Source: Liolophura sinensis
Lineage: Eukaryota > Mollusca > Polyplacophora > Chitonida > Chitonidae
Length of the DNA: 64,000 nucleotides
Direction of reading: 5' to 3'
Assembly (NCBI RefSeq): GCF_032854445.1
Contig: NC_088297.1
Span: 8,917,375-8,981,374, forward strand
Under the pieces are notes generated by a model that worked only from the letters and a program-made list of their open reading frames with translations, did not search any database and was not told the DNA's origin. This document shows positions 1-64,000 of this stretch, piece by piece. The translations under genes were made by a program, and so were the position numbers. Position 1 is the stretch's first letter, and each line of letters begins with the position of its first letter.

Positions 1-680
1 AATCAGAATTGATTCTGTATCCCTGTAATCTGGATGAATCATCCGAATCAAGTAAAATATGTCACCTTTTCGTTGGAATACAGTATTAACGACTGTATTT
101 CTCGGCTAAGTGCAAACATGTGAGTGAGTGTTTTCAAATACGCAATGCCTAGGTGATACACACTTTTTGATGATTACACATTGATTATAATTCACATGGT
201 AAAGGATCTCTCATAGCAGCATGTATATTTGAACCTGTTTGGCTTCTGTCCATATTACAAGTTGCACTTGAATATCTTTGGGGGTGGGGCCTTTGGGACC
301 TAGGGGATAGCATGCAATGACTAAGGAGCCTGCTCAGTTTCTTCCTACCTTAATGCTCTCCGCTGCCATATAACTGAAATACTCTTCAGTACGGCATAAA
401 ATACTAGTCAATCGAAACACTCATTGAATTTCTTTGTGGAAAAAAATGTTAGTATGAATATATTCAGCATTTGTCACTGAAGTTAAAGTTTAAAAAAAAA
501 GGAAAATTAGCTGAAAGACCACAGAATTTTCAAGAAAACCATGTCTAAAATTTCTTTTATTAATTTTTTTTTTACAAAAATATTTCACTGAATCAAATGC
601 ATCTCAGGATGTTTGCATCCCTAGTTTCAGACATGGCATTTTTTTCTCTTTGGAAGATGTTCTCTTATTTTCTCATAAAT

Positions 681-985
681 GTTGTTGGAAAATTTGTTTA
701 TTTATTTATTTGATTGGTGTTTTACGCCGTGCTCAAGAATATTTCACTTATACGACGGCGGCCAGCATTATGGTGGGTGGAAACTGGGCACAGCCTGGGG
801 GAAACCCACGACCATTCGCAGGTTGCTGGAAGACCTTCCGACGTACAGTTGTTAGAAAATTTATTTATTTATTTGATTGGTGTTTTACACCATGCTCAAG
901 AATATTTTGCTTATACGACAGCGGCCAACATTATGGTGGGTGGAAACCGGACAGAGCCCGGGGGAAACCCACGACCATCTGCAGG
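681..985 (-). mobile_element. Two adjacent SINE-A copies, 5'-truncated
   Basis: The first copy spans about 696-847 and is flanked by a 15-bp target duplication with one mismatch (681-695 and 848-862, gttgttggaaaattt). The second copy starts directly at about 861 and runs to about 985. Both are in reverse orientation: T-rich tail first, then the conserved 3' end that reads ttcttgagtacggcg on the minus strand. Confidence 0.8.
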
Positions 986-1360
986 TTTCTGACCTGCACA
1001 TTGAGTACACATTGAGTACACATGTATTTGTAAACTTCAAAAGAATTTCCACCAAATGTACAGTGTATGAATAAAAGTTGAAAATCTTTAGTGTCACACA
1101 GTTGTATTAATATTGTTCATAAAGACCACCTTATAATTCAAGCTTTTGACTGCGTTCAGTGTGGGAGTTTTGTGTGGGAACTCTTTAATCGCTGAAGGTA
1201 AAAGATGTCCTGTGACCTGTCAGAAATGTTAGGCAACTATTTTTGATTACATATACTATAATATGGGTATCTGGAAAAAGTTCCACAAAAAGTTATTAGG
1301 AGTAGAGAAATGGTGAAGATTAAGGAACTGTGAGTTTGTGTGCGTAAGAAGTTAAGAAGT

Positions 1361-1453
1361 TCTTGGAGGGTGTCATTTGTCATTTGGCCCTTCTTGGAGG
1401 GTGTCATTTGTCATTTGGCCCTTCTTGGAGGGTGTCATTTGTCATTTGGCCCT
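1361..1453. repeat. 31-bp tandem repeat, three copies
   Basis: Three identical head-to-tail units of tcttggagggtgtcatttgt plus 11 more bases. It lies in the intron upstream of the exon at 1768. Confidence 0.9.
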
Positions 1454-1767
1454 GGAACACAGCGAGACAGGTAATTGGTAAAATTAAAATTCATGCCAAC
1501 AAAAGTTGTCTATTATATAAACATTTTGACAAGTCACATCATACTGCAAAGCTATTTTTATTTTAGCAACAAAAGGGTTAAATCCCAATACTCCACTATT
1601 CAGTTTCAGAATGAAAAACATTTTAAATTAAAATAGTAAAATTTTCAGGTATCAGTATAGTTTTCATTTCTTGTTTTCTTTCACTTTAAGTTGTCTTGTA
1701 TTTCCTGATCTCTCAAGCACCCTGAACACGTATGACAAACATATTTCTTTGTTGCTTTATTCTCCAG

Positions 1768-2394
1768 ATTGCACAGGGAACATCCCAGAACCAACATGGC
1801 TGAAAGGGCTGAACCCACCGGCACCTATCCAATCAGATCTTCCGTTACACCGAGGCCTCACAACAGTGCGCAGTAAAAGTCCACGACACAAACGGCATGG
1901 CCTTGGCCACTCTCCGACTGCTATGCTGCATCCCACTTCTGACACCAGCCATCTTCAGGAGCGTGATACAGGCGACAGTGATATTTTAGAACTTGTGGTG
2001 AAAAATGAACCTCAGGAGGTGTTTCCTGTGAGTTTACACGTTCATGACAGACTGAGTGCAGATCGAACGAACTCCAGAAAGCGTGCAAGTGCACAAGACC
2101 AGGACGTTTTGCATTCAGACAATAGCATATTCCCCACCTCCGCATCCACACCCTCAAAGTCCAGACGCCTCTCCTCACACTCAGACAATAGTTTTTCAGC
2201 AGGTGGACAGGACTCTGTGTCAAACCAAAGTTTCTTATCAGTCATAGGCATTGGTGAGCAGCCGTCCACATCATCTATATCAGACCAAGCGGGTGATGCA
2301 CTGTTAACTGTCCAGAGATATGAAGCTAGTCAAATCAGCGAAGAAGACCAAAGTGTAGGTGCTGATCCGTCCATATCAACCTCAAGTCAATCAG
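1768..2394 (+). CDS. Unit 1 constant exon 2 (internal exon, nuclear-type disordered segment)
   Basis: An internal exon of 627 nt. The acceptor is a pyrimidine-rich stretch ending in ctccag at 1767, and the donor is gtaggt at 2395. Both junctions are phase 1: the first two bases complete an Asp codon begun in exon 1, and the last base starts the next codon. The product begins DCTG, followed by PEPTWLKGL near residues 8-15, a motif shared with the exons at 41416 and 59317. A psi-K-x-E SUMO consensus (VKNE, Lys at about residue 79) is followed by VFPVSLH. Basic patches SRKR (about 103-106) and KSRRLS (about 131-136) look like a nuclear localisation signal. The Ser-rich part ends with SNQSFLSVIG. 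Low complexity suggests disorder. Exon 1 of this unit lies left of the window. The function of the family is not known to me. Confidence 0.82.
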
Positions 2395-5300
2395 GTAGGT
2401 TGTCTTCTGTACTTACTACTATCATTTCACGGGGGAAAATCAGTCAGTGGATCAGTTCTCAACGTCATGGGAGCAGTGTTTAAATCAGGCCGTCAGTTGT
2501 TAACTGCTAAAAACAATAGGGCCATCTTTAAAAAATATTTCTTAGACATAACCCAACCGTATCAGACAAAAAATGGTAAGTTTGCAGGGGCTAATAAAAA
2601 CGTTATAGAGCATTTTAAAGAAATTAACATTGACAGACAAATGAAAGGAAAACTTTTAACAAAATCCCAGTAAAATCCTTTTGAGTCCATGTTTTGAAAA
2701 GATCATTTGAGTTAGGTCTTGTATTCTGTATCACCAACTATTTTGCGTGTTCACCATGTATGGACACCATTTCTCTTTTAAGCCCAGATCTTGGCAAATC
2801 TCCATGAGATAAGTTATTACCACTGTCGAAAGGTTAAGGTGAATAAATTGCCTTTAAAGTTGTCCTTAAACATGCCAAAAGTTTGAAAAAGTAGAGTACT
2901 TTATTCTGGTAACTACAAACACATCTTTAGAAATGTACTGCATGCCCCTTAATGTAAACTGGAGAGGATATTTGATCAATAATATGTTGGTCTAAAAAGG
3001 GAGAAACTTTCCATGACACAATGCCATTAATGTTTTTGATACACAGCATTTCTCATGACATACAGGATTTAGATTTTTGTTATTAAATGCTGACTGATTT
3101 TTCTTGAAATTCAATATTTTTATTTCTTGGATATGTATACATACTTAATATTGTGTATGAAAGGACATGTGAAAGAGTGCACCATATATGTATCCTGTTT
3201 AGACATGTGGGGCCATTTTTTAAAAAATTCTTTGTTGAGGGTAACACAACCCTCTCAGAAGAAATAGGGTCTGTCTGCTTGGAATTTTTTTCTGTTCCGC
3301 CTATTGAAGGATATAGGTCATACATGTAGCTAAAAAAAATTCCATCAAAAGCTCAATTAAAACTTAACAATTGGGTCCGTTTTGGGAAGGTTGGTTGGGT
3401 TACCCTCAACAAGCATATTTTTATAATGGTCTTTAGATTAGGTGTACTGGAACTCCAGATTTTCAGGTACTGAAATTGAGAGACAGTAATTTTCTTGGTA
3501 TTTTGTTATTGTGATTATGTGAAACACTTTCACGAAAATCTCAAGTAGTCTTTATTGATAATCAAATCAAGAATTATTTGTATATTGTATTATGTCACAA
3601 AAAGTTTGGTACATGCATGTAAAAATGCACTTTTCTGATGCATATAAAGGGCTTAAAACTTGTAAAATAACACTTTTAATGCCAAAGTCTATAAGTTCTT
3701 CTGAAAAGAAATTAATGGCAGTAGCATAAAAGCGAATAAATCGGTCCGAATCAAGTAAAACGTGTCACTTGAAAAATACTTACATGTAACTTGAGGTGAA
3801 ATGGGGTATTTTGGTTTGTTTAGTGTTTGCTGACATATTTTAGAATATTTCACTTACACATTACTGAATGTGGTCAGGTGTAGGCTTGGTGTGAATTGAA
3901 CAAACCCCTGTAGAAAACCACCGCCATTCTGCAGGAACCTGATAAACCGTCTACTTAATGCTGCAGCCAAAGCAGCTGGATGTGGATTCTACAACGCCAT
4001 TTCGTTTGTCAAAGACCAGTGAACTGTGGGGCCCTAATTATTTGTATTCATGTGATGACATAGGTTAGTTTTTATACGTTATTATACACTGAATATGTTT
4101 CAGGGATGATGTTTCTGTTTGTCTACATGTACATGCATCAAGTGAACGTGATATGCCTGTCTTTTATTACGTTATCATGATTGTGTAAACATTTAGGATG
4201 ATAACAATATTTACATGTACATGTTGATGTGAATTTACTTACTTTGGGGGTGCAGTTTTTCCTGCATGTACTTACATCCCCATGGACAGTATACAGCAAA
4301 CATAAATACATGTGTATCAATTGTCAACATCTTTTGCACACCCAAATTTGAAATGCCTGTGTGTGTGTTTACCATGTATTTATCTCGGGAGAGACTGCAT
4401 TGATAATATAAGTAACACACACAGCCCTTATATAATATGGGAAGTGCCTATCATGTCAGATTATGGTTCAGATGATGACTGCACCAAGCATGCTACAGTA
4501 TGGTGTAAAGGTAGACACCATGTATGACATACACCTACATGTAACATGCAGTTCAGGGTAACAGACTTAGTCACATCCATGCTCTTTGCTAATGAAGGAT
4601 TCTTTTGGTGGTGGGTGTGATACCTTTGTTGACAACATTAAGTAAAGATATAATTGTGAGTTCTTTGTTTCTTGTTCTTAAATCGTGATTGATGGTTCAC
4701 CTGCACTGTATTTGTACGGACAACATTTTGCAAAATTAAGTATGCATGTACAGGTACATGTATATCCCAAAAATTACTTTCATTTTCAATTCCCAATATT
4801 AATTTACAGTGTCTGTAAATTAATATCATCACATGAACAGTATTTATACATGTGACTTGGGATTACATGTATATCCTGTGAAAAACGGTAGTTTTAATCC
4901 TTGGTTTTTTTTGTGCCAGTGATATTGGAATGAGTTATATGAGAGAAAAAGGACGTTTTTTATGACATTATTCCTCATATCTGAATGTCTAAACAGGTTA
5001 TACAACTCCATGTTTTATTTTTATTCCCATTAAATATGTATACAACTATTGAACAATTTAATAAAATGAAGGATGTAAAGTCTGAAATTCTATATAAAAT
5101 ACAATATTGTAAACATCATTATTAACACAAGCATTACATGGGCTTTCAGTTTCCCCAAACTAATTTACATAAAGTTTGAATTGTATACCATTCATCTCCC
5201 AAGAGATAAACGAAATCCCACCTCTGACAACAAAAAGAGGCAGCAAGTCCAGAACGTTAATACATGTTTTTGTTCTTTGTTTCAAGTATTTAGCATCCAG

Positions 5301-5700
5301 AAACTTGTAAATATTCAGGGTGGATATGATATGCACAGAAATGAGCCTTGTAGTTTTTATAAACGTTTGGACACAAATGAGAGAGCAGGCATGTGGCTCC
5401 TCCGCCCCCCCCCCCCCAAAAAAAAATAATAAAGCCAGAGGGATATTCCTGAATGATTTTCTTGTACTATATTTCGCGAGGTTCAAACTTGGTCATTCTT
5501 CAGTGTATCAAGGGCACATGTATATTTTGTTAACTTTTAAAATTTTACGGTAAGGTGTTCATGCTTATGTGCACATTGATGGACCTTTGATGAAATTTGA
5601 TGCTCTGCTCAAAAGTTTGAAGATAGAGACATGTATTAGAAACACGTGTGAAAACAGGTTCTTGTTATTAAAGTGTGGACAGTGGCTACATCTTATGAGA

Positions 5701-5784
5701 AGTCCTTCCACCATAATGCTGGCCGCCGTCCTATAAGTGAATTATTCTTGAGTACGACATAAAACACCAACGAAATAAATAAAT
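5701..5784 (+). mobile_element. SINE-A 3' fragment
   Basis: It matches the SINE 3' region (ccataatgctggccgccgtc, then a variant of ttcttgagtacgac and an AAAT tail). The 5' two thirds are absent. Confidence 0.75.
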
Positions 5785-6085
5785 CTTGAGAAGTAATCTG
5801 TCGGGCAGTGGTGTAACTAGGAACAACTGCGTTACCATTGACACACAGGTAAATAGATGTAGGTTATGATGAAAGGAAATTTAAAATGAGCATAAAGTCT
5901 GCCCAGGGTTTTCAAAAAGGGCAAGTAGCAAGCTGCAGACAGCTGTCTACTGCCGTCCCCGTAGCCGCCTACTTTGAATATTCTCACTATTTAAATCAGT
6001 AGTAATTGTGACATAATTACTTTCAATTCAGCCGCCTACTTTTGAACTCTGACCTCCTTCTGCAATCCTAAATGAAAACCCAGTC

Positions 6086-7115
6086 TGCCACTGTTTATAC
6101 ATAGACAAAATGATATAGCACACAGTTGTCACAGAAAAATATGTAAAAAATATCTATAAAGTTTTGAAAGCCGAGAAGATGATTTTCAGCAGTGGAAATA
6201 TTGCACTGAAGGACAACTCACTCCGAGCAGCCATGTTGTCACGTCAAAAAAACTATTAGACAGGTATAAATGCAATACATTGGATTTTGCGGTTGGCTTA
6301 AGTGTTAAACTGATGCATTTGAACGACAAATTTATGAGCAGGTAACGGAGAACGGCTGCCCGTTTCACAGTGTGTACGTGGTGGGTAGGATACTGCCTCG
6401 CGAAGCATTGCTTGAAGAAAAATATTGTAACCTTGCATTATTTTTCCATCGCAGTGTCAGATTTATAACGACAATATCTTCTCAAAATCTGATTGATAAC
6501 AGGGTCTGTTATCAATCAGAAGTTCCCGCTGTGTTCCGTAAATTTCATGAAATGGGTACAGTCAGTTAGGCCAAATGCTTACACCCATGCAGGACGAGGA
6601 CGAGCAGGGTGACTAAAACACGACGCTTGTGTCCATGAACATTGCCCTGGTCGATCTCCAAAGCAAAAGAAACATCAGCCCATTGAACACGGAACTGAGC
6701 TGATACTCTTTTGTTGGGTATCAGGCATTTTTGTTTGTATTTTCTCATTGTCACATTGTTTAACACCGATGGTACGGGAGAGCGCCTAGGCTTGTGACGT
6801 CACTCTAGATAGTGGTAACATGGCAAAAAAGCGTCACCAAATGAGAGGCTAGGTACTGACGATTATAGCTGTTTACTTTGTTTAATTTTGTAGAATTTTT
6901 AAAATATTTTTGGAACATTTCTGGAATACTGCTTTATTAATTAATTAATATTCACTTGAACAGATGTTCTTGAATCATACATATATAATTGTGTCTGGCA
7001 TGGCAGTGATCAAGACACATAGCAGATCTTACTCCACCATGGACGTATTAACGGAGTTCTGTCTCCAAGACTCCACTAACATGACGGAGGACAAGAGGCT
7101 TGTTAGTGCGGTCGG
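6086..7115. repeat. Left arm of a long inverted duplication
   Basis: This segment reappears in opposite orientation at about 32945-33740. Similarity is mosaic: by eye about 97-98% over roughly 6795-7100, but clearly lower over 6560-6790 and patchy further left. It carries a 66-codon reading frame on the minus strand (6566-6766, ending LHGCKHLA) whose partner in the other arm is 33312-33494. It also carries a + strand frame from 6964 starting MFLNHTYII. Whether either is translated is unknown. Confidence 0.75.
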
Positions 7116-7692
7116 TACCGAAAGGGGTTTACGTCGGACAGCTAAGCTTCAGAATTTTCCTACCGGCACTTATCCCGTACAAAGAGCCCGGAAGTTTGAA
7201 GTGCATAAATGCAACGCATGATTGACAGCTCCATGTTATCTAGAAGAACAGGATACCTGTTGTTGAATTTCAAGACCCGAGTGCGATCAGAGATAAACAT
7301 ATTTTGGCTATAAGCTACTAATAAACTAGCATGATAGGCGATGTGGATACTAATTCCATTCATTCGCCTGAAACATTTTCGAGATCGTTTCAGTGAATTG
7401 TTTCACCTTTTGTGGAAAACGTGTAGGCATATTGATGATCTGACCCTGACATGACTTAGGAAAATACGTGAGCTTGTACCATTGCTAAATAGACCTGTTG
7501 TACCACTGCTATACATGGGCATTTACTTGGAGTGCATGTTGTTTGCTTGTCATTTGAGCGCTACGTTAACGGGATCTGTGGAAACGTTAAGGGATTCATG
7601 TAGTACTGTCATATATGTGTTGAATACTTGACCCATTGCATTGGGTACTTTTCTACTTAGTCAGTACACCAGGTGCTTTCGTTGTGCATCGG

Positions 7693-7905
7693 TAATATTG
7701 GGTACCCTCGGTGGCTCAGTTTGCTACAAGCATGCATTGTTCTTGCCTCAGCCAATCTATCACTGACTAGTAAAGCCAATCTCAGCTTTACAGCTTGTAA
7801 CAAGTAAACGGCACGGACCCTCCGGTTTCCTCTACCCGCAAACCTGTCCGCCGTCGAATGAATGAAAAATTCTTGAGTACCGTGTCAAATTAATAAATAC
7901 TCAAG
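7693..7905 (+). mobile_element. Divergent tRNA-derived SINE
   Basis: It starts with a tRNA-like ctcggtggctcagtt and ends with ttcttgagtaccgtg and an AAAT-type tail like SINE-A, but its central part is different. It is probably an older or separate subfamily. Confidence 0.55.
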
Positions 7906-8336
7906 TAAGGTAATAAATGAAGTTATTTCAGTTGGTCATTGGCAATATGTTCTTTATTTGCCTTTGACTTGTGTTTCCACATGGCTATGATCCAAAGTTC
8001 ACAGTTTTTACCGGTTATATGGGACTATGTATCCGCCAAATATCACGTTGTGATCTTGACTCTTGAGAAGTCTCCCTTCTTGACAATTTTTCCTGGATAG
8101 CGTGTTCTTCTGTTGATGGCTTCAAATGGCCTTTGCTGTTTGCACTGTCTGTTTTTCACGTTCAACCCTTTGATATTTTTGTATCGCTTTGTTGAAATGT
8201 ATAGCATGGAGTTCTGATAGCAGGTACTTAATACAGTTTAAGTGCATGTGAGATGGTTGTCATTGCCTCGGCGCAACAGCGCTGGCTAAAACATCCAATA
8301 GTTCCATTCTACAATCAACTTTCCTTTCGTTACCAG

Positions 8337-8770
8337 CAGCACACCTGTTGGATAATGTATGGACGGCATCCAGCGCTCCGCAAAAGACGGTCTCCACTTT
8401 GCGGAATTCGGCCAGCGCCTTGGGAATATGCCAGCGATGGTTGGCGGATCACTGCGGAGAGCATCGAAAGATCGAGACGATAGAACCCTCGGCTCTGGAC
8501 CCGTTGTTGTCCAGGTTTATTACAGAGGTGAAGCGATACGGTGGACGGGACTATCACCCGAACTCTCTCGTATCACTGCGGAAATGCCTGGATCGCCATC
8601 TTCGCCTGAACTTCTACCCGTGCTCCATAAAGGACTCTCCCGAATTCTACAACTTTCAAGAGGCTTTCAGACTGAGAAAGGCGGAGTTAGAACTGAAATT
8701 GGCCCAAGGAGTTATATCTCCTGGTGTTAATAGAATAACCCGAGAAGATGTGAGAAGTGGGGCTATTTAA
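8337..8770 (+). CDS. Unit 1 terminal exon 1 (Crypton-derived DUF3504-like domain)
   Basis: A terminal exon encoding 144 residues including the split first codon, ending in TAA. The acceptor follows a pyrimidine-rich tract and is a tandem cagcag site: cutting at 8337 or at 8340 keeps frame, so an isoform with one residue fewer is possible. After a leader of about 21 residues comes the family domain (about 22-117): NSASALGICQRWL, IETIEPSALDPLLSRF, DYHPNSLVSLRKCLDRHL and FYPCSI. It is among the more divergent copies: it has NS-A instead of NTRSAV and no Gly before the YP. The family resemblance is to the N-terminal DNA-binding-like part of Crypton-derived DUF3504 proteins; no catalytic recombinase part follows. 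It lies about 5.9 kb downstream of exon 2 and is the first of seven. Confidence 0.78.
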
Positions 8771-9673
8771 GTTACGCTGTGCTATTGAAGTATTGACAAG
8801 ACTCTTGGCCGTCTGTCACCAGTGAAACAATTTCAACGAAGTTGTGGATGGAAACATTGTGTAAGGCTTCATTTGTGAAGAAGTATTTAACATTATTTCC
8901 TTGTCATGTAATCAGTACATTTATGAATGAAAAGGAAGTCTTGGAATGGAACAGTACATGTGTGCTTCGTTGTTACCATTGCGTTGTTGTGTTGACATAA
9001 CTTCTATAACCACGCTTCCCGATACTTTGTGTAATATTATTCTTTAACATTTCTGACTAAACATTGACCATTGATTTAATTCTCTTCAAACATCAATGGT
9101 AACGTCTATCATTTTAGGTCCATGAGTTAAGCACAATGATTTTGTTGATTGGGGCCTTAAGATGTCTCATTTACCAGCTGTCTTAACACGGGAGTATAAA
9201 TACAGATAAATAGGCACATAAATTATTTGATTGGTCCAGTATGACCTATGGAGGAGAAGGGAGGTTCTATGATGCGTGCTTGTTTTAGCAAGAGACTTCT
9301 GCTCACCCGCAAGTATGTTCTCTTAATTTCAACTGGAGCGCGACAGTTGACTAAAGCAAATCATTGCATGCGTATCACATAAATGTATTACATTTAACTG
9401 ATAAGTGAAAGAATGATAATGTGATCAGTTGTAAAATTGTTGTATTAATCAAATTTATATAAACTTACACAAAACAGGATTTCTAATTTATTGCCTTTCC
9501 GAATTCATTTTTCTGTGTTGATATTTGAAATGAGTGATTACTACAAAAGCTGTTCAAGCAGACAACTGCCCCACGCCCGCTACTATATATTGTCAACATT
9601 ATAAAGGAAACACACAAAAATAGACCAAATGTTTATACACACTGATAAAGTATCTCACATAAAGTTTGAAAGA

Positions 9674-9913
9674 TTTATTTATTTGATTTATTTATGTGAC
9701 TGGTGTTTTACGCCGTACTCCAAAATATTTCACTTATACGACGGCGGCCAGCATTATGGTGGGAGGAAACCGGGCGGAGCCCCGGGGAAACCCACATCCG
9801 AAGGTTGCGGGCAGACCATCACACTTGCGGCCGGAGAGGAAGCCAGCATGAGCTGGACTTGAACCCACAGCGACCGCATTGGTGAGAAGCTCATGGGTCA
9901 TTACGCTATTTTT
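9674..9913 (-). mobile_element. SINE-A, minus strand, with target duplication
   Basis: A nearly full body lacking only the first part of the tRNA head. A 12-bp duplication with one mismatch (aagtttgaaaga at 9662-9673, aagttttaaaga at 9914-9925) flanks it. Confidence 0.85.
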
Positions 9914-10363
9914 AAGTTTTAAAGACATATTTTTTTTGTGTAATTTGGCATGAGTAAGCAAGTAAGTAAGCAAACTGCCGCACATTGAGAAAATCGAAAG
10001 ACCGCAATGTAATCAGTTTCATTCAGTCAGGCGCGGCTTATTTATATAACCTGAGAATTCATCTTTTTCAGCTCACTCCATCCTGTTTACGCATATTTCC
10101 CAGCTTTGCTAGTTTTTCAACTTTTGTTACAAGGGACATACTTTAAGAATACGTGTTTAAACTTTAAAACATATGTTTAAATTACATTTGATGAGCCATA
10201 AATATGCCTGTATATGTGTAGAAGTCCGGTTTATTCTGTTAAAATGTTAAAATTATAACACTAAATGTAGCAGTGTCAGTTTTCTGTTAAACATCTATGT
10301 ATATAACATGTTCATAATACAGGAACATCTTCTGTATTCCAAGACTATTTCTAGTCAGCAAGA

Positions 10364-10447
10364 AAATTATTTATTTATTTATTTATTCATCTGGAGTTTT
10401 ACGTCGTACTCAAGAATATTTCAATTATACGACAGCGACCAGCGTTA
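10364..10447 (-). mobile_element. SINE-A 3' fragment
   Basis: A T-rich tail followed by the reverse complement of the conserved SINE 3' end. It abuts the 52-bp tandem array. Confidence 0.7.
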
Positions 10448-10452
10448 TAGTT

Positions 10453-11130
10453 ATGTGAATGGAAAGACTTGAGATATATGTGGAATACTAGCCATATACT
10501 CATATTCTCATATGAGAAACTATAGCTATGTACAATATGTGGAAAACTATCCATATACACTTCGTGAGAAAGTGTAGCTATATACAATATGTGGAAAACT
10601 AGCCATGTACAGCTCGTGGGAAACTATAGCTATATACAATATGTGGAAAACTAGCCATGTACAGCTCGTGGGAAACTACAGCTATATATAATATGTGGAA
10701 AAATAGCCGTATACAGCTCGTGGATAACTATATACAATATGTGGAAAAATAGCCGTATACAGCTCGTGGGAAACTACAGCTATATACAATACGTGGAAAA
10801 ATAGCCGTGTACAGCTCGTGGAAAACTATAACTATATACAATATGTGGAAAACTAGACATATACAGCTCGAGCAAAACTACAGCTATATACAGTATGTGG
10901 AAAACTATCCATTTACAGCTCGTGGGAAACTATAGCTTTATACAATATGTGGAATACTAGTCATTTACAGTTCGTGGGAAATTGTAGCTATATGCAGTGT
11001 GTGGAAAACTAGCCATATACAACTCGTGGGAAACTATAGCTATATACAATGTGTGGAAAACTAACCATATACAGCTCGTGGTAAACTATAGCTATATACA
11101 GGATGTGGGGAAAAAAAGCCATATACAGTA
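10453..11130. repeat. 52-bp tandem array, about 13 degenerate copies
   Basis: The unit contains acaatatgtggaaaactagc and cagctcgtgggaaactatag. Copies differ by scattered substitutions and small deletions, so the array is not young. It lies in the intron 200 bp before the acceptor of the exon at 11332. Confidence 0.9.
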
Positions 11131-11331
11131 TATAAGAAACTATACGTGTGGGAAACCGGGCAGGTATGTTTAAAACTAGGCGTATAAAGGGAATACTGGC
11201 GATATGTGATGAAAGCTGACGATACAGGTGGAAAAGACACGCACATAAACTTATTTGCTCCATACTTACTGATTTATATTATCGTTCTTTGTCGGACGTC
11301 TTCAAAAGCTTAGATTTCTTTTCATTGCCAG

Positions 11332-11879
11332 TGACGAGTTGTGGACAAATGATGACGTCACATTCAGACGGCAGTCCTTCAGCTGACGTGAACAGACATT
11401 TGCATTCGGAACGCAACCACGGAAACCGGTGGAAAGCAGATGGGGTTCGAGAAAGCGGTGGACAGTCGATTCATGAAAGCGGCGCTGTTAGCTTTGTGGA
11501 CGTTCTCTCCAGTCCTACCTACAAAAACAGCATTTATTCCGTGAACACTTTGCACGCGTGGTTAAGAGACCAGGGAGAGTCACGTGATGCACACGTGATC
11601 CCAGCAGACCTACTCGACTCCTATCTATCCTCATTTTTTAAGACAGTGAGACAAAAGAATGGTAGCGACTATAAATCGAATTCGCTGATATCGTTGCGGA
11701 AGTTTTTGAACTTGTATCTCAAAGGAATGGGCTATCCACATTCGATTGTGAAGTCTGAACAGTTCTCGGCCTCGCAAAGGGCGTTTCGCGAACGACTTCT
11801 GTCCCTTGAGATGCACCGATACCCCAGGGCTCAAGAAGGCACCGCGTGGACCGGTCATGCTCAGAACAAGACATTATAG
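11332..11879 (+). CDS. Unit 1 terminal exon 2 (Crypton-derived DUF3504-like domain)
   Basis: A terminal exon encoding 182 residues, ending in TAG. The acceptor is strong (pyrimidine tract then ttgccag at 11331) and gives phase 1, starting with a Val codon. A polar, His- and Ser-rich leader of about 60 residues precedes the domain (about 64-160): NSIYSVNTLHAWL, then VIPADLLDSYLSSFF, SDYKSNSLISLRKFLNLYL and GYPHSIV. It lacks the NTRSAV core of other copies and has Phe-Phe where copies 3-6 have Phe-Trp, so it groups with the exons at 8337 and 45242. A 52-bp tandem array ends about 200 bp upstream of the acceptor. An AATAAA hexamer stands at 13359, although such hexamers are frequent by chance in this AT-rich DNA. 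Confidence 0.82.
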
Positions 11880-14157
11880 CTTATAGGTCGCGCGCCGCCA
11901 AGGCAACATTATCTTCTAATCGTATCGGGTGCACCTTTTGTCATTGTTTGATCACTGACATCTTCTTGTGAGATGATCGTGTTGTTGTTTTGACTTTTCG
12001 GAAGGTTATCCATCATGTTACGGAAAGAGAGTCGTCATTTAGTCGTTACTATACTGGTAAGGCAGATAATTAATTGAAATACCAATTTCCACGCGCACCA
12101 AAACAAAAATGGTCAAGGTATTCTCGTCTCCCCAAAAAGTGACAGAAGGAAGTCATTGAGATATCTCAGATGGCAGGGAAACCCCGTGATACCATTCGAG
12201 TCATTTTGAATATGTGTTAGCACAGCGAAGTTTACGATTATTGTTTTTAAACTCTTTTGCTGCCGCTGTTGTAGATGATGTTATTCAGTGCGGTTAATTT
12301 TTGTCAGCCTACCAGGTCTACATATTACAGTTATTTGCCTGTAATTAGAATAATGTAGCATTCCTCCAGATTCCCACTTGTCCTTGCAATCCTGGAAAGT
12401 GCTTATATATTTGTTGAAAGGTTTTGAAGACGTTGAAAAAGAGTTTATTGTGGGATAAGTGTACAGTGCTACTATTTATGCATTTACATGGACAGTTAGA
12501 ATAAAACCCTGACTGAGGTAAATCGACAAGAGGCCGTATTTCACCGGTTGCGTGTGACCATTTGCCAGCTATCACACTGTCGTCGCTGCTGTACGATTCT
12601 AATTATAATTATTTTTAAAGAATACTTAATATTTTAATGTTAAATAATATCATATTATATTAAGTTTGTAAACGACCGATAAATGTCCACGTGAAAGTTT
12701 GCACTTAAGCTGAAGGGTTATTGACAGTGCTGGAAAATATAGGATTTCGATATTCTTGAATGCTCTTCAAAGACATTTTCTTTCACGGGTTGGGACCCTA
12801 TACGTCCTAGGCAGATCTGTATTTATTTATCCATGGAAAACTTACAAGTTAGTTTTTCGGAAACGCATCAGATTTTTACGAACACAGTTATGTTCACATT
12901 GCAGTTCGAAGGAAATTCCGATGCTGTTGGCATTTAGACAAGATTTGAAAGTTGTTAAATCTCAAGACGTCTCTACATGTGATTGACCTAAAAGAAGGTT
13001 TGGGGTTAGGCATGGCCTTATGTGTTTAGTTTTCCTGTGAATGGCTATTGTCAAAAAATGATCATATATACTGGTGCAATTCTCTTTCCCTTGGAAAATT
13101 CAAGTATTCATTGTTGAAAACCAATTCAGAGGTGCTGCTGTAGATTTCAGTCAGTGCTTTCACGTGTTTTGTTATTGTAAAGTAGAGGCCTGAATATGCT
13201 TGTGATGGTTTTCGAAACATTGCTGTACTACCTGCATCCGAACTGCAACTACAATGCTATACATTCTCGTCGTGCAGTTGTGAATTATGTTGTTTGAACC
13301 TTGCAATAGTTGCATAGCGATGTTCTAATCTTTTGAACTAAGTATCCGATTTTGCTCTAATAAATATTTTATGTCTGGAACTCATTGCCTACCCTTCAAC
13401 TTTCAGAAGGTAAACTTTCTTGTTCAATCTGAATGTATGTCATTTAAAAGTTGTGGGATGCAAATTATATGAATGAAACGGTATCTTTTTTTTTTTTAGC
13501 GAATTTCTCTTCGGACAAGGGTTTTGAGGGGAGGGAGCAGCCTGAATAGCGATTTAGAAAATTTACTACTGGTGTCCGAATTGAGAAGGAACTTTTAAGA
13601 TTGTTCTTTTGACAGAGCCAATTGGACACCACTCGAGTTTTCAAAGTTTTAAAGAAGGATCTCTGTAAAATGAATACGAATATATCCCCAATTGTCACTG
13701 GTGTTGACCTTAAAGTGGTATGAAAGTTTGCAGCAGGAGGAGAACTTGAAAAAAACTTTGCATATTAAACTTATCCTTTTTGTCATCATATGCATATGAA
13801 TAGTCAGCCTTTGAACATGTTGAATGTCTATCCGAATTATATACTTACAACCTGGTAAAATTGTGAGAAAAGTGATTAGAGTGAATATTTATCACGATCG
13901 TCGCTATCCTTGACTCTTAATTTTTTTGCTGACCCTACGTTTTCGGAACTACGCATGCATTTGACATCTGATAATATTGAGAAAGGTACATGTGCTCGTG
14001 CGATATTTTTTTGGTACAGAAGGCTTTGTCCGTGTGCTGTATTTTGGCTTCCCCGTTTTCTTTTGGATGATCCACCTTGTTTTGAATTTCGCTGAGTCAA
14101 CTTTTTCCGCAGTTATCTGACGCTGATATGTGGATCTGTTTGTTTTCCATGTCCCAG
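11880..14157. other. Spacer between terminal exons 2 and 3
   Basis: AT-rich sequence with no recognised repeat family and no convincing exon. An AATAAA at 13359 is the only signal noted, and its use is unproven. Confidence 0.5.
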
Positions 14158-14618
14158 GAGATGAGAATCAAGGTCAGTTAACCAGCAGCCCATACAACTT
14201 GCCGGACCCCAACGAACTCAAAGTTATCTCTCCATACCAATCGGACAGGTTCATCGGCGCAACTGCCTATTCCACCACGGTGAACACCAGGAGTGCTGTG
14301 AACTTGTTCGAACGTTGGTTCTGGGATAAGCACAGAAAGGACTTTCAAAAGATCGAGGACGTCGACCCGGCGAGACTGGATCCTATTTTGTCCGAGTTCT
14401 GGATGACGGTGCGCCGGCGCACGGGCGATCCTTACCAGCCCAAGTCTCTCAGACTGCTCCGAACCAGACTTGAGCGCCATCTTAAGGACCGTGGATACCC
14501 ATACTCCATCATCAACTCACCTCAGTTCTCTCGAAGTCGCCAAGCGTTTCTGAACAGGGTAACACTGAGCACCCCGCAAGAAGAGGTAGACCTGAGTGGT
14601 GCACCATCGGCATCCTAG
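14158..14618 (+). CDS. Unit 1 terminal exon 3 (Crypton-derived DUF3504-like domain)
   Basis: A terminal exon encoding 153 residues, ending in TAG. The acceptor (tgttttccatgtcccag, ending 14157) gives phase 1 with a Gly codon. The leader of about 42 residues is rich in Pro, Tyr and Ser. The domain (about 43-140) reads NTRSAVNLFERWF, KIEDVDPARLDPILSEFW, DPYQPKSLRLLRTRLERHL and GYPYSII, ending in FSRSRQAFLNRV. The Phe-Trp after the second helix and the LRTRLERHL helix place it with the exons at 17639, 22700 and 26460. The whole reading frame is open and its base composition is visibly richer in G+C than the flanking intron, as expected for a constrained exon. AATAAA occurs at 15611. Confidence 0.83.
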
Positions 14619-17600
14619 TCAAGGGATCTTGTTTGTGAACCATTTTTCTGATCCAGTTGTGAATCTTAGCCATATATACCTACCCCATATCAATGACTTA
14701 ACTTTGAACACAGATAACTGCCATTGCCATTGTGCTTAACGGATTGCATATGGACCTAATTTCCGGTGTGATTGAAGAGATCTATGAGGTGTATTGAACT
14801 TGTCGGATCCGGTTTTTGTCCCTGATCATGACTTTGCGCCTTGGTACAGGACATCACTATGTAATTTCCGCAGTGTCGACAGCGGATGATTGCACCCTGG
14901 TCTCTGTTGTTTCTGAGAAATCCAGTAAAAACCCAGCGAATGTAAGCTTGATTTCATAGATTTTTATCTTTTGCAATGTTCACACTATACGCACAACACC
15001 AATCGATTTGTACAGATATTAGGTCACACGTTACCAGTTGTGTGACATTCTAGTTTAGGCCTTCTTTGAACGTGTATCGCTTTGCACCCTTTAAGGGAAT
15101 ACTTAAGTGTGAATACTTAGGGATGAGTAGTGAGTGTTGATGTGAATACTTGAGGCTACAGGTCTTGATATGAACACCGAAGGGTTGAGTGTTTGAGTGG
15201 GAGAGTGGGAATACTTGCAGATAGATGTGAATACTTGCAGATGGATGTGAATACCAAAGGGTTGAGTGAGAATACCTGCGGGTGGATGCGAATACCAAAG
15301 GGTTGTGTGGGTGAGTGGGAAACTAGCCGGTGGATGTGAATACCCAAGTGGGGATACTTGATGAATAATATGAAAACTTCCCGAGGGATGACTGGAAATG
15401 CATTTATTGACTCGTATATATTGGTGATTCAAGCGTTGAAGGCATAGTTTTATGTACTGCAAAGGCACTCTTACAAATAATGCAGTCTGAAGGTATCACT
15501 GGGGCAACATACATGAAAACTTATAATACTGCATGTGCCCGTTTGTGTCTGAATATTAAATGACGTTTCGTTTTGCTGACCGTGGTGTCTGTTTGCTCTT
15601 CAGGAAGTGGAATAAACCCTGAACAATTTAATAGTATATATATAGAATCTTCTATTCGTCTAGAGTATTCGTTTTGTAGACGCTGGGTTTAACCCCAGGT
15701 GGGTTCATACGTGAGGTTTTAATGATGACTATATGTTGATGACTATATCCTATTGGGTAGTGGGTGCATCATGGCCGTAGGATCTGAATATGGTACGTGT
15801 ACCATCATTGAGGTATGGTCACCGTAGGATTTTACGTATGTACCTGTATGTACCACCGTAATCGTGCCTTTTGCCACAACAGCCACATGGTCATTGTGAA
15901 GGTTCTGAGTGTTTCGTCATGCCGGGAGCCTTAGGCCTTGGGCGTGGCATTCCACAAATACTAATGCATGATAAGTGTAACGTTTGTTCTGGGGAGGTTT
16001 ACGATGTTTTATAAGAGGGTTGGTATTTATTGATGGAAGTCCGTTGGCAATCTCCAGCACATGGACACCGGAGTAAACTTTTGCCACTTCACGATACTCT
16101 TGACATAATTCCGCCATTAATACATCGGATTCATTTTAACTGTTAAGTCTTGTATCCGGTACTCAGACCTGAACACTTATACTTAGCAATACTTATAATA
16201 GTATATAGTTATAATTATAAGAAGCTTTCAACCAAACAAGTTAATCAGTAACGTGTAATAATGGTTTACTCGGAGTACTACGGTTTCCATAACAATGGCC
16301 GTCAGCATGTGTATATAAGTGATAAAATTCTGGAGTATGGCATGAAACGAAAATCAGTCAGTTAAAGGAGAACCCCGACGACTTTATGTTCACACTAAGT
16401 GTTCATTAAGCACAGTATTTGTGCTATGTGAGCCTGTAAACTGCATTTAAAAAACTATTATGTTTACTAAAAACCCATTAAAGTTGGACCTTCTGCTTAT
16501 CTTGTCGACCGTGGAGCCTTGGCCGGGTGACGTCATGCCGTGAATACCTGCCGGGATTATGTAATGGAGAAACAACTCGCAACAGTTGATTCGTTTTATA
16601 AGAATGAAATGTTTCTCCTACTTAAACGTGCTTGTTAGCAACGTAACAGCTATAGAGTCTTTTTCAAGAATCGCGCGGCGTCATTTCAAACAAATAATAA
16701 TAATAAAACACGTTACATCACAATTAGCGTCAATGAATGCTCTTTCGTACAGGCTGAGCCGCATTATTTGCATAGTGGACTATAATACGTAGCATGGTTG
16801 ATCTTTCGTGACATGAAGTTTTAGTGCAAGGGCGTTAGGGCGTTTAGCCACTGGGCGTTTAGTTGGTTGTAGTCTATATAGACTACTACTGGGTGTGTAA
16901 GGTTATGGACAGTGACTCGGTCTCTGATTAGTTATGCGGGAAAGTCAGTCTGAATTGATTGAAGCTTACATATAATCTAGGGAAGTCTGATAGTGGATTA
17001 TACAATCTCTGTCACATTGACACAACCAGGCCTTGAGATATCCATAATCATATCCATGTTCATATTTGTACCTAAGAGAATTGATGACGATACTCTGCCT
17101 TTTCTACACTGGCAAAATTTGGTGTATTTGAAATGAAGGCGAAGAAATGAGTTTGACATTTTTCAGAAACGAACGGACCCTTCATGTATATATAACATTC
17201 CTATAATCGCTTAAACTAAGGATTGACGTCACAACAAACGTTTACATACCTCTAAAAGGAGACGATTGCATGGTCTTCCCTGATAGCTCAGTGGGATATT
17301 GAAATGTTTTAAAGCCTTGTGTTCGTGAGTTGTCTCGTTGTACAGGAAATGGGTGAAAACAAAACTAGCTGTGCTGTGATTTGTGAGGTTTGAGAACGGT
17401 GTTGGTTTTTGGGAGATGTGTACAGATGTGTTGTTTTTAGGTTTCTCTCTTAGAAGGTAGTGGTTGGTGGCCATTGTGGTCTTCGTCCTTATGATGAATA
17501 TACGTAAATTGGTGGTCTTGTTTTGAATATGTTGCAGGTGGTTTGGGTTTCTGCTTTCTGTCACGGTTCACGATTTATACTGTCTATATTGTATCACCCA

Positions 17601-17638
17601 GACGCTGACGTATGACCTGAATTTGTTCTTCTTGTCAG
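14619..17638. other. Spacer between terminal exons 3 and 4
   Basis: It contains a degenerate short-period repeat at about 15100-15370. AATAAA occurs at 15611. Otherwise nothing was recognised. Confidence 0.5.
15100..15370. repeat. Degenerate short-period tandem repeat
   Basis: Recurring gtgaatacttgcag and gaataccaaagggttgagtg words with irregular spacing (roughly 20-45 bp), in an old minisatellite-like tract. Confidence 0.7.
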
Positions 17639-18186
17639 TGCCAGCTGACCGCTCCGCGGAGTTGATCAAGATGCTGATGAGAAAGTCCCAGGGTTTCTGG
17701 ACGCCGGAAGTGTATCCTGACGCCAGCAACGCTCCAAGCGGCAGCGACACCAGCGGACAAATGAGTCCAGGGGAGGTAATTCATGATCTCACTAAACAGG
17801 ACATAGCAGACGACGGCATCAAAGCCACATCGACGTCAACCATCGTGAACACGCGAAGCGCTGTGGGAATTTTCGAGCGTTGGTTATTCGAAGAACACGG
17901 AAATGACCAGCGTAAAATCGAGACGATTCCTCCCGCTGAATTAGACCAACTTTTGTCTGAGTTTTGGATAGGAGTGCAGAGTCGAACTTCCGGACAATAC
18001 CGTGCAGGAACGCTCAACAATTTAAGGGCACGTTTGGAACGGCATCTCAGAGTATGTGGGTACCCTCACTCTATTGTCAAGTCGGAAATCTTCAACAGGA
18101 GCAGATGTGCTTTCAGAGACAGGGTGGCAGCGTGCAAGACGAAAGAGACGAATGACATTGTACCTGATCAACCATTCGGAACCTGA
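17639..18186 (+). CDS. Unit 1 terminal exon 4 (Crypton-derived DUF3504-like domain)
   Basis: A terminal exon encoding 182 residues, ending in TGA. The acceptor, a long pyrimidine run ending cttgtcag at 17638, gives phase 1 with a Val codon. The leader of about 70 residues includes a basic stretch (KMLMRKSQ) and a Ser/Gly/Pro-rich part. The domain (about 71-168) reads NTRSAVGIFERWL, KIETIPPAELDQLLSEFW, GQYRAGTLNNLRARLERHL and GYPHSIV, then FNRSRCAFRDRV. The usual Ser of the third block is Thr here (GTL). AATAAA at 18688 lies about 500 bp after the stop and is followed by an A-rich run, so it is a reasonable candidate polyadenylation signal. Confidence 0.84.
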
Positions 18187-21100
18187 TTCCGAACCTTTAA
18201 ATGCTGTGACACGGTGATAGTGTTCTGAGGAAAGATTAGGTGCTAGCGTTATGTGACGACTTATGAAGCTTTTCGAAAAGAAATCGAATCGGATTGGCCG
18301 AAAAGTTTTTACGCAACTTGTAGCCTATGAGTGTTCCTTTAGCCGTTCACGAACAGGACCAAAGGGATGTAAGGTGCTAGTCGAGTGCATGTTATATTAC
18401 CACAAAGGCATTGTTTTTATGTTTTTATTTTTTTTTATTTTTATAAGTCACTCTGAGGCCCAGAATAACGAAATCTTGATTATTTTCAGATAGGATTATT
18501 CCGACTATTTTTAGACATTGTCGGTTTTTGTATTTTATTTCTGTGACTTTGCCGTGAAAGAATCAAAAGTGGTAAAGTGTGGAGTAGACGGAGGATATCT
18601 CCAACTTTTAACCCTCTCTTGTTATATATGTTTATAAATGCAACAGAAATTGCTATTTTTTTCATATTTTACATTGAATCTCGTAGAAATAAAGAAAAAA
18701 AATATCGAGGTAGGTGAATCGGTTCGGCGGGTGGGAAAGTTCGCCTGTCACTTACGCCCGAAAAATGGTGTTTTAACTTTTTAACAGAATGTCTGTTGTT
18801 TGAGTGATGCTATCTATGAAGTATTGTTGTTGTGGCAAATTATTCTGTTAAATATAGCACACATTCTGATTCTATTAACTCAGCAATAAGATTCTATTAG
18901 ACAAACAGGATAATATGTTCAATACAACAGTATTATGCGATAGTTACGTTCTAGTAATACATTCTAAGATCACTCAAACAACATACTTTTTGTTAAAATT
19001 AACACATTATTTTTGTAGTGTAACATAGGTGACTGAGTAGCTCCACTCCTGACACTTACCGCCGTGGTATAAGTAAAATATCCTTGATAAGGGCAGTAAT
19101 CAAGCATGAAGGAATTCCCTCGAGGCTTTGTACCACAAAGGTTTGCAGATATGTATCGTTGATGATGTAAGCACTTCCATCAACACAACACAGAACTGCT
19201 CATCCCTTTTTCTACTTAGTGTACAGAAAATCAGTATAAATTTATATTGCGTGTGAATTTTCATTTATCATTCATGAAGAGACGACATCCGCTTAGATGG
19301 CTCTTTCCTAATGAGCTGAACGTATGTCACCCGCCGGTCCACCAAGACCACGAAGAAAGCAGATTATACGCGTAGCGTTTTATTTCGTAGCTCTTGAGTA
19401 AGACGTTAAACAACAAACAAATAAATTGTTTTATATTTATCGGTTCGTGTGCAGATGTGAACAGTTATTCGTGACAAAGAGAGCTCACGTTTTTCCTCGC
19501 TGAAAGACAGTCTCTATGTACATGTGTATATTGTTGTGGCTAATGAGTTTGATTCTTATAAATGCCGGGGAACCAAATCAAATCATCGTCACAAGACATT
19601 AAATGTTAATAGGTTTATTTTTGACTGCTTTATAGTTACAGCTCATATATCGACTGTGTACTTAGCTTTTTATGTTCTTTCGTCTCGGAAGACTTTTGTA
19701 TTGGTGGCTTTGCCGTTTTTCATTGTTCAGTATGCGAATAATTTTTAATTTTTTGCACTTAATACACTTAATACCCAAACCAAATAGGTGTAAACCCACT
19801 TTTGCAAGCATATCATTCAGGATAGTGTTTTATAGTTTATTGCATGCCGTCATATCACTGTCTCTGCCAGCTGGCGTCAACTTTCGGGAGCTTAGAACAT
19901 TTTCCGTATAGTATGTATCCATATCAAATAAGTTATTGAAGTATTTTTACGAGTTTTTGGTATTGTTGTGGTTAATAAAATTTTGATATTCCATTTGTGA
20001 TGAGTTTAGGCCAGTTTCTCTTGGATATTCAGGGTTGACACTGAATTTTTTTTTTAAGGTATGGTGCCACAGTACGTTAACTGTATTTTGTTGCAAGCAT
20101 TATACATAGTGCAGATTGACGAAAAGCTTTAAAATATATGTCTGTTGGTTAAGTATTAATTGTTGGTTAATTATTAATTCATTGTTTTTTATAGCATTTT
20201 TAATGACAAAACAATTGCTTGGAGACGGGAAAAACCTTCTGTTTGTCAAACTTGACAAGTATAAAGGGCGCATCAACACATTAAGAGGACTTGTCCGAAT
20301 CTCATTTGTGTAGAAGTTTTAACTTATTTACGTGTAAGTTAGGTTGTGATGCTGCTATTATTAAAATCTGTTTTGTAGCAATAAACTGTAAAAACTGTAA
20401 TGGTGTTGGCTCTGTACTGTCTATAGTACGTGTTTGCTGATATACTCATATACTGAACGTCTGAATGCTGACAGATAGACGTCTAAACTCCAATGTACAC
20501 CCAGATGTATATATAGTATACATTTGCATAACTTTTCTGTGTTCAGACAATCTGTAAATTTTCACCACATTGGGTAGTATTGTTATGGTTAACGATTAGT
20601 TGCAATTAAAAAAAGAAAAACTTTTGTGCTCGTACGAGAGTGTTCTAGTATAACTCTGTTGTCAGTAAATATGGCCCGTGCGTCCAGCATCTCTGGCGCT
20701 CTGCTTCATGACTGTCTAATACCGCTTAACCCGGGGCTACGGCTGTATATTTATCGTGTTGAATTAGATCGCCGCGTTGGATATATGATCGGTTGCAATC
20801 AGAGCGCAACTGAGGTACATATTTTGTTTCATGGTACACAACTTGAATACTGATTTCACTCAATCGCCTGGAACACACCTTGCGTCTTTCCAACATCATT
20901 GAAAACTGCTTCTCTTTGCGTGGCACCGTCCTATTTTCGTACGTCATGTACTTTCTTAGTTCTTTGGTGGTTCGTGTCATACGTTGTTTTGGGAATTGAC
21001 CTTCCGGTTATTGACCCGGAACGGCCTTATTTATTGACGGCTGGTATGCGAAAGTTTCGGCGCCTAGATTCCATGCTTTCGAAGAATACTTGTAAAACAT

Positions 21101-22699
21101 TCTGGAGCCGTCGCTATTCTGTACATTAACACACATTTATTGCTTCTTTGTTTTAACTCACTTCAGGGCATTTGTTTTTACCCCTCTACCAGAACAGACC
21201 TTTTCAAACTGTCAATCAACATCTCGCATTTGACCAATCATAAGCAATATTGTTGCAAATAAGTCAACCAAATGTCCACACATTGGTTACAAATGTTCAA
21301 TCTTTCTTTGACTTCACCTTGCTTCGATGCGAATGGAAAGAGTAGTAACGTTGACATGAGAAGGGATGGTGGCTTAGTGGAAGGTGCCCGTCCCTCTATC
21401 CGTCCCTCCGTTTGCTCAGTTCATCGGGAATACATTTCTAGAACGCCAGGCTAGCAACTTAATGCCAAGCATCCACGTATGCTTGGGCGACACTCGAAGT
21501 ATTCATATGCAGTGGCCTTGATATTGACTTATTGTTCAGTGTGACTGATGCAGGATAGATGTAATACTTTATGACAGACTTATGAAGACGTTATCCCTTG
21601 TGCTCGTCAGATCATATTTACCAACATAAACCACTTGTGTACCTGACATGCGGAAGTACCTTATTCAGTTTCAGTGAATTGTAACAAGGCTTATAAGCCC
21701 TGATATGGCTTAGAATGGCCTGTGGTTAATGAAAAAAATATTTAATACGTTTAGAGTAGAAATGCTTGTCAGTATTTGGTCGCGTTGAAACAAGTGTTTA
21801 GCTCCATTGACAGGGTAAGATATGTTTGGTGTTTATTTCCTGCTAGGAATTGCGTGTTTCGGCTTTGTGTTGATCCAGTTTGATTAAGTTGTATCGATAA
21901 AGGAAACGTGTGCATATACCATTATGTGATCACTTTTGTTTGTTTATGGACATCAGTTAATCAAAACCTAGTTAAGAGACTTCTGATTAACACCTCAGAG
22001 TTCGTTTACTTTTTCCCAATTCTGGCACTTTAAGCATTTTTGTGTAAGCTAAATGGGTTTCACTGTACCGATTTGAAAAGCACCGGGAAGACACGTGTGA
22101 AAACATATGTGTAAAGGATTGGAAATATCAGTGTAAGCAGTGGTACATGTGCCTTCTTGTAGCCATAGGGAATAATGCTTTAAGGACAAAGTGAAAACTT
22201 GCCCAAGACTGCGATGCTTAACTGTTTGCATATATCTCGGTTAACTGTTTAATATCATCATGCGTCAATAACTGTCCTGTTATAGAACCGGGAGAGCTTT
22301 GTTATTTCCTATGTCTTCGTGAAGCTATTGGTTTATTGTAAAAGAGAAGAAATCACCAGCTTTTATATACGGGTGGGAAAAAGACGTTTTATCATTTATT
22401 TCAAGTCGAGTCTTGTGAGAGGGAATTGTTGGTTAAGTGGTGGGTACGAGTGTTGGAGTTTGCACTTATAAATTCAAACCGATTTCATACAACCTGGAGG
22501 TTTGAAGGTAATGTGATCGAATTGGCCACCTTGATCAACCAAAACAGCGAATCACACGCAACATTACTCGCAACATTAATGTGTGTCGTGTGTGACAGTC
22601 AGTATTGTGGGCCACATGCAGGTGAACCAATACTCTTGGATGTCTCGCTTTACCATTCCTTCTTCTTACCGTCCTCTGTATCCCGTTTTGTGTTACCAG
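18187..22699. other. Spacer between terminal exons 4 and 5
   Basis: It contains a candidate poly(A) signal (18688) and an inverted-repeat element (18778-18999). A fragment near 19385-19425 resembles another SINE tail. Nothing coding was recognised in the rest. Confidence 0.5.
18778..18999. mobile_element. Short inverted-repeat element (MITE family 2)
   Basis: The left end (ttttaacagaatgtctgttg, then ttgagtgatgct) is mirrored at the right end (agatcactcaaacaacatac, then ttgttaaaattaa). A related copy lies at about 31252-31460. No coding capacity. Confidence 0.7.
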
Positions 22700-23184
22700 T
22701 GATGCCGATGGAAGAGGACAGGGTATCACAGCCGGCTAGTTTCAACGAGGGCGGTTCGTTCGGCGGCGATATGGTTAACAGCCGACAGTCCATCCATAGG
22801 CCGTCGCCAGGACAGGGCTCCAGTCGGAATACAACGGTCAATACCCGAAGCGCCGTGTCCATCTTCGAACGCTGGATAAAGCAGCCGCCGTACCAAGACG
22901 ATCGCCGGATAGAGGAGATTCCGCCTGTGGAGTTGGACAGGTACTTGGAGGTGTTCTGGGGAGCTGTCAAACGTCAGGACGGTGCGGACTACAATCCGAA
23001 GTCCCTCAGTCAGTTGCGGACCCGGTTAGAGCTCCATTTAAAGACCTGCGGCTACCCTATGTCGATAGTGGCGGAGTCAGCTGTGTTTGTCAAGAGCCTT
23101 CTGGCATATAAGAGGAGAACGGAGTCGAAACGCCTGCCGAATTTCTCCAACGTCATGAACGTTGACTTCAGTGCTCTCGAGTGA
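22700..23184 (+). CDS. Unit 1 terminal exon 5 (Crypton-derived DUF3504-like domain)
   Basis: A terminal exon encoding 161 residues, ending in TGA. The reading frame is open far upstream (from 22426), but the acceptor tttgtgttaccag at 22699 is where the family phase fits: it gives a Val codon, then MPMEED. The leader of about 47 residues is Gly/Ser-rich. The domain (about 48-147) reads NTRSAVSIFERWI, RIEEIPPVELDRYLEVFW, ADYNPKSLSQLRTRLELHL and GYPMSIV, followed by FVKSLLAYKRRT. One residue is inserted after SIV compared with its relatives (SIVAESAVF). AATAAA occurs at 23888. The upstream open stretch could alternatively be a 5' extension from a local promoter; I see no support for that. Confidence 0.83.
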
Positions 23185-24754
23185 CATGGTGACGGATTTG
23201 GTTCTACGAGTATCTGTGTTGTGTATACCGTTAGCTATTTTAGTCCGACTGGCTTACACAGATGCCACACAAGTGTCCACGCCATCTACACTATCAGAGG
23301 CCTTTAATTAGAAGTTAAAAGTTGAACTTGTAACTTCAAAGTAGAATAGGTAAACTAGTTCAAGTCTGAAGTTAGAAATTACAACTTGTAGTTTCCAACT
23401 AACGGTCTCTATTAACGCGCCTTTTTCTCCTGCTCTCTTTTTGTTTTTTTTTTGGTTTTCCTCGAGACGTTCCAAGGACTGTACTAATTTTAATACTGAG
23501 CTATGGTCAACGTGGGTTTCAAACCCACGACCTCACAGACTGGCCTCTAATAACCATGCAGCAGCGCATGCTAATCGTCTGGGGCTTTCGACCAGAACGT
23601 GGACGCGAAACTTTACTGTCTGCATGTAATATTTCCCTCATGGTTTGAACAACAATGCGGTTTTTCCGAGAAGGATAATTGCAATAGCTATACAAAGCTT
23701 TGCGCATCAAAACGCATGCACCGCTCTCTACGCTGGCTTTGACTTTCAACGCTATGGAGAAGATGTTGGCTTGTTTAGGCTTATAATCTCAACTGATGAT
23801 ATTTTCAGTGAAATTGTTTCATGGATGTCCATTCGAATCATGCTTCACATCCGTTAGATAAAATTGATTTCTTGTGTGTCGAGTATTAATAAAAACGTGG
23901 TATCGGTTGATTCAAAGGTTTTGTGTGTTAACATCACTTTCTATCCTATCAGAGTGAACACAGTGAAGTTTGTGGTGTTCAAGATTTCCGTACAAAATTT
24001 ACTGGTAATTGATGTGATGTAAAGCGAACGTAGAGTTGCGCGCATGCGCTGTGAGAAGTATAATCTTTGCTGCAGCATGTTAATTTTATTTAATGCTTGG
24101 GGATAAGCGCAATATCATGTTAATAAAGACTGAAGTTTGGCAACTTTGATTAAAAAAATATTAGTTGATCTTCGGTTTTCGACATAAGAACAAGTTTAAG
24201 AAACTTTTAGAAAGGACCACAGTTTCGTGTTCTAAGTGTACATATATATTGCAACAAAATATCGGTTAACACAGTGTGGATGTCTTCATTTAAAGTGCAA
24301 CATCATGGTTGTCATCCATGTTTATCCTTTGTGAACCCGGCACTAGAAGCTGACAAGGTTTGCTGTTGCGGTGAAAGAAATTTCATTCGAAAAGTCCATT
24401 ACTTGTCAAGACAAAAACTTGCATGTATATGTGAATGAGACGTTGGTGAGGCCCACTTGTACACGGCAAAGATCATTTTCAAAAATCCTGATTGATTTTC
24501 CAGTGGCCTTGGTCCATTTTTAAGTTACATTTTATGACAGACAATTTTAGTTCAGCTTGTAACACATGTGCACCTGTAGATTCAGAAGAGCCTTATCGTT
24601 TTTAGTAACCTTGACCTATTTTCAATGTTGTTTGGCCTGTGCATCCAATACTTTGTGAACACACGATTTCTTATGGTGAGAACTTTCAAGCCCACAGTCA
24701 TCTATAGGTATTATTCTTTTCAAAATTATCAAAACCAAATGTCGTCGTCATATG

Positions 24755-24804
24755 AAAAATTGTTAGTACGACGTTAAACCCCAAGCACTCACTCACTCAC
24801 TCAA
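24755..24804 (+). mobile_element. SINE-B 3' tail fragment
   Basis: It reads cgtcatatgaaaaattgtta, then tacgacgttaaaccc and a (cact)n tail. Only the 3' end is present. Confidence 0.65.
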
Positions 24805-25481
24805 AACTAAATGCACGATGCAAGAAAGAAGTAGTGAGACCATTTCATTTGATAAACCGTCTTTTCCAAACAACGCTGATATCAGTTTTTGATATTACAG
24901 CCATGGAATGATAAATAATGGATCTTCAATGTGTCAGAAAAGGAATCAAAAGGTATTTAGGAATGGTTTTAAAATGGTCGTTCATTTAAAGAGCTATTCA
25001 CAGGTCACTCTTTACTCTGTTTGCGGGCGTATCTTACCAACAGGTTTCCACTCATCACCCCACACACTTCCTTTAAACTTCGTTGCTTGAAGAAAAATCA
25101 AAAACATGTCCAAGGCTGTTTTATACTCTGTGAATAATAATCTGTCTTGTTGAATATGTTACATATTTTTCTTGTATCAGAATTCCTACATATATGCCAA
25201 GGAAGTTATGTTATTGCAGGCAAAATTTGTCTGTGTGTCAGGAAGTTGACGGGAAGTGTTATGCACGAATTTTGGGTAAAATTGGCCAATCACAAATCTA
25301 TAAAATAATCTGGATCCGGACAAAGGAATAGTTTATACGATTTATCAGTATTGTCAGATAAGACCCAAATACAATATTTTCTTTAAGCTTGTAATAATAC
25401 CAGCAGAGTATTGCCGCTTTGTTGGAACTCGCCATGCTGTGGTTGAAGTTTGTGCTCTCGGGTTGCCTTCTAGTTAGATTG

Positions 25482-25715
25482 AATGAATGAATGCTCGGGT
25501 TTTAATGCCGTACTTAACAATTTTTCAGTCATATGACGACGAGGAGTCATTGTGTTTGGCAGGGCGAGTTCATGTTGCCAAAGTGCTGCCGCCACTGAAG
25601 TGTCACACTGAAGACACCAGATATGATACCCCTCCCAGTCACATTATACTGACACCGCGCCAACCAGTCATTTTTAAAGTCTTTGGTATGGCCCAACCCG
25701 GGTTTGATCCCTTCT
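25482..25715 (-). mobile_element. SINE-B copy, minus strand
   Basis: The reverse complement matches the 3' two thirds of the copy at 28866-29200: the same order of words around cgtcgtcatatgactgaa, tgaactcgccc and gtgactggg. It is diverged. Confidence 0.7.
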
Positions 25716-26459
25716 AGTAAGATCAGATGCTTTTTCCCTATTCCTGAGAATCAAACCGCGGTGGTTTCTACGTTTACAATTTTGTGTTCAGTATTTATTA
25801 ACGTTTCATTAGTTCCGTTGTTAGTATAGCATCAAGGCCTAACATGTATCTCTGCTTACAGAGTAAGGGGTGTATTTAAGTTTCAATATGTGACGTTCTT
25901 TTATCAATTTACACAAATTGTCGTTTGTGCTTAGAAAGCTAATTAACTGTATTGTATGATCCTTATCATCAAGAAGTACACATTTCTCTGGTTGAAATCC
26001 AGATTGTCCAAGACTTTTACAGCATGTTTATTACATTTGGCTATTACAGAGTCTTTACGTTGATTCTTAATCCATAATTAATATCACATATCGCATTGTG
26101 GCGTGCGTGTTGATTATTTGTTCACCTGCATTACATTAGCTTTCAAACTAACACACAGACACAGTGTTGCAGTATTTGTACATTCAGTGATCATTTTTCA
26201 CCGTGTTCTTGGGTCGAAACATGGGATTATGTCTTATCTAGTTTAAATCTGTGCTCCCTAGGAGGACGTTGGGAGGAGATGTGAATTGATAATGCATGAG
26301 CTGTATAGATTTACAAGTGTTTCATGTACACTGTACAATATACGTACAGATATGTATACTCCTTTAAGAAAACCCACGACGAAAGCCTTTTTTGCGTGTA
26401 AAAAAGTTGTAGTTTGGCAACTTTCATTAATGCCCAACCTTTCTCCTTCTTATCGACAG

Positions 26460-27004
26460 CGGACAGTGGACCGTTGAATCTGTCTGGAAGAAGTCACGTG
26501 AGCCAACATTATCCTCGGCAAATTCCGTTCGCCTTCAACCCGGTCGTGAGTCCCCCAGACTTCGGGAGAAATCGGCAAGTATCCGAGACGACAGCTCTCA
26601 ATACCAGAAGTGCAGTGTCCATTTTTGAAAGATGGCTTTTTGAGAATTTTCACCCTGAAGTAGCCACCAAATACGACAAAATCGAAGACATACCTGTCGA
26701 GGAACTCGACGAGTACTTGTCACAATTCTGGCCGACCGTCAAGAAACAAAATGGCGCCGATTACCAAGTCGAGTCGCTCGTGCAGTTGAGAACGAGGCTG
26801 GACCGTCATCTACGCCACGCTAGCTATTCCCAGTCTATCGTCAAGTCTCATTGTTTTGCCAAAAGTCAGAAAGCTTTCAAAGAGAGGTCGGCTATCATCA
26901 CAGGATCACGATCCGCTCACTTAACCTTTGCAGTGGCGTCCTCGGAGACAACCAGAGAACAAGACACAGCTGAACAACATCAGGATTCTACAAAAAATCA
27001 ATAA
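26460..27004 (+). CDS. Unit 1 terminal exon 6 (Crypton-derived DUF3504-like domain)
   Basis: A terminal exon encoding 181 residues, ending in TAA. The acceptor ctttctccttcttatcgacag (ending 26459) gives phase 1 with an Ala codon. The leader of about 47 residues has His, Pro and Arg. The domain (about 48-147) reads NTRSAVSIFERWL, KIEDIPVEELDEYLSQFW, ADYQVESLVQLRTRLDRHL and SYSQSIV, then FAKSQKAFKERS. GYP is changed to SYS here. A polar tail of about 35 residues, rich in Thr, Glu and Gln, follows the domain. The NTRSAVSIFERW block is identical to that of the exon at 22700, so these two are probably a recent tandem pair. AATAAA occurs at 27997. Confidence 0.84.
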
Positions 27005-28059
27005 ACCCGTCGTGTCAGGATTTCCTAAAGGAGGCTCGAAAAGTTTTTGGTTTGCACATATAAAACAAAGGAGAGGGCATATTTTTTATTCCCATGAGGT
27101 GGCGATAGTTTAGTTGGGGATCTCGAACCATTGCTATTTTAGAAACGCGTACAGTGTTGTAATGTATTCGTTTCTACCGTAACCTGTTGCTGCCTTAAAT
27201 GTTACAAGCTGGGATATAAACACTTGACATAACTTGTGTCACAGTTCTGCAGCATACGGTTTCCGGGTCGCCAATGCTTTTGAAGGAAACTTACTGCTCG
27301 GATGTCCAATGCAAATGTGAACGCCAGTCAAATTGCGTGGTATTAGTGATTTGGTACCAAGTTTTAGCAGTTAGCAATATGTGTGACCTGTGTGTGGATG
27401 GAAAATTTTGTGGACATCTCTTAGAAGGTGTCAGTACATGCGAGACATTAAACTGGACTGATCCTACTACCCGAAAATTTAGGATCCTGGTCAGTTTAAT
27501 TTTACTGTGAATTGTCAATTTAATTTTACTGTGAATTGTCAATTTAATTTTTTTACTGTGAATTGTCTAGGGAATTTTTCACTTCAGGTTTAGTTTTTTT
27601 TTTTATCCTTTGATATTATTACCGTTGGCCACCTGAATTGTGATCATGCAAAGTATTACAAACTTGTTGAAATGTTTTTTTTAACCAACGAACTTTATTG
27701 TGCAGTCGATTATTTGTCGTGATTTGTGTTCAAGATCTGTTTTTTTTGCGGTACTTTTTTGCGAGATTTTGAACTCATAGGGCTGATTTTTCGTCTCCCT
27801 GCATTACTTGGGTTAAGTAACTTTTCCAGTTTTTGTGGTAGTTATCCATTACTTGGTTTTACTTGGAACTTCTCTTTCCCTTTCTTGAAATATTTATGCA
27901 TTGCTTTGTTTAACCTCAAACTTTTATGCGTACTCGGCTTTTGCTTGGAACTGCAAACTTTTACTTGGTTCAACACTACTTAATTTTTAACGTGGGAATA
28001 AATATAGTTTTCCTTCTTCAAGTAGTCAACCAAGGACCTGAGGATAGTCTTCTCGGTTT

Positions 28060-28163
28060 TCCAGCACCATAATGCTGATCGCCGTTGTATCAGTGAAATA
28101 TTCTTGAGTACAGAATATATGGTACAAGAGTAAAACGCCAATCAGATAAATGAATAAATATAT
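28060..28163 (+). mobile_element. SINE-A 3' fragment
   Basis: It contains accataatgctgatcgccgt and ttcttgagtac, with a short insertion before the AAAT-type tail. Confidence 0.7.
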
Positions 28164-28304
28164 TCTTCATGTAGCTGAGATCTTAGTCTTTCAGTAGTAT
28201 ATCGGAAATGAAATATGCAAATACACTACGTATGCCATGTCTGTATTTTATGACGTTCAGTTCTATCATTTGTGCTATTTTTAGTTTTAGTGATAAAAAG
28301 TTGA

Positions 28305-28573
28305 GGGGCCTCCGTGGCTCAGTCGGTTAGCGCGCTAGCGCAGCGTAATGACCCAGGAGCCTCTCACCAATGCGGTCGCTGTGAGTTCAAGCTCAGCTCA
28401 TGCTGGCTTCCTCTCCGGCCGTAAGTGGGAATGTCTGCAAGCAACCTGCGGATGGTCGTGGGTTTCCCCCGGGCTGTGCCCGGTTTCCACCCACCATAAT
28501 GCTGGCCGCCGTCGTATAAGTGAAATATTCTTGAGTACGGCGTAAAACACCAATCAAATAAATAAATAAATAA
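28305..28573 (+). mobile_element. Full-length SINE-A with perfect target duplication
   Basis: It starts ggggcctccgtggctcagtc with tRNA-like box A (tggctcagtcgg) and box B (gagttcaagctc). The family body (ccataatgctggccgccgtc) and an (AAAT)n tail follow. A perfect 12-bp duplication, ataaaaagttga, flanks it at 28293-28304 and 28574-28585. It is a good reference copy for the family, which resembles the tRNA-SINEs with a conserved central domain known from molluscs. Confidence 0.92.
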
Positions 28574-28865
28574 ATAAAAAGTTGACCTAATCATTCAACT
28601 TTAATTCAAGTTTTTCTGCTGCATGTATCTGTTATGTTTTGTCAGTCCATGAATAATTTACGCCATATCCCAGATTATTGTAGGAAAATCATTTATCAGT
28701 TTTGTTACGACGTGTTGAATATAAAAATAAAATGTGTATAAATATTACACAGTAAGTCCTAAATTTTCCTTGGCATTACGTCGTGTTAGATTTTTCATTA
28801 CATGAGCACCTCGCCCTCGTTGCAGTTGTTTGTAATATATTACAAACGTAAAATTGTATCAGCCA

Positions 28866-29200
28866 TGCAGCTAGTGGACCGCGTTAGAGCATCCGCCTCG
28901 AAGTCTGGTGACCCTTGATCAAACCCTGGTCGGGTCATACCGAAAACGGTACCTGTTGCTGCCTCGCTTGGCGTTTAGCACTGAGACGTTAGAGGGAGGA
29001 AGCAGGACTAGTTGGCTCAGTGTCAGTATGTGACTGGGTGGGTTATCATGTCTGGTGTCTTAGGCATAATGCTTCAGTGGCACTTTGACGGCATGAACTC
29101 GCCCTAGTATATGTACAAACACCTAATGACTCCTTGTCGTCATATGACTAAAAACAATGTTAAGTATGACGTTAAACCTAAGCATACATACATATACATA
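28866..29200 (+). mobile_element. Full-length SINE-B (second tRNA-derived family)
   Basis: The tRNA-like head contains gctagtggaccgcgttagag and box B-like gatcaaaccctgg. The body contains tgtgactgggtgggttatca and ends tatgacgttaaacctaagc with a CATA-type tail. The body and tail differ from SINE-A. Confidence 0.8.
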
Positions 29201-30730
29201 CCTACCTACATACATACATATGTGCATATCTAGCTAATGTGCAGTGATACGCGACCTTGTAGAATAATGGCGTCACTGTCCGAAGCCACAATTCAGGCTG
29301 TCCAAAATTATTTTTGCATTTACTGTCATGTTAAATCTTGATGCCACTGGTCAGGTCGTTAGTCCGCGAGCTCCGAACACCCAATATAGACTGGTAATCC
29401 TCCGAGAAAAATCTCAGAGTGACCTACTTTGACGTCATTATGCAGGACTACACGTGTGTAGTGGCGTTTGCACGGGCTGATGTTCGTATACTCATCAGGG
29501 CAAATTATCTGACACAAAATGGTATTGTATTCATTAGCAATGTATGTTTTTCAGGTAAGGCAAAACTTTGGCGAAATCCCACATTATTTTCTGAAGAAAA
29601 ATATCTATTTTAAAGGATGAACAGAAACATTTTTTAATAATGTTAAACCATAAATTCCTCCTTCCATTTTTGCTGAACATGTAAGTGTGGGGTATTATCC
29701 CAAAACCTGGTATTTCAAATTGTATAGCAATATCTCAAACAGAAATCCTGACAGCAGGCTCAACCTAGTGCATGTCAAAAAGTGTTTGGTCGTTTTGAGT
29801 TTGTACCAGCTAAACCTTTGCGCGTTATAAAGTGACTGGATCCCGCTATAATCAATGAATATAAACATCCGAATACACTGTACAAGAACATCAGTTTGAT
29901 TCATGCTACCTGTACCAAAATAGCTGTCATCCGTAAATGTGCGGACAATGTAACAATATTACGTTGCGTTTATATATCCTCTTAGTTGAATTAACCCTGG
30001 ATTAGGTGTGAGTTTAGGTACACCAAGGGTTGTGAAATAATTACTTAAAAAGTTTTTTTTTAAGCAAATGCCCAGGGGTCCCCTAATGGCTTATAGCCGG
30101 TGCATTTCAGGTTTTCTTCACACTGAAACCTGACTGACGCCACATAAGCGTATGAACACCAGTCATATTGTGTCAGTCATGATTAACAACGCTGCAGGGT
30201 GTAGTTGACTTGACAGACTTTCGCGCGTTAAAGCCTCGCATCCCTGAAGTCTTAAAAAGTGACATCCGACGGCGTAATACCCATCTATATTAATATACTT
30301 CTGTGAACATACATGAAGGCGTTGCTCGGCTTTTATTTTCATATCAAAGTTTTAAGACAATTCATTGGCCTTTGGTATATAGACATTTACCGTATGAAGA
30401 GGTAATGTTTTATCCAGATCTCTCATTGACCAGTGAGGTTGCAGGCTCGAATCCAGCTCTCGTTGCAAATTTATGGCAAGAAATAAAACTCAGCTTAAAA
30501 ACTCATTTGATTAATGCGATATAATGTCAGACATTCAGACGTGCAAAAGCTCAGTGGCCAAACTGGATATAAAAAGAAACTTTATTACTATCCGATAAAA
30601 TAAATATCAAAACCCCGTAGCAGACCTGGGTAATTTTCCACTTATTCGTAGGATAGAATGTCAGTTATCATGTTATAGGAAATGTGGATCGAGTGCATGT
30701 TTTCTACCAAGTATGCCATGTCTCAATGGG

Positions 30731-30999
30731 GGGGCCTCCGTGGCTCAGTTGGTTAGCGCGCAAGCGCAGCGTAATGACCCAGGAGCCTCTCACCAATGGG
30801 GTCGATGTGAGTTCAAGGCCAGCTCATGCTGGCTTCCTCTCCGGCCGTACGTGGGAAGGTTTTCCAGCAACCTGCGGATGGTTGTGGGTTTCCCCCGGGA
30901 TGTGCCCGGTTTCTACCCACCATAATGCTGGCCGCCGTCGTATAAGTGAAATATTCTTGAGTACGGCGTAAAACACCAATTAAATAAATAAGTTAATAC
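30731..30999 (+). mobile_element. Full-length SINE-A
   Basis: It has the full tRNA-like head, body and AAAT tail. It is flanked by gtctcaatg (30720-30728) and gtctcattg (31000-31008), a duplication with one mismatch. Confidence 0.88.
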
Positions 31000-31251
31000 G
31001 TCTCATTGAATAAGCATGTTGGACATGTACCTAGACTCTCCACAGATGGCTTCCTCCACAGATGGCCTCCTCCACAGATGGTTTCCTTCATTCTCAAACC
31101 TGACCGCCTTGGTTAAAATAAAACAAACTCTGACCGATTACCGATCTGCGGAATAAGCCGAGCGCTTCCCTGGTATTTGATTGAAGTTCTTATACCACAT
31201 GTGTGGCGGATAAAGTAGGCCAGCTAAATAAACTCTCAAACAATTAATTTG

Positions 31252-31460
31252 TTAATTTTTAACAGAAAGTCAGTTATTTGAGTGATGCTAGAATGCATTC
31301 TGTTGTTGTGCCTGATTGTTCTGTTAAATATTTCACACATATTGATTCAGCATAAAGATTCTAGTAAACCAACAAGATATCATGTTAAATATGACAGAAT
31401 ATTATAATAACAGAATGCCCTCTACCATCACTCAGACGACAGATTTTCTGTCAAAATTGG
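31252..31460. mobile_element. Short inverted-repeat element (MITE family 2)
   Basis: The left end (tttttaacagaaagtcagtt, then ttgagtgatgct) and the right end (catcactcagacgacagatt, then ctgtcaaaatt) are complementary. It is a relative of 18778-18999. The 101-codon frame from 31382 overlaps its right end and is judged accidental. Confidence 0.7.
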
Positions 31461-32041
31461 CAAATGAATTTTTTGAGTGCATTCTATTCTTGACCATGGG
31501 CCTATATTGTGTCTATTGGATACATGGGCTAATATATCTTCACATTAGATCTGCAAGATCTGTTTTTAAACAAATGTTGTCGTTCAAATTATATTCTAAA
31601 TTTAAAACTGGCTTTGTGGAATATTTATTAAGAATGTGCAGTGATGAACAACAAATGTTTGTTCCTGCCTCCCACCCCTCCCAATGAAATTTGACGATAT
31701 GCAGACAGCTAACACATCTTATTTATTTTTTGCTGTTTTTTTTTTTTTTTGTTTTGTTTTGTTTTTGCGTGACTTATATTAAGCGTTGAAAGTGTGCAAT
31801 GATAGAAAACCGACGACTTCTTGACCTCAGATGCCAGCTCGGTTGAAAGGTGATAAGATTTTGGTGTCTAAACGTCAGTCAGTTGGATCAGCATTTAACC
31901 ATTCTAATATTTTCACTGTTTGTTTTCACTATTATAGGTATAGGGACGTGGTGTGGGTGGAATTGGGGTTATCATTTGTTTTGGTCACAAAACTTTCTAG
32001 TTTAAAATACGTAAACGACGTTGTTAAATTCTTCGTTTCAG

Positions 32042-32493
32042 GTTGGGACGAGTTGACGTTGCGCTATTCTGAGACGATGGAACCGAGAGTTGAGAATTCA
32101 CTTCCGGCGAAGCACTTTCCCAAAAGGAAACGTTTTGAAGACAACACCAGTAGTAACACCCGAAGCGCCGTTCATCGCTTCTCCGTCTGGCTCTGGCATA
32201 ACGCACAAGACAACCGGCCAATCGAGACCATTCCACCGGAAGAGCTGGACCCGTTCCTCTCGGATTTTTACCGGACTGTCCGGAGACAAGAGGGCGGGGA
32301 ATACACACCCAGATCGCTCCGGTCCCTCCGGGAAAGGCTACAGAGACACCTGAAATCTCATCATTATCCAGTGTCCATTGTTAATTCACCGGATTTCGCT
32401 AACAGCAAAGACACTTTCAATGCTAGAATTGTTGAACTCAGCGGATTGTTTTCTGTTTCCACGACAGGCCATGCAAACCTATCTGTCCATTAG
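32042..32493 (+). CDS. Unit 1 terminal exon 7 (Crypton-derived DUF3504-like domain)
   Basis: A terminal exon encoding 150 residues, ending in TAG. The acceptor cttcgtttcag (ending 32041) gives phase 1 with a Gly codon followed by WDELTLRYSE. The leader carries a basic cluster FPKRKRFE (about 26-33) that could act as a nuclear localisation signal. The domain (about 39-135) reads NTRSAVHRFSVWL, IETIPPEELDPFLSDFY, GEYTPRSLRSLRERLQRHL and HYPVSIV, then FANSKDTFNARI. AATAAA lies only about 46 bp after the stop (32539). A fragment of this exon is repeated at 34911. This is the last intact terminal exon before the next exon 1 at 39273. Confidence 0.83.
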
Positions 32494-32944
32494 CAGGTCA
32501 AAGGCTGTATGGCCCTCTGACTTGGGAAAGCATGGGATAATAAATCTTCCACGCCTAAAGTTGAAAGTCCGTTAGGGAATATAGTTATATAGATTTGTCA
32601 GATTTCATAGATTTATCTTGCTAGAAACTAATAAGACTGATTTGTTTTTTCTTTCGTCGAGGAATTGTATAATGAAGGCAACAAGGAAAGCTGATTATTG
32701 TATGGGAATAATCGCACAATCTTACGTGACATTGACGAAGCATTTCCAGGCTTTTCTTGTGAACACAGTAGCATCTAAACCTTAAAGTGAACACAAGGGC
32801 AGCCACTAAAGCTGAAATAATTAATAAAGCAGTATTCCAGAAATGTTGTAAAAATATTTAAAAATTCTACACCGCTTGCCAACAAAATAAATAGCAAACA
32901 GTTGTTAGCCTAGCCATTCATTTGGTCACGCCATTTTGTCATGT

Positions 32945-33740
32945 TATAGCTATGTTGTAGCCTCTTGTCTTCCGTCATGTTAGTGGAGTCTTTGAGACAG
33001 AACTCCGTTAATACGTCCATGGTGGAGTAAGATCTGCTATGTGTCTTGATCACTGCCATGCCAGACACAATTATATATGTATGATTCAAGAACATCTGTT
33101 CAAGTGAATATTAATTAATTAATAAAGTAGTATTCCAGAAATGTTCTAAAAATATTTTAAAAATTCTACAAAATTAAACAAAGTAAACAGTCATAATCGT
33201 CAGTACCTAGCCTCTCATTTGGTGACGCTTTTTTGCCATGTTACCACTATCTAGAGTGACGTTACAAAACCTAGGAGCTCTCCTGTACGATCCGTATTAA
33301 ACAATCTGATAATGAGCAAATACAAAGAAAAACGCCTGATATTCAACCGTAGAGTTTCAGCTCTGTTCCGTGTTAAAAATGCCGATGTTTCTTTTACTTT
33401 GGCGCTCGGTCAGGGCGATTTTCGTGGACACAAGTTTCGTGTTTTAGTGGTCCTGCTCGTTCTTATCCTGCATGGGTGTAAGCATTTTGGCTAGCTGGCT
33501 ATACCGACTTCATGGAATTTACCGAACATAGCAGGACCTTCTGACTGATAACAGACCCTTTCATTCAAACTTCTACAACATGTTTACTCGGAGAGAACTG
33601 TCCGTCAATACCGTGTCCCCAATGCTGAACCTTATCTTCTCCCCTTTCAAAACTTTATAGATTTTTTTTACATATTTGTCTTATAGTTATGTCCTATAAT
33701 ATTTTTCTATGTGTATATAGTGGCAGTGTTTATGTTTACT
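32945..33740. repeat. Right arm of a long inverted duplication
   Basis: The reverse complement of about 6086-7115. The MFLNHTYII frame, on the minus strand here, differs by about 2 bases in 135 from the other arm, while the + strand frame 33312-33494 (ending LHGCKHFG) is much more diverged. A partial tandem copy of the same sequence lies directly left (about 32817-32960). Confidence 0.75.
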
Positions 33741-34910
33741 TTAAAGGTGGAGAAAACATAATAATTAAATAAAGATCGGTGAAAGAGTGCGAAAAGTTAG
33801 TTCGATTTTTCTTTTAAGAGAAAAAGACACTTGAAAACAATATTTGTGTGGAGGGTACTTGGGACTACCTTTTGGTATATATAGTCTTTGTTTAATAATG
33901 TCATAAATGAGGGTGTAGCACATGTTTAATAAATACATTTGGAATAGAATTGATTCTTTTCAGTTAACAATTGTGTTCAACCTGGATTTTAATCGTATTT
34001 ATATTTTTAATATCGTAAATATCATAATTCAGATTAAATGCATACATTTGGATATAAATATTTACATTTAAATGAATTTATTACACGTGCATCACATCCT
34101 TATTTAGAACATTATTATGCAATGACGATAAATACCAAAAGGTGGTCCCAAGTACCCACCATTGAAAAACATTTGCAAATACCCTTTTCTCTTGAAAAAT
34201 AATTCAAAATTAAAAAAAAATATTTAAGGCCATACTTACAAGTAAGTTTAGACGCTGTTTCGTATGATTTTGGCATCATTTTTATGTTTTCTTCTCCTTT
34301 AAGGATCCTTAACAGTTTCATATGCACTGCCGACTGTTGGAGTGGAACACCTCGGTCACTGTGTTCGAAGAGTTCGTCCCTTCCATAATAAAGAACTAAA
34401 GACCTTTTCAGCTTTCTTTTTAGCCATAAAATGTCTTAAAGGCAAAGAAAACACTAAAATGTGTATCAGATGAAACACCATTAAACATTGTCCAGGAAAA
34501 TAGTTGGGTTTTTTACAATTTGTATAACTTAGTGAAATGCATCTAAATATTCTATTCTATGGTGGTCTTTTCAGACCACAATGCTAACAGTGACGTCACA
34601 TAAGGTTTTTGCTACTAAACACACATTAGACTGCTACATTTCATCATTCAAAATGGATACACATGCATTCATGGATTTGACTTTGAGACAAATTATTCCG
34701 AGAAAAAAAGTATAGATGTGACGTAATTGATACCTTCTGGGTCACAACGGACCACCATATAACCTGATCGTTTAACACAATTTTACTCGGTTAGAAAAAT
34801 TCTAAAACAACGAGATGCAACTATTTTACTGAGCAGTCTTTAATGGTGTTTCATGGGATATATACTTCATTTTAGTGTGGCCTTTGCCTTTAAAACAACA
34901 GTTTTCCTAA

Positions 34911-35012
34911 GAAGCACTATCCCAGAAGGAAGCGTTTTGAAGACAACACCAGTAGTAACACCCGAAGCGCCATTCATCGCTTCTCCGTCTGGCTCTGGCA
35001 TAATGCACAAGG
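34911..35012 (+). pseudogene. Truncated duplicate of terminal exon 7
   Basis: About 100 bp nearly identical to 32115-32216, covering the basic cluster and the first helix of the domain (KRFED through NTRSA, then IHRFSVWLWHNAQ). Similarity stops abruptly inside the domain; eight codons later the frame meets TAA. The second helix, the SL/LR block and the C-terminal helix are missing. AG dinucleotides upstream (34875, 34901, 34911) do not give the family phase, so I read it as a broken exon copy. It could be a very short alternative end if an unusual acceptor is used. Confidence 0.75.
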
Positions 35013-35620
35013 CAGTCAGTCCACGAATTAAGTACCCACTAACAGAAAATTGCACAGAATAGTGGTTTTTTGAAAAGATGTAAAATCTTAAATTAATCTT
35101 TGTTTTTTTCTCCACAATTTTGTCTGTACTGGATACATGTGCTCTGGCAATGGAAATCTGTATGTCAATAGTGCGAAAGTTTCTCAGTTATTTGCCTACA
35201 GGCGGTGGTTGCCTCCAGGTTAACCCCCCACCCATGAAGCTGAACGTCATTGTTAAAGTGAATTATACGCCGCTAAATCACAACTCAAATAAATAAATAA
35301 ATAAAATTTGCTGGAGATTTTGTTCATATTTTGAGCAGAAAACTTTATTGCTGAGCAAGCTCATCCAAGCTGCTGTTAAAAGGATACAGATTTCTTCTTG
35401 GGTCAGGGTGCGCTGCTCATTGAGTACTTGTGTATGTACATGAGATCCCCTTCCAGGAGCGGGTTCAAACCCGCCCGCCGACAGCGCATTTGTAGATTTA
35501 CAAACTCTCAGTGTCCGTATTAACATTGATGACAGAAAGCGGTCAACGGCGTTAGTGTGGAAGCCTGTGCAGTCTTACGTTCGTTGAATTCCAGCACTTG
35601 GCTTCCTTCAATACGGTGTG

Positions 35621-35849
35621 CGTAATGACCCAGAAGCCTCTCACCAGTGCGGTCGCTGTGAGTTCAAGTCCAGCTCATGGTGTCTTCCTCTCTGGCCGTA
35701 CGTGGGAAGGTCTGGCTTTAACCTGCGGATGATCGTGGGTTTTTTCCGGGCTGATTTCTTCCCACCATAATGCTGGCCGCCGTCGTATAAGCGAAATATT
35801 CTTGAATACGGCGTAAAACATTAATCAAATAAATAAATACATAAATAAA
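35621..35849 (+). mobile_element. SINE-A, 5'-truncated, perfect target duplication
   Basis: It begins inside the tRNA head (cgtaatgacccagaagcctc) and runs to the AAAT tail. A perfect 13-bp duplication, tcaatacggtgtg, lies at 35608-35620 and 35850-35862. Confidence 0.9.
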
Positions 35850-36315
35850 TCAATACGGTGTGCAAATCTGTAGGCCCTATAGGTCACATGCTTGTATAGC
35901 ATTTTGTCTGTTACTTGTCAAAGGTCGGTGGTTTACCCGGATCACTGCGGCTTGTTCCATGCTTAAAAACTAACCCTAGCAAAAGTGAAAAATTCTTGAA
36001 TATGGCGTTTAACAACAAAGAGTCAGTCAATCAATCAATCGATCAGTCAAATCAATCTTCTTGGTTTGGGATTTGTATTTGGAGTGCAGTGCAGTACCCG
36101 CTCGACGTGATGCTAGTACAAATAAATACAGATTTGCAGTTATCTGTAATGGTATTCGTGGTGGAATGAGATTTCTTAAGAATGGGGTCTCAATCTGAAC
36201 ATGTTTCAATGTTTTAAAAACAATGGAAAACGGAACTTGTAACCTGTAAATTGCTTGCCCCACAATCCTAATAGTAAACGAAGAGATATGCATGGGGTCA
36301 TAGGCGGAATTCACG

Positions 36316-36510
36316 AATTTATTTATTTCTTTGGTGTTTTACGCCGTACTCAAGAATATTTCACTTATGCTACGCCGGCCAGCATTATAGTGGGAGGAAA
36401 CCGGGTAAAGCCCGGGGGAAACCAACGACCATCTGCAGGTTGCTGGCAGGCCTTCCCACTTACGGCCGGAGAGGAACCCAAAGCGACCACATTGGTGAGA
36501 GGCTGTTTGT
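36316..36510 (-). mobile_element. SINE-A, minus strand
   Basis: It runs from the tail (ttatttatttctttggtgtt) to the caccaatgtggtcgct region on the reverse strand, with part of the body deleted. Confidence 0.8.
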
Positions 36511-37171
36511 TAACATCAAAACTGAAGTCTGCTTCAGTTGAAAGGGGGTTAAAAACTCTCTGAAAATACCGTTTATCTCTGTTTTTTAGGTTTTAGTTTC
36601 CTGAATTAAAAAGTCAAATGTCTGAATTGGAAGATGAGCTCTATGGGACATATTGATAATGTAGGCCTATGTCAGTGACGTCACATCGATTTTCCCTATC
36701 CCTATAAGAGTATTTAATGTCACATTCGCTCTTTTGTTCACGGGCACACATTAGGCTACATAGTTTAAAGGGACGCAGAATCGAGTTTGATTTGCTGGTG
36801 TGAGATATAGGCAAGCCCAGCCTATGCCTAGTCTAAGCTGAATTTTAGTTGTGGTAGATTTATTCAAGCGTGACCAAAGCTGCAGGGTTTAACCCAGGAA
36901 ACCTTATCTCCATTATCAGCCAATCAGCGTCCATTCTGTGTCCTTTAAGTTCAAAAGAATGTTAACCAGAGTAAAAAGGTGCGGAATAGTCCATTGAGCC
37001 CATCGTACTATCCAAACCTTTGACTACATGCATTTAAGTCAGTGTAACGAATTTTAAAAAAAAATCTACATATAACTAAAGGTGTGTAAAGATATAGTTA
37101 ACGTTTCTAATTCTGAAGCTTACTAGATAAAATTTTAATATGTCGTTCTCGTTAAGGCTCTCCTGGCGTGC

Positions 37172-37209
<38 letters not shown>
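37172..37209. repeat. (TA)n microsatellite
   Basis: An uninterrupted TA dinucleotide run of about 37 bp. Confidence 0.95.
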
Positions 37210-37212
<3 letters not shown>

Positions 37213-38045
37213 AATTGTTTCATTGGCAATTCTTCGACGTATATGTATAAAATCTATGTACGTATAATGCATGCATGCATTAGGCAAAACACGATGATTT
37301 ATATATTTTAAACAGCAAAAGCATATACCGGCCTATATGTTATGAATTTGCTGTCGGTCGACGTGATCGAGCCTAAACAACAACAGCAGCAACGGCTTCA
37401 ACGTATTTCCATGTTGAACTAATGAATGCTCCCTGGAAGTAGAACTCTCCTTAATTTGGAGGTCAGGATAGTATACTGATGATGGTTGTTGATTTTGTGG
37501 CGGTTCTGTCTGTCAATATTGGTTCGTGCTCTGTATTCTGTGAATTCCCCAGTTGACGGAGGCCATTTCATTACAGTTTCTATCAAAGGGGTAAATTGTT
37601 ACGAGAACTGGCAAATGAGCCGAAAACCTTGTCCGGTCTAGGCTCTTTTTATCAGCTCTTAAACTTGAAAACACGGATTTATTTATACAGTTAAAAATGT
37701 ACATGTGTACTTTAAATTAATGTAATTTAAATTGTAAATTTTTTTGTCACCATACCCATTCGCAGTTGTAACATTTGCAGTAACTTTTAGTAAAAACAAG
37801 AGAAAAATTGAATGAATGAATGATTATGGCTTAGCGCCACATCGGCAATATTTCAGCCCTATTCGTGCCGAAGAAAAATTGAAAATACGAAGTAGGCCTA
37901 GAACGTGTTGCTTTGAAATGTTGCCATTTAAAATTATTACAGATGTACAAACCTCAAACTTCAATGGCCACTTTGCTGAGCTGAGCTGTGGCGAGTGTAT
38001 AGTAGCATGTGGTATTCAGAGTCATAATGATTACGTTCTGATTAA

Positions 38046-38835
38046 CGTAAATTACTTTAGTTGCAGAATGTAACTCTGTAAACAACACAAACACAAATTG
38101 TTGGGAGGGTTACGGAGAATACGTGCTTCTAATGTGTTGGATCGACGGTAAGCCACATTTACAGCATCTTCTCGTGCTCATTAAATCTTCCCTAGCGTAA
38201 ATCGATGTCAGCTGAGTGGTCCCATAATCAACTAACCAGTTCTGAGTCTTGCCAAACCAAAAATGATCCATGACAATGGCATAAATTCACAAAATAAATA
38301 CATTTTCAGGCCCTTCTCACTGTAGCTATAAGCCGTCTCTCACCATTTTGATCAATTGTGAGAACAAACGAGGCTGAAGCGATTAACGCCATCTGACGAC
38401 AGGGAGAGTGAACCAACCAAATGGAGGAATAGATTTGCTTTGTGTTACTTTAGTGATTTCCATAGTTATTTTCTCCCTTTGACGACCTTATTGTTTTTTG
38501 CGCTTGCATCGATCACGTGACTTTTATGAACAACTATCAGAACGAGATGGTGGCCACACTCGATGTAGTGTCTGAAAATGTATTTATTTTGTGAATTTGT
38601 GCAGTTGTCATGGATCATTTTTGGTGTGGCGAGACTCATAACAAGTTAGTTGATTGTGGGGACCACTCGGTTGACATCGATTTATGCTAGGGAAGATTTA
38701 ATGTGTGTGTGAAGATGATGTAAATGTGGCTTTCCGTCAATCCGACATATTGGAAGCAGTTATTCTCCGTAACTCTCCCAATGTCTGATGTTGGTCGATT
38801 TCAGAGTTACATTCTACAACTAAGATTACTTCAGT
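38046..38835. mobile_element. Foldback element with about 264-bp inverted arms
   Basis: The left arm (38046-38309) and the right arm (38572-38835) are imperfect reverse complements of equal length: for example ttgcagaatgtaactctg is mirrored by cagagttacattctacaa, and tttcag/ctgaaa closes the inner ends. The ~262-bp loop has no recognisable coding sequence. A diverged solo arm occurs at about 54248-54345. The element ends 440 bp before the unit 2 start codon. Confidence 0.85.
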
Positions 38836-39272
38836 ATCAGGCCTGTGTATCAGTCAAACAGGCCCAGGTATGATGCGATTTGTTTACCATCAGGCAGACT
38901 TAGTATATACACTATAAATTATAACCAAGACTGTTAACCCATACAAGGGCCTGTGATTCAATTTTTATTTTTTATTTTTATCTGTCTGAGGTAAATTTCA
39001 TAAATTGCAGACACATGAAAATACAAGTAGATCTCCAGTTTTAATGTACCAGTAATGGAACTATGTTCTGCCTGTTCGTTTTCAGTATTGAATTGTAAAA
39101 TTTATAAAATGTATTAGTAAATGCCCACCTTTCTTTTTTGTCAACTCAAGTTTCAATCCTTAAAACTTTCTTTCACAGATAATACAGTCAGTGTAAAGCA
39201 GAAGTGCATTCCTTAATCTGTTAAGAACAGTTGTATCACCAGTCACCTTGGCTTTAATAAGGCAGATTTGCA

Positions 39273-39417
39273 ATGGGAGTGACATTGGAGAGAGTGCAGA
39301 ACAAATTTGCTTGCATTATTGGAGAACTCTGCAGTGAACCGGATATCTTGTCACAGTTTGCTGTTTGGGTGGACTTGAGGATAGCAGAGTACAAAGCTAA
39401 AGGAGCAATATCATTAG
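39273..39417 (+). CDS. Unit 2 constant exon 1 (start codon exon)
   Basis: The first coding exon: ATG, 48 codons and one extra base, then donor gtaata at 39418. The peptide begins MGVTLERVQNKFACIIGE and ends YKAKGAISL; it looks helical (two amphipathic stretches, about 4-19 and 24-42) and may mediate oligomerisation or partner binding, which is inference. It encodes the same 48 residues as the exon at 56883, yet 15 codons differ, all synonymously. The extra G pairs with AC at the start of the exon at 41416 to give Asp. A pyrimidine tract and cag about 95 bp upstream of the ATG could be an acceptor for a 5' untranslated exon. A foldback element ends about 440 bp upstream. Confidence 0.85.
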
Positions 39418-39600
39418 GTAATACTGTGTGTATGGTATGTCTATATCTATCTGTGTTGGGTTTGATTTGTTTCTTGTGGCACAGTTTAAATACATGTTGT
39501 GTGGTACATGTAGATACCACACATTTTTCTCTTTAAAACTGATCTATCTATGGAGTGTACCTATGGGTATTTTTTAGTACCTCAACCCAATTACATTTAC

Positions 39601-40735
39601 TTGTAAGTTCATGAAGAGAACATGCACACATACATTTACCTGTAAGTTCATGAAGGGTACATGCACACATACATTTACCTGTAAGTTCATGAAGAGAACA
39701 TGCACACATACATTTACCTGTAAGTTCATGAAGGGTACATGCACACATACATTTACCTGTAAGTTCATGAAGGGTACATGCACACATACATTTACCTGTA
39801 AGTTCATGAAGGGTACATGCACACATACATTTACTTGTAAGTTCACGAAGGGAACATGCACACATACATTTGCCTGTAAGTTCATGAAGGGTACATGCAC
39901 ACATACATTTGCCTGTAAGTTCATGAAGGGAACATGTGCACATACAGATGCCTGTAAGTTCATGAAGGGAACATGCACACATGCATTTACCTGTAAGTTC
40001 ATGAAGGGAAAATGCACACATGCATTTGCCTGTAAGTTCACGAAGGGAACATGCACCCATACATTTACCTGTAAGTTCATGAAGGGAACATGCACACATG
40101 CATTTGCCTGTAAGTTCACGAAGGGAACATGCACACATGCATTTGCCTGTAAGTTCACGAAGGGAACATGCACACATGCATTTACCTGTAAGTTCATGAA
40201 GGGAACATGCACACATACATTTGCCTGTAAGTTCATGAAGGGTACTTGCACACATGCATTTACCTGTAAGTCCATGAAGGGAACATGCACACATACATTT
40301 ACCTGTAAGTTCATGAAGGGAACATGCACACATACATTTGCCTGTAAGTTCACAAAGGGAACATGCACCCATACATTTAGCTGTAAGTTCATGAAGGGAA
40401 CATGCACACATACATATGCATGTAAGTTCACGAAGGGAACATGCACACATACATTTGCCTGTAAGTTCATGAAGGGAACATGCACACATACATTTACCTG
40501 TAAGTTCATGAAGGGAACATGCACACATACATATGCATGTAAGTTCATGAAGGGAACATGCACACATACATTTGCCTGTAAGTTCATGAAGGGAACATGC
40601 ACACATACATTTACCTGTAAGTTCACGAAGGGAACATGCACACATACATTTACCTGTAAGTTCACGAAGGGAACATGCACACATACATTTAGCTGTAAGT
40701 TCATGAAGGGTACCTGCACACATACATGCATGTAA
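39601..40735. repeat. 39-bp minisatellite, about 29 copies, in unit 2 intron 1
   Basis: The unit contains gtaagttcatgaagggaaca and tgcacacatacatttacct. The period is 39 bp, a multiple of three, and no stop occurs in one + frame and two - frames, so frames of 374-391 codons run through it. Position inside an intron, fixed repeats and no start context argue that these are by-products of the repeat. Each unit also carries a donor-like gtaagt. Confidence 0.93.
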
Positions 40736-41132
40736 GGCTAAATATATTTTGGTCGTCTTGGTGCCCTGAAACAGACAAGTATGTCATTCCTCGTTATCAC
40801 CAGTTTTTGATATATAGGTGATTTTGAATTGACACTTTAGCTGGCATGATTATCGGAGAAAACTATTAATATATAAACCCATAAATACCTACATGTTTGT
40901 ATGGCATCCATATTATGGTGTTGCTATCTTGTTTATGTCAGAACAATCACATGGAATTGTCACTGAATATAATATATATGTTGATCATCCTGTAGACTAC
41001 AAAACAAAAAGGGTATGAACTGTATTATCAAGTTCTAAGGAAAATGTTATATGATATGTGTACATTCGAGGGATGATTTGATGATTAAATTAGCACTTCC
41101 CTTCAGCCATTACACAGAGCTGTCTTTGACCC

Positions 41133-41360
41133 ATTAGCCTCTCACCAATGCAGTCGATGTGAGTTCAAATTCAGCTCATGCCTGCTCCATCTCCAGTTGT
41201 CCGTGTGAAAGTCTACATAATAGCAGCCTGCAGTTGGTTGTGGATTTCACCCAGGATGTGCCAGGTTTCCTCCTGCCATAATGCTGGCTGTTGTGGTATA
41301 TGTAAAACATTATCGAGTACGGAGTGAAACTTCAATCAAAAAAAATAAATAAATAAGTTA
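41133..41360 (+). mobile_element. Old SINE-A copy next to the exon 2 acceptor
   Basis: It is recognisable from cccattagcctctcaccaat through a mutated 3' end to an AAAT tail, about 20% diverged by eye. It ends only about 55 bp before the acceptor of the exon at 41416. Confidence 0.75.
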
Positions 41361-41415
41361 AAAGATTTGTTTTTCATGAACTGCTTTTTGACCTCCATAC
41401 TTTGCCTATTTGTAG

Positions 41416-42090
41416 ACTGCTCAGGAACAACTCCAGATCCAACATGGCTGAAGGGGTTGAAACAACCCAAACCTGTCCAATCAGATCCAGTGTTAGAGGG
41501 AAATGACCTTTTACTGGCCAGTAGAAATGCTAGACACAAACATCATGGCATCAGCAACTCAGCTCGACGTGTGCAACCTGAACCACGCGATGTCCAGACA
41601 AACAGGGACATGGCTAGCAGAGCGCGTGTCATTGACGGGGAGTATGAAATTTCTGTTAAAGACGAACCATCAGACTGTGACCGTGTTTTTCCAGTGAGTC
41701 TCCACTCGAACAATGGTAGTGGTCACATGGGTATATCTCACAACAACAGCTCAGAACAAAGACTGGCAACAGGGGAATCTTCTGAAGCACTCACTGGGTA
41801 TTTGGGTTCCGATGTAAACAGACTTTCTCCAACAATGCTGCATTCCAGAAAACGATCATTTTCAAATGCAGAAGAGCGATCCATTTCACTAGCTCATTCT
41901 GATGCGAAAACAAGAAGACTGTCTTTAGCGTCGAAGAATAATTTTTCTGCTGGCCACGATTCAACACAGAGTTTGTTGTCAGTTATAGGAGTCAACAATG
42001 CAAGTGTTGAGCCATCATCAAAAGAGGAAGGTCAGCTAAGGGGGCATAACTCTGGCAGGATGTCAGATTCAACAGATCCTAATCAAACAG
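41416..42090 (+). CDS. Unit 2 constant exon 2 (nuclear-type disordered segment)
   Basis: An internal exon of 675 nt, with acceptor tatttgtag (ending 41415), donor gtaaag at 42091, and both ends phase 1. It begins DCSG, then PDPTWLKGLKQP. Other shared landmarks in the same order as units 1 and 3 are ARHKHHG, the SUMO consensus VKDE (Lys about residue 82) followed by VFPVSLHSNN, RKRSFS, KTRRLSL, SLLSVIGV, and the end STDPNQTG. Between landmarks the sequence is freely diverged and indel-rich, as in a disordered linker. It is the most diverged of the three exons 2, with SLAHSDAKTRRL in place of the doubled HSDNS motif. Joined to exon 1 and the exon at 45242 it would give a protein of roughly 540 residues. 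Confidence 0.85.
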
Positions 42091-43315
42091 GTAAAGGGAG
42101 ACTTGAACATACATGGAATGTTTCAAAATTTTCAGTTTAATTTGTAATTAAAATTAATTTGATTGCATATGTTTTTTTTTCATAGATAATACATATATTG
42201 TTTGTGTCTACCGTACTCAAAGTGTTTCAAGCTTGTCTCAGTGCAAATAACCCGTGGATAAAGGAATATGACGTCAACCCTCTAGGCAGGCTCCTTGTAA
42301 AGGGCGACCAAAGTAAAGCTTTGCGGTGTTGGCCTGCAGAACAAAATAGGTTTATATTTAAACATATTTTTATTCCACGTGGGGTTATGCTCTGGGGTGA
42401 GTTTTATACTTGCACAGTGTTGGTGGTGAAGCTGTAGTGAAATACAAATTAAGGGTGTTTTTTAACATGAAAAGCTATGCAAACTACAGTATATATTTTG
42501 AATTTTTAACTGATTGTTGTTGTTTTTTTTTTTTTTTTTTTTTTCAAAATAATTTTTGGATGTTGCCATTCTCATGTTGACAGACATCACTGTTTGCTGG
42601 TTCTGATATGGCTGAAATATTCATGTGTTGATAATCATTAATGCTCTGCCAGTGTGGTATTAAACCCTAACCTAAGCCTGTAAATAGGTACATGACACTT
42701 TTGAAAACTCATCTTCAAAGAAAGTCTTAAAACTCATATTATCAAACTCTGTGATTGTAATACTGGACAAAGGTTACTTGATCCAAGTAACATTAGTCAA
42801 GTGTTGTACATGTTTAAGGGGGACAAAATATATGGGTCTTGTCACTTCTCCAAAGGGGTGTTTTCATTTGCTCATTCATTCATTGCCATTAATGTGTATG
42901 GTGCTGCCTCACTGTAACAGTTAACAGTTACAATTTTAGTGCAGTAAACTGTTTTGTAATTAAGACTAAGTCTGTAAGTAAAAGATAGCTTCATGATCCT
43001 AGCACATTAGCAACAAGTAAGTTGGAAAGCATGACTGGCATGTTATGATCCTGCTGAGCAGTTTTAAAATCAGCCTTTGAGCTGCAACTAATAAACTTTC
43101 TGACCGCAAAACGCAGAATTCGCCCTCATGTATACATGTATTTATTTGGTGAGGTCAGAGGTCACGTTTGACATTGACGAATGGCCAGTGGCCTATACAT
43201 AGCAAAGTTTATGCAAAACAGCATAGATCTATTTAAACAATCCAAATGGTGGTCACTACAGCTTAATTGTCACCTAGGCATGCTTCAGGTACATGTAGAC
43301 CCCGAGAATGTAAAC

Positions 43316-43405
43316 ATCAGAAATGTATAGATCAGAAATGTACACATCAGAAATGTACACATCAGAAATGCACACATCAGAAAGGAAGACATCAGAAATG
43401 CACAC
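43316..43405. repeat. 15-bp tandem repeat
   Basis: Five to six copies of atcagaaatgtacac with substitutions. Confidence 0.85.
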
Positions 43406-43504
43406 CGTTTCCTATACCCATTAAGCTGACCACCTTTGTATGAATCAATTAGTAGTATTGACTAGGAGGTATTATTAACACCATTCAGTATGTAAATTAT
43501 ATTT

Positions 43505-44757
43505 TAATGTTGATCCCACTCTCTTCATACAGAGGTGTTCAGGTCAGTAGATTTGAATGGTTTGTGGTGTATCTAGAGAGTAATGTTGATCCCGCTCTCT
43601 TCATACAGAGGTGTTCAGGTCAGTAGATTTGAATGGTCTGTGGTGTATCTAGAGAGTAATGTTGATCATGCTGTCTTCATACAGAGGTGTTCAGGTCAGT
43701 AGATTTGAATGGTCTGGGGTGTATCTAGAGAGTGATGTTGATTCCACTCTCTTCATACAGAGGTATTCAGGTCAGTAGATTTGAATGGTCTGGGGTGTAT
43801 CTAGGGAGTAATGTTGATCCTGCTGTCTTCATACAGAGGTGTTCAGGTCAGTAGATTTGAATGGTCTGGGGTGTATCTAGAGAGTAATGTTGATCCTGCT
43901 GTCTTCATACAGAGGTGTTCAGGTCAGTAGATTTGAATGGTCTGGGGTGTATCTAGGGAGTAATGTTGATCCCACTCTCTTCATGCAGAGGTGTTCAGGT
44001 CAGTAGATTTGAATGGTCTGTGGTGTATCTAGAGAGTAATGTTGATCCCGCTCTCTTCATACAGAGGTGTTCAGGTCAGTAGATTTGAATGGTCTGGGGT
44101 GTATCTAGGGAGTAATGTTGATCCCACTCTCTTCATGCAGAGGTGTTCAGGTCAGTAGATTTGAATGGTCTGTGGTGTATCTAGAGAGTAATGTTGATCC
44201 CGCTCTCTTCATACAGAGGTGTTCAGGTCAGCAGATTTGAATGGTCTGGGGTGTATCTAGAGAGTAATGTTGATCCCACTCTCTTCATACAGAGGTGTTC
44301 AGGTCAGTAGATTTGAATGGTCTGTGGTGTATCTAGAGAGTAATGTTGATCCCGCTCTCTTCATACAGAGGAGTTCAGGTCAGTAGATTTGAATGGTCTG
44401 GGGTGTATCTAGAGAGTAATGTTGATCCCACTCTCTTCATACAGAGGTGTTCAGGTCAGTAGATTTGAATGGTCTGTGGTGTATCTAGAGAGTAATGTTG
44501 ATCCCGCTCTCTTCATACAGAGGTGTTCAGGTCAGTAGATTTGAATGGTCTGGGGTGTATCTAGAGAGTAATGCTGATGCCACTCTCTTCATACAGAGGT
44601 GTTCAGGTCAGTAGATTTGAATGGTCTGTGGTGTATCTAGAGAGTAATGTTGATCCCTCTCTCTTCATACAGAGGTGTTCAGGTCAGTAGATTTGAATGG
44701 TCTGGGGTGTATCTAGAGAGTAATGCTGATGCCACTCTCTTCATACAGAGGTGTTCA
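43505..44757. repeat. 76-bp tandem array with a 152-bp higher-order period
   Basis: About 16 copies. The unit includes ctctcttcatacagaggtgt and tcaggtcagtagatttgaat. From about 43960 rightwards two unit types alternate: one with tctgtggtg and cccgctctc, the other with tctggggtg and cccactctc. It lies in unit 2 intron 2, ending about 480 bp before the terminal exon. Confidence 0.93.
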
Positions 44758-45241
44758 GATGCACATTTGTGTATGACATTAATACTTATGCCTCAGTAAA
44801 TGTTTGACTACATTTTTACTTGTATATTATAAATACATTGTACAAGGTGAAGTACATGTACACTGTACAATACATACGTTTTTCTAAAACAATAATAAAC
44901 ATGAATTGCCGTACACGTACATTATGTACTTGTAGGTGGGCACATTCATATACAGGTGCGTTTTAGTTTTAAGACAGGTCTTCTTCAGATTGCGTAAGAA
45001 AATGTTTTGCATGGATTACTTGTGCATGTGGCAAGAGAGATATAAGATTTTCATGACTTGTCAGCACAAGGTTACTGACAAACTGTTGGATTTATGAACT
45101 TATAATGTTCATTGAAAGGGGTTAGAGTCCTGGATTTGTTGCTGGCAACATTAGAACATTGACGATTGAACAAATGACTACATGTATTCAGAATATTGGG
45201 ACCACCTTATCCAAGAGATGTGCATTTATTTTTCTTGTCAG

Positions 45242-46047
45242 TTGCGCGAGGATCTGACTGGAGAAACGGACCTGAAACTGACACTCAGTGGACCAAAGGT
45301 CCGAACGTGGATGTGGATGTGGAAGGAAGACACGCACCAGATGTGGAAGTTGTGGAGATTATGGATCATGAGCTGGACGTGGTGGAGAGTGTGGTGGCAC
45401 ATAGGGAGATGATGTTAAGGTATGCAGCCGAGGGGCGTGTTCCTGCCATGTGGGCACAGGGCGTAGATTCGAGCCTAGGTCAGCAGAGAGTGAGGTGGTC
45501 ATCACGGATGAGTCTGATCAAACCGCGCTCAACCCACAAGAACACTAAATGTGCCGTTAGAACACTGCGCACCTGGCTGACCAGGTACAATGATTATCGT
45601 GAAATCGAAACCATTCCCCCGCCCGAATTGGACTCTTACCTGGTGGATTTCTTCTCCACGATCAAGCGGAAAAATGGATCGGACTACCACCCAAGCTCGC
45701 TGAACTCATTACGGAAATTTCTGGACTTCCACCTGAAAGAGAACGGCTACCCTCATTCCATAACCACCTCAGCCAGCTTCAACAAATGCCAGGTGGCTTT
45801 TCGCATGAAGTTTATTGAACTCAGTAACCTACTTTCTGGCAAAGAGACCCGTCATATCAGAGACAGTTCGTTTAGTTTCGAAAATCAGACAGACATTAGC
45901 CAAGCTGAGGATGCTTCATCTCAGGGTCAAGCATTAGTTGATCATCAGGAACTGGACAGTGGTCAAGATGTTCATACAACTGCTGGTCAGCAAGGTCTTT
46001 GGCCATCTGATCATAACAGTGAGGGTGATGACACTACGTTGCTATGA
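45242..46047 (+). CDS. Unit 2 terminal exon 1 (long form, Crypton-derived domain plus acidic leader)
   Basis: The longest terminal exon: 268 residues, ending in TGA. The acceptor tttatttttcttgtcag (ending 45241) gives phase 1 with a Val codon. The leader of about 100 residues has an acidic stretch rich in Asp, Glu and Val (about 22-50) and then a basic run before the domain. The domain (about 101-196) reads NTKCAVRTLRTWL, EIETIPPPELDSYLVDFF, SDYHPSSLNSLRKFLDFHL and GYPHSIT, then FNKCQVAFRMKF. A tail of about 70 residues, rich in Asp, Ser, Gln and His, follows; other copies have short tails. Phe-Phe and LRKFL ally it with the exons at 8337, 11332 and 51978. The intron just upstream is filled by a 76-bp tandem array. 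Confidence 0.84.
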
Positions 46048-46604
46048 GCTATTTGCTGGACAGTGGTCAAGATGGTCATCCCCCAATTGGTCATCCTCTG
46101 GAGGACTGATCAGATAAGATAAAGTGATAAAGGTGTGGTGTTATGAGCTATTGGTCAATGCTTGCTGGAACCAAAAACAAACTGCTGGACAGTTGAAGTC
46201 TGGACAGCGTTCAAGATGTTTATCCCAAAAAAGTCTGCAAGGTGTCTGGGAGTGTGGGGGATATGAACTACTGCTTTACTGCGTGCTTAAACCAAAAACA
46301 AAGTGCTAAACAGACTCCAGCAGACTGGATCTGTAGACCTTGCCTGGTGGGCTAGTCCAAAGAATCTCAGACACACAATCCATAGACAGGATTAGGTGAC
46401 AAGCACACAACAGGGTACCAGTACCAAAGTCAAAACTTATATCCATAACAAACATTCCAGAATATTATCATTTCATCATATAAATCCATCATCTCATGAC
46501 CGTTCATTTTGTAGGGAGACTAGCTCGTCAGTACCCTGTCAGAAGTGCATGGTTGTACGCAGAGAGCTGCATCTATGAAACTAACCACCATTTTGTAAGT
46601 GACA

Positions 46605-46968
46605 AATTCAAATGGCTATAGCAGAGATTTCTGGCCAAAAAAAAAGCTATATATGCTGATCAAATCAAACTTTGTGTATTTACCAAGAATACTTAACGTA
46701 AATTATTGCCTTTCAGTAAACATCAGACTCGTACCTGTACTGTTTATAGTGTAAAGATAATTCCTAGTTTGAAAAAGTTATAATACGACCCACTTTATGA
46801 ACTTTCAGAACTTTATTTCTAATTTTGAATGGTAGCACAAAAAAATACAAGGCTGATATTTTGTGAAAGGTTATTATTTTGGCAATTCTTAAATAAGGGT
46901 AAAAATTTTATTGGATTTCTGCTGATCAAATTTTTTACAAAATCTCTCGAATAGCCTCTTTAACAAAT
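46605..46968. mobile_element. Inverted-repeat element (MITE family 3)
   Basis: The left end tggctatagcagagatttct is mirrored by the right end aaatctctcgaatagcctct. It resembles 53443-53765 in its ends and in internal words such as acccactttatgaacttt. Confidence 0.6.
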
Positions 46969-47309
46969 AAAATAACCTTTTACCAGGAATACCAGCATGC
47001 CAAGAATCACCATAATTGTCTCTTTATGTGTTAAATGCATGTGCCTAGGCCTAATATTGTTTCTACAACTTCACCTTTGACTCCAGGATCTTGAAGCTGC
47101 CTAAAATTTTGTACAGACTTAGACTTCATGTCAGGAGTCATGAAGTGGTCTTAGACTTATGTCAGACTTAGTCTGAACTTCAAAAAGTTTACCACGATAA
47201 AATTGTGAAGGAAGTTTTAACCTATGAAATTGTTTCCTTAAAGGAAAAGACCGCTAAAAAATCAAAGTAGGCATTACTAGATAGACCGCTTAAAACTATA
47301 CATAACTAT

Positions 47310-47685
47310 ATACACATATACTTTCATTTAATTTTTAAAATTTTTTTGAAGGCGTTAAATATGTTCCAACATTTGAATTCTAAGGTGGGCTTTATGGACC
47401 ACACTATCAGACTTTAGGAACTCTGACGTCACAGGAAATTTTTCCAACTCTAACGATGATGCCGAGTGTTAACTTTCTTTACCCATGAGTAAAAGATTAC
47501 TGAAATAATGTTCCCAAAAATTTGTTTCTTGTGGTGAACATCAGGAAAAAAGGTGATGTGACTCCAGAGTTCCTAGATACAGTCAGTATGGCTCTTAAAG
47601 CCCACCATAGTATTCAAATATTTGAATGCCTTTCAGCACTATTAAAAAAATCTGAAAGACTAAATGAAAGTATTTTTACGCACAG
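47310..47685. mobile_element. Long-inverted-repeat element (MITE family 1)
   Basis: The left half (tactttcattta, then acatttgaattctaaggtgg and gggctttatgg) is mirrored by the right half (aaagcccaccatagtattca, then taaatgaaagta). The arms exceed 100 bp. Relatives lie at 48905-49130 and 62595-62970. Confidence 0.75.
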
Positions 47686-48296
47686 ATTTCACTTGTCTGT
47701 TTGATGAACCTTAATTTATATTTTAGCTTTCTTTTGCTTTAATACTTCAAGTAAGAGTAGTCTTAGACTTTCATCATTGAGGGTTTTCAAGAATTGAAAG
47801 AGGCAATCTTTATCTGTGTTACTCTACTTGGGGTACTTGTAGGTCATTGATGTGTAATGTGTTGTCATTGCAGCCAATAGCAACTTCCATTTTTCAGTTT
47901 TAACCCATTTTATTAGGTTAGAAAAGAGGATCAAGGATAGGAATATGTAGGAGTAGAGACGATATACATCTGCCAGTTTCAAGAAATCTTGAATCTTCTT
48001 TGGACTCAATTTCTCTTCCATGAATGTGATTGTGGTTGTCTGGTAACTGACATGCGTCACACTGACTGATTCTCGATTACGGCATCAGACTTCAAATCAA
48101 TAAATCAATCACTCAGTCTTTTATTCTCCATGATAACTCTGTAGACTGCCGTTTCTTTTTTTATGTTGTTTTGCAGACTAGTGCTCTACCATGACTGCCT
48201 GTTCTTTATGTACATGTATGTTGAATGAGAAAAACCCATGGTATCATACATTTCATGTTTTCAGAGCAGATCTCAGACATCTGCACAAATATCTGC

Positions 48297-48299
<3 letters not shown>

Positions 48300-48342
<43 letters not shown>
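48300..48342. repeat. (TA)n microsatellite
   Basis: A TA run of about 42 bp preceded by a doubled aaatatctgcac word. Confidence 0.93.
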
Positions 48343-48345
<3 letters not shown>

Positions 48346-48904
48346 ACATGAAGCGAAGTGCTCATGTGTCAGTAGTTTCTAAGTTCCAAATTGCGCAGCA
48401 TTCATGTAGTCATATTTAGTATCAGTCAGTCATTTTAGTATCAATCAGTCATTTTGCAATAAATCTTTCCATATTTTTATTATTTTGCCAATAAGTGTTC
48501 ATTAGTGTTATACATGTACTTTGGTATGTTGTGATTCTTAAGGACTTTCTTTTTTTATTTTTACAAAACGATGCAAAGTTTGGACTAACACAACATTGAT
48601 TTGGATACCAACAGAAAGCAATACATTTCTTAACAATCACATCCTTAACATCCTTAAAAATTTACCTGAAGCCTGTCAATAAGGAGCATACAAGGACAAT
48701 GTCCTGCTCCAAATAGTATTTTGACTAGGGACTAACATGTTGGTACAGAACAAAACTGTCATGTAAATAAAGGGGTTAATTTTTTTAAATATGTAAATAG
48801 TTCGAAGATTTGCCATGATGTCAGGACCAACTTTAAAATTATTTCCTGGCTTGATGTACATCTACATATAAACCTGAAAAGATGTGGTAGAAGCACTGAG
48901 TGTT

Positions 48905-49130
48905 GGAATAACTTTCTTTACCAATGAGTAAAAGATTACTGAAATAATGTTCCCAAAAATTTCTTTCTTCTGGTGAAGATCAGGTAAAAAGGTGACGTGA
49001 TGCCACAGTTCCTAGATATGGTCAGTATAGCTCTTAAAGCCCACCACAGTATTCAAATATTGGAATGCCTTTCAACACTATTGAAAAATCTGAAAGACTA
49101 AATGAAGTATTTTTACACACAGTTTTCAGT
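48905..49130. mobile_element. Half copy of MITE family 1
   Basis: It closely matches 47468-47685 (gagtaaaagattactgaaat, then agcccaccacagtattcaaa). The left half is missing. Confidence 0.75.
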
Positions 49131-49491
49131 TGAACCTTAATTCATAATCATCATACGTTGTAGTTTTAGAAAGGTCAGCAAGGGTCATTCTGGACACGAT
49201 CAAGCATGTAGGAAAATGTTATAAATTATCAAATGCTAAATGTTACATTCAGCCAAAACTTGAGAAATGGCAATGGTGGGTTGTTCGGTGTTCCCAGTTT
49301 TATTTCCAGTGGTCAAAAATGAAATGTTTACTAAAAAATTACATTAGTCAAATGCGACTTTGAAGAATCAGCCCCAAAGATTACAGAGATGGAACCCTAG
49401 TAGTACAATGTAGCCAAAGTTATAATGCCGTTGCTTAGAGTTGTCAGTGGCAGTGATCCCCAGATTAGAGCAGCTACGTCTAATAAATTGG

Positions 49492-49690
49492 GGCTCAGTT
49501 GGTTAGTGCACTAAGCGCAGCGTAATGACCTCTCGGTCCATACGTGGGAAGGTCTGCCAGCTACCTGCGGATGGTCGTGGGTTTCCCCCCGGCTCTGCCC
49601 AGTTTCCACCTACCATAATGCTGGCCGTCCTTGTATAAGTGAAGTATTCTTGAGTACCGCGCAAAACACCAATCAAAATCAACAATCAAA
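49492..49690 (+). mobile_element. SINE-A with internal deletion and target duplication
   Basis: The head ggggctcagttggttagtgc is present, but most of the segment around box B is deleted. It is flanked by gtctaataaattgg (49478-49491) and gtctaataacttgg (49691-49704). Confidence 0.88.
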
Positions 49691-49798
49691 GTCTAATAAC
49701 TTGGCACGCCCTTGGAGACAGGTGAATTCCTTATTTTATCCATTACTTTGGTGATGGGAGGAGTGCATAGGCCACACTGTTGAAATAAATCGGCTTCT

Positions 49799-50018
49799 GA
49801 AGTAAAAATTGACCCAGTTTTGAAATAATCCTGCTGACTACTTTTGATGTAAAAATTGACCAGTTTTGAAATAATCCTGCTGACTGCTTTTGATGTAAAA
49901 ATTGACCTGTTTTGAAATAATCCTGCTGACTGCTTTTGATGTAAAAATTGACCAGTTTTGAACTAACCCTGCTGACTGCTTTTGATGTAAAAATTGACCT
50001 GTTTTGAAGTAAGTTCCA
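49799..50018. repeat. 46-bp tandem repeat, about 4.7 copies
   Basis: The unit contains gatgtaaaaattgaccagtt and ataatcctgctgactgcttt, with few substitutions between copies. Confidence 0.9.
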
Positions 50019-50364
50019 CTTACGAAAAAAAAAATTGGCCTGGTACGATGGAAGTGCATGTTTTATCTCAAAATTGGTAAATTTTTATTTCATGTAGTCA
50101 GCAGGATGTTTCCAAAACTGGTCAGTGGTTTTTGTTTCAAGACGGGTATTTATTTCAAAATTAGTTTCTGCAGAAACGTAGTAAAATTGCACTCCGTGTG
50201 CCTGTCTGTCACATCTGACCTTGTGAACGCGATATCTTGTTCTCAAGGTCAGATGTCAAGGTCTTATAAAGTGGCTTGAGGTCAAGGGGTGGTTGCGATT
50301 GATTTTCCTCACTTTACGTAATCTAGTAAGGCTGAAATTGGCTCACGCCTTCCTCTTTAAGACA

Positions 50365-51855
50365 CAGGGTCGCACAGTCCCTGAAACTCCATGAAAAATA
50401 CAATTTCATTTTCAAGTACTTGAAAGTCTTTAAAAAAGACAAATACCCCTGGAAACTCCTTGAGAATCATAGTTTGTCCCGAACTTAAATATGGTCTGCT
50501 GACCGCCAAGTCTGTATATCGGGAGCTCGCTGATTATTCTCCCATAATCAGGGCTTCCGCTGGCACTCGTCATTGTCGCAAATTTAGAACAATTTTTTGA
50601 AATGGCGATAAAATTTGAAAAAATGCGAATGTTTTTGGCGACAAATTTATTTACTTAAGAAAAAATATAAACGTTATACAAAATCTACCATGAGAGTTTT
50701 CTGGGGTTTTAAGCAGATTTTCGCAATTTTTCTTATTAAAATAATCCACTTATTTTCATTTCAAACGGCCTCATCTCGGCGAAACAACAACACGATTGTA
50801 TGTTGTATGGCGATTACTTGACAACACGAGTGTATGTTGTATGGCGATTATTTGACAGAAATCTACAAAGGGGGCTCAGCATTGTTGCAAGTTGACTTAC
50901 ATTAAATAACGCTTGAAATCATTTTTGTTAAATAACAAATGAGAATCACGGCATTTTGGGGGGTGCCTTTCATCGCCAATTGTGAAAAAAAAAATTATCA
51001 AGGGAAATAAATCATGGTAGAGTTACACCTATAAATGAACTTACCTCCCATGGAAATTTTAAACTTTTCCACTTAATAAACTAGTTTTTTTGGATTCGAA
51101 GTAAATTAAATGTTTCAGCATTTGTGCCGTTACTTAAATGTGTACGTCATCTGGTTTTCTCCTGTCGGACTGTGTTACTCCAATGTACTGATCATAATCT
51201 TGCATTTAAATAAACTGAATTTACAAATTAATGTCGTAATAAATTTTTCTGATAGAGGAAATTACATATTACTAGGATCCTACAGATAGGCTGAAAAAAA
51301 GGATTGATTTTTTTTTCTCACAAAACGGAAACATGCTGTCAAGCATTGGCCCATTATTTTGAGGGCAATTGTTCTAATTGTAACGTTTGATAAACTCCAG
51401 ATATAGCTGGAAGAGACCAAACTGATTCTAGCGGCTACACCAAGGCAGATAAAAACGAATTACAGAAGGAGACCTACAAGAGTCATGGCCGCCAAGGAAG
51501 TATGGCTAAAGAAAAATAGTATTTACTACAAAATCTGATGAGTAGCTAAAGTGACTGGCTAAAAAAAATACTGACCCAGAGGAAGCCCTGCATAATGATA
51601 TATGGCGTTCATTATTTTGACTGAACCAAGGCCGGGTCAAAGAATGTGTCGCATTACAGAGGTGAACGGCAGATATTTCTTGCAAAAGCAAGCGTACTGT
51701 TCAATATACATGCAAGCAAATTAAAGCATCTATAATTCAGACTTAAAATATAGTCTGTAATTTGCACCATGGTATGTTTAAACTAGCCTTAAAAATAACA
51801 AAAAACTCCTTGAAAACTCCTTGAATTTCATTTTCATATACCTCTGTGAACCCTG
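50365..51855. mobile_element. Non-autonomous DNA transposon, copy 1
   Basis: The ends are inverted: cagggtcgcacag on the left and ctctgtgaaccctg on the right, with ctccttgaaa-type repeats just inside both ends. AGACA directly flanks both sides (50360-50364 and 51856-51860), a possible 5-bp target duplication. There is no transposase-like frame. A second copy lies at 60954-62540. The superfamily is not certain; CAGGG ends are common in hAT-like elements, but a 5-bp duplication would be unusual for them. Confidence 0.8.
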
Positions 51856-51977
51856 AGACATAACCACATACTCTGTGTGGCAATTTATCTCACAGTAACA
51901 TATTTTCCCGGCGGAAGTGTCATATACTGACTGGCTAATTATAATGTTTTGTCAAGGTTTATTTTTGTATTTCCCAG

Positions 51978-52435
51978 AATTTCTCGTGGACACTTTGGAT
52001 TGTGTGGTAGAAGATGAGCAGCCTTTAGTGTCGGAGCCGTCTCACTGGGAATGTCTGTCGCCGCAATCTCCAACACGCCCTCAACAAAGAACATCCACGA
52101 ATATGCGCAGTGCCGTCAACATTTTCAGGAAATGGCTACACGTCAACAATTATCCTACCACCTACCCGGAGAAGATGTCTCCGTCCGAGCTGGACCTTCG
52201 GCTCTCTGAATTCTTTTCCACCATTAAACAGAACGACGGCAGAGATTATAGCGTCCAGTCGTTGCGGTCCTTGAGGAAGCGAATCTCGCGCCATTTAATA
52301 CTTCAAGGCTATAACCATTCCATATGTACTTCGCTCACATTCTGTCTGAGCCAGGTGTCCTTTCAGAAACGCATTGAAGAGCTGAAGAATGCGGATAGCG
52401 GCTCGAATGATAATGAAACGTTCACAGATGTGTAG
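51978..52435 (+). CDS. Unit 2 terminal exon 2 (Crypton-derived DUF3504-like domain)
   Basis: A terminal exon encoding 152 residues, ending in TAG. The acceptor tttttgtatttcccag (ending 51977) gives phase 1 with a Glu codon, then FLVDTLDCVVEDE. The leader is acidic, then Pro/Gln-rich. The domain (about 42-140) reads NMRSAVNIFRKWL, KMSPSELDLRLSEFF, RDYSVQSLRSLRKRISRHL and GYNHSIC. The usual IExIPP is reduced to KMSP. It lies about 120 bp after the end of a ~1.5 kb DNA transposon copy (50365-51855), so the transposon sits just upstream of its acceptor region. AATAAA occurs at 53214. Confidence 0.82.
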
Positions 52436-52631
52436 TAATGTATCCGTACAGCCTTAGTACCCGCATGCACGAGTGTTATGGATTATAGAATAGAACTTCT
52501 AGTCCAAAACACACATGTGAAAACGACCTATTTTTATGATGGGTGATGTCATTAACTCCTCAAAACGCTCGTATACCAGAACAGTATGTTGGCTTTGAAG
52601 AAAAAATGCAAGCACGCACGCGTCGCAAGCG

Positions 52632-52848
52632 CGGCGAAATAACCCATGAGCATCCCACCAATGCGGTCCGTGTGAGTTCAAGCCCAACTCATGCTGGCTT
52701 CCTTTCCGGTCGTACGTGGGAAGGTATTACAGCATCCCACCCCCACCCCCCGGACATTGCCCGCTTTCTTCCCACCATAATGCTGGCCCCGTCGTATAAG
52801 TGAAATATTACGGCGTACGGCGTAAAACACAAATGAAATAAATAAATA
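52632..52848 (+). mobile_element. SINE-A, 5'-truncated
   Basis: It runs from cccatgagcatcccaccaat through the family body to an AAAT tail. No clear target duplication was seen. Confidence 0.8.
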
Positions 52849-53442
52849 AAATACAATCACAAATACGTTTGTCTCTCTAAAAATTGCCATACATCCACAA
52901 AAGATTTTTTTTTCACACCAGTGCTCTTTTTGAAGTCGGATGCCCACTTGATCGATCCTGTAAAGTTCAGACTTGGATCTAACATGTTTTGGGTGATTTT
53001 CGCGTCCTTGAAAGCGGACAGTCGCGCAATTGCAGCTGGTGTCCTCTAGGAACTTCTTTCTTGAACAACATTGCGTTTAAGTTTCTGAGGCCACGAGATT
53101 GTCGTTTGATTTGGTTGTTTTTTTGCATAATATTTTTTCTCGCCCCGCAGGTATAGATTGCACTTTATGTACTTTGCTAACTTCATTGGGCGGTTCATCC
53201 CCACATTCAACTAAATAAAGTGGGTGTGTTTTCCTGGAAGAACATAGTTTATGAAAATGCATCTAAGAGCTCTTTTTGCAGGTGCACGAACGCTACTGCT
53301 ACTGAGTGTCATCTAATAAAAAGAAAAACTCATCAGTTTGAAGAATATCTGTTTCTACTGATATATTGCTACGCAAACATAAAAATCCCTGGTACCAATC
53401 ATGAATGTTCCAGAGTTCATGTCTGAGCCATACTTTAATACT

Positions 53443-53765
53443 TCAAGAAGCTATACCGGAGATTTTTGGCAAAAAAACAACAACATTTTTTATTATTTTA
53501 GAATAATGTAAAATAAAGCCTCGTCTCTGCACGTGCATGATACCGTTCAAAGTCTTTAATAAAGTTCATAAAATTCGTAAAGCGGGTCGCATTAAATCTT
53601 TTTTCAAACTTTTAGATTCAATTTAATGCTATAAATAGTTCATGTACGAATCTGATATTTACTTGGACGCCGATAACTTAAACCATTCGTGGTAAATACA
53701 GAAAATTTTATTAACGAGTATGGATTTTTGACCGAAAATCTGCGGTATTGCCTCTTATAACAAAT
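53443..53765. mobile_element. Inverted-repeat element (MITE family 3)
   Basis: The left end agctataccggagatttttg is mirrored by gaaaatctgcggtattgcct on the right. It is a relative of 46605-46968. Confidence 0.65.
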
Positions 53766-54534
53766 TAACCGTCTTGCCAAATACTCTGACAGGGTGGCCA
53801 AGGATGTCGTAGCTGTTGTCTTTGGCAAAGGCGTTCCAGTTATGCAGCGCTACGTGTTGACACTGAGTCCTGCTCTTCAGATGGAGAAACCTTTAGGCCT
53901 ATCTGATATTGCCGAAATAATATGGAAAACATAAAATCAATGATCAATTCAGGGAAATCGTGAAGGCAAGCATAGATGTGTCATCATTCACTATTGCTTT
54001 TCTTTTCGGGAGTAACTGGATGACATCATTCGAAAAAAAAAATGAAACGAAACAATGAAGTAGTTAGCAGTGTTGGTATATATAATATATAATATGATTC
54101 CGTTTTGATGCTTGATCTTACATGAAAAACTCATGAAAATCAGTGGCCTTCCGTAAGTTTGTATGACATAAACCTACATGTACATAAAAAGTCTGCTCTG
54201 TAGGTGAATTTGTGTGTTACACATAGGAAAGTTCGTCAGTTAGGCCTACATATGCCAGGGAAGATTTAATGGGCGTGTGGATAGCGGTAAATGTTCCTTA
54301 TCGTCAATCCGACACATCTTGGGCTGTTTCCGTAACTCGTGCAGCTGTGCTGGATGGGAGTTACCCTACTTCGTAACTAACGTTCTGTATGTTATTCATA
54401 GCTTTGAGTATCCGGATTCCTCGCAAGAAATGAGTGCTTGGGGTTTAATGTCGGACTCAACAATTTTTCAGTCGTATGACGACGAAGGAATCCTTAGGGT
54501 GTATGTGATGTGCCTAAATTGTTGCAGAACGGAG

Positions 54535-55408
54535 GTAATAAATAACATGGAGCTAAATTGGAGAAATGCTGAATTTTTCCCGGCTTCTAAGGTTTAAAGT
54601 TCTACAGAACAATAAAATTATCATATTTGAAGGTTAGGCACATTCTGATACTTTTCCCAAAAAAATATTACCCAAAATCTATATTTTTCATTCTACATGC
54701 TTAAATCTTATTCAAGGCCTATCTGACCTGGATTGAATTCGATTTGTTTTCATCTCCAGTTCTTCGTCACGTGACTATAACGATTAGATTATGGGGTTTT
54801 ATTTATGGAAATTGCGGTGGAAAAGCGGAATGTATATGCATTTATATACCGAAAGTTGTGCATGTAAGCCGCCCCACCCGAGCCATTATACTGATACGGG
54901 TCAACCAGTTCCTCGCAAGGACTACGAAGTAATAAACAACATGGAGCTAAATTGGAGAAATGCTGAATTTTGTCGGTTTCTAAGGTTTAAAGTTCTACAG
55001 GACAATGATATTATCATGTTTGGAGGTGAGGCACGTTCTGATTACTTTTCAAAAAAAAAAATCTTACCTAAAAGCTATATTTTTCATTATACACGCTAAA
55101 ATCTTGTTCAAGGCCTATCTCGCCTAGATTAAATTCGGTTGGTTTTCACTTCCAGTGCTTAATCACATGACAAGAGTGTAGCGATGACTACCTCAGAGCA
55201 GCTATGACATCACTTCAAAATTGTGAAGTGTAGAGCTGTATATGTAGACCTATAGCAATTCTGGTAACATTGTCTAGCAGCCTTACCTTTAACACAGTTC
55301 ATTAAAATTAGAAACTCTAAAATGATTAGATTATGGGGGTTTTATTCACGGAAAATGCAGTGGAAAAGCGGAAAGTATATGCATTTATATACCGAAAAAT
55401 AATAAAAG
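54535..55408. repeat. Duplicated ~330-480 bp segment
   Basis: The block starting taataaataacatggagcta (54536) recurs from 54928 (taataaacaacatggagcta) and both run to the tatgcatttatataccgaaa word (about 54860 and 55408). The second copy has an extra ~150 bp. The first copy separates two pieces of an inverted SINE-B. Confidence 0.75.
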
Positions 55409-56407
55409 TATATTATGCAAACGTGTATTTTCCGTTAATGGTTGGAAATTTCAGAAATAACATCACTGGTGGTAACTCGTGACCGCCTTAAAGCGCCTAC
55501 CATGCCAACTCTTCTTCGTGAGTTTTTATGATAACTATACGTATGGCCTACATGTAGGCCTGTCAACGCTGAAGTCACGAGTGAAGAAGTTAGAACAGGT
55601 TAGAGCCATAAAATGAAAATTATTGGCCGCTCCCTTCACCGCAAGCTCTTCACATATGGAGGTACATTAAGTGCATAATACAAATGGCCACGAGGAAGGC
55701 TGTGTCGTCTGCGTTTAAAATCCACGTTTAACTGTAACTTTAAGATAAAACAACGGCCGACTGTCATTAATTTGGCAAGTATTCCAGTAATCTGACATTA
55801 TAAGCTGGCATTCTCGTGTACTTTCTTTTTTAAATGGGATCTATTTGATAAGTTAACATTGCCCATCAGATTTAGGATAATTGCTTTTCTCTTCTGATCA
55901 ATAACGAGTGTTATTTGAATGTTTTTCTTCGTCGGGATTTATAAACGATCATCTGCTTTTCTTTCATTGTTTGATTTACCATTTTGCCCCCTTGTTAAAT
56001 TCCCTTCGTTCCTGCAATGGTCATACACTTTTCTCTTGTAAGCTTGTGTCAGGACATATTCATACATTCATCCACAGGGGTTTTCTTGAGGCAATTTTGA
56101 TATATTTTTATATATATATATATATTAATATACATGTATGTGTGCAATAACATGATTGCAAATTTCAGCGAGGATTTATTTCCGTTTAGTTTGTTTTGTT
56201 GGTTGTCATTTAGACATTATCTTGATAGTGCATGCTTAGTCCAAGAACACTGACTGTTTATTGAAGAATATTTGGATACGTCATATTGATCATATTCATG
56301 TCTGCTCCATCCACAGTCAGGGACGAGCATACTTGGCTAAAATGGTGATGAACAGATGGCAGCCTGAATAAGCACTCCACTTTATACCTCTAACTGGTCA
56401 AATCCAT

Positions 56408-56679
56408 GTTGGGGGCCTCCGTGGCTCAGTTGGTTAGCGCGCTAGCGCAGCGTAATGACCCAGGAGTCTCTCACCAATGCAGTCGCTGTGAGTTCAAGTC
56501 CAGCTCATGCTGGCTTCCTCTCGGGCTGTACGTGGGAAGGTCTTCCAGCAACCTGCGGATGGTTGTGGGTTTCCCCCATGCTGTGCCCGGTTTCCACCCA
56601 CCATAATGCTGGCCGCCGTCGTAAAAGTGAAATATTCTTGATTACGGCGTAAAACACCAATCAAAAAAAAAAAAAAAAT
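56408..56679 (+). mobile_element. Full-length SINE-A with perfect target duplication
   Basis: It has a complete tRNA-like head and body and an A-rich tail. A perfect tcaaatccat duplication lies at 56398-56407 and 56680-56689. It lies about 200 bp upstream of the unit 3 start codon. Confidence 0.9.
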
Positions 56680-56882
56680 TCAAATCCATCTCCCCTTCCT
56701 ATGGCCACACATAATGTTGTTCTGTCGCTTTGCCAAAAGACAGTTCTGTAATCTCAGCAATTGTGAACTCATTTTTTGTTTTTTACAAAATCATCTGACT
56801 TTCAAGTCTAAATGTTTAGTGGTTTTCTGTTGTTAGGGTCTGCATATTTGAAAGACTGATATTCACACCTGAAAAGCTAAAA

Positions 56883-57027
56883 ATGGGAGTGACCCTGGAG
56901 CGAGTACAGAACAAGTTTGCCTGTATTATTGGAGAACTGTGCAGTGAACCTGATATCCTATCACAATTTGCCGTGTGGGTGGACTTGAGGATAGCAGAGT
57001 ACAAGGCTAAAGGAGCCATATCATTAG
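56883..57027 (+). CDS. Unit 3 constant exon 1 (start codon exon)
   Basis: ATG plus 48 codons and one base, then donor gtttgt at 57028. The encoded peptide is identical to that of the exon at 39273 (MGVTLERVQ through AISL) although 15 of 48 codons differ, so selection on the protein is strong and the duplication is not recent. The length, 145 nt, is the same. A SINE ends about 200 bp upstream; in between, a stretch ending ctgttgttag (about 56837) could be an acceptor for a 5' untranslated exon. Phase matches the exon at 59317. Confidence 0.84.
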
Positions 57028-59316
57028 GTTTGTATCTTAGTGTGATGGAATAAAAAATCTGAAGACTTTACATGTAGTCTTTTACATCGAACCTTTAAAT
57101 AATGACATTTTCAATGAATATTTGTTTAGTTCTTTATGTACATGTACACAAACCTGTATACCTTTGAAGGCCATCACTGGCCCTGCTGTTTAGGACTACC
57201 ATCTCTTGACCAATAATAAAACAAAGGCCTCTTGCATTTCATGTTTGTATCATTTAAATGCATTGTAGCTATCGCAGCTCTGATCACATGCAGCATTATC
57301 TTCGGGCCAGGGGATTCCCCAGGTATAACTTGCCTATTCCATGTTTCCTATGGTTTTAGAATCATGAATGGCTTACTGTTATATTATATTTTAATTTGAT
57401 TGGATAGCACTCCAGTTGGTGTTTTCAATAATAACCAGGGCCCAGTTGTTTGAAAGTGTATTAGCTATATGTATAAAAACTGGTATTAAGTCGTATTTTA
57501 TATTAAAGGACAAGACAGCACTTGGCCAAAACATATTTCAGTTGAACGCAGGATACTCAAGCTTTCTAAAAAGTATCATACTTTAATATTTTAAGGAGAT
57601 TTCACCGAATAACATGTAGAACAAAATAACAATCCTGCTCAAATGGCTGCTGTAAGTCGAGGCAATCATCATGAGAATTTTATCCAATCAAATATATTGC
57701 CATCAGATCGCGAGACCTAAGCTGTGACGCAGTCTTTTCCCATTCACTTCATGAAGTGACAAATGATAACCTGGGACTACTGCATAAGATATCATTTTGA
57801 GATCATTTACAATGATTTATGTGTAATTGAAGGGAAATTTCATAAAGTGTTGTGGGGCAGGTCTGTATCATTTACAGCCCTCCACAGATGTACATGTACA
57901 GTCAGTTGATTTACTAGCCCTGTAATATTCAATGACAGTATCACAAATTATGTCAGACATTACATAACGTCTCGTCCCAAACCGAATGAATCTCCTCAAA
58001 TACATTTTTTGTTGTTCATGTTAGTGTTTAATCAGCAGTTTTCAAATAACAAATATCAGGGTCAATGCAAACTTTATCAGGGATGCTGAAGGTTTATGGG
58101 TAGGGATGCTGAAGGTTTATGGGTAGGGATGCTGAAGGTTTATGGGAGTGAGAAGACGGCATCTCACCGGACAACACTTTAAATTAATTAAACTGTATAA
58201 TTTTTTTCTTTGAATTTATTACACCTGAAGAATTTAAATTTTGCTCCCTGGTCCCTCTCCCATACAAACGATGTTTCTTCGTGTTTTCTTTGTAAAATGC
58301 AGTAAAAATTAATGAAACACAGCGTTCAAGCCGAGGTGCTTTCTCTGACATCGGCCTCATTTGTTTCAGAATTGATCATGTACAACAGTCCTATTGTAAT
58401 TTGTAAACATTTAATTGGGGCCACAATCACCAGCACAACCCCTCTAAGGGTTACGACCTGAACCAGGAATACCCTGGCCTTGCATCTGCAGGTATGCTGT
58501 TGATACAGGGTTGCTGGAGTTCCTTGTAAATGATATAGTAGGCCTAATGTATCAACAGTTCAAGCAGTGGAGGAAATATTCTTCCGGTATGCCCATTTTC
58601 CGAGAAAACTGTATGTATCATGTGAGCATTCATCGCCGAAGTCCACAACTTTTATCTGCCATAGACTACTGCATAGACTATTATACGGAAAATACTTTCC
58701 CTGTTAGAGAGCAAGAGGAAACGTGACATCACTTTGCCCTCAATAATGGAGATGTGCTGAAGCTGTGTCTAGACAAAATTTCACTAAACTTTTACTGGGT
58801 TGAAACATATCTAGAAGAGTATTTAATGTTGGTTTATAAAGATATTTTGAATGGTAGGCTTTCAGTGGACATTAACATTAGTCAAGCACTGTCTTTCATT
58901 TTATCAATTTAGGTTTTCTTCTTTGTTCTTCAGTATATTCTCTATGATGTATGCATGCGTCAGGCTGACAGTCTCTTAAGATTTTTAGCCAAACTCATCA
59001 GCCAGTGTAGTTCTCCAAAGTCAGTATTGTAACAGCAGCAGTTCTCTTTCATATTTAGTGTAATGTTACCCAATTTTTGTTTAGACTAAGTACAAAATTG
59101 AAGACCAAGTTAAATCTGGTATTAAGTCTTAAACCAGTTTTGAACACCTGATCTTTGGGGTGAGGTTTCCACCAAAACTAAGAAGAGCTGTTTTATACCG
59201 TTGCTTCTCATTCTTTAAAGTATGTGAAGTTGTATGTGTCACATTCTGACAGTTATTAATAATGGCCATGCACCTGTGTACATTTTCAAGCATATACATG
59301 TAATCTTATCTTACAG
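57028..59316. other. Unit 3 intron 1
   Basis: It contains a 23-bp triplicate at 58078-58148 (ggatgctgaaggtttatggg). Nothing else was recognised. A 71-codon frame at 58511-58726 has no similarity I know and no splice phase match. Confidence 0.55.
58078..58148. repeat. 23-bp tandem repeat, three copies
   Basis: Three identical ggatgctgaaggtttatggg units (with gta linker) in unit 3 intron 1. Confidence 0.92.
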
Positions 59317-59940
59317 ACTGCACTGGATTGACTCCAGACCCCAAATGGCTCAAGGGACTGAAGACAGTCTCCAGCCAAGCAGATTCACCGTTACAAAAAG
59401 GCCCGGCCAGGCTGTCCAGTGGAAACGCCCGTCATAAAAACCAAGTGTCCAGTTCAGCACAGAACTCTAGTTTTGAAACAACTGTGAACCCTGAGTGGTC
59501 TTCTGAGTCTCACGATACAGAAAGTGTTGTTGTTAAACAGGAGATGGACCATGACTCAGCAGCATTTCCCATCAGTTTACATTCTAATCATTCCAACAGT
59601 ACTATCACAGTGCCAAGAAAGCGACAAGGTGGGGATGATGGAGATATTTCACATTCTGATAACAGCATATTCTCCTCCTCTCACCCCTCAAAGTCCAAGC
59701 GCCTCTCCCCACACTCAGACAATAGCTTATCTGGGGGTGGACAAGACTCTGTGTCAAACCAAAGCTTTTTATCAGTCATAGGTGTGAATGATCAGCCTGA
59801 CCAGACACCCCAAGACACTTTGTTACCTGTGCGTGAAAATAGTGCTGACCTTGCAGAATCATCAGAAGATATAACAATTACATATAATGACAGTCAGGTA
59901 TTCTATCATCAGCCTGCAACTACAGATCCTGCTCAAACAG
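59317..59940 (+). CDS. Unit 3 constant exon 2 (nuclear-type disordered segment)
   Basis: An internal exon of 624 nt, with acceptor cttatcttacag (ending 59316), donor gtaaga at 59941, and phase 1 at both ends. It begins DCTG, then PDPKWLKGLKT. It then carries ARHKNQ, the SUMO consensus VKQE (Lys about residue 74), FPISLHSNHSN, PRKRQ, HSDNSIF, KSKRLSPHSDNS and SNQSFLSVIGV, and ends TTDPAQTG. It is clearly closer to unit 1 than to unit 2 over the second half, where long nucleotide stretches are nearly identical. No terminal exon for this unit is seen before the window ends, 4 kb downstream; in unit 1 the first one is 5.9 kb away, so it is expected to the right. Confidence 0.85.
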
Positions 59941-60953
59941 GTAAGAGGCATTCTGGTACAAATTTGTATTAAAAAGTGTTTGTGTTGTGAGGGTTTGTGG
60001 TGAAGAACGGGAGGTAATCAGGTAAAATGACCCGTCAGCTTGTCATAGTCCAAGATTGTGGCTCCCTGGTGAAATTACAAGGTGCATGTGAATGGTTGTA
60101 ACATACAGTGTATACCTGTACATATAAATATCTGAAGAATATATTTCACATTTGTGACTGCATCTGTGTATTAATAAATTTAGGATTTGGAAGTTTCATA
60201 GTTACACTAGCAGACTGACATGCCAACAGTTTCAGAATATTTGAGTATGCACATGTACATTATACAGTTTGTATGATGGCAGTTATACAATAGGAATTAT
60301 ATGCATGGTTTGTATATTATGTGGCCTATGTCTCCACGGATGTTAGATGTCATGACAGGGAAAAGGTGCCAGTGTACTTTATACAGTGTACTGATACTTC
60401 TCTTTCATTGAGGAAAGTAACATCGTATGAATTTAATTTGAAAAGCTTACTGCTTCTGTAGTAGATGTATAGAACTGTGTTAAGTTGACATAACCCATAT
60501 ACCTAGTATACTAGTTATTTTATTTCACCATCCCATTGCCACATGCTTCAAGCTCTGATCATTCATTCTCTGTAGTAATCAAACAAGAAGTGTTTTTGTG
60601 AGTACAGTGTGTAATTTCCAATTAACAAGGCACACTTGCACAGCTGTAGACAATGTTCAATACTGGCCTTGGGCAGGGAATTTTTGGAATCATTTGGTGT
60701 GCAAACCTGTGTGTCTTAGGATGCAAGGCTGTGAGTTGTGTCCCAGAGGTTAGTGGTTTAACCTCATTACCTCATTAACATCAGGAGAAGATTTTGCACA
60801 CCAATAAAAATGAAATCATTCAACAATCTGGTTCTAACACATGGAACTTTATGTTTGCTACAGGTATATTTAATAGGATTACATATGCTACAAGAACAAT
60901 GAATTATTCACCCTGGGAAAGTAGGGTCATGCTGTTAATACATTAAAATGTAA
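59941..60953. other. Start of unit 3 intron 2
   Basis: AT-rich intron sequence. No repeat or exon was recognised. Confidence 0.5.
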
Positions 60954-61199
60954 CAGGGTGCGCACAGTCCTTGAAACTCCTTGAAAGTGCCTGAAATACA
61001 ATTTCATTTTCAAGTACTTGAAAGTTCTTAAAAAAGACAAGTACTCCTGGAAACTCTTAGTTTGTCCCGAACTTAAATGTTGTCCGCTGACTGCCGAGTC
61101 TGTATATCGGGAGCTCGCTGACAATTCTGCCATTATCAGGGCTTCTGCTGGCACCCGCCATTGTTGCAAATTTAGAACAATTTTTGGAAACTGTGATAG

Positions 61200-61363
61200 G
61201 CGGCCTCCGTGGCTCAGTTGGTTAGTGCACTAGCGCAGGAACCTGCCGATGGTCGTGGGTTTCTGCCGGGCTCTGCCTGTTTTTCTCCCACCATAATGCT
61301 GGCTGTCCTTGTATAAGTGAAATATTCTTGAGTAGGACGTAAAACACCAATCAAATAAATAAA
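61200..61363 (+). mobile_element. SINE-A with internal deletion, nested
   Basis: It has a full tRNA-like start (gcctccgtggctcagttggt), then a jump from box A to the cctgccgatggtcgtgggtt region, then the normal 3' end. The flanks gaaactgtgata and gaaatggcaata may be a decayed target duplication. Confidence 0.8.
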
Positions 61364-62351
61364 TGAAATGGCAATAAAATTTGAAAAAATGCAAATGTTT
61401 TTGGCGATAAATTTATTTACTTAAGAGAAAATACAAACGTTATTCAAAATCTACCATGAGAGTTTTCTGGGGCTTTTAGCAGATTTTCACAATTTTTCTA
61501 ATGAAAATAATCCACTTACTCTCATTTCAAACGGCCTCATCTCGGTGAAACAACAACAACACAGTTGTATTGCGATTACTTGACAGAAATCTACAAAAGG
61601 GGTTCAGCATTGCTGCTAGTTGACTTACATTAAGTAACACTTGAAATCATTTTTGTTAAATAACAAATGAGAATCATGGCATTTTGGGGGCATGCATTTC
61701 ATCGCCAATTGTAAAGAAAAGAAAAAAAAGTTATCATGTTTGAGTTACACCTGTAAATGAAGTTACCTCCCATGAAAATTTTAAACTTTTCCACTTAATA
61801 AACTAATTTTTTTGGGATTCGAAGTAAATCAGATGTTTCAGAATATGTGTCGTTACATAAATGTGCATGCCGTCTGGTTTCTCCTGTCGGACTGTTACTC
61901 CAATGTACTGATCATAATATAGCATTTAAATGAACTGCATTTACAAATTAATTTCATATCAGATTTTTCTGATAGAGGAAATTACATATTACTAGGATCC
62001 TACAGATAGGCTGAGAAAAAGATTTACTTTTTTTTTCAAGAAGCAAAAACATACTGCCAACCATTGGTCCATTATTTTGAGGGCAATTGTTCTAAATGTA
62101 ACGTTTGATAAACTCCATATATAGCTGGAAGAGACCAAACTGATTCTAGCGGCTACACCAAGGCAGGTAAAGACGAATTACAGAAGGAGCCCTACAAGAG
62201 TCATGGCCACTAAGGAAGTATGGCTAAAGCAAGCGCACTGTTCAGTATTTTGATATACATGCAAGCAAATTAAAGCATCTGTAATTCAGACTTAAAATAT
62301 AGTCTATAATTTGCACCATGGTATGTTTAAACTAGCCTTGAAAATGACAAA

Positions 62352-62507
62352 CGGCCGTAAGTGGGAAGGTCTGTCAGCAACCTGCGGATGGTCGTGGGTT
62401 TCCCCCGGGCTGTGCCCGGTTTCCACCCACCATAATGCTGGCCGCCGTCGTATAAGTGAAATATTCTTGAGTACGGCGTAAAACACCAATCAAATAAATA
62501 AATAAAT
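62352..62507 (+). mobile_element. SINE-A, 5'-truncated, nested, perfect target duplication
   Basis: It begins at cggccgtaagtgggaaggtc and ends with an AAAT tail. An 11-bp duplication, aaaatgacaaa, lies at 62341-62351 and 62508-62518. Confidence 0.9.
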
Positions 62508-62594
62508 AAAATGACAAAAAACTGCTTAAGTATGAACCCTTTAAAAGAATGCTAAGATATGGAGTTAGGTTCACCATACAGACAACTGAGAACT

Positions 62595-62970
62595 ATGCGT
62601 AAAAATACTTTCATTTATTTCTTCAGAATTTTTTAGGAGTGTTGAAAAAAGGCATTCCAACATTTGAATACTATGGTGGGCTTTATGAGCCATACCGGCC
62701 CTATCTAGGAACTCTGACCTCACATAACGTTTTTTTTCCTGATGTTATGGAATTTTCGAGAACATGATTTCAGTAATCTGAGTTATTCCAACATTCAGTG
62801 TTGTGATTTTAGTTGGATAAACTTTCTGTGATGTCAAAGTTCCTGAACTCTGACAGTATGATAGTGCTCTGATAGGTCCATAAAGCCCACCTTAGAATTC
62901 AAATGTTTGTACGCCTTTAACTCTTCTCACAAAAAATCTAGAAAAAAAAATGAATGTATATTTATGCATA
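62595..62970. mobile_element. Long-inverted-repeat element (MITE family 1)
   Basis: The left end tatgcgtaaaaatactttca is mirrored by aatgtatatttatgcata on the right. The internal arms have tatggtgggctttatgagcc against ccataaagcccaccttagaa. Confidence 0.75.
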
Positions 62971-63302
62971 ATTTTAAGTGATCTATTTAGTGACACCTGC
63001 TTTGATTTTTAGGGGTCCTTTCCTTTAAATACATGCAAGTGAATCGGGAATATCCTAATGAATAGATGTATATGTTCTGATGTGAACAACAGTAAGTATT
63101 TCATGTCTACTTTGTTGAAGTTAACACTTCACCGTTTAGGTGATTGATTGTTTACACATAGAACTACAGTAAGATGTCATATTTCCTCTGCGTGTGTGTA
63201 TACAGTATATTTGTATTGAGTCAAAAGACAAACAGATATGTTGAAAATAAATTCAAATTATTTACATGAAGTTTAAAGTTGAAGAATTAAATACCTGTGC
63301 AC

Positions 63303-63418
63303 AGACTTCATAAGAGGTCATAGGTCATAGAGGAAAAGAATCTCAGTCAGCATTGTTCAAAGACTTCATAAGAGGTCATAGGTCATAGGGGAAAAGAATC
63401 TCAGTCACCATTGTTCAC
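63303..63418. repeat. 58-bp direct duplication
   Basis: Two copies of acttcataagaggtcatagg through gaatctcagtcagcattgtt with three or four differences. Confidence 0.88.
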
Positions 63419-63654
63419 AACCTAAAATGTTAATGTAAGTCTAAGTGAGTGTATTAGCTTGAGGTGAAAGGCTTTCACTTCACTGATTAGTTGCCTCTTT
63501 TTATAATCAATTTATTTATGTGAGTATCCTTTGACAACTGTCAAAGTTCTATAGACATTGGGATATGTATTCTTTTAATTGCATTGATATCTGTTCAGTG
63601 GTTTCTTGTTAGCAGTATGATTCAATTTCTGAAAGTTAGCTTACAGGAGTTACA

Positions 63655-64000
63655 TACATGCATGCACCTGTTGCCTTTGTACCTGCATACATGTATGTAC
63701 CTGTTGCCTTTGTACCTGCATACATGTATGTACCTGTCGCCTTTGTACCTGCATACATGTATGTACCTGTCGCCTTTGTACCTGCATACATGTATGTACC
63801 TGTCGCCTTTGTACCTGCATACATGTATGTACCTGTCGCCTTTGTACCTGCATACATGTATGTACCTGTCGCCTTTGTACCTGCATACATGTATGTACCT
63901 GTCGCCTTTGTACCTGCATACATGTATGTACCTGTCGCCTTTGTACCTGCATACATGTATGTACCTGTCGCCTTTGTACCTGCATACATGTATGTACCTG
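63655..64000. repeat. 33-bp minisatellite running off the right edge
   Basis: More than ten copies of cctgcatacatgtatgtacc followed by tgtcgcctttgta. The first copies have tgttgcc instead of tgtcgcc. The core atacatgtat is palindromic. Frames of 111-117 codons on the minus strand come from the period being a multiple of three. Confidence 0.93.

Follow-up and report, generated by a model that had tools for sequence, protein, structure and literature searches.

Does a stretch of chiton DNA in which a few constant exons precede a long row of similar last exons hold many separate genes or a few genes that can end in many ways, and what would such alternative ends recognise? The stretch, hereafter the window, comprises 64,000 nucleotides (C3:8917375-8981374 of a 609-Mb assembly of Liolophura sinensis, the chiton being named by the RefSeq proteins). 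According to the accessible part of PMC11068029, the assembly was first published as that of L. japonica, and this species name was later corrected (PMC12441733). The initial annotation had described three copies of exon 2, two copies of exon 1 and nine intact terminal exons, all of which are present as described, and the observation was confirmed for the whole window. It had assigned them to one locus; instead, the window holds parts of three adjoining units (U3, U4, and U5), each of which has an exon 1, an exon 2 and alternative last exons of its own, and 38 units with at least one domain exon were found genome-wide.

The constant exon 2 of U3 (LOC135463663; 1768..2394, +) carries a V-K-x-E motif and is in phase 1 at both ends, and the exon 1 of this unit precedes the window by about 440 bases (C3:8916932). 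Exon 1 of U4 (LOC135463878; 39273..39417, +) provides the start codon, 48 residues and one further base before a phase 1 donor, and is followed by exon 2 at 41416..42090 (+). The two constant exons of U5 were located at 56883..57027 (+, donor in phase 1) and 59317..59940 (+), and gene model LOC135463764 fits this pair, the terminal exons that it uses lying past the window at C3:8983379, 8986416 (core-binding domain), and approximately 8992070 (other tail). The donors of the three exon 2 copies (2394, 42090, and 59940) are all GT in phase 1, and the exon 1 ends at 39417 and 57027 share this phase.

Each terminal exon had been claimed to possess a pyrimidine tract, an AG acceptor, an open frame, one copy of a common domain and its own stop. 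This was true for all nine: after the acceptors 8337, 11332, 14158, 17639, 22700, 26460, 32042, 45242, and 51978, the phase 1 frame stays open across one copy of the shared domain until it reaches a stop. Joining exon 1, exon 2 and the terminal exon reproduced a RefSeq isoform letter for letter in seven cases, namely 8337..8770 (isoform X7, P0008), 11332..11879 (X2, P0009), 14158..14618 (X4, P0006), 17639..18186 (X1, P0007), 26460..27004 (X3, P0004), and 32042..32493 (X5, P0003) in U3, and 45242..46047 (P0001, 541 aa) in U4, all on the + strand. The proposed acceptors were thus borne out by RefSeq in these seven exons, with a correction for the first, which starts at 8340 because the listed RefSeq protein uses the second acceptor of a CAG-CAG pair. 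The fifth terminal exon of U3 (22700..23184, +) and the second of U4 (51978..52435, +) are intact and in phase 1, and none of the 120 listed RefSeq proteins is identical to the product of either. At 34936..35028 (+), the beginning of the domain of the 32042 exon recurs as a truncated copy, which suggests birth and death of exons. Moreover, isoforms X1, X2, X3, X4, X5, and X7 of LOC135463663 have residues 1-257 in common and differ in their ends, which come from six terminal exons of the window, bearing out the claim that constant 5' exons are joined to alternative terminal exons. The core interpretation is thereby supported, the joining being known here from RefSeq gene models; RefSeq X isoforms are Gnomon predictions, in which alternative forms require transcript evidence.

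Several repeats lie between these exons. A 39-base minisatellite of about 30 copies, open in three frames, occupies positions 39594-40751 of the window in the intron between exons 1 and 2 of U4, and further tandem arrays were found at 43505-44716 (76 bases), 10413-11194 (52 bases), and 63587-63982 (33 bases). An intronic segment is present twice with 87 to 93% identity, just upstream of the terminal exon 51978 (50455-51514) and in the intron that follows exon 2 of U5 (61043-62232), and a profile search found no domain exon near the second copy within the window. Dispersed repeats of families D5 to D9, SINE-like by eye, are located at 28305-28572, 30731-30998, and 56412-56679, among other positions. 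The tRNA and Rfam scans found nothing.

The diversity of protein ends was assessed in a protein-database search with the U4 isoform carrying the 51978 exon as query, from which 120 of 121 matches were listed, all 120 from Liolophura. The exon 1 motif was present in all 120 listed proteins, which fell into 32 constant groups according to their first 120 residues; 107 of the proteins belonged to 19 groups in which every tail was different, with up to 24 tails per constant part, and the highest isoform number among the matches listed was X31. The core-binding domain described below formed the C-terminal tail of 108 listed proteins, while 12 had another ending. With four further proteins, one and three from two other searches, these counts become 111 and 13. 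In a Pfam scan of these 12 tails that left out P0115, C2H2 fingers scored above the cut-off in P0107 and P0112 and below it in P0119 (for P0108 and P0116, C2H2 domains are precomputed in the database entries), CENP-B_N and HTH_Tnp_Tc5 were found above the cut-off in P0113, and weak BEN matches fell below it in P0105 and P0114. The tails of P0016, P0110, and P0117 had no convincing Pfam match. Judged by these Pfam matches, the C2H2 and CENP-B/Tc5 tails are probably DNA-binding, and other DNA-binding domains would fill some of the terminal slots.

Genome-wide, exon 1 was found in 45 copies (46 candidates, all scored), mostly on C3 and C7; C6 has a single copy, and C1 has two that are divergent. 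At least 229 distinct domain exons were counted (198 on C3, 24 on C7, and 7 on C6), a lower bound that pools three protein searches, in each of which the best 150 of 269 to 273 candidates were scored, with a profile search of 264 kb and two rows of another search, and that includes at least three fragments (C3:8865960, 8952310, and 9056775). The initial annotation had itself raised the objection that each domain exon might belong to a gene with its own 5' exons. Such separate genes were ruled out, because 45 copies of exon 1 were found for the at least 229 domain exons. Units with one or more domain exons arise from 38 of the 45 exon 1 copies and units with two or more from 32, the largest having 29, and in all 38 the domain exons come after the constant ones. 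Within the 264 kb that surround the window, exon 2 was found at seven sites, all preceded on their own strand by an exon 1, and units of both strands keep the order constant to variable.

A few copies of exon 1 stand apart. Neither exon 2 nor a domain exon was found for the copy at C3:9006048-9006194 (-), and a divergent copy (50%) at C3:9009355 (+) lies about 3 kb before a single domain exon. Just downstream of exon 1 of U9, C3:9093535-9094059 (L028) gave repeated tblastn matches to the 3' end of exon 1 (12 to 16 codons). The two divergent copies on C1 (L033 at C1:70529833, 53%; L034 at C1:79760600, 49%) precede a frame whose W-M-x-G start is similar and whose sequence is otherwise unrelated, and these two may be relatives of the constant half that exist as single copies.

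All 229 domain exons share their strand with the nearest exon 1 upstream; with the nearest one downstream, 72 of 217 do. Shuffling the strands of the exons (mean 166.9 of 206, maximum 180) is weak as a null model because the strands are clustered, and flipping the strands of exon 1 is a better one. Cis alternative splicing with a choice of last exon is the simplest account, and we consider it very probable that, in each unit, constant exons 1 and 2 are cis-spliced to one of many terminal recognition exons. One pre-mRNA would span the whole unit, with the terminal exons in the same orientation, and the phase 1 donor of exon 2 would be joined to one phase 1 acceptor, the chosen exon providing the C-terminus and the stop. 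Since the distance from a domain exon back to the nearest exon 1 reaches approximately 94 kb, with a median of 19 kb, one may ask if the alternative exons have their own promoters and are trans-spliced, as in mod(mdg4) of Drosophila, which makes over 30 isoforms in this way (PMC12692577, accessible part). However, the alternative exons of mod(mdg4) are on both strands according to the same text, whereas the complete strand agreement found here is what cis-splicing requires, making trans-splicing improbable.

The acceptors were analysed for the 36 stronger of 39 domain matches in the 264-kb region, as were k-mers and domain-exon dN/dS. Using a crude score of our own design, based on the pyrimidine content before AG, the phase 1 acceptor was uniquely best for 31 of the 36 domain exons; as random phase would give 12 (one third), the uniformity of phase is beyond chance. 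Among the five exceptions, two (32042 and C3:9062358) are in phase 1 by RefSeq. No docking or selector motif was recognised upstream of the 36 exons, 6-, 7-, and 8-mers being no more frequent than in random regions, and polyadenylation signals within 500 bases (16 of 36 exons vs. 54% in random regions) were uninformative. Selective constraint was evident in exon 1 and in the terminal exons. Between U4 and U5, exon 1 shows 16 synonymous changes and encodes the same protein, and among eight of the nine exon 1 copies in the 264-kb region (all but the divergent one) dN/dS was at most 0.171 in the 24 of 28 pairs with a finite dS. For terminal exons, dN was below dS in all nine pairs above 55% identity, and dS was saturated in eight of these, so that most of the duplications compared are old; as an exception, the exon 1 pair of U8 and U9 has a dS of 0.10 and its duplication is recent.

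These observations bear on the suggestion that the terminal exons are remnants of Crypton mobile elements in introns and the RefSeq isoforms annotation artefacts. The domain is indeed related to frames elsewhere in the genome, which the domain profile finds in L042 (39.9 bits) and L041 (33.5 bits) and which are Crypton-like by eye rather than by comparison with a named Crypton, and a few domain copies are truncated. Mobile elements would, however, enter both strands and all phases, whereas the exons are uniform in strand, mostly uniform in phase, open in frame and constrained in sequence, which makes this suggestion highly implausible. Individual insertions of mobile elements were ruled out because the strand is uniform and the phase nearly so.

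The variable domain is predicted to adopt the core-binding fold of tyrosine recombinases such as Cre, a fold also present in QRICH1. In a Foldseek search, QRICH1 headed the list with an E of 0.13 and a probability of 1.00, while nothing matched at E up to 0.001, and a PDB sequence search returned chance rows and no true relative. Eight of the nine window exons matched the Pfam QRICH1 family PF25561 below its curated cut-off of 30.8 bits and one had no match; strong matches to this family were found at separate loci on C1. The catalytic half with its R-H-R-Y residues is absent from the nine window exons, in which the stop follows 13 to 72 residues past the domain match. In most listed isoforms, the C-terminal domain would thus be the core-binding half of a Crypton-type tyrosine recombinase. 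As a guess made without a tree, a recombinase domain would have been captured as a last exon, its catalytic half lost, and the exon duplicated in tandem. P0106 (LOC135463632, isoform X1) combines the same constant half with a tail long enough for a whole Crypton-type recombinase; this tail looks like one, and P0106 is perhaps close to the founding capture.

We infer the DNA-binding character of the main domain from its predicted fold, and its target may be DNA or, by analogy with the QRICH1 'Zincore' (see the citing passage in PMC13383152), a protein on DNA; the isoforms may, as the initial annotation proposed, differ only in target recognition. It is a real, if somewhat doubtful, possibility that the domain binds proteins, for instance DNA-bound zinc-finger factors, and that the isoforms are co-regulators with different partners. 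The best structural match is a QRICH1 entry whose title tells of binding to ZFP91 on DNA, and the terminal exons of the window do not have the catalytic half that completes the recombinase clamp, both of which agree with protein recognition. On the other hand, the presence of C2H2 and CENP-B/Tc5 domains in the same terminal slot of some units fits better with DNA targeting.

In the constant half, exon 1 encodes 48 highly conserved residues with two predicted helices, and exon 2, which was predicted with low confidence and contains basic stretches besides its V-K-x-E motif, is probably disordered. With a limit of E up to 5, Pfam returned no family for exon 1 (two versions) or for the exon 2 copies of U4 and U5; the U3 copy, scanned at E up to 1, had none either, and the constant part gave no BTB match. 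A PDB sequence search with exon 1 retrieved nothing but a designed repeat protein, of which no single stretch passed by itself. The motif [VIL]-K-x-E was present in the exon 2 region of 117 of the 120 RefSeq proteins, compared to 6% in shuffled sequence, and this motif, which is the SUMO consensus, fits with a nuclear regulator. The product would consist of a constant N-terminal half, possibly responsible for self-association (dimerisation), nuclear entry and SUMO-type regulation, and an interchangeable C-terminal recognition domain directed to DNA or chromatin. A large tandem family with recognition domains of mobile-element type and a SUMO-like motif also recalls a genome-defence repertoire, in which a constant repressor half is combined with recognition domains against mobile elements according to the logic of KRAB zinc-finger genes. 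Against this, apart from the U8/U9 pair, most duplicates compared are old, with synonymous sites near saturation, and three domain exons have counterparts at 96.8, 87.4, and 92.3% identity in proteins outside the listed 120, which suggests a stable rather than a fast-changing repertoire. We regard genome defence as unlikely.

Arrays of this general kind are known from Drosophila, where lola and mod(mdg4) splice common N-terminal exons to one of many alternative terminal exons. The terminal exons of lola encode DNA-binding domains, and in both genes a BTB domain in the constant part is combined with C2H2 or FLYWCH fingers; in contrast, the chiton units have no BTB match, lie each on one strand and use a recombinase-type domain. 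Clustered protocadherins and Dscam also make many isoforms from constant exons and variable exon arrays, but their variable exons come first or are internal and their products are cell-surface proteins; the protocadherin-type order, with variable exons 5' of constant ones, is absent from the 38 chiton units with domain exons. To our knowledge, the chiton array would be the largest known constant-plus-variable array of nuclear recognition domains.

No described metazoan locus was known to the initial annotation as doing this with a Crypton-type domain, but a small precedent exists in vertebrate KIAA1958, whose two isoforms have different Crypton-derived domains on different exons (PMC3212892, accessible part). 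Alternative exons of one gene that each encode a Crypton-derived domain are thus common to both, whereas KIAA1958 has two exons with the whole DUF3504 and, in the same text, a splicing that lacks experimental confirmation, compared to up to 29 domain exons per unit, those of the window having the core-binding half alone, and dozens of units in the chiton. KIAA1958 is the nearest precedent, and the chiton layout resembles it, greatly enlarged. The genes QRICH1, ZMYM2/3/4, and WOC also carry a whole DUF3504 domain in the portion of PMC3212892 consulted, unlike the window exons with their core-binding half. A literature search of titles and beginnings of abstracts, with most subscription papers outside its coverage, gave no description of the chiton system, and a term search for 'Crypton' found no occurrence in the main text of the 2024 genome paper or in that of a 2025 comparison of five chiton genomes.

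Taken together, we tentatively propose, as a reading that is possible rather than established, that the DNA-contacting half of a recombinase became an exon library of more than 200 modules on a conserved N-terminal half, that other DNA-binding domains were added, and that combinatorial nuclear recognition resulted. This would place such an array outside insects, built from a recombinase domain, and would point to a possible route from a mobile-element domain to a splice-selected repertoire. The separate units provide a system for asking how one donor picks among up to 29 acceptors, and if core-binding domains alone can read DNA. With a near-identical pair of starting exons in each of dozens of units, as it appears, and last exons that mostly encode differing versions of the domain, a single gene could give rise to many regulators that differ in target, and, if the proposal is true, a system of more than 200 modules could act in the chiton as a cell-identity code or as a mobile-element surveillance repertoire.
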